Positions 1 to 50,332 of a DNA stretch of 50,332 nucleotides are shown piece by piece. This DNA is from a virus: positions 1 through 50,332 of IMG/VR virus record IMGVR_UViG_3300042090_001664; one strand, written 5' to 3'. The position numbers were made by a program, and so were the translations under genes. The notes below the pieces were generated by a model, which saw only the letters and a list, made by a program, of their open reading frames with translations, searched no databases and was not told the DNA's origin. The first letter of the stretch is position 1; each line of letters opens with the position of its first letter.

Positions 1-278
1 CCGGAGAACAGGGCCAGCAGGAGGAGCAGCCCGGCGCGCCTGGCGCCTCGCCCTTCCCGCCGAAGCTAGGCGCCCGACCTGGCAAGCCGCCGCCCCCCGC
101 GCTCGTGCCGCGACCGGGTCGCCCGCCGGCGCTTCCGCCGAAGCCGATGCCGTCCCCGAAGGGACGCGCCGCGATTCTCGCCGCCAAGCGGCAGCCGCCC
201 GCGGCCGCACCCGCACCGGCCGCCCCGCCCCCGCCGCCTCCCGCGCGCGGCCGCGCCCCCGCCAAGACCGGAACCTGA
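1..278 (+). CDS. C-terminal end of a Pro/Ala-rich phage head protein (partial)
   Basis: An open frame enters from the left edge (first full codon at base 3) and stops at TGA 276-278, four bases before the next ATG. The visible 91 residues are low complexity, starting with Gln/Glu and then dominated by Pro, Ala, Arg and Lys, as in a disordered basic tail. No catalytic motif is visible. Its place directly upstream of the scaffold and capsid genes would suit a portal or head-morphogenesis protein, but that is inference from position only. Confidence 0.6.
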   Translation, partial: GEQGQQEEQPGAPGASPFPPKLGARPGKPPPPALVPRPGRPPALPPKPMPSPKGRAAILAAKRQPPAAAPAPAAPPPPPPARGRAPAKTGT

Positions 279-281
279 CCC

Positions 282-1223
282 ATGGCCGACGACGACGCGC
301 CCAGGCGCCTACGACGGTCCCCGGTCAAGCACTTCACCGACGACATCCGCCGCGCCGCGGTCGATGCGATCGATGCCGTGAGCATCGATGTCCAGACGCT
401 TCAGAGCCTCGTCTACGTTTCGCATCACCGATGCCGCGGTGACAAGGCGCACGCCCTGCATCGGCTCCTCGGTGAGTACGCCATCGCCCTCGTCGAGTAC
501 ACGGACGTCCTGACCGAGCTCGTGGAGCAGCTCGGCGGCGAGTCGAGCGGCACGGTCGAGGAGCTCGCCGACGGCACCCGGCTCGAGCCGTTCCCCAAGG
601 GAGTGGCAGACGGCCCCGAGATCGCCTGGCTCGTGCTCGACCGCAGCTCGGTCGTCCTGGCGTACGCGGAGCAGGCCATCTCGACCCTGCTCGGCCTCGG
701 CATGCAGGCTGCGGCGAACGACGTGATGACCGTGCAGAGCGGCATCCAGAAGTGGGCGTGGAAGGTCGGCGCCGGCCTGCCGCTCGAGGAGAACCTCGCC
801 CAGCAGGTCTACGAGCAGCTCGCGGAGGACTTCCCGTCCGAGGCGATCGACTGGGTCCTCCACGTGGACTGGGAAGGCCCGGTCGTCGTGCCGCTCGCCG
901 ACATCGACTCGAGCGGCCGCGACAAGTGGACCGCGACGCAGGAGCCGGAGCGCGTCCAGAAGTTCGTCGACGTCCTCAACGACGGCGGCAAGGTGAAGCC
1001 GCTCGTGCTCGTGCAACCGCCGGGCGACATGAAGGCGCTCGAGGATGGCCACCACCGCTACCTGGCGCTCGAGAAGGCGGGCCGGACCATGGGCATGGCG
1101 TACGTCGCCGCGGTCCCCAGCAAGAAGGGCCCGTGGAAGGACATGCACGCGCAGCAGAACCGCGGGCCGTCGAAGCAGGACGAAGCGCCCGTGAGCGAGC
1201 GCACCGCCGACCAGGGCAACTAG
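282..1223 (+). CDS. Dps/ferritin-like domain fused to a ParB-like domain
   Basis: 313 aa. Residues about 36-168 resemble a Dps four-helix bundle: the segment ending VEQLGG, the following GT-x-EELADGTRLEPFP linker and the KWAWKVGAGL region line up with Dps. Four of five Dps ferroxidase ligands are present at exact E. coli Dps spacing: His48, His60, Asp75 and Glu79 (E. coli H51, H63, D78, E82); the fifth (E. coli D67) is Gly64, with Glu65 next to it. Residues about 200-280 look like a ParB/Srx fold, with VPLADI and the signature DGHHR at 255-259. The gene starts four bases after the preceding stop, so it is co-transcribed with the head genes. ParB-like domains occur in phage head operons; the Dps fusion is unusual. 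Whether it binds iron or nucleotide, or is a virion protein, cannot be told from sequence. Confidence 0.75.
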   Translation: MADDDAPRRLRRSPVKHFTDDIRRAAVDAIDAVSIDVQTLQSLVYVSHHRCRGDKAHALHRLLGEYAIALVEYTDVLTELVEQLGGESSGTVEELADGTRLEPFPKGVADGPEIAWLVLDRSSVVLAYAEQAISTLLGLGMQAAANDVMTVQSGIQKWAWKVGAGLPLEENLAQQVYEQLAEDFPSEAIDWVLHVDWEGPVVVPLADIDSSGRDKWTATQEPERVQKFVDVLNDGGKVKPLVLVQPPGDMKALEDGHHRYLALEKAGRTMGMAYVAAVPSKKGPWKDMHAQQNRGPSKQDEAPVSERTADQGN

Positions 1224-1236
1224 CCCGACAGATTCT

Positions 1237-1388
1237 CCGACCTCGGCAGGGGTCGGGCGAAAGCCTCCACCGAGCGCCGGCCGCGCGGAGGTTCAGCAGT
1301 ACGGCCGGAGGGCACCCGGGACCTACCCGGACAGGGTAGCGACGCACCCTCAGCGTCGCACTTCGCAACCGCGTACCCGTCGCGGTTG
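1237..1388 (+). promoter_or_regulatory. Tandem hairpin cluster before the scaffold-like gene
   Basis: The 176-base gap between stop 1223 and GTG 1400 holds several inverted repeats in a row: 1237-1242 with 1251-1256 (6 bp), 1264-1268 with 1287-1291 (5 bp, with a possible inner gcgc pair), 1323-1328 with 1334-1339 (6 bp, loop of 5), 1339-1345 with 1353-1359 (7 bp, loop of 7) and 1366-1373 with 1381-1388 (8 bp, loop of 7). The last three are perfect and almost contiguous. The final stem ends just before the GAGG (1392-1395) that serves GTG 1400. There is no T-run, so a simple intrinsic terminator is unlikely. A structured 5' leader controlling translation or RNA processing fits better. Confidence 0.55.
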
Positions 1389-1399
1389 GCCGAGGCATC

Positions 1400-2320
1400 G
1401 TGAGCACCGAAAACGGACAGGGCGACGGCACCCAAAACGCCGCAGGCACCAAGGACGACAACGACAACAAGCCCATCGGGCTGAAGGATCTCGAGAGCAC
1501 GATCGGCAAGGTCTTCAACAAGGCCTGGAGCGACCGTGAGTCCCAGTCGGCAAAGGCCCGCGAGAAGGCTCGCGAGCAGCGAGAGACCGCACGCAGAGCG
1601 GAGCTCGAGCAGCGCGAGGAGGCGCTCCTCGGTCGCGTCACCCAGATGTTCGAGGAGAAGATGGGCGGGGTCGCGCAGACCATCGACCAGCGTCTCCGCG
1701 CGCTCGCTGGCGGTGGTGCGTCCGCAGGAACGCAAGGCGCCGCAGCTGGCGCCGGCGGAACCGCAGGTGGCGGCACCAGCGGCACCGGCCTCGCGGCCAC
1801 CGACCTCGCCGAGCTCATCGACAAGCATCCCGCGCTCGCGGAGCTGAAGCGAAAGCTCGAAGCAGCCGAGAAGACCGCGGGCAAGCTGAAGAGCGACGCG
1901 GACAACGAGAAGAAGCTGCGCGAGCTCGCACAAGAGCAGCAACGCGCCGAGCAGCTCGTGACCAAGGTCACGCAGTCGCTCACGGGCAAGGACGTCGGCG
2001 TCGCCGCCGACCGCGCCAAGGTCGCCATGACGTACCTCAAGTCGGAGGGGCGCCTCCGGTACGAGGACAACGGCAAGGGCACCGCCATCGTCTTCGTCAA
2101 GGAAGATGGCGAAGAGGTTCCGCTCCTCGAAGGACTCAAGGAGTGGGCGAAGTCGGACGAAGCGCAGATTTTCCTCCCCGCGAAGAACCCCGGCGGCAGC
2201 GGGGGCGGTCCGGCTCGCGCCCGGGCCGCAAGCCAAGCCGCCACGAACAAAGGTAACGCCGATCCCCTGCGAGCAGCAGTCACGGGCGGCATCGCAAAGC
2301 TCATCCTCGGCCGGAACTGA
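1400..2320 (+). CDS. Putative scaffolding protein
   Basis: 306 aa from GTG 1400, preceded by GAGG at a suitable distance. It is highly charged and coiled-coil-like at about 45-90 (Arg/Glu/Ala heptads) and 145-195 (Lys/Glu/Ala), joined by a Gly/Ala/Ser-rich linker at about 105-135, with a further Gly-rich stretch near 270. This composition, and the position directly before the major capsid gene, are typical of phage scaffolding proteins that line the procapsid and are lost on maturation. No protease motif is visible. The assignment rests on composition and order rather than a family signature. Confidence 0.7.
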   Translation: MSTENGQGDGTQNAAGTKDDNDNKPIGLKDLESTIGKVFNKAWSDRESQSAKAREKAREQRETARRAELEQREEALLGRVTQMFEEKMGGVAQTIDQRLRALAGGGASAGTQGAAAGAGGTAGGGTSGTGLAATDLAELIDKHPALAELKRKLEAAEKTAGKLKSDADNEKKLRELAQEQQRAEQLVTKVTQSLTGKDVGVAADRAKVAMTYLKSEGRLRYEDNGKGTAIVFVKEDGEEVPLLEGLKEWAKSDEAQIFLPAKNPGGSGGGPARARAASQAATNKGNADPLRAAVTGGIAKLILGRN

Positions 2321-2353
2321 TCCGCGCCGGCCGGGTGAGGTCGGAGAGACACC

Positions 2354-3418
2354 ATGAGCAATGTCGAGACCCTCGCAGTCCTGTCCGCGGCCCTCAGCCA
2401 GCTGTTCGATCGCCAGCTGCGGTTCCAGTGGAACCGCCGAGTCCAGGCGCTCTCGGGCGTGCGGATCACGGAGGGCTTCGGCAAGAACGTCCCCTGGGAT
2501 GCGCAGTTCCCCACGTCGGAAACTCCGGCGGCGGCCTTCGCCCCCGGTTCCGACGTCGCCTCGACGGAGTTCACGACCGACCCCGAAGTCCCGGCGACCC
2601 TCTCGTGGGCCAACTACCGCGCCCCGACCAAGATCGAAGGCCTCGCGGTCGACGCCGCCGCGACGTCCGCGGGCAGCCCGGACATCATCATGAAGCTGTT
2701 CGACGCCAAGATCGGCGGCGCCATCACCCGCCTGATCAAGCTGCTCAACGACGACTTCTACACCGGCACCGGCACCGACGGGAACGGCAACCAGAACCTC
2801 GTCGGCATCTTCGGCGGCGCCCTCGAGCTCACCGGCTCCTACGCCGGCATCTCCCGCGGCACCTACCCCAGCTGGGCCGGCAACGTCCTCGGCAACAACG
2901 GCACCCCCCGCCCCCTGACGGACGACCTCCTCCGCCAGATGTGGAACAACATCCTCATCGCCTCCGGTCGCGAGCCGAACCGCATCCTCTGCTCGTACGG
3001 CATCCAGCGGAAGTACGCCTCGCTCTTCACGCCGCTCCAGCGCGTGCAGACCCAGGGCGCCATGCCCGACCAGCTCGCCATGGGCACCCAGAAGCTCCTC
3101 TGGAACAACATCCCCGTCGAGCCGGACATCTCCTGCCCCGCAGGCCACCTCGCGATGATCAACAGCGACACCATCGAGCTCGTGTCGCTCCCCCGCGCCA
3201 TCCCCGAGATGTTCGACATCCTCGGCTCCGACACGCAGGGCTTCGCCGGCAACGGCCTCGGCGCCGAAGACCAGCAACAGCAGGTCGCGCTCTCCCTGCG
3301 CGTCGAAATCCTCCCGAAGACCGGCGACGCGTACCCCGTCAACATCTTCGTGCGCACGCAGCTCAAGGTCGACCACCCGAACGCAAACGGGTACGCGCTC
3401 GATTTGAGCGAAACGTGA
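2354..3418 (+). CDS. Major capsid protein (HK97-fold type)
   Basis: 354 aa from ATG 2354, with a purine-rich GGTCGGAGAG upstream. No large cleaved N-terminal domain is obvious. The sequence has the character of an HK97-fold capsid protein: an N-terminal arm (FQWNRRVQ), a mixed middle with a Gly/Asn-rich loop (TGTGTDGNGNQNLVG, about 138-152), a long central helix region, and a C-terminal beta-rich part ending in VNIFVRTQLKVDHPNANGYALDL. It follows the scaffold-like gene and is followed by a strong hairpin and small head-completion candidates, the expected order. Codons are nearly all C- or G-ending, consistent with a highly expressed gene. Confidence 0.85.
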   Translation: MSNVETLAVLSAALSQLFDRQLRFQWNRRVQALSGVRITEGFGKNVPWDAQFPTSETPAAAFAPGSDVASTEFTTDPEVPATLSWANYRAPTKIEGLAVDAAATSAGSPDIIMKLFDAKIGGAITRLIKLLNDDFYTGTGTDGNGNQNLVGIFGGALELTGSYAGISRGTYPSWAGNVLGNNGTPRPLTDDLLRQMWNNILIASGREPNRILCSYGIQRKYASLFTPLQRVQTQGAMPDQLAMGTQKLLWNNIPVEPDISCPAGHLAMINSDTIELVSLPRAIPEMFDILGSDTQGFAGNGLGAEDQQQQVALSLRVEILPKTGDAYPVNIFVRTQLKVDHPNANGYALDLSET

Positions 3419-3426
3419 GGGCTAAA

Positions 3427-3454
3427 GTGTGCCATCCCTCTAGGGATGGCACAC
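3427..3454 (+). terminator. 13-bp perfect hairpin behind the capsid gene
   Basis: Bases 3427-3439 and 3442-3454 are perfect reverse complements separated by two bases (an effective 12-bp stem with a 4-base loop), starting eight bases after the capsid stop. No U-tract follows (next bases CAAAGCC). It may be a partial terminator, or a stabilising or processing hairpin that raises capsid mRNA over downstream genes. Confidence 0.6.
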
Positions 3455-3566
3455 CAAAGCCGTCGAGGGCTGGCGCCGACAAGTGCTCGGCGCGGTGCCG
3501 GTCTCGCGCCTTCGAGGCGCGGCGGCGCGAGGCGGCGGCGGCGCAGGCAGAGGGCGCGCAGGTCGC

Positions 3567-4289
3567 ATGATCGCGCGCCCGACGAAACAACACTTCCAGG
3601 CGGGCGCCGCAATGGGCGAAGATGCCCGCGGCCGGCGCCTCAAGTCCGAGGCGCTCGCACAGAACAACGAGGCATCCGTGAGCACCATCGACTTCGACCC
3701 GACGAAGACCACGACCTGGCTGAACGATCACCCGACCGAGAAGGCGCGGCTGCGCATGTTCGTCGGTCCAGGGAAGCGGCACATGGCCTTCACCTGGGTG
3801 GAGTTCGAGCCCGGGGAGCGGAAGACCCTGCCGTCGGCGTGGGACCAGGCGATCCACACGACCGACCGGCTCGGGAACGTCATCGGCGGCATGGGGCCGA
3901 TGCTCAAGAAGGTCGGGCAGGACGGCCTGCCCATCACGGCGTCGGTGATGGCGAGCATCGTGCGCGCGGCGCAGGGCGGCGACAAGGAGCGAGCGTTCGC
4001 GACCGCTGGGATCGTCGGCGAGGCGGTGAACCTCGACAAGCTGGCCGAGCTCAACCACCGGGTCGACAAGCTCGTGGCGCAGAACGCGGAGCTCGAGAAG
4101 AAGGCGGCGGCCGCGGCGGCACCGAAGCCGGTCGACGAGAGCGAGAGCCTTCGCTCCAGGATCGCGGAGCTCGAGGCGAAGCTCGCCGCGGCGCCCGCGT
4201 CGGCGAGCGCCGTGCCTCCGTCGGCCGACCTCAAGCTCGAGGCGCCTGTAGCCCCAAAAGGCGCAGGCGGCGCTCCGCAGCGAGCGTAG
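3567..4289 (+). CDS. Structural protein with C-terminal coiled coil, function unknown
   Basis: 240 aa from ATG 3567 (AGG upstream). GTG 3678, which begins STIDFDPTKTTTW after a GAGG, is a strong alternative start, and the frame is open to GTG 3483. The core (about 40-165) contains EFEPGERKTLPSAWDQAIH and reads as a globular domain. Residues about 165-225 form an Ala/Glu/Lys coiled coil with Pro-rich breaks. It lies between the capsid gene and a small neck candidate, so a head protein is likely. The last codons contain a phased slippery heptamer (4253-4259) that could add an acidic extension by -1 frameshifting. Confidence 0.65.
   Translation: MIARPTKQHFQAGAAMGEDARGRRLKSEALAQNNEASVSTIDFDPTKTTTWLNDHPTEKARLRMFVGPGKRHMAFTWVEFEPGERKTLPSAWDQAIHTTDRLGNVIGGMGPMLKKVGQDGLPITASVMASIVRAAQGGDKERAFATAGIVGEAVNLDKLAELNHRVDKLVAQNAELEKKAAAAAAPKPVDESESLRSRIAELEAKLAAAPASASAVPPSADLKLEAPVAPKGAGGAPQRA
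4253..4259 (+). other. Candidate -1 frameshift site CCCAAAA
   Basis: The heptamer C CCA AAA sits exactly in X-XXY-YYZ phase of the gene ending at 4289 (codons GCC 4251-4253, CCA, AAA). A -1 slip would bypass TAG 4287-4289 and continue to TGA 4346-4348, replacing the short tail by a basic run (RRRRS) followed by an acidic, Pro-rich end (SEAEDEVAPPDT). The downstream sequence is GC-rich and can fold weakly, but no strong pseudoknot is evident. Confidence 0.35.
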
Positions 4290-4368
4290 CCGTCGCCGAG
4301 ACACCTGACTCCGAAGCCGAGGACGAGGTCGCGCCCCCGGACACCTGACCCGCGCCGAGGAGTAGCCG

Positions 4369-4770
4369 ATGTCCCTGAGCTTTGCCCAGAAGGCATCGGT
4401 TCGCCGGTACCTCGGCTACTCGCTGCTCTACTCGCAGACCGACCCGGTGCTCGAGGGGCAGTTCCAGGCGCTCGACAACCTCCCTGACGCGGGCGCGACC
4501 GAAGCGCTCGTCATCCAGTACATCACCGCGCTCGACGCGATCTTCGCGGGGATGGACACGTTCCAGCCGGTCGCCGAGCTTGGGGCTGCGGACGACGCGA
4601 AGCAGATCGACGTCTACCGCGGCCTCATCACTAGGATCCGGCGCGGCAAGCAGTACGTCCAGGTGCTTTCGCAGGCGCTCAACATGCCGGTGCGCGCCGA
4701 CTGCTTCGGCGTGCCGAAGTACGACCCAAGTGCGGGGGCCTTCCCCGGTATGCGGCAGACCGCAAGCTGA
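4369..4770 (+). CDS. Small head-completion/neck candidate
   Basis: 133 aa from ATG 4369 with GAGGAG seven bases upstream. It opens SLSFAQKASVRRYLGY, a start seen in small phage proteins encoded just after capsid genes, and is mostly helical with a basic helix at about 84-105. Size and position match gp6-like head-tail adaptors or completion proteins. No motif proves this. Upstream 4290-4368 holds only the possible frameshift extension; downstream 4771-4827 holds a GGAG and no gene. Confidence 0.55.
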   Translation: MSLSFAQKASVRRYLGYSLLYSQTDPVLEGQFQALDNLPDAGATEALVIQYITALDAIFAGMDTFQPVAELGAADDAKQIDVYRGLITRIRRGKQYVQVLSQALNMPVRADCFGVPKYDPSAGAFPGMRQTAS

Positions 4771-4827
4771 CCTCGATCAACGAGCGGCGCTCGAGCCGCC
4801 CTCTCCCCCCACCACGGAGCAACAGAC

Positions 4828-6948
4828 ATGGCCCTCTTCGTCAGGAACAACTCTTCGGCGTTCTTCGCGCTCGTCGCGGCCTACAACGCCAAGCAGCGCA
4901 CCGACGCGCGCGGTGACACCTCGAGCGGGCTCTTCGCCGACGGCTCCGACGGCGCGGCCACGATGGACGGCACGTCGACGGTCACCGGAGCCTCGAGCCT
5001 GTCGCTGGCGCCGACGAACGGCATCTACACGGCGACGAGGGACCTCAACTGGTCGACCCTCCAGGTCAACCCCGGCGTCGTGTTGAACATGGCCGGGTTC
5101 AAGCTCTTCGGGGCGACCCAGATCCAGAACGGGCTGGCGACCGCGGCGACGACGGCGATCGCGTCGGGGTCGAACAACCAGGCGCTCCCGCAGAGCACCA
5201 TCAACGTCGGCAGCACGACGGGCTTCCCGACCGCGGGCGCGGCGATGGTCGTCATCGGCGGCGTCCAGTGCGTGTTCCTATACACCGGCGGCGGCGGCGG
5301 CGGCACGAGCTTCACCGGGTGCACGATGCTCTCCGGCTCGCCGGTCGGCACGCTGCTCACGAACCAGGTCGTGACGGCCTGGGCGGTCATCCACAACGTC
5401 GGCAACGCGGGCCTCGTCGGCACGGCCGGTACCGGCGGCGCCGCAGGTGCCATCTCGGCGGCGGGCTCGACCGCGCAGGGCACGGCGGGCGGCGCGGGCG
5501 GCTCGGGCAACAACGTGGGGGCCGGTGGCACCAACCAGACCTCCGGCTTCCCCGGTGGCACCGGGGTCGGCGGCGCGGGCGGCGCGGCGACGAACGCCGG
5601 CGGTGCTGCGGGCACCTGGGCCGCGCTCGTCGCGACCAAGGGCGGCGCGCGCCACCTCTTCAACCTCGTCATGGGCGGCTGCTTCGGCACCAGCGCATGG
5701 TCGCCGTTCGCCGGCGGCTCTGGCGGAGGCGGCGGCGCGGGCGACAACGCGGACGCGGGCGGTGGCGGCGGCGGGGGCGGGGGCGGGGTGCTCATCATCG
5801 CGGCCTGGAACCTCATCAACTACGGCGGCATGTACGCCAACGGCGGCACTGGTGGCCCCGGCTTCAGCACCTCGCACGACGCCGGCGGTGGTGGCGGCGG
5901 CGGCGGCGGCGTGGCCATCACGGTGAGCCGCACGCGCTCGGGCACCGGCTCGGTGACCGCGGCGGGCGGGCCCGGCGGCGCGAAGGTCGGCACCGGCTCC
6001 GTCGGCAACCCGGGCACCGCAGGCGTCGTGCTCCAGACGGGTGTCGCGGGCTACTTCCACTTCGACCAGACGCCGGGCATCTTCCCGAGCGAGGTCAACT
6101 GGGAGACCCCGGTCGTCGTGCCGGCGCTCCAGATCAGCGCGGCCGCGCCGACGACGCTCGTGCAGGTCGTCGCGCTGGCGGAGCAGATCCGCGCGGTCCT
6201 GCTCACGCACATGGCGGATGCACCGAACGTGGGCCTCGCCGTGTCGCCGGGCGGCGCGCATGCGGTCGCCGACACGACCAACAACAGCGCGATCCAATAC
6301 TGGTCGCTCGCGCCGCTCCTCGCGCCGGCGGCCGGCACGCCGCTGCCCTCGAGCGTGCTCGGCACGGGCGCGACCTACGCCGCGGTCACCGCGGGCCACC
6401 AGCTCGTCGTGAACTTCGGCGGTGGGCAGCCCAACGTGACCTTCACGTTCGCCGGCACCGAGGCCACGCAGGCGGCCTTCCTCGCGGTGCTCAACAACGC
6501 GGAGGTCCCGCAGCTCGCGACCTCCGCGATCCCGTCGCGCGGGCCGATGCCGATCGGCCTCGCGCTCAACTCGGGTGGCCAGACCCTGCTGGTCGCGACC
6601 AACCCGACCGGCACGCCGGCGGTCATCGTGTCCGGCAACTCGGACGTGCTCGCGAGCCTCGGCCTCGCGGTCGGCGCCTTCACGCCGGTGGCGACCGTCA
6701 CGCAGCCCGCCACGCAGACGCAGGCGAACGCGTTGCTCAACGCGCTTCAGACCGCGCTGAACGCGCACCTCACGCAGCTCCAGTCGGCGACGGCGTGCCA
6801 CGTGCAGAACGACAACTCGAACACCTCGAGCGCGGCGGCCGCGTCGAGCCTCGGGACGAGCGAGACCCTCGCGAGCAACCTCCAGGCGTGCATCAACGCG
6901 CACATCCTGAGCGCCGCGCCGGACCCGCTCGTCCGCGTCATGACCTGA
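4828..6948 (+). CDS. Large Gly-rich surface/adhesin-like virion protein
   Basis: 706 aa from ATG 4828 (GGAGCAAC upstream). The N-terminal part (about 1-150) is beta-rich with FKLFGATQIQ. Residues about 150-400 are very Gly-rich, with poly-Gly runs near 154-159, 310-321 and 353-361, suggestive of a polyglycine sandwich as in phage adhesins such as T-even gp38 (analogy only). Residues about 509-621 form a beta module (GTGATYA...TFAGTEATQAA...LNSGGQTLL...SLGLAVGAFT) also present inside the tail sheath. The C-terminal about 80 residues are helical (QANALLNALQTALNAHLTQL). Position between head and tail genes suggests a virion-associated protein, perhaps a decoration or host-binding factor. Confidence 0.6.
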   Translation: MALFVRNNSSAFFALVAAYNAKQRTDARGDTSSGLFADGSDGAATMDGTSTVTGASSLSLAPTNGIYTATRDLNWSTLQVNPGVVLNMAGFKLFGATQIQNGLATAATTAIASGSNNQALPQSTINVGSTTGFPTAGAAMVVIGGVQCVFLYTGGGGGGTSFTGCTMLSGSPVGTLLTNQVVTAWAVIHNVGNAGLVGTAGTGGAAGAISAAGSTAQGTAGGAGGSGNNVGAGGTNQTSGFPGGTGVGGAGGAATNAGGAAGTWAALVATKGGARHLFNLVMGGCFGTSAWSPFAGGSGGGGGAGDNADAGGGGGGGGGGVLIIAAWNLINYGGMYANGGTGGPGFSTSHDAGGGGGGGGGVAITVSRTRSGTGSVTAAGGPGGAKVGTGSVGNPGTAGVVLQTGVAGYFHFDQTPGIFPSEVNWETPVVVPALQISAAAPTTLVQVVALAEQIRAVLLTHMADAPNVGLAVSPGGAHAVADTTNNSAIQYWSLAPLLAPAAGTPLPSSVLGTGATYAAVTAGHQLVVNFGGGQPNVTFTFAGTEATQAAFLAVLNNAEVPQLATSAIPSRGPMPIGLALNSGGQTLLVATNPTGTPAVIVSGNSDVLASLGLAVGAFTPVATVTQPATQTQANALLNALQTALNAHLTQLQSATACHVQNDNSNTSSAAAASSLGTSETLASNLQACINAHILSAAPDPLVRVMT

Positions 6949-6955
6949 GCGTCCC

Positions 6956-7444
6956 ATGGCCGGCTCGTCTGGTCTCGCGACCCCCCCGCTGCTCCCCGCG
7001 CTGTCGCTGGTGCGGGCGACAGCGGGGTTCCTCGGGATGAACCAGGTCTCGGTCACGCTCACGAGCTGGGTCTGGACCGCGGCCGACGGCCGCAACGACA
7101 TCGGAACCGGGACGCCAACGCCGAACGCGAGCCTGCCGATCGGGGATGTCTTCCCGGGGAGCGGCCTTCAGAACCCGAAGGTGATCGGAACGAGCGGCGA
7201 CCCGGAGGTCACCATCGACCTGATCACGCCCGCGTATTACGCGGCCGATGGCGTGACACAGCTGGGAGGCTTCACGCCCGACCAGCTGAACCCGCTCGAC
7301 TCCCCGGGCCTTGAGTACCTGTACGTGCTCGGCTGGCCCCAGGGCCCTCGGAACTACGCGCTCAGCGCGCGCGGGGTCGAGTTCCACCGGCCCATGCACT
7401 ACACGCTCCACCTCATCGCCGTGGATCGCGCAGTTCCGTTTTGA
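6956..7444 (+). CDS. Unknown virion-type protein
   Basis: 162 aa from ATG 6956, eight bases after the previous stop and three before the next start. The sequence is soluble and Pro/Gly-rich, with LGMNQVSVTLTSWVWTAADG near the start and ALSARGVEFHRPMHYTLHLI near the end, suggesting a beta fold. No recognised family. Position and tight spacing make it part of the structural operon. Confidence 0.6.
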   Translation: MAGSSGLATPPLLPALSLVRATAGFLGMNQVSVTLTSWVWTAADGRNDIGTGTPTPNASLPIGDVFPGSGLQNPKVIGTSGDPEVTIDLITPAYYAADGVTQLGGFTPDQLNPLDSPGLEYLYVLGWPQGPRNYALSARGVEFHRPMHYTLHLIAVDRAVPF

Positions 7445-7447
7445 CCG

Positions 7448-7846
7448 ATGGGCCCACGGATCGTCATCTGTGGCGGCCCGAAGACCGGCAAGACGACCCT
7501 CGCCGGCAAGGTGGCGCACCGCATCCGCGCGCGCGAGGTGCGCCACACCGACGAGCTCATCGGTGTCCTGCCCTGGTCGGAGGATTCGGAGGAGGTCGCG
7601 CGATGGTTCTCCATCCCTGGCCCGTGGATCGTCGAAGGGGTCGCCGCCGTGCGCGCGCTCCGGAAGTGGCTCGCAAGCCATCCCGAAGGCGCCCCGTGCG
7701 ACCTCGTGTGCTGGCTCTCTGAACCGAAGGTCCCGCGCACGCCCGGACAGGAGCGCCTAGCCAAAGGGACGGCGACCGTCTGGGCAGGCACCGAGCAGGG
7801 TCTCCGTAACCGCGGCGTCATCATCGTCGAGAACGGGGAGCTCTGA
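7448..7846 (+). CDS. Small P-loop NTPase/kinase-like protein
   Basis: 132 aa. A clear Walker A, GGPKTGKTTL, lies at residues 9-18 after a first beta strand (RIVICG), and WIVEGV at about 60-65 resembles the second strand of AAA or nucleotide-kinase folds. It is shorter than typical adenylate or thymidylate kinases. The stop overlaps the next start (TGATG at 7844-7848), implying translational coupling to the next gene. An ATP-binding protein inside a structural module is odd; it could be a minimal kinase or an assembly factor. Substrate unknown. Confidence 0.65.
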   Translation: MGPRIVICGGPKTGKTTLAGKVAHRIRAREVRHTDELIGVLPWSEDSEEVARWFSIPGPWIVEGVAAVRALRKWLASHPEGAPCDLVCWLSEPKVPRTPGQERLAKGTATVWAGTEQGLRNRGVIIVENGEL

Positions 7847-8826
7847 TGCCGAGTCCGGACGCAGCGGTTGGCCTGGTCCAGTACCCGCTCGCGCCGGGAG
7901 CGACCGACTCCGCGATCGGCGACCCGCTGCTCGAGGGGCTGGCGAGCTGGTTTCAGGTCTGGCTGAACCAGGACCTCAACCCGAAGCTCCAGAACATCAA
8001 CGGCATGACCGGCGCGATGGCCGTCACGCCGGGGAACGTCTTCTACTGGAACCCATTCGCGCGGCCGCATGCGATGTTCCTGCGCGGCAAGCAGGACGGC
8101 AAGGCGACCGCCGGACTGCCCGTCTGGGCGCCGCTCACCAACTTCCTGACCGGGACGATCGCGACGCTCGGCGCGAGCCTCGTCCTCTGCACCGAGGGCG
8201 GCGAGACCGGAGCCAGCGGCACGGCGCCGAGCCTTCAGACGAACACGCAGGTGTCGGGGGCGACGACGTGGGCGTACCTCGGACCGATCAGCGCGGGCGT
8301 CCCCAAGGTGCCGGCGCTCTTTCTCTGGCGCGACGGGTCGAAGCCGGGGAGCTTCAGCACGCTCCTCGACATCCGCGAGACCCAGGTGAAGGTCGCCTGG
8401 GTCTGGAACAGCCTGCTCTTGCCGGGGACGTGGACGGACCGCTACGGGATCTACACCCAGGTCGACGCGAGCCTCCAACGCGCGATGTCGATCGGGCATC
8501 ACCCGAACGTGCAGGCGGACTCATCGATCGCGGTGCTCCTCGGGCTCGCGAAGGACGGGATCTGGATCACGAAGAGCGAGTACCTGCTCATCGGGCCGAT
8601 CGTCTCGCCGGGCGGACCGGCGGACCAGCCGATCACGAGGGGGTTCCCGGCGGTGGTCATCACGATGACCGCGCAGGAGGGGATCCAGCTCCCGACGAAC
8701 CTGCCGAGCGAGCAGCCGGCCGACCTCCAGCTCGGGATCAACGTGGTCGACGACACCGACCCGCGCGGGCCGCTCACCGTGCTCAACGAAGTGGTGCCAG
8801 CAGGACCCTATGCCGACGACACCTAG
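7846..8826 (+). CDS. Unknown structural protein
   Basis: 326 aa, ATG overlapping the previous stop. It is a globular, beta-rich sequence with an N-terminal region (PLLEGLASWFQVWLNQDLNP), a segment TTWAYLGPISAGVP that recurs as TWAYVGPAASGVP at the end of the fibre-like protein at 28138-30102, and YGIYTQVDASLQRAMSIGHHP followed by further strands. The shared segment suggests a virion or fibre role. Its 3' end overlaps the following lipoprotein gene by 17 bases in another frame. Confidence 0.6.
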   Translation: MPSPDAAVGLVQYPLAPGATDSAIGDPLLEGLASWFQVWLNQDLNPKLQNINGMTGAMAVTPGNVFYWNPFARPHAMFLRGKQDGKATAGLPVWAPLTNFLTGTIATLGASLVLCTEGGETGASGTAPSLQTNTQVSGATTWAYLGPISAGVPKVPALFLWRDGSKPGSFSTLLDIRETQVKVAWVWNSLLLPGTWTDRYGIYTQVDASLQRAMSIGHHPNVQADSSIAVLLGLAKDGIWITKSEYLLIGPIVSPGGPADQPITRGFPAVVITMTAQEGIQLPTNLPSEQPADLQLGINVVDDTDPRGPLTVLNEVVPAGPYADDT

Positions 8827-9049
8827 CCTCCTGCTCCTCGCGATCGCGCTGGCCGGATGCGGCGCGGTCGTCGAGGACGCGCCAACCTGCGCGGACGTCT
8901 GCGCGCGCGTGGCGGAGCTCGGGTGCGCGGTGACCCCGGCGCCGCCGTCGTGCACCGACCGATGCACGGCGATCGCGTCGGCCATCCCGCTCGAGGTGAT
9001 GACCTGCATGGCGTCGGCGGCGAGCTGCTCCGACTTCGACGGCTGCTGA
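8810..9049 (+). CDS. 8-Cys lipoprotein
   Basis: 79 aa from ATG 8810, inside the end of the preceding gene. A short signal peptide ends in the lipobox LAGC (Cys17). Eight further Cys follow as PTC-x3-C ... LGC ... SC-x3-C ... TC ... SC ... C. The same pattern, including the two C-x3-C pairs and the TCMA segment, occurs in the lipoprotein at 35080-35394. Similar short Cys-rich lipoproteins are frequent in Myxococcota (recalled, not searched). It should be exported and lipid-anchored; a role in superinfection exclusion is possible but unproven. Confidence 0.7.
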   Translation: MPTTPSLLLLAIALAGCGAVVEDAPTCADVCARVAELGCAVTPAPPSCTDRCTAIASAIPLEVMTCMASAASCSDFDGC

Positions 9050-9052
9050 ACG

Positions 9053-9607
9053 ATGACCCTCGCGGCCGGCATCTATCCGAGCATCGCGGCGCTGCGCGGC
9101 GCGCCCGCGCCATTCGTGCAGACCTTCGCGCGCGTGCTCGGGGGCAAGCCCGCCGGGCTGTTTGTCTACCAGCCCGGGTCGACGAGCATCACGGACGACG
9201 GCTGGTCGACGATCATCCCGAGCAACCCGCAGAGCGGCGGCGGCGCATGGCTCATGGTTCCGGAGGATGACCGCGGGCTCGACCTCACCGCCGCCAACGG
9301 CTTCGCGACGAGCGGCGCGTACACGCTCGGGATCTACAGCGGCCCTTGGCTGGTCCTGCCTGCGGCGACCCTGACGGGCGGGCTGTCCATCACGCTCGAC
9401 CCGAACAACAAGGACGGGAACATCATCCCGCGCGGCTCGGTGATCGAGTTCACTAGGCTCGACCTCGGCGCCTACACGGTGGCCATCCTGAACGGCGGCG
9501 GCGCCGGCGGGACGCTCTGCACGCTCCCGGTGAGCACCGCCGCCTACGCCAAGCTCTGGTTCGATGGCGTCAACTGGGGCAAGCGCGACGCACACACGAT
9601 GCTCTGA
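9053..9607 (+). CDS. Unknown virion-type protein
   Basis: 184 aa from ATG 9053, three bases after the lipoprotein stop. Beta-rich, with GLFVYQPGSTSITDDGWSTI near the start and LWFDGVNWGKRDA near the end. A domain describing a 'surface plus value' beta structure of this sort is common in phage tail or fibre proteins, but no family is recognised. No signal peptide or membrane segment. Confidence 0.55.
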   Translation: MTLAAGIYPSIAALRGAPAPFVQTFARVLGGKPAGLFVYQPGSTSITDDGWSTIIPSNPQSGGGAWLMVPEDDRGLDLTAANGFATSGAYTLGIYSGPWLVLPAATLTGGLSITLDPNNKDGNIIPRGSVIEFTRLDLGAYTVAILNGGGAGGTLCTLPVSTAAYAKLWFDGVNWGKRDAHTML

Positions 9608-9616
9608 GGAGAGACC

Positions 9617-10261
9617 ATGCCGAAGTTCTTGCTCGTGTCAGCGCTCTTGATGGGGCCCGGCGGTCATCCGCACCTCGTGCTCGATGCGCACCTCGCCACA
9701 TCGGACCGGCCGCGCGTGCGGTACGTCGGAGTCCGCGCCGCGAGGCCGCGGCCCGACCCTGTGCGCGGACGTCAGGCGCCGCAGGACACGCACCGCGCCG
9801 CGCGATACGAATTGGCCGAGCAGATCGTCCTCGACCACGAGCACTACCGCTCGGCGGCGAACACGACCCTCCGGATTCACGCCGAGGTCGAAGCCATCGA
9901 CTCCGAGGCGGCGGCGGTCGCCTTCGACAAGCTCGAGCAGTCGAAGACGAAGGCCGCGCTGGTCCACCAGACCGCGCACGCGCTCGTCGGGCTCGGCCTC
10001 AAGCCCGAGGTGGCGCAGAAGAGCGCTCATCACCTGGTCTCGAGCGGGCTCGTCGCGGAGCACTCGCACGGCAAGGGGCACACGGTCTTCGTGCTGCCAA
10101 CCACGCCCGACGGGCAGGACCCGCAGCACGAGCTCGTCGGTGGGCTGAAGCAATGGCTCGCCTCGCAGGAAAAGCCCGCGGCGCCCACCGCGACGCCCGA
10201 TCCTGTCGCATCCCCCGAAGACGAAGACGACGCGGCGCCCGCTGCGGTCGAGGAGGCCTGA
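9617..10261 (+). CDS. Unknown protein before the tail sheath
   Basis: 214 aa from ATG 9617 with GGAGAG upstream. A hydrophobic start (KFLLVSALLMG) is followed by a basic stretch, a helical core (about 85-150) with many His (HQTAH, SAHHLV, EHSHGKGH), and an acidic Pro/Ala-rich tail (about 180-214). It ends three bases before the sheath start. The helical, charged nature could suit a tail terminator or assembly factor. No recognised family. Confidence 0.55.
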   Translation: MPKFLLVSALLMGPGGHPHLVLDAHLATSDRPRVRYVGVRAARPRPDPVRGRQAPQDTHRAARYELAEQIVLDHEHYRSAANTTLRIHAEVEAIDSEAAAVAFDKLEQSKTKAALVHQTAHALVGLGLKPEVAQKSAHHLVSSGLVAEHSHGKGHTVFVLPTTPDGQDPQHELVGGLKQWLASQEKPAAPTATPDPVASPEDEDDAAPAAVEEA

Positions 10262-10264
10262 TCC

Positions 10265-12580
10265 ATGGCTCAGTTCCCGCCCGTCAGCTGGCCACTTCCA
10301 TACAGCTCGAGGCTTCTCCAGCCCGCGCAGGGCTCGACCCTCGCGAACGGCACGACGTGGTCGGTCGCCATCGTCGCGAACATGCTCGCGAGCGGCACCG
10401 AGGTCGTCGAGACCGTGGGCGCGCCGATCAGGAGCCAGACGGACTGCAACACCCGGTTCGGCAACCGCAGCGAGATGGCGTGGGCCTATCGCGCGTTCCG
10501 TGCGGTCGACCCGAACACCCAGGTCACCGGGTGCGCGATGGCGCAGGCCGGCGGCTCGACGACGTCGACGAGGGCCTGGACGTTCAGCGGCAACGCGAGC
10601 GTCGGGTGCGACCTCTACATCGACTTCTGCCAGATCGGCATCCCGAACAAGAGCCGCATGGGCGTCGTCGTCGCCGCCGGCGATACGCCGTCGACGCAGG
10701 TCACGAACGCGGTCAACGCGATCAACGCGGACCCGGACTGTCCGTTCTCGGCGGCGAGCACCAGCGCGGCGACCTTCGGGTCCGAGACCTCGAACGCCGG
10801 CACCTTCCCCGTCGCGCTCGTCAACGGCGACACCCTCGTTTGCAAGATCGACGAGAACGCGAACCAGACCCTCACGATCTCGGCGACGGGCGCGACCCTC
10901 CTCGGCACCGGCGCGACCTACGCGGGCGGCGCCGGCGGCACGCTCACGCTGTCCTTCGGCGGCGTGCAGACGGTCATTACCTTCGCAGGCTCGGAGGCGA
11001 CCCAGGCGGCCTACTTCCTGAAGATCAACTCGGGCCTTCCGGGCGGCATCTCGGGCGGCGTCGCTTCGAACAGCTCGGGCCAGACGCTGCTCACCTCGAA
11101 CCAGCTCGGCAGCGGCGCGACTGGCGCGGTGGTCGCCGGCACCGCCTACATCCTGACCAGCCTCGGGATCGCCGTGGGCGCGTTTACCGCGGGCACGGGC
11201 AACGTCCCGAACGTGGCGGCGGTCACCGCGGCGCAGCTCGGCGCCCTGATGGTCTCGACCTTCACGAACGGCGCGGGCGGCAACTACACGGTCAACGCCA
11301 ACGGCGGCATGACCTGGGCCACGAACACCGCGGGCGCGACCCCGAAGGGCGTGCAGTTCACGTCGGGGAGCATCGTCGCCAAGGTGCCCGGCTGGGACAC
11401 GGCCGAGCACAACGGCGCAGCTTCGGGCGGGTCGAACTCGATCACGCTCACGACCTACCAGGGCGGCGTGCGGTCGGCCTACTGGCTCGCGAACGTGCGC
11501 TTCACCTACGACGACCCGACGAACGCGACGACCATCACCAACGGCGCGCTCACGGTCGGCGCCGGCCAGGACTCCGTGGTCAACGCGTACAACGCGCTCG
11601 ACAAGAGCGGCGCGCACACGCTCCACATCATCTCGTCGGCGGCATCTGGCACGACGGGCGGGCAGCTCTACTGCAACACCGGCAGCGTCAACTCGTCCGA
11701 TGGCGGCATCGGCCAGTACAGCGCCTACATCACCTCGAGCCTCAGCCCTCAGAACGGCAAGGGTCAGGCCTTCATCGCCGCGGTCGACGTCTACCAGTAC
11801 CCGACCACGGGCGGGTCGTCGGGCGGGTCAACCTCGTCGTCGACGGCCGCATCGGTGGCCCAGAACGCCGCGGTCAACAACGTGTTCGGGAAGATCGTCC
11901 CGTTCTCCGGGTCCGACTGGCACCCGGTCATGAACGCTGCCCACTACGGCGGGATCGTCTCCTCCGAGCGCAGCGTCTACTCGGCCTTCAACTTCCGCAG
12001 CTACACGACCGACCCGAACGCGGACACCATCTGCTCGTTCCCGGTCCCGTTCAACCTCGCGAACAAGTGGGCGCTGGCGGACGAGCTCACCCTCCTCAAC
12101 GGCGGGTGCTGCGACGTCATGTGGAACAGCTCCAACGCGGCCTTCATCCGGCGCGACATCACGAGCTACTCGTGGCTGCCGCCGGGCGGCCCGACGACGA
12201 CCTTCGACGCCCGCGCGCGCGAGGGCCACATCCCGTTCGTCATGCTCGACTTCTGGGCGGCGTTCGACGCGGCCTGCCTCGCGCAGAAGCTCAACCGCGG
12301 CAACGTCGCGGCGAACCCGAAGAGCGGCGTCAAGCCGCTCCCTGGCCAGGTCTACCCGCGCACGGTCGAGTCCCTCGCGAACACCCTGATCGGGCAGATG
12401 TGCGGCCCCTACGAGGACGGCATGCCCATCCTCGACGTGACCTACCTCGCGCAGATGCAGGCGGCGACATCGTGCGTGCTTCTGCCGCAAGGCGGATGGG
12501 CGCTCAATGTCGGCCTCCGCGCCGCACGCCACAACCTGTTCGATCAAACGGTCCTCCAGGAGACCTCGGATCCTCAGTGA
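10265..12580 (+). CDS. Contractile tail sheath protein (Mu gpL-like)
   Basis: 771 aa. Residues about 25-95 have the sheath-family pattern (WSVAIVANML, TVGAPIRSQTDCNTRFGNRSEM, AFRAVDPNTQV), and about 135-165 the AVNAINADPDCPFSA segment, like the Mu-type sheath AI...PVTA region. The C-terminus (DVTYLAQMQAAT) resembles the sheath C-domain. Longer than Mu gpL (about 495 aa), because residues about 212-309 carry an inserted beta module (GTGATYA ... TFAGSEATQAAY ... SLGIAVGAFT) shared with the Gly-rich protein at 4828. The product polymerises around the tail tube and contracts for DNA injection. It defines this phage as a myovirus. Confidence 0.8.
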   Translation: MAQFPPVSWPLPYSSRLLQPAQGSTLANGTTWSVAIVANMLASGTEVVETVGAPIRSQTDCNTRFGNRSEMAWAYRAFRAVDPNTQVTGCAMAQAGGSTTSTRAWTFSGNASVGCDLYIDFCQIGIPNKSRMGVVVAAGDTPSTQVTNAVNAINADPDCPFSAASTSAATFGSETSNAGTFPVALVNGDTLVCKIDENANQTLTISATGATLLGTGATYAGGAGGTLTLSFGGVQTVITFAGSEATQAAYFLKINSGLPGGISGGVASNSSGQTLLTSNQLGSGATGAVVAGTAYILTSLGIAVGAFTAGTGNVPNVAAVTAAQLGALMVSTFTNGAGGNYTVNANGGMTWATNTAGATPKGVQFTSGSIVAKVPGWDTAEHNGAASGGSNSITLTTYQGGVRSAYWLANVRFTYDDPTNATTITNGALTVGAGQDSVVNAYNALDKSGAHTLHIISSAASGTTGGQLYCNTGSVNSSDGGIGQYSAYITSSLSPQNGKGQAFIAAVDVYQYPTTGGSSGGSTSSSTAASVAQNAAVNNVFGKIVPFSGSDWHPVMNAAHYGGIVSSERSVYSAFNFRSYTTDPNADTICSFPVPFNLANKWALADELTLLNGGCCDVMWNSSNAAFIRRDITSYSWLPPGGPTTTFDARAREGHIPFVMLDFWAAFDAACLAQKLNRGNVAANPKSGVKPLPGQVYPRTVESLANTLIGQMCGPYEDGMPILDVTYLAQMQAATSCVLLPQGGWALNVGLRAARHNLFDQTVLQETSDPQ

Positions 12581-12584
12581 GATT

Positions 12585-12671
12585 ATGCCCAAGCAGGGCA
12601 TCGGCTACCTGAACGATGACACCGCGCTCGTCGCGGCTGCGGCCGAGTACCTGAAGAGACACCAAGACTGA
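12585..12671 (+). CDS. 28-aa ORF between sheath and tube genes
   Basis: A 28-codon frame (begins MPKQGIGYLNDD, ends YLKRHQD) starts four bases after the sheath stop and ends 34 bases before the tube start. It is alanine-rich and amphipathic in its second half. Spacing suits translational coupling to the sheath. It could be a real micro-gene or a remnant; no homologue is recognised. Confidence 0.35.
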   Translation: MPKQGIGYLNDDTALVAAAAEYLKRHQD

Positions 12672-12705
12672 CGACGCTCGCGCCATGCGAGCTGAGGAGC
12701 ATCGC

Positions 12706-13116
12706 ATGAGCGGAATCGCGGGACTCGGTGAAAACCTCTTCCTGGAGCTCTACTCCCCCGCGCAGGGCGGGGGAGGGCTCCGTGCGAACGCGGTCTCGCT
12801 CGAGACCAACCTCGACGGCAAGCGCGAGACGCTCCGGAGCATGGTGCGCGACTACATGGGTGTCGCCGGCGGGAGCACGACCCGCATGATCGACCTGACG
12901 GAGCACGTCGACTTCCAGTGGCTGAATCAGGGGTTCGACCCGGAGCTCTCGTTCCTGAACAACGAGATCCTCCAGTACCGGATCATCAAGTGGTCGAACG
13001 GGCAGCAGGCGAGTGGGCAGTGCCACATCAAGACCGGGCCGAAGATGACGACGAAGGACGGGGCGATCACCGACATCACCATCTCGCTCGAGGGTGACCC
13101 GTCGCCGTTCCAGTGA
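12706..13116 (+). CDS. Tail tube protein
   Basis: 136 aa from ATG 12706, chosen over ATG 12685 because GAGGAG lies at correct spacing before it. Position directly after the sheath, size and beta-rich content (TEHVDFQWLNQGF, LQYRIIKWSNGQQASGQCHIK, GAITDITISLEG) match the inner tube protein of Mu-like contractile tails (gpM). It would stack as hexamers inside the sheath. No signature motif exists for this family, so the call rests mainly on order and fold character. Confidence 0.65.
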   Translation: MSGIAGLGENLFLELYSPAQGGGGLRANAVSLETNLDGKRETLRSMVRDYMGVAGGSTTRMIDLTEHVDFQWLNQGFDPELSFLNNEILQYRIIKWSNGQQASGQCHIKTGPKMTTKDGAITDITISLEGDPSPFQ

Positions 13117-13124
13117 GGTAGTGC

Positions 13125-13712
13125 GTGACCGCGATCGGTCCGCCGAAGGACGTGCCGCCCGAGCGGCTGTTTCGATTTCTGATGGCGAAGGTTCCGGAGC
13201 GCGCGCTGGTCCACAGGATCGCGGGGCTGCCGGACATCGAGTTGTTCGTACGCGCCGTGCCAGGCGCCGTGTTTGAGGCGCTGCGCGACGACGCGGCTCT
13301 CCCCGATGTTCCCATGGTGGAGCTGTCTCGGACCGTCAGGTCCTGGATGGCGGCTACGCTGTGGACACGAGGAGGGCGGCTCGCCACGTCCGGCGATGAA
13401 CTCGGCCGTCTGAGCGCGAGGGTTCTCCTGGCCTTGCTGGGAGCCTGGGTTGAAGCGGTCAACCTCATCTGTCCGACGTTCGGTCGGAGTGACACGAGAG
13501 CCTGGCGAAAGGTTTTGGTGGAGGGAGCGGTCCATCCATCGAACGAGCGGGTGGCGGAGCGGTTGGCGTACTGCGGAGACCCGCTGGTTCTTCCGACCAA
13601 GATTGCTTGGGTGACCCGCCCGGAGCGCTACTGGTCGATGCCTCCCGACGAGCTGCTCGATGGCCATGTGCTGTGCTTCGAGGCCGCACGGAAAGCGATG
13701 GGCGTGAAGTGA
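13125..13712 (+). CDS. Possible tail assembly protein
   Basis: 195 aa from GTG 13125. Helical, with HRIAGLPDIELFVRAVPG, an amphipathic VLLALLGAWVEAVNL and a C-terminal YWSMPPDELLDGHVLCFEAARKA. Its stop overlaps the next start as GTGA (13709-13712). Lying between tube and tape-measure genes, the pair 13125/13709 occupies the place of the tail-assembly chaperones (lambda G/GT, Mu gp41). A slippery site producing a fusion was looked for at the junction and not found. Confidence 0.5.
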   Translation: MTAIGPPKDVPPERLFRFLMAKVPERALVHRIAGLPDIELFVRAVPGAVFEALRDDAALPDVPMVELSRTVRSWMAATLWTRGGRLATSGDELGRLSARVLLALLGAWVEAVNLICPTFGRSDTRAWRKVLVEGAVHPSNERVAERLAYCGDPLVLPTKIAWVTRPERYWSMPPDELLDGHVLCFEAARKAMGVK

Positions 13713-14404
13713 CCGAAGAGAAGCTCTCCCCGCTCGCTCAGCTGGTGAAGGACCAGCCGCGCGACTTCGAGGTCTGGCCGGTGACCGGCTTCTTCCGCGC
13801 GCCCGGCGCGGAGGTGATGAAGATCGCCATCTTCCTGCCGACTCCGGCGGATGACGATGACATCCTGTGCCTGGCTGCCCAGTACCGGGCCGACCTCGCG
13901 AAGAAGTCGGCGGCGGGCGAGCCCGACGTGCGCGCGGACGACCGGATTCGCCTGTCCGCCGAGATCATGGAGGCGCTCTGGCGTGCCTGCCACACCGTGG
14001 CCGAGGACGGTACCGTCGACATGTACGGGCACTGCTTCCCGGATCCTCGCTGGATGCGAATGACCCTTCGGTCGGACCAGTGGGGGCAGCTTTATGCGCT
14101 CTACCAGGCAACGCGCGACAAGTTCCGCGACATCCCGCCGATGACGGCGGAGCGGATCGAGGAACTCCTGCCCGCGCTTTGCGCCGGTGGCCAGACCCCA
14201 GACATTGTGCTCGCTGGGTACGACCGGAGCGAGATCATTGCCGGCTGGGTCGTGACCGCCGACATGGCCGTACGCGACCGGAAGTGCGCGGAGGCAGCTC
14301 TCCAGGAACGTGACGAGCTCGATGCGCGCGTCGCGGAGCTCGAAAAGGACCTGGCGGAGACGCGCGCCTCTGTCGCCAAAGCCCCCGAGGATCAGGGCGC
14401 CTAG
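13709..14404 (+). CDS. Possible tail assembly chaperone, helical
   Basis: 231 aa from GTG 13709, overlapping the previous stop. The same frame is open further upstream, but the GTGA overlap supports this start. Middle region IRLSAEIMEALWRACHTVAEDG and the C-terminal coiled coil (about 190-225, EAALQERDELDARVAELEKDLAE) are visible. Such proteins between tube and tape measure usually bind the tape measure during tail assembly; inferred from position. Confidence 0.5.
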   Translation: MTEEKLSPLAQLVKDQPRDFEVWPVTGFFRAPGAEVMKIAIFLPTPADDDDILCLAAQYRADLAKKSAAGEPDVRADDRIRLSAEIMEALWRACHTVAEDGTVDMYGHCFPDPRWMRMTLRSDQWGQLYALYQATRDKFRDIPPMTAERIEELLPALCAGGQTPDIVLAGYDRSEIIAGWVVTADMAVRDRKCAEAALQERDELDARVAELEKDLAETRASVAKAPEDQGA

Positions 14405-14413
14405 GTCTGAGCT

Positions 14414-14845
14414 ATGGGGGCGATCCTCTACACGTTCACCGTGTCGGGCGTGGAGGATCTCGCCGCGGCGATGCGCGCGGTCGCCGCCGAGGCTGGCGAC
14501 GAGAGCATCGTCGACGACGTCGTCTCGCAGTTCACGCCGGAGAACGTTGAGGCGGTGATGAAGGACTGCCTCGACGAGGCCACGCAGGAGGCGCTCTCGT
14601 CGGCGGCGTACAAGTCGCGCACCGGCGCGCTCGACGCGAGCACCTACGCAGACGACGCCTCGAGTTCCCAGGCGCGCACGAGCGGCGGGCAGTTCTCGAG
14701 CGGGACCGACGTCTCGGTGACCTGGGGCGCGCGCGCGGAGTACGCCAGCTACGTCGAGAAGCGTGGGTTCTCGAGGACGGTTGAGGTCGGCGACGCCGCG
14801 GTGGACAAGATCGACGCGGCGCTTGCGGCGCTCGGCGGGACGTGA
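14414..14845 (+). CDS. HK97 gp10-like tail completion protein
   Basis: 143 aa from ATG 14414. An N-terminal helical region is followed by the pattern KSRTGALDAS ... VSVTWGARAEYASYVEKRG, typical of the HK97 gp10 family (TGxL ... yAxyvExG), in which these proteins complete the head-tail interface or tail end. It lies three bases before the tape measure, somewhat later than usual in gene order. Moderately sure of the family resemblance. Confidence 0.6.
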   Translation: MGAILYTFTVSGVEDLAAAMRAVAAEAGDESIVDDVVSQFTPENVEAVMKDCLDEATQEALSSAAYKSRTGALDASTYADDASSSQARTSGGQFSSGTDVSVTWGARAEYASYVEKRGFSRTVEVGDAAVDKIDAALAALGGT

Positions 14846-14848
14846 GCC

Positions 14849-16891
14849 GTGGCCGACGTAGAGAAGGAAATCCAGTGGAAGTTCTCCCGCCTCGGGGACG
14901 ATGACGTCAGCAGCGTCATCAAGAGCCTCGGCGAGGAGGCTACGCGCGCGAACGCCAAGCGCCTGAAGGAAGAGGACGACCTCTGGAAGGCGAAAATCAA
15001 GGCGGCCGAGCAGGCGAAGAAGGTCGAGGAAAAGGCCTGGGCTGACGTCGAGAAAGCGGCCGAGAAGGCGTCGAAGGCGCTCGCCAAAGAAGCGTCTGAC
15101 ATCGCGAAGGCGCACGAGAAGGCCGCGAAGGAGACCCAGAAGGTCTGGGACAGGGCGAACAAGCAAATCCTCGACAGCTTCGCCAGCGTCGGCAAGGGCA
15201 TCGCCAACGGGCTAGGGCTGGCGACCTTCAGCAGCGTCACGTCCTTCGTGTCTGGCGCCGCGCGCGACGCGATGAAGCTCCAGGGACAATCGCGCAGGAT
15301 CGCAATCGACGCCCGCCGGCCCGGCGAGGCGATGGTCGACCCGAACGTGCTCCGCAGGGAGTTCGAGCGCACGGCCATTGCGAATCCAGGAATGAACGCC
15401 TCGGATGTCGCGTCCGGCGTCGGCGCATTCCGGCAGACGTCCGGCAATCTCGACAAGGCCCGCGAGTTCTCCGGCGTCATCGCGAAGATGAGCCAGGCGT
15501 TCGGCAAGGATGCGGAGGAGGTCGGCAAGGTCGCCGGCAAGGTGTTCCGCGAGTTCAAGCCGAAGTCGGCCGAGGAGATGGGCGACGCGCTCGCCGCGAT
15601 CAACGCGCGCGCGAAGCAGGGCGGGGTCACGTTCGAGCAGGCCGCGGGCCAGTTCACGATGGCGGCCGGGCGCATCAAGGGCGCCGGCTACAGCCTCGAG
15701 ACGCTCGGCACCAAGGGCCTGAACGCGCTGATGGTCTCAGCGGGCGAGGGCGGCGACCCGGAGAAGGCGGGGCAAGCAGTCGGCATGTTCATGTCGAAGC
15801 TCAGCCAGCAGGCCGTGAAGCTCAAGAAGAAGGGGAAGGGCGGGCTCGGGCTCGACATCTACGGCACGACGCAAGACGAGCGCGGTCAGGCCCAGATGCG
15901 CCCCATTCAGGAGATCATTGCCGACCTCGCCGGCAAGGCGCGCGACAAGTTCAAGGACAAGGGGCTCGCCGACAACGCGGCGCCGATGATGGCCGAGCTC
16001 CGGAAGATGTTCGGCGGCGGTGGGCGCGGCTCACCGTTCGCCGTCATGGAGCCCATGCTGAATGCCTTCAACAAGGCGTACGGCGCGACGAAAGGCACGG
16101 CGGCCGAGAAAACCGCGGCGGGCCAGGCGGCGGTCAAGGCGAAGTTCGAGGAGCTTTCCGCCGCGCAGGGCAACTACAAGGACGCGCTCCAGGATGCCGC
16201 CGAGGTTCAGAAGACGCTCAGCGCGCGATGGACCGCCGCCCAGGAAGTCCTGAAGGAGAAGATCGCCAACGCGATCTTGCCTGGACTCGTGACCGTCAGC
16301 GAGAAGCTCGGCAAGGGAGAGTTCGTCAACGCGCTGGACGCCCTCGGCGCGCACATCTGGAAGATGGCCCACCCCGAAGGGCCGACCAAGATGGAGGAGC
16401 TCCAGAAGGCGCAGAAGAATCTCTCCGACTGGAAAGCGACGATGGCCGGCAAGATGAACTGGACGCCGGAGGACATGAAGAAGAAGCGCGAACTCGAGCG
16501 CGCGGTCGATGTCGCCGACGCCGCCGCCATGTCCGGCAGCGTCGGTAAGACCGCCGCCGGCCCGATGGGGCGCGAGGAGTTCGTCAAGCGTTATGCGGAG
16601 CTCGGTGGCAACACCGACCTAGACAAAATCTCCGGTGAATCTGCGTACGAGCGGGCGATGGGCGGCAGCGACTTGTTCCACCCGCTCGCCACGCCGCAGA
16701 CCAACGCGCAGGAGACCCTCGTCAACGACGTGAAGGCTCAGGTCGCCGAGGACGAGGCTGCGAAGAAGCAGGCGGCAGCGGCGCTGCTCTTCGGGTCGCA
16801 TGTCGACGCCTTCGGCCGTGTCGTCGCAAACCTCGAGAGCAAGTCCGGGTCCGGCAGCGCCCTTACCGGCGCGCCAGGCCGGAGGTCCTGA
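14849..16891 (+). CDS. Tail tape measure protein
   Basis: 680 aa from GTG 14849. A long Lys/Glu/Ala coiled coil fills about 20-110, then a hydrophobic stretch (about 115-135, FASVGKGIANGLGLATFSSV) and a mainly helical region with Gly/Met-rich patches (FTMAAGRIKGAGYSLETLG; FGGGGRGSPFAVMEPM) typical of tape measures. It is the longest helical gene between tube and gpN, as in Mu (gp42). It sets tail length and is ejected with the DNA. At about 0.15 nm per residue it would predict a tail near 100 nm. Confidence 0.8.
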   Translation: MADVEKEIQWKFSRLGDDDVSSVIKSLGEEATRANAKRLKEEDDLWKAKIKAAEQAKKVEEKAWADVEKAAEKASKALAKEASDIAKAHEKAAKETQKVWDRANKQILDSFASVGKGIANGLGLATFSSVTSFVSGAARDAMKLQGQSRRIAIDARRPGEAMVDPNVLRREFERTAIANPGMNASDVASGVGAFRQTSGNLDKAREFSGVIAKMSQAFGKDAEEVGKVAGKVFREFKPKSAEEMGDALAAINARAKQGGVTFEQAAGQFTMAAGRIKGAGYSLETLGTKGLNALMVSAGEGGDPEKAGQAVGMFMSKLSQQAVKLKKKGKGGLGLDIYGTTQDERGQAQMRPIQEIIADLAGKARDKFKDKGLADNAAPMMAELRKMFGGGGRGSPFAVMEPMLNAFNKAYGATKGTAAEKTAAGQAAVKAKFEELSAAQGNYKDALQDAAEVQKTLSARWTAAQEVLKEKIANAILPGLVTVSEKLGKGEFVNALDALGAHIWKMAHPEGPTKMEELQKAQKNLSDWKATMAGKMNWTPEDMKKKRELERAVDVADAAAMSGSVGKTAAGPMGREEFVKRYAELGGNTDLDKISGESAYERAMGGSDLFHPLATPQTNAQETLVNDVKAQVAEDEAAKKQAAAALLFGSHVDAFGRVVANLESKSGSGSALTGAPGRRS

Positions 16892-16893
16892 CC

Positions 16894-17868
16894 GTGGCCG
16901 GTCTCGCCTCCGCTCTGGGCACCAGCCCTGCGCAAGCCGCCAGGGCGCTCTCGCAGGCATCGTGGCGCGGGCTCCCGCTACCGCCGTACTCGAAGGTGCC
17001 GCTCGACTGGGAGCCGCGCCTGCCGAAGCGCGAATACCCCTACGTCGACATCGCTGGCCACGACTTCACGGGGGTCGACTACAAGCCGTTCGAAGTCGAC
17101 CTGCGGTTCCTCAACACCCTGAACCAGGCGCCGCCGAACGGCGCGTCGTCGTGGTTCCCTGGCTACTGGGAGATTTTCAAGGCGCAGATCCTGGACGGCA
17201 AGCCGGGCGACTTCGTCCACCCCCTGGTCGGGAGCGTGCGCGCGCGCGTGTGCAAGGGCGCGGCGCTCGTCTCCGACGAGACCCTTGCCGGCATCGTGGT
17301 GCGCGTGTCGTGGGAGCTCACGAACGAGGACCCGACCACCGACCAATACTTCGAGATCCTCCAGGGCAACCCGTCGGCGCTCGCCTCCGCGGCCGATGCG
17401 TCCGCTGGCGAGTTCGGGGTTGCGGTCGGGCTCGGGCAGCGGACGGCCTACCAGTTCGCCGCGCAGTACGGGACGAACGCCTCTCTCGGGCTCCCGAGCC
17501 TCTCGTCGATCTGGTCGGCGATCTCCGGCCTCGTGTTCTCCTTCGACTTCGGCGTGCTCAGCTTGCTGAACGCGCTCCTTGGCGATGTGGACGCCATGGT
17601 CGAGGCGATCATCCTGCTCGACGACGTGACGACCTGGGAGGCCCTGGCGGATCTCTTCGCCTTCAGGACGTACCTGTCCCTCGCGACCACGAGCGTTCAG
17701 GCGTCGAACCGCAAGGTGGCGCAGCGCGCGATCACCGCGCCCATCACGCTCGACGCGTTCGCGCGCCAGACGAACAACGACCTCGGGGACATCATCGCCT
17801 TGAACTGCCAATTCGTGGCCGACCCGCAGGTCCCCGCCCGAAGCATTTTGCGGTACTACGCGAGCTGA
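16894..17868 (+). CDS. Mu gpN-like tail/DNA circulation protein
   Basis: 324 aa from GTG 16894, two bases after the tape measure stop. The N-terminus matches the DNA_circ_N pattern: SWRGLPLPPYSKVP, then RLPKREYPYVDIAGHDF near 44-60, FPGYWEIFKA near 88-97 and DFVHPLVGSVRARVCKG near 107-123, a strand pattern shared with Mu gpN. C-terminal helices contain LLGDVDAMVEAIILLDDVTTW. gpN-like proteins form part of the distal tail hub. Confidence 0.7.
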   Translation: MAGLASALGTSPAQAARALSQASWRGLPLPPYSKVPLDWEPRLPKREYPYVDIAGHDFTGVDYKPFEVDLRFLNTLNQAPPNGASSWFPGYWEIFKAQILDGKPGDFVHPLVGSVRARVCKGAALVSDETLAGIVVRVSWELTNEDPTTDQYFEILQGNPSALASAADASAGEFGVAVGLGQRTAYQFAAQYGTNASLGLPSLSSIWSAISGLVFSFDFGVLSLLNALLGDVDAMVEAIILLDDVTTWEALADLFAFRTYLSLATTSVQASNRKVAQRAITAPITLDAFARQTNNDLGDIIALNCQFVADPQVPARSILRYYAS

Positions 17869-17871
17869 CCG

Positions 17872-19068
17872 ATGGCCAACCAGCGCGCGCAGCTCCGGCT
17901 CGAGCATGTGGCGAGCGGTCTCACGATCAACACGTTCCTCTCGGCCACGCTCAAGGATGCGTGGCTCGAGCCGCTCGGGTCGCTCGAGGTGGAGATCGCG
18001 CCGCCCGACACGCAGTGGTCGACCTGGTTCCGCACCCTGGTCAAGGGCGAGGCGATCCAGTTCTTCATCAACGGCGCGAGCCAGGGCCTCTACCTGATCC
18101 AGGAACGGAAGACGAAGCTCGGCGCGAAGGGCGGTCGCACCTTCAAGCTCCAGTGCGAGACCTACCTGTGCACGGCGCACGAGGCGAACGTCGACCCGGA
18201 CTACGGGATCAACGCGAACAGCAGCGTGCCCATCGAGCGCGTCGTGCTCAAGGTGATGGCGCCGTACTTCACCGACCCGCCGCTGACGAGCGCGGTCGCC
18301 CACGTGGAGGCTCTCTCTGGTCAGCCGCTCCCCGGAGGTCAGGCTCTACCCTTCCCGCTCTCTGCGCTGAAGGCGTCCGCATCGAAGGCGTCCGCGGGCG
18401 AGTCCAAGCAGGCGTTCGTCAACAAGCTCGTCACGCGCCTCGGGGTCGTGATGCGTGTCGACGGGAACGGCCGGCTCATGCTGGTCGCCCCAAACTACAC
18501 GCAGGGCCGGTCGTGGTCGGTTGGCGCCTCGAGCACGCGGCTCATGACGCCAGACTTCGACGTGTTCTACGGGGACATCGACCTCGTGGAGACGAACAAG
18601 GGGCAGTTCTCGCAGGCGCGCGTCATCGGGCAGGGGAACCAATCGCCGCCGGTCGGCAACGCCGGCGTGACGACCGTGAGCCGACCGAAGCCGTCTGCGG
18701 TCCTCGCGCAGGGGCTCGTGCCGAACCGTTGCCTCTACCAGAGCTCGGTCCATCCGCTGAAGGAGATCGTCTTCAAGGACAAGCACTCGACGGACACGAC
18801 CACGTGCCTCTCGAGCGCGCAGCTCATCCTCGGCGAGCACGCCTCGAAGGCGTACGTCATCACCGGCATGGTCGACGGCTGGACCAACAAGAGCGGCGCG
18901 GTCTGGACCACGGACACGCAGGGCCGCGTGAAGATCGATGACTTCGACCTGGACGAGACCTTCTGGCTCTCGGAACGCGAACTCCACATGACCAAGGAAG
19001 GCGAGGCGGCGAAGCTCACGGCGATCCCATCGGGCGCGCTGATCCTCGGGCCGAAGCCGGGGACCTGA
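17872..19068 (+). CDS. Baseplate hub protein (Mu gpP-like)
   Basis: 398 aa from ATG 17872. Recognisable features are an N-terminal beta domain (LRLEHVASGLTINTFLSATL), IQFFINGASQGLYLIQERKTKL, a middle helical domain (KQAFVNKLVTRLGVVMRVDGNGRLMLVAPNY is a late-control-D-like segment, about 178-208) and a C-terminal beta domain. Order after gpN and before the spike equals Mu gene P (gp44), the central hub. Its stop overlaps the spike ATG (19068). Confidence 0.7.
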   Translation: MANQRAQLRLEHVASGLTINTFLSATLKDAWLEPLGSLEVEIAPPDTQWSTWFRTLVKGEAIQFFINGASQGLYLIQERKTKLGAKGGRTFKLQCETYLCTAHEANVDPDYGINANSSVPIERVVLKVMAPYFTDPPLTSAVAHVEALSGQPLPGGQALPFPLSALKASASKASAGESKQAFVNKLVTRLGVVMRVDGNGRLMLVAPNYTQGRSWSVGASSTRLMTPDFDVFYGDIDLVETNKGQFSQARVIGQGNQSPPVGNAGVTTVSRPKPSAVLAQGLVPNRCLYQSSVHPLKEIVFKDKHSTDTTTCLSSAQLILGEHASKAYVITGMVDGWTNKSGAVWTTDTQGRVKIDDFDLDETFWLSERELHMTKEGEAAKLTAIPSGALILGPKPGT

Positions 19069-19877
19069 TGGAGTGCGACTTCGAGCTCGAGTGGTTTGCC
19101 GTCCTCGCGTCGCAGGACCCAGACGGCGGCGCCACCGCGAACGTCGGCGACTCGGCCGACGACTTCGGCACCGCCGCGAGCGCGCCGCTCTGCTCTCCGC
19201 TCGGCTTCTATGGCGGGGCATCGCCGCCTTCGACCGGCTCGAGCGGGCCGCAGAACGCGCGCGTCCTCCAGCTCACGATGGGTCCTTGGGCGACCCTGAT
19301 CGCCGCAACCGACGATCGCGAAGTCGCGTGGATCGACACGTTCTCGGAGGCGCAGCGGGTTGCCAGCGACAGGTTCGTCACCGCGTACGGCAAGAACAGC
19401 CGCCTCGAGCTCCGGACCAGCAGCGCGGACAGCATCGGCCTCTACGGAAACTACGGTCGCAAGGTCCTCGTCGATGACCAGAACGGGAATGTCACCGTTC
19501 AGTGGAACGACGAGCCGCCGAGCCAGGTCAACGCGGAGGCGACCTTCAGCGATACCGGGGTCTCGCTTTCGTACACGGACGCGAGCGGCAACACCTGCAC
19601 CGTGCAGCTCAGCGCCTCCGGCGCCATCGCACTGACGGGGATGACACTAGCCTTCGGCGGAGCGCCATCTTTCGGAGGCGTGCCGGTCAACATCACCGGG
19701 GACTCGAGCCATCTATCCATGAACCAGGGCGGCGCTTCGTGGACGCTCTCGGCGGCCGGTGTTGTGCTGAGCTTCGGAGCGGTATCGCTCACGCTCACTG
19801 CGACCGGCGCCGCGCTCGTCGGACCGCCTGGCACCATCGCCTTCAGCGTCAACGGCACGCCGATCGTTGTCCCGTAA
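19068..19877 (+). CDS. Baseplate spike (Mu gp45/gpV-like)
   Basis: 269 aa, start overlapping the hub stop. The segment LGFYGGASPP ... ARVLQLTMGPWATLIAATDDREVAW (about 45-90) matches the OB-fold pattern of Mu gp45, and GLYGNYGRKVLVDDQNGNVTVQ (about 124-145) the transition to the beta-helix. The rest is regular beta repeats (GVSLSYTDASGN, GVVLSFGAVSLTLTATGAAL). No HxH iron-binding tip is seen at the C-terminus, unlike Mu gp45. Predicted trimeric membrane-piercing spike. Confidence 0.65.
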   Translation: MECDFELEWFAVLASQDPDGGATANVGDSADDFGTAASAPLCSPLGFYGGASPPSTGSSGPQNARVLQLTMGPWATLIAATDDREVAWIDTFSEAQRVASDRFVTAYGKNSRLELRTSSADSIGLYGNYGRKVLVDDQNGNVTVQWNDEPPSQVNAEATFSDTGVSLSYTDASGNTCTVQLSASGAIALTGMTLAFGGAPSFGGVPVNITGDSSHLSMNQGGASWTLSAAGVVLSFGAVSLTLTATGAALVGPPGTIAFSVNGTPIVVP

Positions 19878-19886
19878 GGAGCTCGC

Positions 19887-20288
19887 ATGCCCGGAGGCTA
19901 CGGACAGACCCCGTTCGGCTTCGGGCCGTACGGGCAGGGGGTCGCCCCCTTCGCCTACGGGATCCCGACGACCTCCGTCGCCTGGAAGATCGACCCCATC
20001 ACGCAGGACTACGTGATGGGCGCCGACGGGAACGCGGTCGGCATGGACGGCACCGATCAGCGGGTCGAGCTCATCTGCGTGAACGCCGAGATCGACATCA
20101 AGATCATCACGCCGTCGGCGCTCGACCAGCAACGGCAGGCCTACCTCGCCGCCCTTCAGCCGCTCGTCGCCGACCTGTCGATCTCGAACCTCGTGGTGAC
20201 CGTGACAGATGGCGGCGGCCAGCTCGTCAAGCGCTTCATCTCCTACAAGAACAACGGCACGAGCCAGGCGAAGACCATCGAGCTGTGA
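19887..20288 (+). CDS. Baseplate wedge protein (gp46/gp25-like)
   Basis: 133 aa from ATG 19887 with AAGGAG upstream. A Gly/Tyr/Phe-rich start (GGYGQTPFGFGPYGQG) is followed by a compact alpha/beta domain with VELICVNAEIDIKIITPSA. Gene order between spike and gp47-like protein, and size, match Mu gp46/T4 gp25. The classic arginine-rich tail of gp25 is not evident, so the assignment is mainly positional. Confidence 0.6.
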   Translation: MPGGYGQTPFGFGPYGQGVAPFAYGIPTTSVAWKIDPITQDYVMGADGNAVGMDGTDQRVELICVNAEIDIKIITPSALDQQRQAYLAALQPLVADLSISNLVVTVTDGGGQLVKRFISYKNNGTSQAKTIEL

Positions 20289-20294
20289 CCTAGA

Positions 20295-21917
20295 ATGCCG
20301 ACCGTCGCCTACCCCTCCCCGTCGCAGCTTTTGTCCATCCACCTGGACACGCTGCGGTACGCCTTCGAGGCGCAGGGGATCACCCCTGAGCTCGGAGATG
20401 GTGGCGACCTCTACAACCGCGCGCTGGCGAACGCGAACCGCGCGGCCATCGCCATCTCGAACAACAAGATCAGCCTCGCGCAGTCGAACCCGTTGACGTC
20501 GACGGGGCAGGACCTCATCAACCTCTGCGCGGTGTTTGGCGTCGTGCCGGACCAGCCCGGCTACGCTACCGGATCGGTCATCGTCTCGTTCGGCGGGTCG
20601 GCGATCACGCTGCCGCAGGGCTTCACCGGGACGATCGGCGCGAACCGCTACCAGACGGTCTCGGGTGGCACGTACTCGCCCGGGCCGACCGCGAGCGTGC
20701 AGATCGTCGCGCTGGTCGCTGGCTCGGCGGCGAACGAGCCAGCCGGTTCGGTCTTCACGTGGGACTCGGCGAGCATCGGCCCGCTCTCGCAGAGCGCCGC
20801 GGTCGACTCCAACGGCATCGCGGACGGCGTGGACGGTGACGGCGACCCGGACGGCACGCGGCCGGACCTCGACGCGCCTCTCCGAGCTCGCCTGCTCCAG
20901 AAGCTCAGCGCGCCGCCGGTCGGCGGCAACGCCTCGATGGCGGTCGCGATCGCGGAGGAGAACGCGAGCGTCGAGGCCGGGTACGCCTACTGCGGGATCC
21001 AGGGCTGCGGGTCCATGGACATCGCGGTCACGGGCGCCGGCGCGGCGAACGCCGCGGGGCAGTCCTCCGTGACGCCGGCGGCCGCGCGCCAGGTGCTCGG
21101 CACGACGCTCGCCACCATCCGAACGAACCTCGCCGCGGTGTACCCCGGGCAGGAGCAGCTCAGCGTCATGGGCTGCACCGGCCAGCCGGTCGACATCACG
21201 CTCGCCGCCGTGCTCGCGCTGCCGCTCCAGTCGGGCGGGGTCGGCGGCGGCTGGAAAGACCCGGTGCCCTGGCCGGCTGCGTTCGATGTCCAGGTCGTTG
21301 CGACCTCCGCGGGCTTCATCAGCCCGGCAACCGGAGTGACCGGCGCTGGGAACATCTACACGGTCTGTGACCCGAGCACGCTCGGGCCGAGCGTCGGCAA
21401 CTCGGTCGCCATCTGGGACCCGAACGCGGTCACCACGAACACGTCGACCGGGCTCTCGCAGCGCGGCAAGATGATCGAGATCATCATCGCGACCGTCACG
21501 CTCGTGAGCACCCCGTTGAACCTCTGGAACATCACCTTCCAGGTGGCGCCGACGTTCGTCACGCCGGCGTGGCCGCTCGGCGCCTACGTGTCGGCAGACG
21601 CGACCAACCTGGTGAATTACGCGCTCACCTTCGCGGCCGCGATGGCGCTCCTCGGGCCGGGCCAGAAGACCGCGCTCCCGGAGCTCCTCCCTCGAGCAGC
21701 TCGGCAGCCGACCGTCGACGTCGAGAACCGAAGCGACCTCACCAACCGGCTGATCGATTCGGTGCTGAACGGCTTCGGCGAGTTGGAAGACTTGCAGTAC
21801 AGGAACACGTACATCAGCGGCACGACGACGACCGTGACGTCGCCGGTCATTCCGAACACGAGCGCGGATCCGCCGGGCGTGTTCGTCCTTCAGTCCTTCG
21901 CGATCAGGAAGCTCTGA
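20295..21917 (+). CDS. Baseplate J/gp47-like protein
   Basis: 540 aa from ATG 20295. It has the gp47/baseplate J layout: an N-terminal helical part (GGDLYNRALANANRAAIAIS, TGQDLINLCAVFGV), a beta domain with SVIVSFGGSAITLPQGFTG and AANEPAGSVFTWD (about 95-155), a helical stretch LRARLLQKLSAPPVGGNASM followed by GCGSMDIAVTG, and a C-terminal domain. It links the hub to the peripheral baseplate. Longer than Mu gp47 (about 360 aa), with the extra length in the C-terminal half. Confidence 0.7.
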   Translation: MPTVAYPSPSQLLSIHLDTLRYAFEAQGITPELGDGGDLYNRALANANRAAIAISNNKISLAQSNPLTSTGQDLINLCAVFGVVPDQPGYATGSVIVSFGGSAITLPQGFTGTIGANRYQTVSGGTYSPGPTASVQIVALVAGSAANEPAGSVFTWDSASIGPLSQSAAVDSNGIADGVDGDGDPDGTRPDLDAPLRARLLQKLSAPPVGGNASMAVAIAEENASVEAGYAYCGIQGCGSMDIAVTGAGAANAAGQSSVTPAAARQVLGTTLATIRTNLAAVYPGQEQLSVMGCTGQPVDITLAAVLALPLQSGGVGGGWKDPVPWPAAFDVQVVATSAGFISPATGVTGAGNIYTVCDPSTLGPSVGNSVAIWDPNAVTTNTSTGLSQRGKMIEIIIATVTLVSTPLNLWNITFQVAPTFVTPAWPLGAYVSADATNLVNYALTFAAAMALLGPGQKTALPELLPRAARQPTVDVENRSDLTNRLIDSVLNGFGELEDLQYRNTYISGTTTTVTSPVIPNTSADPPGVFVLQSFAIRKL

Positions 21918-21920
21918 GCC

Positions 21921-22475
21921 ATGCAACCGATCACGCGAGGCAACTTCGGCCCGAACAAGACGAACGCGGTCGTGCCGAAGAACCCGTCGACGGACTTCGA
22001 CGCGGCGATGGCCAACGGGCTCTTCGACCTGACGTCGCAGACGACTTTGCAGAACAACGGCCGGATGAAGGTCGTGTTCTCGACCTCGACCGCATCGACC
22101 GGCAGCGGGCCGGTCCAGATCACGCCGACGTGGGGCACGGCCGAATGGGGCAATGCCCCGGCAAACTACCCGGTGGTCCAGAAGACCGCGACCGGCACGT
22201 ACCTGGTCACGGCGCCGGCGACCTGGACGAACAGCCTCGACACGCCCTCCGCTGGCGAGCTCCAGATCAGCCAGGTGGAGACCGTGAGCTTCAACTGGAC
22301 GCTCGAGAAGGCGGTCGGCAACTCCGGCGCCGTCCTAGCTTCGAAGGTCGTTACTACGTTCGCCGGGAACGTCATCACCGTGTTCGTGTATGCGGTCACC
22401 GTCTCGGGCGGCGCGCTCGTGTTCACGCTGTCCGACCTCAGCGGCGGCGTGCCCATCTTTCTGTCGGCCGGCTGA
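21921..22475 (+). CDS. Unknown baseplate-region protein
   Basis: 184 aa from ATG 21921, three bases after the gp47-like stop. It has an N-terminal GNFGPNKTNAVVPKN segment and then a regular beta-rich domain (GELQISQVETVSFNWTLEK; GNVITVFVYAVTVSGGALVFTL). In Mu nothing lies between gp47 and gp48, so this is an insertion specific to this lineage, perhaps an extra baseplate or fibre-attachment protein. Confidence 0.55.
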   Translation: MQPITRGNFGPNKTNAVVPKNPSTDFDAAMANGLFDLTSQTTLQNNGRMKVVFSTSTASTGSGPVQITPTWGTAEWGNAPANYPVVQKTATGTYLVTAPATWTNSLDTPSAGELQISQVETVSFNWTLEKAVGNSGAVLASKVVTTFAGNVITVFVYAVTVSGGALVFTLSDLSGGVPIFLSAG

Positions 22476-22480
22476 TCGCG

Positions 22481-23128
22481 ATGGCTGGGCTCGGACAACC
22501 CCTAAGCGCTCCACTCGGCGGCGGCCCCACGGCGGTCGAGGTGGAGTACCAGGCGCTCCTCGACGCGCTATCGCCCGGGCTGAACCCGCTCGACCCGGTG
22601 AACCAGGCGCAGTGCTGGGCCGAGGCGGTGATGCTCGCGAACACCTGGGCGGTCGACGAGCGCCTCCGTGGCCAGTTCATCCCGGCCCGCATGATGGAAG
22701 ACCTGCCGACCTGGATTCAGGCGTGCTCGCTCGTCGCGCAGCCGGGGGATGTCGACCAGACGATGCGTGGGGAGGTGGCGGCGCAGTTCCTCGGCTTCGT
22801 CGGCAACTCGATGCCGCTCGTCTACGACATCATCGTCGCCATCGCCGGCACGCGGTTTCTCGGCTTCAGCTTCCCGCTCTGGACGCTCTACTACGCGCCG
22901 GGGATCAACCCCGGGCCGCCGGGCTTCGAGTGGAGCGGCACGCGGAGCCAGTTCGCGGTCATCCTCTCGAGGACCGGAACGATCACCTCCGACTTCCTGA
23001 ACCTCGTGCGCAAGGTCCGGGTCCAGCTCTCGAAGGTGCTGCCTGGCTGGGATGTCGCCGTGGTCGGGACTCAGGATGGTTGCGTGCCAGACGTCGCGGT
23101 CCCGGACATCAGCTTGCTCGCTTCGTGA
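22481..23128 (+). CDS. Mu gp48/YmfQ-like tail protein (tentative)
   Basis: 215 aa from ATG 22481. Helical N-terminal two thirds (EYQALLDALSPGLNP, QAQCWAEAVMLANTWAVDERLRGQFIPARMMEDLPTW is a tandem of helices at about 40-75) and a beta-containing C-terminus resemble the general plan of Mu gp48/YmfQ, and gene order fits. No diagnostic motif; confidence is limited. Confidence 0.5.
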   Translation: MAGLGQPLSAPLGGGPTAVEVEYQALLDALSPGLNPLDPVNQAQCWAEAVMLANTWAVDERLRGQFIPARMMEDLPTWIQACSLVAQPGDVDQTMRGEVAAQFLGFVGNSMPLVYDIIVAIAGTRFLGFSFPLWTLYYAPGINPGPPGFEWSGTRSQFAVILSRTGTITSDFLNLVRKVRVQLSKVLPGWDVAVVGTQDGCVPDVAVPDISLLAS

Positions 23129-23139
23129 TAGAAGGCGTC

Positions 23140-23778
23140 ATGGACGACACCACCACCAACCCTGCCGCATCCCCCGCTGTCTCGTACCCGAGGCTCGTCT
23201 TCGGTCACCCGGTCCGCCCGCCGTTCTCGGTCGGCGCCGCCGACTTCACGCCCACCCCGAAGGGCCGGCTCGCGCGGATCGACGCCGCGCTCCGCGAGGC
23301 CGGCGGCGTCGCGCAGGCGCGCTACCGCGAGTGGTGCGAGCAGGAGACCAAAGACCAGGAGCAGGAGGACCGCGCACCGCGGCCGCCGCCGCTCATCCTG
23401 GTCTGTTGCGCCGACTCGACCATCGGCAGGTCGCTGATCGATGCGGGTCGGCCTGGGCTCAGCGGGCAGGTCTGCGGCCCGGTCGTCATGCTGCTTCACG
23501 TGCAGGAGCTCCTCCAGCTGTTCCAGGCGAGCGCGCAGAGCATCATGCAGGAGCTGAGCGCGCTCGAGGCGAAGCCCGGCCAGCCCGTGTGGGGCTTCGC
23601 GGTGAACGGCAACCTGTTCGACTTCCGCGTGATGACCGTCGAGACCGCACCGCCGGCGCCAACGGCCCCCGCCGAGGCAGCCAAGCCTGAGCCAGTGATC
23701 GTTCCGCCTGCGCCGCCCGAGGAGCCCGCGCCGACCATCGAGGTCGAGCCGGCCGGAGAGCCCGCCGCGGCAACGTGA
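23140..23778 (+). CDS. Unknown tail-region protein with Pro-rich tail
   Basis: 212 aa from ATG 23140, selected for GAAGG at correct spacing. A Thr/Pro-rich N-terminus, a charged helix (ALREAGGVAQARYREWCEQE), a hydrophobic core (PPLILVCCADS; VCGPVVMLLHVQELLQLF) and VWGFAVNGNLFDFRVMTVE precede a disordered Pro/Glu/Ala tail (about 170-212). Last gene before the insertion element. Function not recognised; possibly a fibre-attachment or chaperone protein. Confidence 0.5.
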   Translation: MDDTTTNPAASPAVSYPRLVFGHPVRPPFSVGAADFTPTPKGRLARIDAALREAGGVAQARYREWCEQETKDQEQEDRAPRPPPLILVCCADSTIGRSLIDAGRPGLSGQVCGPVVMLLHVQELLQLFQASAQSIMQELSALEAKPGQPVWGFAVNGNLFDFRVMTVETAPPAPTAPAEAAKPEPVIVPPAPPEEPAPTIEVEPAGEPAAAT

Positions 23779-23793
23779 CCCGCGAACCGCAAG

Positions 23794-23819
23794 CCCCCGC
23801 CTCGCTCCGCAGGCGGGGG
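23794..23819 (+). terminator. Hairpin at the left end of the IS element
   Basis: Perfect 9-bp stem (23794-23802 with 23811-23819), loop CGCTCCGC, followed by TCCACC without a T-run. It may be the left-end hairpin recognised by TnpA, and could also attenuate late transcription entering the element. Confidence 0.5.
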
Positions 23820-23849
23820 TCCACCAGGATCCAGTTTCCCATGGCAGCG

Positions 23850-24257
23850 CTAGTCCGGTCTCTTCTGGTTTTCGACGTACCGCTTGAGGATCTCGATCGG
23901 TGCTCCGCCCGCGGAGATGATGCAGTAGCTCGGCGACCAGAGGACGGCTTTCCCGCGGTACGCCACGCGGAGCGCGGGAAACTCGGAGCGGAGCCTACGG
24001 GAGAGCACGGTTTTGATGTTGTTGGTGAGGTCGCTGGGTCGGACCTTGGGAGGCATGTCGAGGAGCATGTGCACGTGGTCGGCTTCGCCCGAGCATTCGA
24101 CCAGTTCGCCTTGCCAGGCGACGCAGAGGCTCGTGAGGATCTCCTTGCAGCGGTCGAGCATCGGGTTGGTGAAGACGCGGCGGCGGTACTTGGAGACGAG
24201 AACCAAGTGGTAGACGAGACGGAAAACGGCGTTGTTGTTGCGGTGGAGTGCTTGCAT
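23850..24257 (-). CDS. tnpA: IS200-like Y1 transposase TnpA
   Basis: 135 aa, the usual length for this family. The HUH pair is present as DHVHMLL (His61, His63) and the nucleophile is Tyr127 in KRYVENQ, with Gln131 four residues later as expected. N-terminal VFRLVYHLVLVSKYRRRVF is characteristic. It excises and inserts single-stranded circles through the hairpin ends. Looks functional. Start ATG at 24257, 29 bases from tnpB GTG. Confidence 0.9.
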   Translation of the reverse strand: MQALHRNNNAVFRLVYHLVLVSKYRRRVFTNPMLDRCKEILTSLCVAWQGELVECSGEADHVHMLLDMPPKVRPSDLTNNIKTVLSRRLRSEFPALRVAYRGKAVLWSPSYCIISAGGAPIEILKRYVENQKRPD

Positions 24258-24286
24258 GAGTCTACCGAACGAAGTACATCGTACGC

Positions 24287-25447
24287 GTGGTCCGCGTCTA
24301 CCGCTACCGGCTCAGCCCCACGCGGGCTCAGGAAGCCGCGATGCACGGGACGCTCTACCGGCTGCGTGAGCTTTACAACGCGGCGCTCGAGGAGCGGATC
24401 AAGGCGTACCGCCAGCGCGGCGTCACGCTCTCGGCATACGACCAGATGGCCGAGCTGCGCGAGGTCCGCGAGGTCCGGCCCGAGTACGCCGCCATCCACA
24501 CGCACCTGCTCCAAGACGCGCTCACGCGGCTCGAGCGCGCGATGCGGGCGTTCTTTCGACGGATCAAGTCGGGCGAGAAGCCCGGGTTCCCTCGCTTCAA
24601 GGGTCGCGACCGCTACTCGACGTTCACGTTCAAGGACGCCGCGAACCACAACGGCGTGCGGCTCATGGCCGGCGGCAAGCGGGTCAAGCTCACCGGGATC
24701 GGCAACGTCAAGATCAAGCTGCACCGGCCTCTCCAGGGTCGGATCAAGCAGGCCAGCGTTTCGCTCGATGGCGACGGCCACTGGTACATCGCCTTCGTCT
24801 GCCAGGACGTGCCGACGAAGCCCCTGCCCGCAACCGGAGCGAGCGTCGGCGTGGACGTCGGCATCACGACCTTCGCGGCGCTCTCGACCGGCGAGTGCAT
24901 CGACAACCCACGGCCCTACGAGACCGCTCACCGGAAGCTCGCTGCTGCCCAGCAACGCGTCTCCCGACGGAAGAAGGGCTCGCGACGGCGCCGCAAGGCC
25001 GTCGCGCTGCTCCGCAAGCACCATGCGCACGTGGGTCGCGTGCGGCTCGACTTTCACCACAAGGTGGCGCTCTACCTGGTTGAGCACTTCGATTCCATCT
25101 CGGTGGAGAAGCTCAACATCAAGGGCCTCGCGCTCTCGTCGCTGGCCCTGCAAGTTCTCGATGCCGCGTGGGGCCAGTTCACGACGATTGTCGACGGCAA
25201 GGCAGAATGGGCCGGTCGCGACTTCAACGCCGTGGACCCACGTGGGACCTCCCAGGAATGCTCCGGCTGCGGCGCGTTGGTCCGAAAGGATCTTCGCGTT
25301 CGCGTCCACCGCTGCCCGCACTGCGGGCTGGTGCTGGACCGCGACGTCAACGCCGGAATCAACATCGATCGGCGTGGACAGCGCCTTCGGAGGCAGAAGA
25401 GCGCTGGGGCTCTTGCTGTTCCGAGAAGCCGCTCCCTCGCGCTTTGA
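24287..25447 (+). CDS. tnpB: TnpB RNA-guided nuclease
   Basis: 386 aa from GTG 24287. The RuvC triad is intact: Asp190 in GVDVGI, Glu274 in SVEKLNIKGL and Asp353 in DRDVNAGINI. A zinc finger is present at Cys325/Cys328 (CSGCG) and Cys343/Cys346 (CPHCG). The N-terminal domain (VRVYRYRLSPTRAQE) is typical. TnpB uses an omega-RNA from the element right end to cut donor sites and so retain the element. Length and motifs suggest it is active. The stop (25445-25447) lies in the loop of the right-end hairpin. Confidence 0.9.
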   Translation: MVRVYRYRLSPTRAQEAAMHGTLYRLRELYNAALEERIKAYRQRGVTLSAYDQMAELREVREVRPEYAAIHTHLLQDALTRLERAMRAFFRRIKSGEKPGFPRFKGRDRYSTFTFKDAANHNGVRLMAGGKRVKLTGIGNVKIKLHRPLQGRIKQASVSLDGDGHWYIAFVCQDVPTKPLPATGASVGVDVGITTFAALSTGECIDNPRPYETAHRKLAAAQQRVSRRKKGSRRRRKAVALLRKHHAHVGRVRLDFHHKVALYLVEHFDSISVEKLNIKGLALSSLALQVLDAAWGQFTTIVDGKAEWAGRDFNAVDPRGTSQECSGCGALVRKDLRVRVHRCPHCGLVLDRDVNAGINIDRRGQRLRRQKSAGALAVPRSRSLAL

Positions 25448-25470
25448 GCGCAGGGAGGGGAGATGATCAC
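25380..25470 (+). ncRNA. Predicted omega-RNA of TnpB (right end)
   Basis: In this family the guide RNA covers the 3' end of tnpB and the right end. Visible structure: a small AGAGC...GCTCT stem near 25398-25413, and the 10-bp stem 25432-25437/25439-25442 with 25448-25457. The guide would be the flanking sequence starting near 25471. Boundaries are inferred; the 5' end is unknown. Confidence 0.4.
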
Positions 25471-26445
25471 TTGATCCTGTCGTCGTACGCGGAGCTCCGC
25501 AAGCACTTCGCGCAGGCTGCTCTCACCGTCACCAACGCGGTCAACAACGGCGCCGGCGCGGTCAGGCTGACCGTCTCGCCGAACACCTCCCTCCTCACGA
25601 CGCTCAAGTACGTCTCGGTCCAGAACATCCCGTCGTGGAGCACGTACGAGGCGAACGGGGTCTGGCAAATCTCGGTCGTGGACGGCACCCACATCGACCT
25701 CAACGGCTCGACGTTCGTCAACGCGTGGTCGAGCCCCGCGGGCGCGACACCGTTCCTGTTCATCCTCGCCAACGACGGCTTCCCGGTGTGGCCCGGGCCG
25801 GTCCTCGCCAACGGGAGCATCGACGGTTCGGTCGGGCAATCGACGAGCGGCTCGATGCTGCGCAAGTACCTCTTCGGCTGGAACCAGCTGGGGACCGTCC
25901 GCACGAGCGGGGCGCAGGCGGACTACTTCCAGATGACGAGCCAGGGCGGCACGACGATGACCTCGGCGTCCGCGATCGGTCCGCTGCTCGACCCAACGAA
26001 GCTAGCCGGCGGCGACGTCGGGTTCCCCTTCACCATCTCGCTCAACAACGCGGTCGCGGACCCGACCCCCGGGCAGCACCAGTTCAAGTGGTACCTTAGC
26101 CAGCGGCGCGACCCTGGGTCGGTGGCGGATCCCACCGGCACGACCACGACACCGTGGGGGCCGAACGTTCTGACAACGGCGGCGAACACCCCGCCGTTCT
26201 TCATGGTCCACCCGAACGTGGTGAACAGCTCGATCGTCACGCTCGGGCTCAACTTGCCGGCGATCGCGCAGCTCGTACCAGGCGTCACCGGCACGGGCCT
26301 GATGAACCCCGACGTCCTCGCGGTGCTCTTCCGAAACGTCGGGATCTACTGCCTTCGAGTCGCCGGAGTCGGGACTCTAGGCGACGGGTCGATTCAGTAC
26401 GCGAGTCTCTACCTGCCTCCAGGCGCCCCCGCCGGAACGGATTGA
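25471..26445 (+). CDS. Fibre-associated protein starting at the IS junction
   Basis: 324 aa from TTG 25471, preceded by GGGAGGGGAG eight bases away; the ribosome site lies in the element right end. Residues about 20-90 contain VQNIP...EANGVWQISVVDGTHIDLNGSTF, a domain also found in the protein at 28138 (EANGWWVITIADSTHFDLTGSTY), a common phage fibre module. The rest (about 110-324) is beta-rich. The element may have replaced the original start region, so the native N-terminus could be lost. Also in frame with the end of the tnpB region, but a fusion is unlikely. Confidence 0.6.
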   Translation: MILSSYAELRKHFAQAALTVTNAVNNGAGAVRLTVSPNTSLLTTLKYVSVQNIPSWSTYEANGVWQISVVDGTHIDLNGSTFVNAWSSPAGATPFLFILANDGFPVWPGPVLANGSIDGSVGQSTSGSMLRKYLFGWNQLGTVRTSGAQADYFQMTSQGGTTMTSASAIGPLLDPTKLAGGDVGFPFTISLNNAVADPTPGQHQFKWYLSQRRDPGSVADPTGTTTTPWGPNVLTTAANTPPFFMVHPNVVNSSIVTLGLNLPAIAQLVPGVTGTGLMNPDVLAVLFRNVGIYCLRVAGVGTLGDGSIQYASLYLPPGAPAGTD

Positions 26446-26448
26446 CGC

Positions 26449-27723
26449 ATGGCCTTCGGTCTTCAGCCCGGCGCACCTCTGGTCCCCGGTGCGGGCACCA
26501 TCCCGTCCGCAGCCCTCAACGCTTGGCGGGCGAACTTCCCGAGTTGCGTCGACGGCGTGCAGGGCGGCACGTACAACCTCGTTTCGAACGGCGTCGGTGT
26601 CACTCCGACCCTCTCGTTTCCAGGCGGCCAGACGAACGACCCTGTCATCTCGTGGGGCTGCGCCGTCGCCTTCAGCGGCCATGTCGTGTCGTGGCCGGCG
26701 GGTCTCAACTTTGCCGGAATCCAGGCAGTCGGTGACCAATCGCATCCGGGCGTCCTCGCGACCGGAGGCGCCGGCGGGAACGGCATCACGGCCTCGGCGC
26801 TGCCGGTCTTTTTAGGTGGCACCGGCGCCTTCGGAGGGCAGTTCACCGGCGTCCTCACGTACGCTGGCGTTTATGGCATGGGCGGCGCCAGCGTGGCAGT
26901 GGGCGGCACCGTCTCGTCTGTTGGCGTGTACGGCATCGCTGGCCCAAACGGGACGGCCGGCGTGTACGGCCTCGGGCAAGGCACCAGCGCGGCGCAGGGC
27001 GTCGGCGTCCTTGGACTCGGGACAGGTGCGACCGGAGTCACCGTACCGACCGGCGCTGGCGTTGTCGGCTTCGGCGGCCCAACGAATGCCTACGGCGTCT
27101 ACGGGATCGGTGGCGCGACCGGGATTGGTGGGTACTTCCTCGGCGGAGGCGGAAACGCCCAGGCCATCAACGGGATTGGCGCCGGCACCGGTGCTGGCGG
27201 TCGGTTCTTGAACAGCGGAACGAGCCTGCCCTACACCGCAGGACCGAGCGGAAACAACTCGATTGAGGCCTACGTCGGGCCGATCTGGGTGCCGACAAAC
27301 CCGTCCTCGGTTGGGATGGTGGGCGGCACCAATACTCTGTGGGGCTCGAATATCTGCAAGGCGTGGGCGTTCGTTTCGATCGCGCACGGGTCTGGCACGG
27401 TCACGATCCTGGGTGGGCACAACATCGCGTCGGCGAGCTACATCGCCGTGACTGGCTACTCGGGCGGAATTCAGTTCACGTTCGCGACCAACATGGGCGG
27501 GGCGTCGAGCTACGCCGTAAGTGTCTCTCCTGTGACGACGGCCGCGGGGCAACCGGATCTCGGTGGGTTCGTCCTCGAGCTTGGCAACTCGCAGTCCCCG
27601 CCGACCGCAGCGCACTTCACGGTGTGTGCGACGCAGATCACCGGGTCGCCTGGCAGTGCAGGCGATTTCAACGGTGGGTCGTCTACACGCTACTTCTCCG
27701 TGTTCGTGTTCGGGACGCAGTGA
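26449..27723 (+). CDS. Tail fibre-like protein with GVYG repeats
   Basis: 424 aa from ATG 26449, three bases after the previous stop. Residues about 135-235 hold repeated GVYG/GVxG units spaced every 15-20 residues (AGVYGMGG, VGVYGIAG, AGVYGLGQ, VGVLGLG, YGVYGIGG), suggesting a triple-stranded beta-helix as in fibres and spikes. A C-terminal beta domain (about 300-424, GTVTILGGHNIASASYIAV) resembles fibre tips. Likely exposed and possibly receptor binding. It ends four bases before the converging lipoprotein gene. Confidence 0.6.
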   Translation: MAFGLQPGAPLVPGAGTIPSAALNAWRANFPSCVDGVQGGTYNLVSNGVGVTPTLSFPGGQTNDPVISWGCAVAFSGHVVSWPAGLNFAGIQAVGDQSHPGVLATGGAGGNGITASALPVFLGGTGAFGGQFTGVLTYAGVYGMGGASVAVGGTVSSVGVYGIAGPNGTAGVYGLGQGTSAAQGVGVLGLGTGATGVTVPTGAGVVGFGGPTNAYGVYGIGGATGIGGYFLGGGGNAQAINGIGAGTGAGGRFLNSGTSLPYTAGPSGNNSIEAYVGPIWVPTNPSSVGMVGGTNTLWGSNICKAWAFVSIAHGSGTVTILGGHNIASASYIAVTGYSGGIQFTFATNMGGASSYAVSVSPVTTAAGQPDLGGFVLELGNSQSPPTAAHFTVCATQITGSPGSAGDFNGGSSTRYFSVFVFGTQ

Positions 27724-27726
27724 GCG

Positions 27727-28020
27727 TCAGTAGGTGACGAAGTAGACGATTTCGGTGGCCGAACCGCACTCGACGGAACCAACCGAACCGCGGAATTGAA
27801 CGGAAGCCTCAGCGGCAGTGATGCCGTTCGGCGATGGCGTACCGTCGAGCAAAGCTCGCACCTTTGCGAGGGTCGCCGGATCGCTCGTGCCGAAATCGTA
27901 GGAAGCGGTGCCGTCGGGACCGCACGCAACAGCGTGCTCGTCATCGGATCCTAGCCCACCGCAACCGGCGAGTAGGGCTGCCGCCGCCACCGCAACCACC
28001 AACATCATCGTCCACTTCAT
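27727..28020 (-). CDS. Antisense lipoprotein gene (moron-like)
   Basis: 97 aa with a signal peptide ending in lipobox LLAGC (Cys20). The mature part is short, with two Cys (GC at 33 and EC near 84) and no known domain. It is the only non-transposon gene on the minus strand between 1 and 38323, with its own ribosome site (AGGAGA) and promoter, i.e. a moron. Such genes are often made early or in lysogeny; phage lipoproteins often block receptors. Function here is inferred. Confidence 0.75.
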   Translation of the reverse strand: MKWTMMLVVAVAAAALLAGCGGLGSDDEHAVACGPDGTASYDFGTSDPATLAKVRALLDGTPSPNGITAAEASVQFRGSVGSVECGSATEIVYFVTY

Positions 28021-28048
28021 GGTCGTCTCCTGGGGCCCGGTCGGGCCC

Positions 28049-28091
28049 TGTCGTCCTCGAGAAGCGTACGGCTGCGCACGCAGCCTCTCAA
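28049..28091 (-). promoter_or_regulatory. Sigma70-like promoter of the antisense lipoprotein gene
   Basis: Read on the minus strand: -35 TTGAGA (28086-28091), 17-base spacer, -10 TACGCT (28063-28068), six bases, then GGACGACA (28056 down to 28049), a sequence shared with the two early promoters at 44 and 50 kb. It lies 29 bases upstream of the ATG. Next to it 28098-28117 holds a gcctgc/gcaggc inverted repeat. Confidence 0.65.
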
Positions 28092-28137
28092 GACTGAGTG
28101 CCTGCGCAGTGCAGGCCTCCGCCCGTAGGTGCCCCCG

Positions 28138-30102
28138 ATGGCCAACCCGAGCCCCGCATTCCAGCTCAGCACCGATGGCGTGACCTGGGGTGCGCCCGGC
28201 GCGAAGATTGCGGTCTCTGGCTCCGCTACGTTATACGCGCGGCTCGCCTCGACCGCGGGGGTGCAGTCGGTTCAGTGGGTCGTCTCGAGCACGGACGAGA
28301 CGACCCCACCGGGCACCTACGCGAACCAGCCGGTCCCGGTCGGGCTCCCCGGGCCGACCGCGGTGGTGACCCTCACGACGCAGGGCGCCGGCACGTGCGG
28401 GATCCTCCAGTGCACGATCAACGGCGGCGTCGTCGGGGTCGTCGGGAACAACTCGAACATCAACTACGCGCTCACGCGCACGACCGCCAAGTGGTACGTC
28501 AGCCCGGAGATCGGGGCGGTCGGCGAGAACATGGAGTCGGACCCGGTGAACGGGTTCGCGGCCTGGCTGAACCCAGCGGTGCGCGCGTACGCGCTGCTCG
28601 CGGCGCCGAGCGTGGCTCCGACCCCGTCGCTCGTGCTCCTCCGCGACACGGGGGGCCAGGGTCGGTGCACGAGCTTCGCGACCGACATCCCGGCGAACGT
28701 GGCCGCGGGGGGCGTCTACCGGCTGCCGGCTGGCAACCAGACCGCGATGGCGGCGAAGGGGGCGTCGCACGCAACGGTCGCGCTCGTGTCGCTCTCGAAC
28801 AGCGGAGCGACCCTCCAGCTCGGCGACGGGGTGGAGATCACCGCCGCGGACTTCCGGAGCGCCTCGCTGGCGAACCTCGGCGTGTCCAACTTCGTGCCGG
28901 TGACTGCGCCGTCGTCGCCGGTGAGCGGGTGGAACACCTTCGCGGATACCGCGGACTACCGCCTGAAGCTCCAGACGACGACAGGGAAGCAGCTCGCCGT
29001 CGGCGTCGGCACGCTCCTGTTCGACCAGACCGTGACCGGAGCCACGATCGGGCAGGACGTCGTCACCGGCAACGGCGTGAACGTGGGGCAGTCCCTGCTC
29101 ATGCGTGCGCAGCAGGGCCAGAGCGTCGGGAGCGGTTCGAACAACAACGGCGGCCCGGTGACGGTAGCGGGCGGCCTCGTCGGCACTGGCGGTACGAGCG
29201 GAACGGGCCTCCAAGGTGCTGCGAGCCTGCAAGGTGGTGGCAGCACGGCGAGCCTTGGCCTCGCGGTTTCCAATACGACCGACACGACGCCGACCACGAT
29301 CTACACGGTCGCGGTGCCAGCAGGTCAGGTGGTGTCCGTCGACTACGAGATCATCGCCAACCTCGCGCCACTCGGCACGAACCCGTGCATCGCGCTGGGG
29401 GTCTTTCGGCGGCGGTTCGTCGCCGCCCGCGTCGGCACCGCGAGCCCCGCCATCAGCAGCTACACCGACGTCACGCAGGGGCAGTCGCCAAACGGTCAAT
29501 ACGCCGTTGGGACGATTACGAACGGGCCGTTTTGGGACGGGCCGGACAACGGGAACAGCGGATCGTTCTCCGCGGCGTTCAACGGGGCCATCACGCACTC
29601 GATCGCAGGGAACTCGATCAACATTGTGGTGCAGGGGTTCCACTCGTCGCCGCCTGCATGGGTCACGCTCAATCCGTACCTCCTGTCGGTCGGCGTCTCC
29701 GGCACGGCCAACAACGGGTCAGGAGTCATCCGGATTCACACAGCGTCTGCGCACGGGCTCGCCTCGGGCGCGCAGGTGCAGATTACAGGTGTCGGCGGAA
29801 CCGTGGAGGCGAACGGGTGGTGGGTCATCACGATCGCCGACAGCACCCACTTCGACCTCACGGGTAGCACGTACACGAACGCCTACACGAGCGGCGGAAC
29901 GGTCACGATCCCAGCGGCGTTCGTGACGTATAGCTCCAACATCTACGTGCTCACCGCTCCGGGTTCTTCCGGTGCGACAGGGCCCGTCGGGACGGGGACA
30001 GGTCTTTTCGACGGCACCTGCACGTGGGCCTACGTAGGGCCCGCTGCGAGCGGCGTTCCCGTCCGCTGGACGCTCGCCGAACTTCACCAGCGGTACGGCT
30101 GA
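28138..30102 (+). CDS. Large fibre-like protein
   Basis: 654 aa from ATG 28138; GTG 28129 is an alternative. The N-terminus (SPAFQLSTDGVTWGAPGAKIAVSG is an Ig-like opening, about 4-27) and following strands are beta sandwich. The middle holds VTGNGVNVGQSLLMRAQQGQSVGSG, a fibre-type Gly/Ser segment. At about 525-590 lies the EANGWWVITIADSTHF module shared with the gene at 25471. The C-terminus TWAYVGPAASGVP recurs in the protein at 7846. Separate beta domains strung together suggest a long fibre or baseplate-appendage protein. Confidence 0.6.
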   Translation: MANPSPAFQLSTDGVTWGAPGAKIAVSGSATLYARLASTAGVQSVQWVVSSTDETTPPGTYANQPVPVGLPGPTAVVTLTTQGAGTCGILQCTINGGVVGVVGNNSNINYALTRTTAKWYVSPEIGAVGENMESDPVNGFAAWLNPAVRAYALLAAPSVAPTPSLVLLRDTGGQGRCTSFATDIPANVAAGGVYRLPAGNQTAMAAKGASHATVALVSLSNSGATLQLGDGVEITAADFRSASLANLGVSNFVPVTAPSSPVSGWNTFADTADYRLKLQTTTGKQLAVGVGTLLFDQTVTGATIGQDVVTGNGVNVGQSLLMRAQQGQSVGSGSNNNGGPVTVAGGLVGTGGTSGTGLQGAASLQGGGSTASLGLAVSNTTDTTPTTIYTVAVPAGQVVSVDYEIIANLAPLGTNPCIALGVFRRRFVAARVGTASPAISSYTDVTQGQSPNGQYAVGTITNGPFWDGPDNGNSGSFSAAFNGAITHSIAGNSINIVVQGFHSSPPAWVTLNPYLLSVGVSGTANNGSGVIRIHTASAHGLASGAQVQITGVGGTVEANGWWVITIADSTHFDLTGSTYTNAYTSGGTVTIPAAFVTYSSNIYVLTAPGSSGATGPVGTGTGLFDGTCTWAYVGPAASGVPVRWTLAELHQRYG

Positions 30103-30123
30103 CCCACCACGAAGGGATCCACG

Positions 30124-31155
30124 ATGTCCTGGTTCAACGACACGATGAAGCGAATGGCGTTCGCCATCGCGATGGGCTTCGGCCTCCTGGCCGTCGTCGT
30201 GGTGCTGTGGCGGAAGACCGAGGTGCCGCCTGTCGTGCCGGCGCCGCAGCTCCCGCCGGTGGTGCACATCGCCGAGAAGGCCACCGGGCCAGGCTTCGAC
30301 CACTCGGCGGCGGCAGCGTCGCTCACGGCGGTGTGGGATGGGCTCTCGACGGACTATCCAGACTCGGGCACCGCGCAGGTCGTCGTGAGCACGCAGACGA
30401 TGGCGGACGTGCTCGTCGTCGCAACCGGGAGCTGGACCGGCACCGTGCAGTTCGAGGCGACCGCCGACCAGACCAACTGGTTTGCGGCGCCGGTCGTGCC
30501 GATCGGCGGCGGGAACATCGTCACGAGCGCGACGGGCGATGGGCAGTGGGTCTTCCAGGTAAGCGGCGCGCAGTCGTTCCGAGCTCGCTGCTCGGCGCTG
30601 AGCGACGCGGGCAGCCCGCCAGTCATCGCGCTCGCGGCCTCGAGCGCGGGCGGCAACACGGGCGGCGCCGGGTCGCAGGTCACCGTCAACAACGATGGCG
30701 GCGCGCCGGTGCCAACCGGCGGCGCCATCGCTCCGGTGGTCTACGACGACGGAGGCACGAGCCTCTCTGGCGACACGGGCGCGACATGGAAGCTCGGAAA
30801 CATCGCGTCGGTCCCATCGGGCGCCAAGGCTGCGATGTTCATGGTGAGCTACTGGGGCGGCGGGACGACGTCGCAGCTGAACTACCGCGTGCGGCTCACC
30901 CACTACACGAGCGACGCCGGCGCGGCCGCGGTGCTGCGCGCGGTCGGGCCCGGCAACCCGTCAGGAACGATCGTCACGCAGACCGCGTACTACCAGACGG
31001 TCACGCTCGCAGACACGGGGTCGGCGCAGGTGAACGCGCCCGTGCAAGTCGACGTCACCGGCGGCGTCGTCGGAGTCGCGCTCGACTTGCAAGAGGCCGT
31101 CGTGTCGCCGACGGATGCCGGCGTCGACACCATCTCTCTGAGCTGGAGCTACTGA
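30124..31155 (+). CDS. Membrane-anchored virion-like protein
   Basis: 343 aa from ATG 30124. A basic start (MSWFNDTMKR) is followed by one strong hydrophobic segment (about 11-29, AFAIAMGFGLLAVVVVLW) and a Pro-rich linker, so the rest would lie outside the inner membrane. Residues about 85-165 hold a beta domain usual in phage tail proteins (ATGSWTGTVQFEATADQTNW; FQVSGAQSFRARCSA), and about 200-343 a second beta domain. A tail-type domain tethered to the membrane is unusual. The stop overlaps the next start (TGATG). Confidence 0.6.
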   Translation: MSWFNDTMKRMAFAIAMGFGLLAVVVVLWRKTEVPPVVPAPQLPPVVHIAEKATGPGFDHSAAAASLTAVWDGLSTDYPDSGTAQVVVSTQTMADVLVVATGSWTGTVQFEATADQTNWFAAPVVPIGGGNIVTSATGDGQWVFQVSGAQSFRARCSALSDAGSPPVIALAASSAGGNTGGAGSQVTVNNDGGAPVPTGGAIAPVVYDDGGTSLSGDTGATWKLGNIASVPSGAKAAMFMVSYWGGGTTSQLNYRVRLTHYTSDAGAAAVLRAVGPGNPSGTIVTQTAYYQTVTLADTGSAQVNAPVQVDVTGGVVGVALDLQEAVVSPTDAGVDTISLSWSY

Positions 31156-31706
31156 TGAAGACCAGGATCCTCGCACTGCTCGCATTCCTCGCACTGCTCA
31201 TCGGGTGCTCGAACGCGCCGTTCGCGCCGGACGCCGGTCCTGGCGTTCCGATGAAGGCGGCGCCGGGCTTCCAGGCCGGGCCGGTGTACCTGAGCTCCCC
31301 GCCGACGCTCTCGAACAACCAGACGACGCCGCTGCTCACCGACTCGCTCGGCAACGCGCAGCAGAACATGGCGACGAAGCTCGCGGGCGAGGACCTCGCG
31401 AACGACGTCATGAAGTCGGAGCTCCGCTACTCCTACCTGCACCAGGCGGGGACGACGGCCGGCGTGACCGTGAAGAGCGGCGCGGGGTTCCTGCACGCGC
31501 TCAACCTCAACACGCCGGTCGCCTCCACCGTGGTGACCCTCTACGACAACACGGCCGCGTCGGGCACGGTCATCGCGGTCATCACGCTGCCCGGCACGCT
31601 CGTGTCCGAGGGCCCGTCGACCGCCATCTACAACGTGTCGTTCACGACGGGCTTGGAGCTCGTGGTCGCGACCGGCGCCGCCGACGTGACCGTGAGCTAC
31701 CGCTGA
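31155..31706 (+). CDS. Lipoprotein with phage beta domain
   Basis: 183 aa. Signal peptide with lipobox LLIGC (Cys18). The mature C-terminal part (about 100-183) carries VKSGAGFLHALNLNTP...VTLYDNTAASGTVIAVITLPG...VSFTTGLELVV...ADVTVSY, a small beta domain frequently found in phage decoration and tail-associated proteins. Its first 13 bases equal those of the gene at 31727. It would be lipid-anchored at the cell envelope. Confidence 0.65.
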   Translation: MKTRILALLAFLALLIGCSNAPFAPDAGPGVPMKAAPGFQAGPVYLSSPPTLSNNQTTPLLTDSLGNAQQNMATKLAGEDLANDVMKSELRYSYLHQAGTTAGVTVKSGAGFLHALNLNTPVASTVVTLYDNTAASGTVIAVITLPGTLVSEGPSTAIYNVSFTTGLELVVATGAADVTVSYR

Positions 31707-31726
31707 AGGAGACTCGGAGAACCGCC

Positions 31727-32167
31727 ATGAAGACCAGGAACCTCGCCCTCGCTCTCGTCGCGTTCGCCCTGTTCGCCGTCGCCATCGTCTGGCGCTCGCC
31801 CGAGCCCATCGGTCCGGTGCCCGACGAACACGTCGTCGAGCAGCGCAACAGCCAGGGCCAGACGCAGACCATCAAGTACACGGTCACCGCCCAGTCGTCC
31901 TACGACATCACGGTCAACCTGGTCTTCCCTGACAACTCGACGCAGAACGGCCAGCACTTCGACATCCACCCCATCTCCGTGAGCGTCGCGCAGGCGCTCG
32001 CCGACGGGGGCGTGGACTCGGGCGCCCAGGAGCTGGTCATGTTCAACAACTGGATCTTCCCGCAGGTCATCGCCATCTGGCAGGGCAACCTGATCGCCGC
32101 GCAGAACCTCGCGGCGGCCGAGAGCCTGACCGCCATCCTGAACGTCCAGCAGACCGTCACGCAGTGA
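31727..32167 (+). CDS. Small membrane-anchored protein
   Basis: 146 aa from ATG 31727. Start MKTRNLALALVAFALFAVAIVW is a single N-terminal anchor without a clear cleavage site or lipobox; the rest is external: VEQRNSQGQTQTIKYTVTAQ, a beta part and a helical end (AAQNLAAAESLTAILNVQQ). The first codons match the preceding lipoprotein gene, suggesting duplication of the leader. The stop overlaps the next start (GTGA). Confidence 0.6.
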   Translation: MKTRNLALALVAFALFAVAIVWRSPEPIGPVPDEHVVEQRNSQGQTQTIKYTVTAQSSYDITVNLVFPDNSTQNGQHFDIHPISVSVAQALADGGVDSGAQELVMFNNWIFPQVIAIWQGNLIAAQNLAAAESLTAILNVQQTVTQ

Positions 32168-34185
32168 GGATCGCTGTGTCCCGATCGGCCTCGCGTGCGC
32201 TCCGCGTGCTGCTCCTGGCGCTCGTGTGCCTGCTGGCGAGTGGCGCGCACGCGACCCCACGCACGCAGATCCCGGGGCAGCGCGCGCAGGTAGCGCAGCT
32301 CCAAAACCTCATTCCCTATTCCGAGGACCTCACCCAGTCGGTCTGGAACGCGTCGAGCTTCGCCGCGACCATTACCGGCAACGCCGTCGCAAACCCGGTG
32401 AACGGCGCCGTTACGGCGTCGCTCATCACGGACAACACATCGAACACGCCGCACGGTGTCTCGCAGACGGTGACCCTCACCAAAGGCGGGATCTACACGC
32501 TCTGCGCGTATGCGAAGGCGGCGGCGAGCGGCCGGTACATCGCCCTCACGGCGAACAGCGTCGGCGTGATCCTGATCTACGACCTGTCTGCCGGCGTGTA
32601 CGGGACGGTCCAAGGGAGCCTGGCGAGCACGTTCATCGGCGCGTCGATCGTTCCGGTGCCGAATCAGTCCGGCTGGTGGCACGTCTGCCTGACGGCGAAC
32701 AACTCGTTCGCAACGAGTGTCGCGACGAGGATCTACACGGCCACCAGCCTCCTCGCCTACACGTACGCGGGCACGGGCTCCGCGCAGCTCTACGTGTGGG
32801 GCGTGCAGCTCACGCAGAGCTGGGGACCGCCGCAGAACTACGTCCAGACCACGAGCGCTGGCGTGGGCTCCGGCCCCGTGCGCGCGTCGCTGCTGCCGCA
32901 GAACCAGAACTGGCTGACCAACTCGCTGGGCACGTCGTCGAGCTGGGGCAACTCGAACACCTCGGAAACGACCAGCGCGGCGACAGCTCCCGACGGGACC
33001 AACACGGCGACCGCGCTGATCTCCACCACGGTCTCGAGCGTCGGGCACTACGCGCTCCCGAGCAACGACCTCGTTCCGATCAACCAGTACCAGACGTTCT
33101 CGATCTACGCGAAGCCGGCCGCAGTCACGTACATCACGCTCCTCGAGGACGGGACGTTTGCCGAGGCGGCCTACCTCCTCAGCGGCGCGGGCTCGGTCAA
33201 CAACGTGTCGTCCGGCGGCAACAACGCGACCGTCGGGATCGTCGCTCTGCCGAACGGTTGGTATCGGCTGTGGATCACGGCTCTCCGACTCCACAATGCA
33301 AGTTCGATCCGCATTTACTACAACAGCACGTCGACGCCAGGCGGCTCCTACGCCGCGGCCGACACGGTGAACCCGCAGGTGTATGTGTGGGGCGCGCAGA
33401 TCACGAACACCAACGCGCCCGGCCCGTACCAGCCGACGACCTCGGTCGCGCTCAACGTGCTCGGCACGCCGCGGTACGTGCCACCGGTCACGCAGAACTT
33501 CCTGACCTTCTCGCAGGCGTTCGACAACGCGGCGTGGACCAAGACGGCGAGCACCATCAACACGGCGGCGCTCCTCGCGCCGGACGGCACGCTCACCGGG
33601 GAAGCCGTCGTCGCGAACACCACGTCGTCTACGCTCCACTATGTCGCAGCGACGGAGCCGGTCCTCAGCGGGAAGACGGTGACGTTCAGCGTCTACGCGC
33701 AAGCCGGCGCGGTTTCGTGGATCCTGCTCGCCACGCAGAATGCGAATTTCCTCCAGAACTTCAACCTGAGCACGTGCGTGACCGGAACGGGGAGCGGACT
33801 CGGCGCGAGCACCCAGCTCGTCAACGGGTGGTGTCGTTGCTCGATGGTGGTGACGGGCTCCTCATCCGTTGCGCCCGGGGTCCGCATCTACGCGGCGAAC
33901 GCGAACAACGGCTACACGTACGCGGCCGGTAACACGACGTCCCCCCAGGTGTATCTCTGGGGCGCGCAGTACGTGCAGGGAAACTGGGCCGGCCCGTACA
34001 AGGCCACGACGTCGACCGCGACCGACACGGCGACGGCGAACAACGGCTCGATCCGCTGGGTCGCGCAGGGCGCCCCGCCGGTGGCGGCGCTCCTGCCGGC
34101 GCTCGCCGCGCTCGCGCGCGTCCTCCGTCGGCGCGGACGAAAACCTGCCAACGACAACGCTTCGCAGGGTAGGATGGCGGCGTAA
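32164..34185 (+). CDS. Exported repeat protein with three fibre-type domains
   Basis: 673 aa from GTG 32164. A signal peptide (RALRVLLLALVCLLASGAHA, cleavage after about 30) is followed by three repeats of about 200 aa (about 46, 243 and 443 onward), each beginning QN-L-x-x-S-x-x-F/L...W, holding APDG-T and a Y/F-S-x-YAK/Q segment, and ending Y-V/L-WG-x-Q...Y-x-x-TTS. Such domains look like carbohydrate-binding fibre modules. Residues 640-660 are a short hydrophobic stretch (AALLPALAAL) followed by RRRGRK, recalling C-terminal sorting tails. A fibre-type protein made for export from the host is unexpected. Confidence 0.6.
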   Translation: MRIAVSRSASRALRVLLLALVCLLASGAHATPRTQIPGQRAQVAQLQNLIPYSEDLTQSVWNASSFAATITGNAVANPVNGAVTASLITDNTSNTPHGVSQTVTLTKGGIYTLCAYAKAAASGRYIALTANSVGVILIYDLSAGVYGTVQGSLASTFIGASIVPVPNQSGWWHVCLTANNSFATSVATRIYTATSLLAYTYAGTGSAQLYVWGVQLTQSWGPPQNYVQTTSAGVGSGPVRASLLPQNQNWLTNSLGTSSSWGNSNTSETTSAATAPDGTNTATALISTTVSSVGHYALPSNDLVPINQYQTFSIYAKPAAVTYITLLEDGTFAEAAYLLSGAGSVNNVSSGGNNATVGIVALPNGWYRLWITALRLHNASSIRIYYNSTSTPGGSYAAADTVNPQVYVWGAQITNTNAPGPYQPTTSVALNVLGTPRYVPPVTQNFLTFSQAFDNAAWTKTASTINTAALLAPDGTLTGEAVVANTTSSTLHYVAATEPVLSGKTVTFSVYAQAGAVSWILLATQNANFLQNFNLSTCVTGTGSGLGASTQLVNGWCRCSMVVTGSSSVAPGVRIYAANANNGYTYAAGNTTSPQVYLWGAQYVQGNWAGPYKATTSTATDTATANNGSIRWVAQGAPPVAALLPALAALARVLRRRGRKPANDNASQGRMAA

Positions 34186-34210
34186 CCGGCCGCCCACTCG
34201 AGAGGATCCC

Positions 34211-35083
34211 ATGACCACACGTCGCGCGACCGGCCTCATCTTCGACCAGCCGCACCAGAAGCCGAAGACGCTCTACCGGGCGACGCCGGGCTTCAAGCTG
34301 TCCGACCTCGTGCCGTGGGACCTCTCGAGCTTCTGCCCACCGCCTCCGGACCAGGGCAAGCTCGGGCAGTGCACCGGCGTCTCGTTCGTCGGGTCGTGTA
34401 AGACGTACGACAATGCGAACGGGCAGCCCAGCGCGCTCGGGAGCTGCCTCGCGGCATACTGGGGCGGCCGGTTCGAGGACTGGCTCGCGAGCGGTGGCGG
34501 CGCCGGGCTCTCGGGTGACCAGCTGGTTCAGGCCTTCATCGCGCAGGACACCGACTGCGGGAGCTCGCACGCGTCGGTCTGCCTGGGCGTGAGCCAGCTG
34601 GGGCTCCCGCCGGCCTCCGCCTGGCAGGGGAGCTACGACGACACGGGCTCGCCGCAGGACCAGTTCCGCATGCGGCCCGACGCCGAGGCGCAGCGGCTCG
34701 GCTGGGACACGCGCTCGGAGCTCGTCCGGCTCGGGCTCGACGACGAGGACACGGACGCGAAGATCGTCGACCTGAACCACGCCGGCATGAACAAGCAGCC
34801 GATCGACATCGGGCAGATCGTCGACGAGCAGTTCTGCTCGGAGGAGTTCGACCCAAACGTGGCCTACGCGCCCGACGTGACCAAGCCCGCGGGCGGGCAC
34901 GCGCTCTACCTCGTCGCGATGCGGATCAACCCGCAGACGGGCGAGCGCGAGTACAAGGAGGCCATGAGCTGGGGGCCAGGCGCCTACGCGTTCATCTGGG
35001 TCCCGGAGAAGACGGTGGTGGCGCCGAGCACGCAGCTCACCATCATCAAGCGAGCGCCCGTGCTCGTCGAGGCGGCAGCGTGA
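34211..35083 (+). CDS. Papain-like (C1-type) cysteine protease homologue
   Basis: 290 aa from ATG 34211. Family landmarks: Gln48 and Cys54 in DQGKLGQCTGVSF, His230 in AGGHALYL, and a C-terminal SWGPGAY motif (253-259). The Asn before SWG in papain (NSWG) is Met252 here, so the triad may be altered. No signal peptide is seen. Located at the head of the lysis-region gene string and overlapping the next start by four bases (GTGA). It could process fibres or act on host proteins; activity uncertain. Confidence 0.65.
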   Translation: MTTRRATGLIFDQPHQKPKTLYRATPGFKLSDLVPWDLSSFCPPPPDQGKLGQCTGVSFVGSCKTYDNANGQPSALGSCLAAYWGGRFEDWLASGGGAGLSGDQLVQAFIAQDTDCGSSHASVCLGVSQLGLPPASAWQGSYDDTGSPQDQFRMRPDAEAQRLGWDTRSELVRLGLDDEDTDAKIVDLNHAGMNKQPIDIGQIVDEQFCSEEFDPNVAYAPDVTKPAGGHALYLVAMRINPQTGEREYKEAMSWGPGAYAFIWVPEKTVVAPSTQLTIIKRAPVLVEAAA

Positions 35084-35394
35084 GGGCCCTGGTCCTGTTC
35101 GCGCTCGTGCTCGCGGGGTGTTCCGGGTGCCACGAGGCACCCGGACCGCTCACCACCCCGCTCGGGTCACAGCCGGTCTCGACCGTGCGCCCTGGCGCGC
35201 TGACGGCATACGCGCCGACCTGCACCGGGGCGTGCTCGAGGGGCCACGACCTCGCCTGCCCGAGCGCGGCGCCGTCGCCGGGCGGGGTCGCCTGCGTGGA
35301 CAGGTGCACGCAGAGCTCGCTCGCGCCGTGGGATGTCACGTGCATGGCGGCGGCAACGACGTGCGCCACCTTCGACGCGTGCGGGTCAAGATGA
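35080..35394 (+). CDS. 8-Cys lipoprotein, paralogue of 8810-9049
   Basis: 104 aa from GTG 35080. Signal peptide with lipobox VLAGC (Cys14). After a Pro/Thr linker the eight-Cys pattern PTC-x3-C ... AC ... AC-x3-C ... TC ... TC ... AC repeats that of the lipoprotein at 8810-9049, including V-D-R-C against T-D-R-C and TCMA. Two related lipoproteins in one phage, 26 kb apart. The stop overlaps the next ATG. Confidence 0.7.
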   Translation: MRALVLFALVLAGCSGCHEAPGPLTTPLGSQPVSTVRPGALTAYAPTCTGACSRGHDLACPSAAPSPGGVACVDRCTQSSLAPWDVTCMAAATTCATFDACGSR

Positions 35395-35633
35395 TCCGCC
35401 GGGCACTCCTCGCGGTGGTCGGTCTCGTCCTCGCGGCGAGCTGCGCGCCGCTTCCGATCCTCGGCACGCCGGCGCAGCGCTGCGACGTGCACTGCGCCGG
35501 GCACATGTGCTGCGACCAGGGCGATGTGTGCGGCGGCACGGAGGTGGGGTGTCCTGCCGGGCAGTGCTGCTACACCGGCGACATCTCCGACTTCGGCGCG
35601 CGGCGCACGCATCCGCAGCACCCCGCGCCGTGA
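35391..35633 (+). CDS. Small Cys-rich exported protein
   Basis: 80 aa from ATG 35391 (ATGA overlap). A signal peptide ends at LAASC (Cys18; weak lipobox). The mature part has eight Cys as C-x3-C-x4-CC-x5-C-x6-C-x4-CC (31 to 60), a dense knot-like arrangement, and a His/Pro-rich tail. The double CC spacing recalls granulin or knottin folds, by pattern only. Role unknown; possible envelope factor or lysis accessory. Confidence 0.6.
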   Translation: MIRRALLAVVGLVLAASCAPLPILGTPAQRCDVHCAGHMCCDQGDVCGGTEVGCPAGQCCYTGDISDFGARRTHPQHPAP

Positions 35634-35941
35634 GCCGCATCCACCGCGACGACCTGGACTGGCTCGTCGCGATCGTGATCTGGCTCGTGGTCGCGGTCGC
35701 GCTCGTCGCGAGCATGCTCGCGCTCGCGGTGACGGAGACCGGGTGCGACGCCAAGCCCGCGTTTCCGCACTCGATGCCTGGCGTCGAGGTGCCGATCCGC
35801 GACGCCCCTCCGCGGCACTCCGACGGCGGCGCATGGCTCGTCATCCCGGCGCCGCCGGGCGAGGCCGGAGCACCGCGCTACCACTTCGAATGCGACCTGG
35901 ATGATGGCGGCGCATCCTGTCGCGAGGTCCCGAACCCATGA
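35630..35941 (+). CDS. Single-span membrane protein, lysis-region
   Basis: 103 aa from GTG 35630 (GTGA overlap). One N-terminal transmembrane segment (about 11-34, WLVAIVIWLVVAVALVASMLALAV is the hydrophobic stretch) after an acidic-basic start, then a soluble periplasmic-type domain with Cys. Candidate inner-membrane spanin subunit or holin-like protein because of the neighbouring lysis enzymes; no family signature. The next ATG overlaps its stop. Confidence 0.6.
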   Translation: MSRIHRDDLDWLVAIVIWLVVAVALVASMLALAVTETGCDAKPAFPHSMPGVEVPIRDAPPRHSDGGAWLVIPAPPGEAGAPRYHFECDLDDGGASCREVPNP

Positions 35942-36447
35942 GCGTGCAGATCCTGTTCTCGACCGGCCGGACGGTGATCTCGAAGGCGATCCGCGCCATC
36001 ACGAAGAGCCCGGTCTCGCACTGCGGGGTGCTCCTGACGGACGCGGATGGACTCTGCGGCGCCAAGGTGGTCCTCGCGGAGGATGTCGGTGGGTTCAAGC
36101 CGATGCTGTTCTCGGTCTTCACCCAGAGCAACGACGTCGTGCGGCTCTTCACCCCGGTCGTTGACCTGCGACCTGGGGTCGAGGCGGAGCTCCCACGACT
36201 CGGCGCCGGCTACGACTACGGAGCGCTCGTCCAGGATGGGGCGGACGTCGAGATCGCGAAGGTCGCGCCGTGGTGGCATCCCCGCGTGTGGATGCACGAG
36301 CCTGGAGCGATGTTCTGCTCCAACGTGCTGGTGAGGATGATGCAGCGGGTGAACTACCCGGGCACGGCGGGGCTCGAGCCGGTCAAGACGGAGCCGGCGC
36401 AGCTCTACAGCCTCTGCCTCGCGCAGGACGCCAAGAGGGCTGCGTGA
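35938..36447 (+). CDS. Permuted NlpC/P60 (YiiX-like) enzyme
   Basis: 169 aa from ATG 35938. The permuted papain-fold order is visible: His28 in SPVSHCGVLL near the N-terminus, an acidic residue Glu48, and Cys127 in FCSNVLVRMM toward the C-terminus, with YDYG between. Relatives cleave peptide or lipid amide bonds. Next to the lysozyme it could attack peptidoglycan cross-links, but an N-terminal export signal is missing. Confidence 0.65.
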   Translation: MSVQILFSTGRTVISKAIRAITKSPVSHCGVLLTDADGLCGAKVVLAEDVGGFKPMLFSVFTQSNDVVRLFTPVVDLRPGVEAELPRLGAGYDYGALVQDGADVEIAKVAPWWHPRVWMHEPGAMFCSNVLVRMMQRVNYPGTAGLEPVKTEPAQLYSLCLAQDAKRAA

Positions 36448-36551
36448 GCAGCGTTCCGGCTCCAATCCGCTGGGCTGCGCTTCTTGCGTGCGTGCTCCTC
36501 GCTCTTGCCGCTGGGGGCTGGCTCTACCTGGCGTGGCCGAGGCCGCGATGA
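36444..36551 (+). CDS. 35-aa single-span membrane peptide
   Basis: 35 codons from GTG 36444 (GTGA with the preceding stop, ATGA with the following start). A near-complete membrane span: RWAALLACVLLALAAGGWLYLAW. The double coupling argues that it is translated. Small holin or spanin-like role is possible. Confidence 0.55.
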   Translation: MSSVPAPIRWAALLACVLLALAAGGWLYLAWPRPR

Positions 36552-36835
36552 CCGGCAAGCCGAACATCGGCGCGACGTCCGACGACACCGACGCGATGGG
36601 TGCGGACCCTGGCGCGATGGACCGCCGCGATGCCACCCTCGACGCCTTCGCGCGCGAGGGCATGCAGCCGAAGCTCGCGGACTACGTCCCGCCGCCGGCG
36701 ACCGCCGATGTGGAGGAATCCATCGCGGACGCGCGCGCGCAGGCGGGCCTCGGCGAGCTCGCGCCCGAGGCGCCTCCGGTGCACGATCCGATCGACGATG
36801 TCGCGGCGCTCGTCGACAAGGCCACGAAGACGTGA
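36548..36835 (+). CDS. Unknown small acidic protein
   Basis: 95 aa from ATG 36548 overlapping the previous stop. Mostly Asp/Ala/Pro-rich (DDTDAMGADPGAMDRRDATL; PVHDPIDDVAALVDKATKT), probably disordered with short helices. No signal, membrane segment or family. Its stop overlaps the lipoprotein start. Confidence 0.5.
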   Translation: MTGKPNIGATSDDTDAMGADPGAMDRRDATLDAFAREGMQPKLADYVPPPATADVEESIADARAQAGLGELAPEAPPVHDPIDDVAALVDKATKT

Positions 36836-37050
36836 GGAGCTCCGCGGCGCTCGGGGTCGTCCTGGCGCTCGCGAGCTGCTCTCCGCCGGCCGCGGTGACG
36901 CCGGCGGCGCCGGTCCGACCGAGCTGGGGCTGCCAGCCGGCCGAGCCCATGCTGGCCTGCCTGCGCCGGGGACGAGAGACCGACCCGGAAGCGTTCGCGG
37001 AAGAGATGCGCGCGTGCCTGCGCTGCGCGCTCAAGGAGCTTCGACCATGA
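36832..37050 (+). CDS. Small Pro-rich lipoprotein, o-spanin candidate
   Basis: 72 aa from GTG 36832. A short signal peptide with lipobox LASC (Cys16) followed by a Pro/Ala-rich stretch (PPAAVTPAAPVRP), as in Rz1 outer-membrane spanins, then Cys-containing helices. Located among lysis genes with a single-span protein two genes upstream. A spanin role is inferred from composition and order. Confidence 0.55.
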   Translation: MRSSAALGVVLALASCSPPAAVTPAAPVRPSWGCQPAEPMLACLRRGRETDPEAFAEEMRACLRCALKELRP

Positions 37051-37631
37051 GCGACCAGGACACCGCCCCCGACACCTCGCCGACGGGAGAGCCGGCGATC
37101 TGCGTTCGCGCGCGCGGCGCCATCTCCTGCGAGGACGACGACACCTACCGCAAGGTAGTCGACCCGGCCGGCCCGTACGCCGAAGAGATCCAGGTCGCGC
37201 ACGCGGTCAGCTCTTGTATGTGTTTTGCTGCCTGGCTCATCGGCTGGGACGGCCGGTTCGTCGCCGACACGATCCAGAACGTGCTGCGTCGGATGTGGGG
37301 CGGCACCGGGCGCAAGCCGGACGCCGACAACGTCGTGAGCCTCGGTGCGCAGGTCTGGTGGGCCGCGAGCGCCACGGCGCCGGAGCACGTCGACGGCTGC
37401 GTGGTCGGGGTCGAGCGCACAAGCGAGTACGTGGTCACCCTGACCGTCATCGCCGGCGGGCAGCGGGTCACGCAGCAGGACATCGACCAGCGCGTCTTCC
37501 CGCAGTCGGCGCTCGGGAAGCGGTGCATCAAGAAGCTCCTGCGCTCGGTAGTCTGGACCGACGGGGTCGGCTGGGTCGACCAGGGCGACAACCGCCACAT
37601 CCTCGGCGTGCACGACTTGGAGGCCGCATGA
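37047..37631 (+). CDS. Unknown lysis-region protein
   Basis: 194 aa from ATG 37047 (ATGA overlaps at both ends). SSCMCFAAWLIGWDG (about 55-69) and EHVDGCVVGV (about 112-121) have the loose look of the Cys and His motifs in CHAP/NlpC peptidases, but the sequence is too weak to assign. A hydrolase accessory to the adjacent lysozyme is possible. Confidence 0.5.
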   Translation: MSDQDTAPDTSPTGEPAICVRARGAISCEDDDTYRKVVDPAGPYAEEIQVAHAVSSCMCFAAWLIGWDGRFVADTIQNVLRRMWGGTGRKPDADNVVSLGAQVWWAASATAPEHVDGCVVGVERTSEYVVTLTVIAGGQRVTQQDIDQRVFPQSALGKRCIKKLLRSVVWTDGVGWVDQGDNRHILGVHDLEAA

Positions 37632-38323
37632 TCGACCCCGGCGTTCGAGCCAACTGGCGCGTGTGGAACCGGAAGTTCGAGGGGGAGATCCCGTACGCCT
37701 ACTGCGATACCCACAAGCCCCCGCTCGTGACTTGCGCGGTCGGCGTTTTGATCGACCCGGTGAGCGCTTCGCTCGCGCTGCCGTGGAGGAAGCCAGCGGA
37801 CGGGTCGCTCGCATCGAAGGGCGAGATCCTGGCGGACTGGTACCGCGTGAAGGCGATCGGCGAGGCGAACCCGCAGGGGCTCGTCTACACGCACTACCAT
37901 TCGCCGACCGGGCTCTACCTCGACGACGACGCGATCGGCGAGCTCGTGCTCGCGCGGCTCGATGCGAACGTCGCGATCCTCGAGAAGGAGTACCCCGGCT
38001 TCGACACCTTCCCGCCGGACGTCCAGTGCGGGATCGCGAGCATGGCCTGGGCGATGGGCGCGGGCTTCCCGAAGACCTGGCCGAAGTTCTCGGCGCTCGT
38101 CGCCGCGCGCAACTGGAGGGCGTGCGGGACGTCGCCAGGGCTCGGCGAGGACGGCAAGCCGATGCCCGAGCCGTGCTGGATCAACGCCGCGGGGAACGCG
38201 GGGGTGATCCCGCGCAACACCGCGAACATCGCGCTGTTCCTCGCAGCGGCCGACGCCGTCGACGCGGTCGCCACGCCGGACACCGACCCGGCGCCGCCGC
38301 CGGACTCGAGCCCGAGTAGCTAA
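37628..38323 (+). CDS. GH24-like lysozyme (endolysin)
   Basis: 231 aa from ATG 37628. It begins with RVWNRKFEGEIPYAYCDTHK; Glu18 and Asp27 have the 9-residue spacing of T4 lysozyme Glu11 and Asp20, with Thr35 near the position of Thr26. Downstream VGVLIDPVSASLALPWRKP and a helical core (PPDVQCGIASMAWAMGAGFP; FSALVAARNW) complete the phage lysozyme plan. It ends in a disordered Pro/Asp/Ser tail (about 218-231). No signal peptide, so release should need a holin. Last gene of the late strand. Confidence 0.75.
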   Translation: MIDPGVRANWRVWNRKFEGEIPYAYCDTHKPPLVTCAVGVLIDPVSASLALPWRKPADGSLASKGEILADWYRVKAIGEANPQGLVYTHYHSPTGLYLDDDAIGELVLARLDANVAILEKEYPGFDTFPPDVQCGIASMAWAMGAGFPKTWPKFSALVAARNWRACGTSPGLGEDGKPMPEPCWINAAGNAGVIPRNTANIALFLAAADAVDAVATPDTDPAPPPDSSPSS

Positions 38324-38343
38324 CCGCGCGCAGCGACCGCACT

Positions 38344-38583
38344 TCAGGCCCCGTGGCGCTTCGGCGTCGCGGGGCTCTTCTCGTTCCATGGCTCGAACAG
38401 CTTCTCGAACCGCTCGGTGGAGAAGTGCTCGACCACGCTGACCGAGTGGTAGCAGCTACGGATACGGACGCAGGGGATGAACGCGCCGGCGGCGAGGCCG
38501 AGGTTGAACCGGGCGGTCACCTTCCAGCGCCGCCCGGTCGCGCGCTCGCGCACGAACTCGTCGCGGATGCGCTTGTCGCTCAC
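38344..38583 (-). CDS. Small basic protein, unknown
   Basis: 79 aa from GTG 38583, overlapping the previous gene's stop. Rich in Arg/Lys (RIRDEFVRERATGRRWKVTAR), then a beta-type region (FIPCVRIRSCYHSVSVVEHF). Last gene of the recombination operon; its 3' end doubles as the late terminator on the other strand. Possibly nucleic-acid binding; not recognised. Confidence 0.55.
   Translation of the reverse strand: MSDKRIRDEFVRERATGRRWKVTARFNLGLAAGAFIPCVRIRSCYHSVSVVEHFSTERFEKLFEPWNEKSPATPKRHGA
38348..38385 (+). terminator. Intrinsic terminator of the late operon
   Basis: 12-bp stem (38348-38359 with 38364-38375, two GU pairs) capped by a TTCG tetraloop and followed by TCTTCTCGTT on the plus strand. 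It sits 25 bases after the lysozyme stop and inside the end of the convergent gene (38344-38583). The other strand lacks a T-run beyond the stem, so action is mainly on the plus strand. Confidence 0.75.
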
Positions 38584-38810
38584 GACGGTCCGAGCGCGTC
38601 CAGTCGCAGAACGAGGACGATCATCCGCGCAGCGATGTGCACCGCGACGACGCGGAGGGAAGTGGCCCTACCCTTCCGGCGCAGCATGTCGAACTCCTCG
38701 AACATGTGCGAGGCATCAGCGAGCTTCTGTAGATCCCAAGAAGCCAATCGCTCGACCTCCGTCGTCACTTCAGAGAGCACCTTTGCCCGCTCGTCCATCG
38801 TCGTCGTCAT
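38580..38810 (-). CDS. Small helical protein, unknown
   Basis: 76 aa from ATG 38810 (ATGA overlap with the nuclease stop). Starts MTTTMDERAKVL; helical, with VTTEVERLASWDLQKLADAS and a hydrophobic C-terminal helix (VVAVHIAARMIVLVLRL). Between the nuclease and the basic protein; function unknown. Confidence 0.5.
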   Translation of the reverse strand: MTTTMDERAKVLSEVTTEVERLASWDLQKLADASHMFEEFDMLRRKGRATSLRVVAVHIAARMIVLVLRLDALGPS

Positions 38811-41095
38811 GACGCCTTCCTCACGCGGGACCGGCGCTTCTTCTTCGGTGGGCTGGTCGCGACCTCGAGCACGCGCCCGAAGGCGGCGCCTCGGCCGGCG
38901 ACGGTCACGTGCCAGCGTGGATCTCGAGCCGTGCGCTCGAGAAGGCCCGCGTGCGCGAGCGCGAACAGATCGCTCCGGGCGACCCCCTTCAGCTGGAGGG
39001 TGCTCCACGTCGCCCCGAGCTCGTACTGGACGAGCAGGTCGAGCGCGCGGGTCTCGACCTCGGGGGCGCGGAGAGCGAGCGCGGCGCCGTCGCGGTGAGG
39101 CGCGAGCGTGACCGGCGGCGGGCGCGGGGCGTCCTGGGCCATGCGGAACGCGCGACCGCAGATCAGCTCGAGCGGGTCGAGTGTGTCGGGCCCGAGTTCG
39201 ACCGCGAGCTCCGCCGAGGCGAGCGCCCAGGTGACGTGCTCGTCGCGCGAGCGGCCGACGAGCGCCGCGCCGCACCCGGAGCAGATCGGCCCGAGCTCGC
39301 GGTCCACCCGCACCACGGCGTGGAGGCACTCCTCCGGCGCGGGCGGTGTCACTGGCGCTGTGTCTGGCCGGTCCACTGGCGCCACCACGACCGTGTCGAT
39401 CTCGGGCGTCTGATTCGCAGGATCCAGTTCATCCGATCGACCCAAGTTGCCGGTTGGCACAGCTTCCGCATCGGTCTTCTCCTCGTCGAAGCGCATCCCG
39501 GCCACGGGCATGACGTGCCCGCCGAGCTGCGCGGTGGTGTTCGGGTCGGTCAGGCAGCGCGTGCACGGTGCACCCGGGGCGGCGAGGGGTGTCCCGCACG
39601 CCGTGCAGGGGAAGAGCACGCGCGGCGCGGGGGCGCCCGGGAGCGGCTTCGTCCACGGGTTCTCCTTCTCGGCGACCTGGCCCTTCGGCTTCCGGCTCCT
39701 GCGAGGCTTCGCCGCGGGCACCAGCGGCGCGCCAGCGACGTGCACATCGCCCCCTCCGACGGTCGCGCCGGTCGTGGCCTTGTACGCCGCGCTCAGCAGG
39801 CTGGCGAGGTCAGCGTCAGCCTCGGGCCGGTGCACGCGCCACTGGGTCTCAGGCACCTCCACGAGCGCGCCCATGCCCTTCGCCCGGCCGTAGATGAGCG
39901 CGAGCTTCTGCTCGACCTCCGCCGGCGGCAGGCCGCGGGCCTCCAGCACGCGCCGGATGCTCGCTCGCGAGATGACCCGCGGCGCAGCCTCGGCAGCGCC
40001 TGCCCGCCCAAGGACGTCCTCGAGCAGGTCCCACGCCTTGATCGGGTCGAGCTCGTGCGATGTCTTCGCCTTCGGGCCGTAGACCTTCCCCCCGCCGACC
40101 GTGAGGGGCGCGCCGGTCGCCTCGACGTACCCGCGCGCCAGGTCGCGGATCTGCTTCTCGAGGCTCGCGAGCATCGGAAGCAGTGTGACCGCGCGCGAGA
40201 GCTTGTCCGGCCCGAGGGCGCCGGGGACGAGCATCCCTGGCTCTCCGGTGAGGAGCCGGGCCACGGACGCGGTCTTGGCCGGGCAGGACGTGCGCGCGGG
40301 GCAGTAGGTGCAGTGGGGGCCCTCCACGAGCCCGGTGAGGGGCTGGCCGGCGGCGAGGAGCCGTTCCTGCTCCCGGATGGCGCGGACCTCGGCGCCGAGG
40401 GCGCGGAGCTCCGCCGCGATGGCGTCCTGGTCGAGCGGCTTGCCCTGCTCGAGGGTGCCAGGGCCCTTCCGGATCCAGAGCAAGCTCGGGATGACGGAGA
40501 TCCGGTCCGGGTCCTCCCAGCGGACCCAGCGGGCGGCGAGCGCAGCGCCCATGCGCACCTGCGCGTTGTGGTCGACCGGCTCGGCGCCGTCCTCGCCGCC
40601 GCTCTTGAAGTCGGTCACGTGCAGCGCCGCGCCGGCGGGCACCACCGGACGGCTTTCGCCGAGGACATCGTCGTAGTCGAAGTCGAACGAGTACGGCTCG
40701 GCGTGCAGGAGGTCGATCGTCGCCGCGAAGGGGGCATGGATGTCGGCGAGGTCGTACCGGCCCTGCCCGCCATCGACCGGCGCCGCGCCGGAGCGGGTGA
40801 GGCCGAGCGCAACCTCGGAGAGCGCGCTGGCGGGCGGCGTCCAGGTCCACCCGCGCGCGCGGGAGACGAACCGCCGGGCGTCCTCCGCCGAGAGCCGGTT
40901 CGCCGTCGAGATGGCCTCGAGCGCGTCGGGCGCCAGAGCTGCGTCGACGCCGACCTTCGAGCGCTGCTCCGCGTGCTGGTGTAGGCTTGTGCCGACCTCG
41001 GAGGTCCCGATGGAGTCGATGTGCGGAAGTAGCGCCGAGGGGGGGCACACGCGCACGCGCCCCCTCGTGCTGCCGCTGAGGAGGAGGCGCGTCAC
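38807..41095 (-). CDS. PD-(D/E)XK nuclease of iron-staple (AddB/Cas4) type with C-terminal extension
   Basis: 762 aa from GTG 41095, where the GTGA overlap fixes the start. RecB-family motifs are complete: His39 (GTSLHQHAE), Glu94, Asp128 (ATIDLL), Asp162-x-Lys164 (TDFKSG) and Gln179. One Cys precedes the domain (Cys17, VRVCPPS) and three follow as C-x2-C-x5-C (Cys262, 265, 271), the spacing of the AddB Fe-S 'staple'. Beyond about 280 lie a helical region, two C-x2-C zinc-ribbon-like sites (CTACG..CTRC; CSGCG) and an ending like a winged helix. Likely a DNA end-processing exonuclease working with the RecA-like ATPase at 43136. Confidence 0.75.
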   Translation of the reverse strand: MTRLLLSGSTRGRVRVCPPSALLPHIDSIGTSEVGTSLHQHAEQRSKVGVDAALAPDALEAISTANRLSAEDARRFVSRARGWTWTPPASALSEVALGLTRSGAAPVDGGQGRYDLADIHAPFAATIDLLHAEPYSFDFDYDDVLGESRPVVPAGAALHVTDFKSGGEDGAEPVDHNAQVRMGAALAARWVRWEDPDRISVIPSLLWIRKGPGTLEQGKPLDQDAIAAELRALGAEVRAIREQERLLAAGQPLTGLVEGPHCTYCPARTSCPAKTASVARLLTGEPGMLVPGALGPDKLSRAVTLLPMLASLEKQIRDLARGYVEATGAPLTVGGGKVYGPKAKTSHELDPIKAWDLLEDVLGRAGAAEAAPRVISRASIRRVLEARGLPPAEVEQKLALIYGRAKGMGALVEVPETQWRVHRPEADADLASLLSAAYKATTGATVGGGDVHVAGAPLVPAAKPRRSRKPKGQVAEKENPWTKPLPGAPAPRVLFPCTACGTPLAAPGAPCTRCLTDPNTTAQLGGHVMPVAGMRFDEEKTDAEAVPTGNLGRSDELDPANQTPEIDTVVVAPVDRPDTAPVTPPAPEECLHAVVRVDRELGPICSGCGAALVGRSRDEHVTWALASAELAVELGPDTLDPLELICGRAFRMAQDAPRPPPVTLAPHRDGAALALRAPEVETRALDLLVQYELGATWSTLQLKGVARSDLFALAHAGLLERTARDPRWHVTVAGRGAAFGRVLEVATSPPKKKRRSRVRKAS

Positions 41096-41472
41096 GGCGG
41101 CCCCATCTCCGCGATGGCCTCGTCGATCTGGGCGAGCAGCTCGACGAGCTCTTCGTCGACGTAGACGTAGCCACCGATCCCGAGCGGAGAGCTGCACTCG
41201 TGCTTGAGCACGACGCCGTTCTCGAGCTGCTCGACCTCGCCGAGGCTCGGCGCGATCTGCGGGCGCTCGCCACGTTCCCATGCCTCGCATGCGGCCTTGT
41301 GAGCTGCGAGCTCGGCTGGCGTGCAGCACTCCTCGTCGGGCGAGAACTTTCGCGGGTCGTAGTCGCCACCGGGGAAGTGGCCGTAGGTCTCCTGCGGCCG
41401 CGCGAATTCCTCGATGTAGGCGCGGGCGGCCTCGAGCGCCTTGACCGCGACCTCGTGTGCGTTCTGGTTCAT
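41092..41472 (-). CDS. Unknown acidic protein
   Basis: 126 aa from ATG 41472. Helical N-terminus (HEVAVKALEAARAYIEEFARP), a middle with DEECCTPAELAAHKAACEAWERGE and an acidic C-terminal helix (DEELVELLAQIDEAIAEMG). Start and stop both overlap neighbours by four bases. Not recognised; acidity would suit a partner or inhibitor of a DNA-binding protein, speculative. Confidence 0.5.
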   Translation of the reverse strand: MNQNAHEVAVKALEAARAYIEEFARPQETYGHFPGGDYDPRKFSPDEECCTPAELAAHKAACEAWERGERPQIAPSLGEVEQLENGVVLKHECSSPLGIGGYVYVDEELVELLAQIDEAIAEMGPP

Positions 41473-42161
41473 GGGTTACTCCGAACAGTAGGTGGGGCCT
41501 CCACGATGGAGAAGCCGTCGATCGTTTTGACGAGCACGGGGCCGAACGCGGTGTTCTTGGCCTCGCATCGCGGACACGACGCGGGGTAGGTCCCGTCGCC
41601 GAGCAAGGTGCGGGCGCGGCCCATCTCGCCCTCGTGGCCGATCCATCCGCACTGCGTGCACTCGACGTTGTCGTGCTTCAGGAAGCGCGGCGCATGCCCG
41701 GTAATCGCTTCCGGGACCTCCGCTCGAATGGGCTTGAGCTCGGCGGCGAGGAGCGGCTTCGCGATCACCCAGCACGCTTCGCAGCAGCCGATCGTTACGT
41801 GCCGCTGGATGAACACGAAACGATCGGCGAGCTCCCACGCTCCCAGCGTGAGCGGGCGGTCGTGGTTCGGCTGCCCCTTGACCTTGTAACGACTCGACGT
41901 GCGCTTGTGCGGAGCGTACCCGGCATCCTTCCCGCACACAGGGCAACAGCGAATGCCCATGTGGGTGAAGATGAGTCGTCCGCTCTGCTTGGCCTCCGCG
42001 ACGGCAGAAGCCACGAAGCGCGCGATCTCCGGAGCGGCTCCGGTGGCTGCGACTCGGATGGCGAAGCGGACGACATCGACGATGTCCTGCACCTCCGGCG
42101 AGCACTGTCCGTCCAGGAGGATGAGCTCGTCGTCCGTGAGCGAGACGCTCGTGGTCTTCAT
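41469..42161 (-). CDS. Zinc-ribbon protein, unknown
   Basis: 230 aa from ATG 42161 (KTTSVSLTDDEL). Helical N-terminal part, then four zinc-type pairs: CCPVCGK, CCEACW, CTQCGW and CPRCEAKN, at about 90-215. Suggests two zinc ribbons and a nucleic-acid or protein binding role in early phage metabolism. No catalytic motif. Confidence 0.6.
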   Translation of the reverse strand: MKTTSVSLTDDELILLDGQCSPEVQDIVDVVRFAIRVAATGAAPEIARFVASAVAEAKQSGRLIFTHMGIRCCPVCGKDAGYAPHKRTSSRYKVKGQPNHDRPLTLGAWELADRFVFIQRHVTIGCCEACWVIAKPLLAAELKPIRAEVPEAITGHAPRFLKHDNVECTQCGWIGHEGEMGRARTLLGDGTYPASCPRCEAKNTAFGPVLVKTIDGFSIVEAPPTVRSNP

Positions 42162-42532
42162 CCGGAAGGGTCCAGCTTGGCGACCATCGCCAGCACGGCG
42201 TCGACGATGGCGAGCACTGACGAGGCTTCCGCGTCGTCGCCCTTGGCCTTGCCGAACGCCACGACGGCATCGAGCACGGGCTCGAGGGCCTTCCGGATCT
42301 CGGCGAGCTTGGCGACGTGCGCGCGCAGGTCCGCCGAGAGCGCGTCGTCGCGCTTGGGGCACGAACGGATGTGGTCCAACATCTCGGCGTTGTCGCGCGG
42401 CGACATGTGGCCGCAGTAGACGCAGACGCTCTGCTGCGTGGCAGCCTCCAACTCGCGCACGCGGGCGACGAGCGCGGGGATGTCCGCCGCGGTGACGGTG
42501 TCGAGGTCGAGCTTGGTGGTGGTCATCGTCAT
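42158..42532 (-). CDS. Small zinc-finger protein
   Basis: 124 aa from ATG 42532 (ATG 42526 also possible; AAGGAG precedes both). Contains a C2HC-like finger C-x2-C...H-x4-C (VCVYCGHMSPRDNAEML, HIRSC) at about 35-60, then an amphipathic helical C-terminus. Coupled to the next gene by ATGA overlap. Probable DNA-binding or adaptor protein. Confidence 0.55.
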   Translation of the reverse strand: MTMTTTKLDLDTVTAADIPALVARVRELEAATQQSVCVYCGHMSPRDNAEMLDHIRSCPKRDDALSADLRAHVAKLAEIRKALEPVLDAVVAFGKAKGDDAEASSVLAIVDAVLAMVAKLDPSG

Positions 42533-42702
42533 CGTCTCCTTCGGCCGCCGTCCCTCTCGAGGATGCGCGCCATCTTCTCGCGTTTCCAGCGCTGGACGCC
42601 TTGAGAGGTCCAGTCGCGCCCGTCTTCGTGCTCGGCGCGGTCGATCGACTCGCGCAGCGCGGCGGCGATGAGCAGCCGCAGGAAGACCCCGAGTGCGTTC
42701 AC
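42529..42702 (-). CDS. Small basic protein
   Basis: 57 aa from GTG 42702. A hydrophobic helix at the start (ALGVFLRLLIAAAL) and a basic C-terminus (RWKREKMARILERDGGRRRR). Overlaps neighbours on both sides by four bases, which supports expression. Unknown function. Confidence 0.45.
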   Translation of the reverse strand: MNALGVFLRLLIAAALRESIDRAEHEDGRDWTSQGVQRWKREKMARILERDGGRRRR

Positions 42703-43139
42703 GACCCACCGACCTTCGGGCGGATCTCGGCCGCAGCGACGAGGTCGAACACCGCCTTGGCGGTCGGGTGCATCTTCACCCCACCGCCGATCTTGGTGAG
42801 CATGCTGAGCACGAGGCCGCCCTGATCGCTGTTCATCGGCCCGTTCGTGACCTTGCACCCGTGCGGGCAGACCATGAGCGGGTTGTCTACCCCGCCAAAC
42901 AGTCGGCAGATTCCGGGCCTCTCGTCGTACGACGAGCACCGGCCGTCGACGAGGTTCGTGCACCGGCCGTCCTTCACCGCCGGGGTCGCGCCCGCGGCGA
43001 CCATTCGGAGGTACTCGGCCTTCGACATCGGGATCGGCCCGCACGTGTCCGTGCAGAGCCCCTTGCAGTCGACGACCGGGAGCGTGCGGTAGATCGTGTC
43101 GATGGCCTCGAGCGCCAGCTTGAGCTTGCGGCGGTTCAT
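42699..43139 (-). CDS. YkgJ-like Cys-cluster protein
   Basis: 146 aa from ATG 43139. Cysteines in the YkgJ pattern: CKGLCTDTCGPIPMS, then RCTNL, RCSSYDERPGICRLFG and CPHGC. This family is predicted to bind zinc or an Fe-S cluster. The ATGA overlap with the ATPase links it to the recombination operon; a role in Fe-S supply to the neighbouring nuclease is conceivable but unproven. Confidence 0.65.
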   Translation of the reverse strand: MNRRKLKLALEAIDTIYRTLPVVDCKGLCTDTCGPIPMSKAEYLRMVAAGATPAVKDGRCTNLVDGRCSSYDERPGICRLFGGVDNPLMVCPHGCKVTNGPMNSDQGGLVLSMLTKIGGGVKMHPTAKAVFDLVAAAEIRPKVGGS

Positions 43140-44284
43140 CGGGGGAAGTCCTCCGGGTCCGTCGGCGCGGGCCCGTCGCCGAACGCGTCGTAGGTGGCCG
43201 CTGCCATCGGATCGGTCGGTGGGTTGGAACTCGCGGGCTGCGACCCCGGCGCCGCGGGTGCGCCGTTCGCTGGCGCGGCCTGGGCTGCCTTCGCCTTCGC
43301 GGCGGCGTCCGCGATGATGCGCTTCCGCCGTGCGGCGAGCCACGCGGTGGCGTCCTGGCGCAGCCCGTCATGCGGGTCGCGGTCGATGCGCTGCCCGAGC
43401 GCGTCGCAGGCGTAGACGTCGGTGCACGCGCCGATGGCCTTGCGCCACGCGCCCGCGCGCGGGTTGCCGTCCTCGATCGCGAGGATCGGGTCCTGCTCGA
43501 TGGCGACCTTCGGCTGCTGCGCCGGCGCGCGCTCGCCGTCCTGGCACCAGGCGACGACATTGTTCGCGAGGCCCTCGCCGGGGTTGTCGTAGAAGGCGCC
43601 GACCGCGAGGTCCTCGAAGTCGATGACGCGCCCCTTCTCGATGGTGAACCGCACGCGGCCCTTGCCGAGGCTCTCCATGCGGGCGAAGAGGTCTGGCTCG
43701 TAGCTGATCCCGTCGCGCGCGACCTCGCCGAGGCCGACCTTGACCGGGACCTTCTTTCCGCCCTGCTCCTCGAGCACCCACTCCTGCTTCTGCCGCACTG
43801 TGAAGATCACGTGCGCCTTCGTCTGCATCACGCGCTCGATCGCGCGATTGTAGATCGGGCTCTGCTCCTTCCAGCCGGTCGAGAACTTGTTCGCGCTCGA
43901 GGTCTTGTCGACGACCTCGAGTACGCCACCGATCCCGTTCCACATGTGGGAGAGCGAGTCGATGACGATGACCCCCGCACCCTGCTGCTCGCAGTAGGTC
44001 AGCGCCGCGTCGTAGGCCTGCGTCGAGTTGTCCTCGGGCGGCATCACCACGTGCTTGAACTTGAAGCCCTTGCCGCTCTTCGGGCTGAAGGCGTAGCGGA
44101 GCGCGCTCTTGTGCTCGGTGTCGATCACGTAGAGCGGCCCGAGCTCGAGCTTCTCCACCATCGCCGCCCCGAGCATGAGCGCGGTGTAGCTCTTCCCTGC
44201 GCCGGAGGATCCGGCGATGCCGATGCGCGCGAGGATCTGCTCGCGTACCGCATCGACCGCTTCGAACTTGTACGTGCGTCCCAT
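43136..44284 (-). CDS. RecA-like recombinase/ATPase (Sak4/AAA_24 type)
   Basis: 382 aa from ATG 44284 (GAGG nine bases before). Walker A GSSGAGKS at 25-32 and Walker B GVIVIDSLSHMW at 104-115, with a Gln-containing switch (VRQKQEWV) further on, fit the phage RecA-like single-strand annealing ATPases. The C-terminal 70 residues are disordered Ala/Pro-rich. With the RecB-like nuclease it would form a recombination pair for replication or repair. The frame is open further upstream (see 44285-44465). Confidence 0.7.
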   Translation of the reverse strand: MGRTYKFEAVDAVREQILARIGIAGSSGAGKSYTALMLGAAMVEKLELGPLYVIDTEHKSALRYAFSPKSGKGFKFKHVVMPPEDNSTQAYDAALTYCEQQGAGVIVIDSLSHMWNGIGGVLEVVDKTSSANKFSTGWKEQSPIYNRAIERVMQTKAHVIFTVRQKQEWVLEEQGGKKVPVKVGLGEVARDGISYEPDLFARMESLGKGRVRFTIEKGRVIDFEDLAVGAFYDNPGEGLANNVVAWCQDGERAPAQQPKVAIEQDPILAIEDGNPRAGAWRKAIGACTDVYACDALGQRIDRDPHDGLRQDATAWLAARRKRIIADAAAKAKAAQAAPANGAPAAPGSQPASSNPPTDPMAAATYDAFGDGPAPTDPEDFPR

Positions 44285-44465
44285 GGTCTCGTTCCTCGGT
44301 TGGTTGCGGGCGGTCAGCCCATCTTGATCGACTTCGCGGCTTTGGTCGTGAGCGGCACCTCGGGGCGGCGGCGCTGCTCCGAGCGGCAGCGGTTGGGAGT
44401 CTCCGGTGTCGCCGGCAGAAGCGGCCTTCCCCGGTGGCGTTCCGGTGTCTCCTGCCGAGGCAGCT
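44285..44465 (-). other. 181-base gap with a degenerate direct repeat
   Basis: No convincing gene. On the minus strand, in frame with the ATPase, the translation would contain KAASAGDTG twice (at about 44401-44470), a degenerate tandem repeat. An N-terminal extension from near 44488 would overlap the next gene's end by 23 bases and lacks a ribosome site as good as that of ATG 44284. Reads as a leader or repeat remnant. Confidence 0.4.
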
Positions 44466-44639
44466 TTACTTGCTCGCATTGGGGCCATCGTTCACGCGCA
44501 TCGAACAGTCGGCCCCATAGCTTGTGCCGTCGATGCCGATCTGGTTCGCCCCCCTCGGCACGGTGATGCGCAGGGTGACCGGCGGGATGTAGAGTGCGGG
44601 CGGCGCCGGCGCGGCCTTCGGCTGCTTCGTCTTCTTCAC
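44466..44639 (-). CDS. Small operon-leading protein
   Basis: 57 aa from GTG 44639, with GGAGG four bases upstream. Basic, Pro/Ala-rich N-terminus (KKTKQPKAAPAPP), then a beta-like segment (VTLRITVPRGANQIGIDGTSYG) resembling a short surface strand pair. First gene after the shared promoter, 26 bases from its repeat. Function unknown; could be a regulator. Confidence 0.55.
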   Translation of the reverse strand: MKKTKQPKAAPAPPALYIPPVTLRITVPRGANQIGIDGTSYGADCSMRVNDGPNASK

Positions 44640-44664
44640 GTGTCCTCCAGCGCATCGGCGTGGC

Positions 44665-44684
44665 CGTGCGCGTGCTTGTCGTCC
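44665..44684 (-). repeat. 20-bp leader repeat, copy 1
   Basis: Identical to 50205-50224, both on the minus strand at the presumed +1 to +20 of a promoter. A third, partial copy (first eight bases) is at 28049-28056. Confidence 0.75.
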
Positions 44685-44720
44685 GGGGCTGTAGTGTAAC
44701 GATCCGACTGCGGATCTCAA
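44665..44720 (-). promoter_or_regulatory. Early promoter and leader of the recombination operon
   Basis: On the minus strand: -35 TTGAGA (44715-44720, containing the stop of the upstream dpdA-like gene), 16-base spacer, -10 TACACT (44693-44698), eight bases, then GGACGACAAGCACGCGCACG (44684 down to 44665) at the likely start of the transcript. The same 20 bases begin at the equivalent place at 50 kb. Confidence 0.7.
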
Positions 44721-45538
44721 GCGACATTCGCCGCGGTTGGCGCGAGTCTCGCGAGGAGGTTCTCTCGCCACTCGAGGGACCATGACGCGCAGTTGTTGCA
44801 ATGCTGGTGGCCGGTCTTCCGACCGAAGCCGGGCTTGTCGTGGCCCTCGAGCGGGGGCCGGTGGCGCGCGGCGTCGCTCCACGCCATCGAGTCGGCCGAC
44901 GCGAGCTCGCCGGCGCACGCCTCGAGCCCGTCGACCTTGAAGCCGAAGCCGTGGAGGCGCAGCCCGTCGACCGCCAGCGTGTGGATGATGGTCTTGCCGG
45001 TGAGGGTGTCCTGCCGACGGCAGACCGTGCCGACCCCGACGAGCGGCTCGGCGCGCAGGTCGACCCCTGCCTTGTCGTAGAGCTCCTGGCACGTCCAGTA
45101 GGAGCCGATGCTCCAGCCCTGGAGCACGGGGATGAATGGGATGTCGGGCGCGAGCGCGCGCAGCTCGAGGAAGTTGTCCACGGTGCGGCGCTGGTGCTCC
45201 TCTACCGAGAGGCCGGTGCCGGCGAACGTCACCCCCTTGTGCGTGCCGCCGTGGATCACGACCGGCTCACACATCCAATCGCCGGGCGCAGCGAACAGCA
45301 GGCCCCCGATCTCGTCGCGGTACCGGCGCACCTCGGCAACGTACTCCTTCGCACTGATGGTCCAGCGCCCGTGCATCTGGAGCTCGGAGAAGCCGCCCGA
45401 GTCGAGCGCCCATTCGCCGAAGGCGCGCGGGAGCTTCTTGACCTGCGAGAGCGTCCGGCGCGAGACGAACAGCGGCACGTCGAGAAAGCGCGCATCCTCG
45501 AGCCAGTGCGGCTTCGCCGTTCCGAGCATGAAACGCAT
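44717..45538 (-). CDS. dpdA: DpdA-like DNA guanine transglycosylase
   Basis: 273 aa from ATG 45538. TGT-family features: Asp46 in LDSGGFSEL, APGDWMCEP at 84-92 (Asp87, Cys90), VLQG at 138-141, VGVGTVCRRQ near 167-176, HGFGFKVDGL and DSMAWS near 216-221 (candidate nucleophile Asp216), and a HCNNC site (246-250). These match stand-alone phage DpdA enzymes, which replace guanine in DNA by a 7-deazaguanine. Biosynthesis genes for the base are not in the window. It shields phage DNA from restriction. End of the modification operon, overlapping the next promoter. Confidence 0.7.
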   Translation of the reverse strand: MRFMLGTAKPHWLEDARFLDVPLFVSRRTLSQVKKLPRAFGEWALDSGGFSELQMHGRWTISAKEYVAEVRRYRDEIGGLLFAAPGDWMCEPVVIHGGTHKGVTFAGTGLSVEEHQRRTVDNFLELRALAPDIPFIPVLQGWSIGSYWTCQELYDKAGVDLRAEPLVGVGTVCRRQDTLTGKTIIHTLAVDGLRLHGFGFKVDGLEACAGELASADSMAWSDAARHRPPLEGHDKPGFGRKTGHQHCNNCASWSLEWRENLLARLAPTAANVA

Positions 45539-45541
45539 GGT

Positions 45542-45763
45542 CTACTCCTCGTCGATGGTGGGTGGTGGCGGTCGCGGTGGCATCGCGGTCGTCTTCTCGG
45601 GTGCGTGCTGCGCGCATCGGGTGCCACGCGCGTGGTCGGCACACATCGGCCGCGCGCAGCGCACGCCGCCCGGGCCGGCGCCGTCGCAGGCGCGCACCGC
45701 GGGCTGGCCGCAGCGGTAGCAGTCGGGTCGTCGTCGGCCGCAGATGAAAACGTCGATGCTCAC
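45542..45763 (-). CDS. Cys-rich small protein
   Basis: 73 aa from GTG 45763 (GTGA overlap). Repeated Cys (CYRCGQP, RACDG, CARPMCADHARGTRCAQH) fit a zinc-binding (B-box-like) arrangement; Pro-rich acidic end. It lies three bases before the dpdA-like start. Function unknown. Confidence 0.5.
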   Translation of the reverse strand: MSIDVFICGRRRPDCYRCGQPAVRACDGAGPGGVRCARPMCADHARGTRCAQHAPEKTTAMPPRPPPPTIDEE

Positions 45764-46023
45764 GAGACCGCCTCGCGGTCCGGCTCCTCGCGCCGGAGCC
45801 CGCGAATGTAGAGCTTCCAGCGGAGCGCCTCGGTCGCCGTCCCCGCCATGAGGACGTAGCGGGTCGCCACGTCGGGTTGGACGGCCTCCGCCGCCACGGG
45901 CTCGAGGTCGAGCGTCACGGTGCCGGCGCCGCTACGGTGGAAGAACACCATGGCGCCACAGCGGGAACAGCTCCCGACGTGGGGCGCCGTCCCTCCGTCG
46001 GCGATGCGCTTGCGGATCTTCAC
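45760..46023 (-). CDS. Small protein with one C-x2-C site
   Basis: 87 aa from GTG 46023, chosen because GGAGG lies four bases before it. One CSRCG site, then beta-like GTVTLDLEPVAAEAV and RYVLMAGTATEALRWKL. Gap 46024-46096 before it holds a small hairpin (GCGATG-CTTC-CATCGC) and no gene. Unknown function. Confidence 0.5.
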   Translation of the reverse strand: MKIRKRIADGGTAPHVGSCSRCGAMVFFHRSGAGTVTLDLEPVAAEAVQPDVATRYVLMAGTATEALRWKLYIRGLRREEPDREAVS

Positions 46024-46096
46024 TTGGCCTCCGGCACCAGCCACGGATCGCCAGCGATGGAAGCATCGCCGGTGAAGCGCCAGGGTGACGCGCTGT

Positions 46097-47092
46097 TCAC
46101 GACGTCTTCCCGAGAGCTTCGCAAGGATCGCCAAACATCGCCAACGTCTTACCTTTCGCGTTCGGTTCGGCGGCGGCCAGGTTGCGTGCCGCCATCTGGT
46201 AGTAGCTGGCCTTCAGCTCGGCGCCGACGAAGCGCCGACCCTCTTGCAAGGCGACGTAGCCCTCACTGCCGATGCCTGCGAAGGGCGAAAGCACGACATC
46301 ACCGGGCGCCGTCCATAGTCGGATGGCGCGTCGGATGACGCCGAGTTGAAGCGGTGCGATGTGACGCTCGTCATCGCCATCCCTGGCCGCCATGTATTGC
46401 AGCGTGTCGCCTTGGTCGATACCGCTTGCGTCCGTCTCGGTGTCGCCCTTGCGCGGGTTGCGGAAGGCTGTGAAACCCTCGCCATCTTCGCCTTCCGAGG
46501 TCGCCCAGACGGGGCTGGCGTACCGTTGCCATCGCTCGACGGGGAAGTCGTCGTGCGTGTGGCTGATGGGCTTCGTGTTCTCGCCGGGCTTCACCACGAC
46601 GACGAGGTAGTCGGCCATCCCCTGCCGTGACGCAACAGAGTCCTTGCGAAGCTGCATGTGAAGCAGCCCCTTCGCCTTCGTTCGCTGCATCTGCATGACG
46701 GGGTCCTTCCAGATCGTGACTTCGCTGTGGAAGACGAACCCGGCCGCCTGAGCGGCTCGGATCATCTCGCCGCGGAAGTCGCGCAGCCCGATGTAGCCGT
46801 CGCGCACCTTGCTCGTCGGAATCAGCATGCAATGGATCGCCATCAGCCGACCGGGGCGAAGCACGCGAAACAGCGACGGCATCAAGTGACCGAAGTGCTC
46901 CCCAAATTCGCCGTGAGTGCGACAATTTCCAAGGTCGCGGTCGGAGTTGGAGTAGCAGTAAAGGAATGCGAAGGGCGGCGAATACACCGAGAAGTCGATC
47001 GACGACTCAGGGAGCGATGCGCACACTTCGACCGTGTCGGCGTTGTAGAGATGCCAGCCATTGCCACTGGCCTGATCGAGAACCTTGGTCAT
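46097..47092 (-). CDS. DNA methyltransferase (SPPF, N4/N6 type)
   Basis: 331 aa from ATG 47092 (ATGA overlap with the helicase). Motif IV is SPPF at 38-41, typical of N4-cytosine and some N6-adenine enzymes, near the N-terminus, and the AdoMet motif I FAGIGSEG is near 271-278, giving the beta-class order (IV before I). No separate target-recognition signature. Paired with an SF2 helicase, a set common in phages, where it protects DNA from restriction. Confidence 0.75.
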   Translation of the reverse strand: MTKVLDQASGNGWHLYNADTVEVCASLPESSIDFSVYSPPFAFLYCYSNSDRDLGNCRTHGEFGEHFGHLMPSLFRVLRPGRLMAIHCMLIPTSKVRDGYIGLRDFRGEMIRAAQAAGFVFHSEVTIWKDPVMQMQRTKAKGLLHMQLRKDSVASRQGMADYLVVVVKPGENTKPISHTHDDFPVERWQRYASPVWATSEGEDGEGFTAFRNPRKGDTETDASGIDQGDTLQYMAARDGDDERHIAPLQLGVIRRAIRLWTAPGDVVLSPFAGIGSEGYVALQEGRRFVGAELKASYYQMAARNLAAAEPNAKGKTLAMFGDPCEALGKTS

Positions 47093-48495
47093 GGAGCCTC
47101 TGGTCCGGTTCGGACCCATTGGGGGACCGTCATCGTGACGGTCGGTTCGTAGGCGTCTGTCTCTCGTTCGGCGCCGCGCACGTTGTGGCGCACGGTCGCT
47201 GCCGTGTAGCGCCGCATCTCGTCGGCGAGCTTCGTCGCGTCGGCTTCCTTGCGGCGTAGATTGGCCAACACGGCGCCTTCCAACTCCGCGACGATGATGT
47301 GACTGTGAACCTCGCGAGTCTGGCCAAACCGCCAGTTACGACGCACCGCCTGGTACCACTGCTCGAAGCTGTGAGAGACACCGACGAATAGGGACCGTGC
47401 GCAATGCTGGGCATTTACGCCGAACCCGGCGACGCTCGGCTTGGTTACGATAACCCGTGACCGACCGTGCAGCCAGTCGACCATGCGCGCCCGCTTCTCG
47501 GTTGGGGTCATGGCGCCCGTGATCTCAACGGCGCCGTGAATGGCCGCCGTAAGGGCCTCGCTCTCGGCGTTTAGCTCGCACCATACCATCCACGATTCCG
47601 TCGGCTCCGATGCGACGACATCGGCCGCGAGTCGAACGCGGTCCTTCATCGAAGCACGCCGAGCATCGCGTTGCTCGCCGAGCGTGATAGCTGGCGCAGC
47701 GAAGAGGAGCCCATGCGCTCGCGCCTGCTCGGCCGTGGCGGCGACGCGGTGCTCGTGCATGACGAGCGGCGGCAGGTCGTAGCCGATGTCGTCGTAGCCG
47801 ATGTCGGACGGACGCTTGACAAGTGCCGCCCACGAGCAAACCCAGCGCCAGAATGCTTCTCGCGCGTGGCCCTTGATGTACCAGTCCTGCGTGCTGCCGC
47901 CGTCGTGGGCGAAGAACATGGCCAGCATCTCGGTGCGTCGCATGACGCCCAAGAACTCTGCATGATTGCCAAGCTCGGTGAAGTCGTTCGGAGACGGTGT
48001 TGCCGTGCATGCGAGCCGGTACGGCGTCGCCGCGAAGCTATCGATCATGGCCGTGCGCGTCTCCCCGTCGCTCGACTTGAGGATCGATGATTCGTCGAGC
48101 ACGACGCCAACGAACGCCGCCGGGTCGAAGTGATCGCGCATCTCATAGTTCGTGATGAGGATCGGGGCGTCCGACTCGGCAAGCGACCGCGCGTAGACGA
48201 CCGGGACGCCGATGGCGGCACCTTCCTCGACAGTCTGCTCTGAGACGGCAAGCGGCGCGAAGATGATGATGCGACCCTTCGTTCGCTTCGCGACCTGAGC
48301 CGCCCACATGAGCTGCATGCGGCTCTTCCCGAGCCCGGTGTCGGCGAACAGGGCCGCGCGCCCGCGTCGCAGCGCCCACGTCGTCAGGTCGGCCTGGAAG
48401 GGGAAAAGATGCGGGGACTCGATGGTTCTGCGCAGCTTGAACCCGGCGACCGGCGCGACGAGAGCCTTGGTGCGTAGAAAATCCTGATAGCTCAC
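47089..48495 (-). CDS. SF2 DEAD/SNF2-like helicase
   Basis: 468 aa from GTG 48495. Walker A ADTGLGKS (51-58), motif II LDESS (133-137), motif III TATPSPND (163-170) and motif VI QAVRRNWRFGQ in the C-terminal half are all present. Size suggests a minimal DNA translocase. Coupled to the methyltransferase by a four-base overlap; it might open or remodel DNA for modification or early replication. Confidence 0.75.
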   Translation of the reverse strand: MSYQDFLRTKALVAPVAGFKLRRTIESPHLFPFQADLTTWALRRGRAALFADTGLGKSRMQLMWAAQVAKRTKGRIIIFAPLAVSEQTVEEGAAIGVPVVYARSLAESDAPILITNYEMRDHFDPAAFVGVVLDESSILKSSDGETRTAMIDSFAATPYRLACTATPSPNDFTELGNHAEFLGVMRRTEMLAMFFAHDGGSTQDWYIKGHAREAFWRWVCSWAALVKRPSDIGYDDIGYDLPPLVMHEHRVAATAEQARAHGLLFAAPAITLGEQRDARRASMKDRVRLAADVVASEPTESWMVWCELNAESEALTAAIHGAVEITGAMTPTEKRARMVDWLHGRSRVIVTKPSVAGFGVNAQHCARSLFVGVSHSFEQWYQAVRRNWRFGQTREVHSHIIVAELEGAVLANLRRKEADATKLADEMRRYTAATVRHNVRGAERETDAYEPTVTMTVPQWVRTGPEAP

Positions 48496-49007
48496 GTCGC
48501 CTCGTAGCCCGGATCGCAGGTGTCACACCATGCTCCCGGCTTGACACTGCGGCCTTCCGCCGTGGGATCGGCGACGACATGCGTCGACAGTTCTCCGCAG
48601 CCGTCGCATACGAACCACTTCAGCGCGTTGAACGCGACGCGTGCAATGGGTTTTTGGTCCGTGTCGGGGTGAGACTTGTGAGCGAGATCGTCCAGGTTGG
48701 GCAGCCAACGCGTCGCCACCTCGACGGGCGTGTCGGCAAGGACGTTCAGCAGAAGCGCAAGCGCGTGAGCGTTGGATGCCTTCGCGAGCTCGCCAGCCCG
48801 CACGAGGATGGCGCAGAGCTGTTCCTCACCCTCAACATCGTGGCGAACACGTGCCGTGAGGTCGGAAAGCGTCATCGTCGCGATCACGCCGACATCTGCC
48901 CCATGGCTCACGTTGTGCTCCGTCTGCGAGTCCGTGGACGCGCCCAGTTCGTCACGATCGACCAGATATTTGTCGAAGAACCCGGCCAAATTCTCGAACG
49001 TCGTCAT
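48492..49007 (-). CDS. Unknown protein with C-terminal zinc ribbon
   Basis: 171 aa from ATG 49007 with GAGGAGAG upstream. Helical core (SDLTARVRHDVEGEEQLCAIL; ALALLLNVLADTPVEVATRWLP) and a C-terminal zinc-ribbon-like CDGCG...WCDTC (about 138-165). Unknown function; its stop overlaps the helicase start. Confidence 0.55.
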   Translation of the reverse strand: MTTFENLAGFFDKYLVDRDELGASTDSQTEHNVSHGADVGVIATMTLSDLTARVRHDVEGEEQLCAILVRAGELAKASNAHALALLLNVLADTPVEVATRWLPNLDDLAHKSHPDTDQKPIARVAFNALKWFVCDGCGELSTHVVADPTAEGRSVKPGAWCDTCDPGYEAT

Positions 49008-49054
49008 GTGATCTCTCCTCGGTGAATGATTGTCGCCCATGTCGCGCGCTCCCA

Positions 49055-49348
49055 TCATGCGCCCGCCTCCCTTGCAGCGAGTTGCTCCGCGAGCGTCCCG
49101 TGAATGTCGTAGGCAGACGGCTTAGGAGCCTCGAGCGGCTCGGCCCAGAAGCGGCGCCCGTCGTGGCGGTGCGCGGCGGTGAGGATGCGCGCGACCCGCT
49201 CCGCGTCGTCCTGGAGCAGCGGAGGTCGCGCGCGGTCGACGCGGGGTAGCCGGTCGATGACCCGGAAAGATGCGCCGTCCACGCCGACCCGGCCGAGGCT
49301 CGAGCCGGGCGCGTCGCGCGAGCACACCACGAAGAGGGTGGGCGTCAT
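49055..49348 (-). CDS. Unknown small protein
   Basis: 97 aa from ATG 49348 (ATGA overlap with the next gene upstream). TLFVVCSRDAPGSSLG at the start and mixed alpha/beta content (ERVARILTAAHRHDGRRFWAEP). Not recognised. The gap 49008-49054 after it holds a ribosome site only. Confidence 0.45.
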   Translation of the reverse strand: MTPTLFVVCSRDAPGSSLGRVGVDGASFRVIDRLPRVDRARPPLLQDDAERVARILTAAHRHDGRRFWAEPLEAPKPSAYDIHGTLAEQLAAREAGA

Positions 49349-49521
49349 CGCGGCCTCAGCAGCATGACGCACTTCTTCCCGTCACTGGCGTCTTCGAGGA
49401 CCACGTCGGCGCACTCGCCGGTGCAGTCGCACCCCTCGGTGAAGACGGGCGCGTCTGGCGGCATCTGCCGCAACCGCTCGATGAGCTGTGCCACGGTGAG
49501 GGTGTCGGTGTCGTCGCTCAT
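49345..49521 (-). CDS. 58-aa protein with Cys motif
   Basis: 58 aa from ATG 49521. SDDTDTLTVAQLIERLRQMP then FTEGCDCTGECADVVLED, three closely spaced Cys as C-x1-C-x3-C. Helix plus strand layout resembles small phage proteins of unknown role. Both ends overlap neighbours by four bases. Confidence 0.5.
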   Translation of the reverse strand: MSDDTDTLTVAQLIERLRQMPPDAPVFTEGCDCTGECADVVLEDASDGKKCVMLLRPR

Positions 49522-50150
49522 CGGAGATGCTCCTGAAGGTTGGTGCAGTCGTAGCTCTTCGTCTTGCCGCGGATGAACGCGTCGAGCGCGCTGGCGTTGA
49601 CGACCTGGACCACGCGCGCAGCCTTCGGCTCGTCGGTGCACTTGCGGGCGTCGAAGATGTGCGCGACGTCGATCCCGTAGTGGCAGAGCGGCTCCGGCAA
49701 GTCCGGCGTCCAGAACGACCCGCGCACCGAAATCTGGTGGTGGCGGTGACAATCGGCGGGGGCCGATTCCTGGCACATGAGCACGAGCCGATGGCCGGCG
49801 GCGTACCAGGTCCGGAGCGTGTGGATCCCCTCCGGGCGAGGCCCCGGCACTCCGCCCCCCGGCCCGCCGAGCACGTGCCCCGCGTAGCGGTAGCGGGAGC
49901 CGAGCGCGTCGGCGAGCTGGTAGCGCCTGAAACCGTCTCTGACATAGAGCGGCTTCCGGCTCCCCGCCGGCGGCGCATGCTCGGGACCGGCCAACGCCCG
50001 GCAGTCGACGAGCACAGCCTTCAGGCCGAGCACGATGTTGAACAGGTCCTGCGGCTCATCGAGCGAGCCAGGCTGGCGCTTGCTCCCCTTGTACGGCGCG
50101 TCGCCGTAGCCGATCGAAAATAGAATCCCCGGCGTCTTCTTCTTCGTCAT
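49518..50150 (-). CDS. DUF488 family protein
   Basis: 210 aa from ATG 50150 (GGAGGG at correct spacing). DUF488 landmarks: FSIGYGD near the start, VDCR (48-51), SRKPLY and YAGHVLGG, and the signature LMCQESAPADCHRHH (124-138) holding Cys126, Cys134 and His135. The family is of uncertain biochemistry, often linked to nucleic-acid or DNA modification genes. First gene of the early operon that ends with the DpdA-like gene. Confidence 0.75.
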   Translation of the reverse strand: MTKKKTPGILFSIGYGDAPYKGSKRQPGSLDEPQDLFNIVLGLKAVLVDCRALAGPEHAPPAGSRKPLYVRDGFRRYQLADALGSRYRYAGHVLGGPGGGVPGPRPEGIHTLRTWYAAGHRLVLMCQESAPADCHRHHQISVRGSFWTPDLPEPLCHYGIDVAHIFDARKCTDEPKAARVVQVVNASALDAFIRGKTKSYDCTNLQEHLR

Positions 50151-50204
50151 CGTCCCTCCGATGGTACAACGCATCGACCCCGGCGCCGAGAGTCGGCCCG
50201 AGGT

Positions 50205-50224
50205 CGTGCGCGTGCTTGTCGTCC
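50205..50224 (-). repeat. 20-bp leader repeat, copy 2
   Basis: Identical to 44665-44684, in the same place relative to a promoter. Confidence 0.75.
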
Positions 50225-50260
50225 TCGGAGCAAGGTAGCGCTCCGCGGGTGACCTGTCAC
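50205..50260 (-). promoter_or_regulatory. Early promoter and leader of the modification operon
   Basis: On the minus strand: -35 GTGACA (50255-50260, holding the stop codon of the upstream partial gene), 17-base spacer, -10 TACCTT (50232-50237), seven bases, then GGACGACAAGCACGCGCACG (50224 down to 50205). It lies 55 bases before the DUF488 ATG. Confidence 0.7.
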
Positions 50261-50332
50261 CCCTCCGGGATCGGTCGCGCGACATCGCCCTTGAAGCGCT
50301 CGCGGAGGTCCTCCACGACCGTCTTCATCCAT
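50257..50332 (-). CDS. C-terminal end of an upstream early gene (partial)
   Basis: A minus-strand frame enters from the right edge and ends at TGA (50257-50259). The visible part reads MKTVVEDLRERFKGDVARPIPEG from the ATG at 50328, or continues further upstream. Its stop lies inside the -35 of the next promoter, the same arrangement as at 44 kb. Too short to assign. Confidence 0.5.
   Translation of the reverse strand, partial: WMKTVVEDLRERFKGDVARPIPEG

Follow-up and report, generated by a model that had tools for sequence, protein, structure and literature searches.

A recurrent bulged-G hairpin before the early genes of two related uncultured phages, possibly read by a trans-acting factor

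In an uncultured phage and its sole detected relative, most gaps between early genes contain one compact hairpin that is conserved as sense RNA, ends directly before the Shine-Dalgarno sequence (SD) and carries a nearly invariant bulged G. The best explanation overall, which features of the sequence give a probability of roughly 0.55, is that this bulged-G hairpin would be read by a trans-acting factor and thereby control early mRNAs gene by gene. Alignment of 15 copies defines its architecture: a stem P1 (GCGCA/YGCGT), a stem P2 of about 9 bp, a one-base bulge on the 3' side, a stem P3 of 4-5 bp and a short loop. Packing follows the order stop codon, hairpin, SD and start codon, with the stop codon directly against the stem and usually 6-15 nt between the hairpin match and the start codon.

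The window, the whole stretch of 50,332 bases, forms the first part (bases 1-50332) of the record of an uncultured phage, which is 82,332 bases long, with a GC content of 69%. A tail sheath, a baseplate hub and a major head protein are encoded, so the phage is predicted to be contractile-tailed. Queries of viral_contigs with the MCP, sheath, helicase, small structural protein and DpdA recovered a single relative, IMGVR_UViG_3300035695_000001 (G001; 162,811 bases, 163 kb), with 73% identity in the head (capsid) protein and 63% in the sheath, and a search of genome_contigs yielded zero relatives. Among cultured phages the MCP and sheath were unmatched; only a helicase of a widespread kind was matched. 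The phage group has no cultured member in the collections searched. As a negative control, 16 viral contigs were used that share the exact 16-mer GCGCACGACCCCGGGG and are unrelated to the window phage. The term early denotes non-structural blocks of small genes, assigned by position and gene content rather than by expression.

The original prediction placed promoters on the minus strand at 28049-28091, 44665-44720 and 50205-50260, and promoter-like pairs stand exactly there, with -35 and -10 hexamers spaced 16-17 nt at all three sites (sigma70-type promoters have 16-18 nt) and with start sites that are predicted. The features of these sites are as follows:

28063-28091, minus strand: promoter-like pair 1 by sequence, -35/-10 TTGAGA-N17-TACGCT
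28021-28056, minus strand: leader 1, with GGACGACA, a simple hairpin GGGCCC-GACC-GGGCCC (28048-28033, no bulge), an SD and ATG at 28020
44693-44720, minus strand: promoter-like pair 2 by sequence, -35/-10 TTGAGA-N16-TACACT
44640-44684, minus strand: leader 2, with the 5' tail GGACGACAAGCAC, a truncated hairpin (44671-44650), an SD and GTG at 44639
50232-50260, minus strand: promoter-like pair 3 by sequence, -35/-10 GTGACA-N17-TACCTT
50151-50224, minus strand: leader 3, with the 5' tail GGACGACAAGCAC, a full hairpin, the SD GGAGG and ATG at 50150
50169-50211, minus strand: the full hairpin of leader 3, with P1 GCGCA/TGCGT, a 1-nt 3' bulge A, P2 CGACCTCGG/CCGGGGTCG, the bulged G near 50184, P3 GCCGA/TCGGC and the loop CTC
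50205-50224, minus strand, and the same at 44665-44684: the 20-mer, composed of a 13-nt 5' tail, the 5' arm of P1 and two more bases

On the minus strand, six bases separate the -10 box from GGACGACA at site 1 (28091-28049), while eight and seven bases precede GGACGACAAGCACGCGCACG at site 2 (44720-44665) and site 3 (50260-50205), respectively. A start sequence shared by all three had been proposed; the identity is long at sites 2 and 3 and shrinks to an 8-mer at site 1. The 20-mer common to sites 2 and 3 was verified at 44665 and 50205, and its random-like recurrence was not seen: these are its two occurrences in the full 82,332-base record, with no further site at up to three mismatches. Leader 1 (MFE -13.5, z -1.5) precedes a 97-aa lipoprotein-like ORF. 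The hairpin of leader 2, GCGCACGGC-CAC-GCCGATGCGC, has P1, an A bulge and a short P2, lacks P3 and the bulged G, and scores 23.4 bits to the hairpin model (folding z -2.8). The gene nearest to the second promoter is a 57-aa ORF (44639-44466), and the recombination genes that this promoter was said to drive (AAA/Sak4-like and PD-(D/E)XK) lie further downstream. Leader 3 reaches 56 bits (MFE -37.2, z -3.2), and its full element begins 13 nt from the presumed transcript start. The spacers of promoters 1 and 2 each hold a perfect 6-4-6 inverted repeat, GGCTGC-GTGC-GCAGCC (28070-28085) and GATCCG-CAGT-CGGATC (44699-44714), which differ in sequence. A DpdA-family gene of 7-deazaguanine DNA modification (44717-45538, minus strand; Pfam PF23859, 243 bits) has helicase and DNA methylase genes nearby.

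GCGCAC, with which the 20-mer ends, is found again in the minus-strand early block (50-60 kb), where it forms the 5' arm of a hairpin in the majority of gaps. There the hairpin again ends directly before an SD, and mostly no promoter is present, which does not support the view of a signal special to three promoters. A covariance model (R1) trained solely on the 15 window-phage copies gave 29 matches in G001 at E < 0.002, comprising 28 in early blocks and one weak match outside; relaxing the threshold to E of about 0.03 brought the early-block copies to 33, and a retrained model added two weak ones. The repertoire is thus about 50 copies: 15 full and one truncated in the window phage and 33 in G001. 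The 33 copies of G001 are plus-strand and fall into two blocks (1-21 kb, 149-162 kb); almost every one directly precedes a gene start. In the 16 unrelated phage records R1 found two single weak matches, compared with 16 in the window phage and 30 in G001, and the retrained model found zero matches in 152 kb of unrelated phage records. By sequence, the element is restricted to the early blocks. Co-directional gaps of at least 40 nt contain the element in 13 of 14 early cases versus 0 of 17 elsewhere in the window phage (p = 7e-8) and in 30 of 40 versus 0 of 41 in G001 (p = 6e-14), counts that may be slightly off since they depend on home-made gene calls. Four copies are promoter-proximal (50164 and 51552 in the window phage record, 6938 and 12339 in G001) and have no upstream gene to protect; therefore, the hairpin belongs to the leader of the downstream gene. 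At G001 positions 3966, 6216, 6981 and 12390, a second small hairpin stands between element and SD (e.g. GGCGGCTTGTGCCGCC after 12390).

Conservation of the hairpin follows the rules of RNA pairing. In the window phage, 12 of 18 pairs change on both sides, a value equalled by none of 500 shuffles and by no slid register, and the G001 matches on their own show such changes in 13 of 18 pairs; in P1 the sequence itself is conserved. Across the apical 11 bp of 48 copies, 491 pairs are Watson-Crick, 28 are G.U, none is A.C and 9 are others, whereas chance hairpins of the same genomes contain 232 G.U versus 210 A.C. Of the 48 copies, 47 have a one-nucleotide 3' bulge, and its base is G in 46 of them, mostly 3-5 bp below the loop and under a purine-pyrimidine (R-Y) pair; bulge bases of the control hairpins (C 123, G 104, A 75, T 62) show no comparable G bias, and the slight preference of the covariance model for G.U pairs and a bulged G is worth a few bits, with most scores exceeding 25. 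The imbalance between G.U and A.C indicates that selection acts on the transcribed strand, with the hairpin kept as sense RNA. A DNA palindrome would treat both mismatches alike; a DNA reading is therefore disfavoured for the hairpin, including the common operator that had been suggested. The accompanying proposal that the transcripts share a 5' end is supported, together with a role at the RNA level, in the form that the 20-mer consists of the tail and the opening arm of a hairpin that covaries and lies before the ribosome-binding site (RBS).

The 5' tail introduces a second signal, GGACGAC. This 7-mer has 40 sites in the record, 9 intergenic and 31 coding. Six of the former and none of the latter have a TANNNT box 5-10 nt upstream (background 0.6%; p = 2e-5 by Fisher's test), so its occurrence behind a -10-like box exceeds chance. 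The recurrence of the shared start next to -10 boxes in the rest of the record was thus borne out, with six promoters rather than three. The additional cases are:

51610, minus strand, window phage record, outside the window: GGACGAC promoter with an upstream TANNNT box
61487, plus strand, window phage record, outside the window: GGACGAC promoter with an upstream TANNNT box
78782, minus strand, window phage record, outside the window: GGACGAC promoter with an upstream TANNNT box
12339, plus strand, G001: intergenic GGACGAC preceded by TGCTAGACA
122071, plus strand, G001: intergenic GGACGAC preceded by TGCTAGACA
127691, minus strand, G001: intergenic GGACGAC preceded by TGCTAGACA

The 7-mer may be a preferred initial transcribed sequence, a single-stranded 5' handle beside the hairpin, or a DNA site. 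At G001 6938, the hairpin lies within about 2 bases of the presumed start and GGACGAC is absent; the hairpin can therefore do without it. Against the reading of a factor-recognised leader element stands that in three promoter leaders of the window phage (28048, 44671 and 61487) the hairpin is simple or truncated and the bulged G missing, and that for short leaders, among them 61487 and 78782, folding is no better than that of shuffled sequences. The similar placement of GGACGAC in nine promoters of the two phages is what a DNA-level element would predict, with either the 7-mer or the palindrome as operator or stoperator for a DNA-binding repressor, but the G.U pairs and the one-sided bulge point to selection on the transcribed strand only. 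Such an element is highly improbable, though less so for GGACGAC alone. Some antitermination systems load at a shared 5' leader sequence, and the GGACGAC leader would fit this mode: each hairpin, whether between promoter and first gene or between genes, would then be an attenuator that terminates unless a phage antiterminator allows read-through. The U-tract that accompanies the GC hairpin of intrinsic terminators and attenuators is absent, however, the 12 nt that follow the stem containing 2.3 T on average, with a GGAGG-type SD in its place, which makes attenuation very unlikely and disfavours the antitermination or termination signal of the original prediction. As a separate observation, G001 has about 50 TGCTAGAC[AT] sites (e.g. 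6921, 12323, 94879, 100140 and 104021), and inverted pairs ACTGTCTAGCA-N-TGCTAGACAGT often coincide in part with extended -10-like boxes. This repeat resembles an operator present at many promoters and was not seen in that form in the window phage.

That the bulged G is kept suggests that a factor recognises the hairpin and that more than bare stability is at stake; from the sequence features together, the hairpin probably acts after transcription and is read by a protein or nuclease. A generic stabiliser or insulator, protecting mRNA ends or separating translation units without specific recognition, would be consistent with the GC-rich stems, with the stable loops (UUCG/GNRA-type in 15 of 48 copies) and with positions right after stop codons and at 5' ends. 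The constancy of the 3' bulge, its G and the P1 sequence go beyond the needs of bare stability, and SD accessibility is equal with the hairpin native (0.457), shuffled (0.461) or deleted (0.468), so that exposure of the SD by the hairpin is ruled out and the stabiliser appears improbable. The main rival is a translational operator, in which a phage or host RNA-binding protein on the hairpin covers or frees the adjacent SD and early genes are switched together. A near-invariant bulged G below a short loop resembles protein-recognition hairpins, and the SD adjoins the hairpin in nearly all copies, promoter-proximal ones included; on the other hand, the SD lies outside the hairpin and tens of sites per genome would need saturating. 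A binding protein is putative, with the following candidate genes assigned by Pfam:

61529-62221, plus strand, window phage record: PHAX-domain protein gene
134575-135348, minus strand, G001: PHAX-domain protein gene

Both proteins exceed the Pfam cut-off for the PHAX RNA-binding domain (38.5 and 27.9 bits), and none of the 16 unrelated phage records has a match. The two are not detectably alike by blastp, and that of the window phage is unmatched in cultured phages; the GGACGACGAG leader at 61487, which starts with GGACGAC, has the gene of this protein as its first gene. As candidates for the factor they are a lead only. Taken together, a shared translational operator is possible though on the unlikely side. 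Unlikely as well, as judged from sequence features, is a new regulatory RNA family in which one dedicated phage RNA-binding protein or nuclease, possibly the PHAX-domain protein, reads the hairpin before nearly every early gene; if true, most of the early programme would be switched post-transcriptionally as a single RNA regulon.

Within control by a trans-acting factor, we favour processing or protection of early mRNA, ahead of a shared translational operator; of the roles originally suggested, RNA processing stays ahead. Transcripts probably begin at or near GGACGAC and continue into a GC-rich hairpin whose 3' end lies directly upstream of the SD, and the same hairpin would follow between most consecutive early genes, with or without a promoter. 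A phage-encoded or host protein may recognise the bulged-G hairpin and act gene by gene, with cleavage or protection at each copy dividing the long early transcripts into mRNAs of gene size, whose ends would be defined and stable. By analogy this branch is the most likely one, although it is put forward tentatively. In T7-like phages, RNase III processing sites are hairpins in the early-operon leader and between genes, and the present hairpins likewise occupy early leader and intergenic positions in transcript orientation. T7-type sites have a double-stranded stem of about two helical turns; here the paired region adds up to about 18-20 bp and is interrupted by one or two bulges. A stem of this length is near the lower limit for RNase III, and a bulged G is not required by this enzyme. 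Unlike T7 sites, the element has a single compact consensus, in which P1 is conserved and the bulged G nearly invariant, lies directly against the SD, is present in 15 and 33 full copies in the two genomes, and is known here from sequence alone.

RNA phage coat-protein operators of the MS2 and PP7 type, which occur once per genome and have a bulged A on the 5' side, are similar as small hairpins with one bulged purine near the loop beside a start site; they differ from the tens of copies with a 3'-side bulged G in a DNA phage. Integron-like attC recombination sites between gene cassettes resemble the element in forming gene-hairpin arrays of one orientation with unpaired bases within the hairpin, and the hairpin 3' end GCGTTRGG is similar to the attC core. 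Membership in this class, with its cognate tyrosine integrase and RYYYAAC and GTTRRRY ends, is largely refuted: no tyrosine recombinase (PF00589) match was obtained in either record, both of which may be fragments, no conserved RYYYAAC was found at the 5' end, elements also stand at promoters, and the G.U bias indicates RNA. The nearest described phage feature is the ESAS. The start-associated sequences (SAS) and extended start-associated sequences (ESAS) of cluster K mycobacteriophages are repeated inverted repeats just upstream of many start codons (PMC3203893, PMC12699233), an arrangement shared by the present element. Departures within ESAS do not support RNA base-pairing, so that its authors favoured DNA-binding sites (PMC3203893), and its function still awaits testing (PMC12699233), whereas the covariation and G.U bias seen here strongly support RNA. 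In place of the GGGATAGGAGCCC-like SAS at the RBS, a GCGTYGRAGG-type sequence follows the hairpin in most copies, and in place of 17-bp inverted repeats with non-RNA changes, compensatory changes affect 12-13 of 18 pairs. In Rfam no covariance model was reached at its gathering score, and an E-value scan yielded one chance microRNA match only; the element, known from just two genomes, both uncultured, would thus represent a further form of phage early-mRNA hairpins outside Rfam families. For repeated cis-elements before phage genes, such as ESAS, a function has long been lacking, partly through the ambiguity between DNA and RNA. Here, about 50 copies settle that question, since they covary as sense-strand RNA and share a bulged base that hardly varies; the bulged G allows a one-base test, and with a factor recognising it, many transcripts could be controlled by means of a single small RNA tag.

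Two further observations lie outside the window. Between the divergent early blocks of the window phage record, 1.4 kb (60112-61486) have no called genes and contain repeats of TTATCCGGCCCTGAGCCGTTGCGCGT. In both phages, a peptidyl-tRNA hydrolase (PTH2)-like gene is a candidate for +1 programmed frameshifting (76658-77024, plus strand, in the window phage record; from 137690 downwards, minus strand, in G001), with a TTGACA-type promoter just upstream. The PTH2 match reaches 29.7 bits for the G001 copy and falls below the threshold for that of the window phage. At the putative site, CGC-TGA closes the short ORF MNSS(M/L)R, while the +1 frame reads on through EAVHVPPAVPAAPVLHH, identical in both phages, into the PTH2-like protein.
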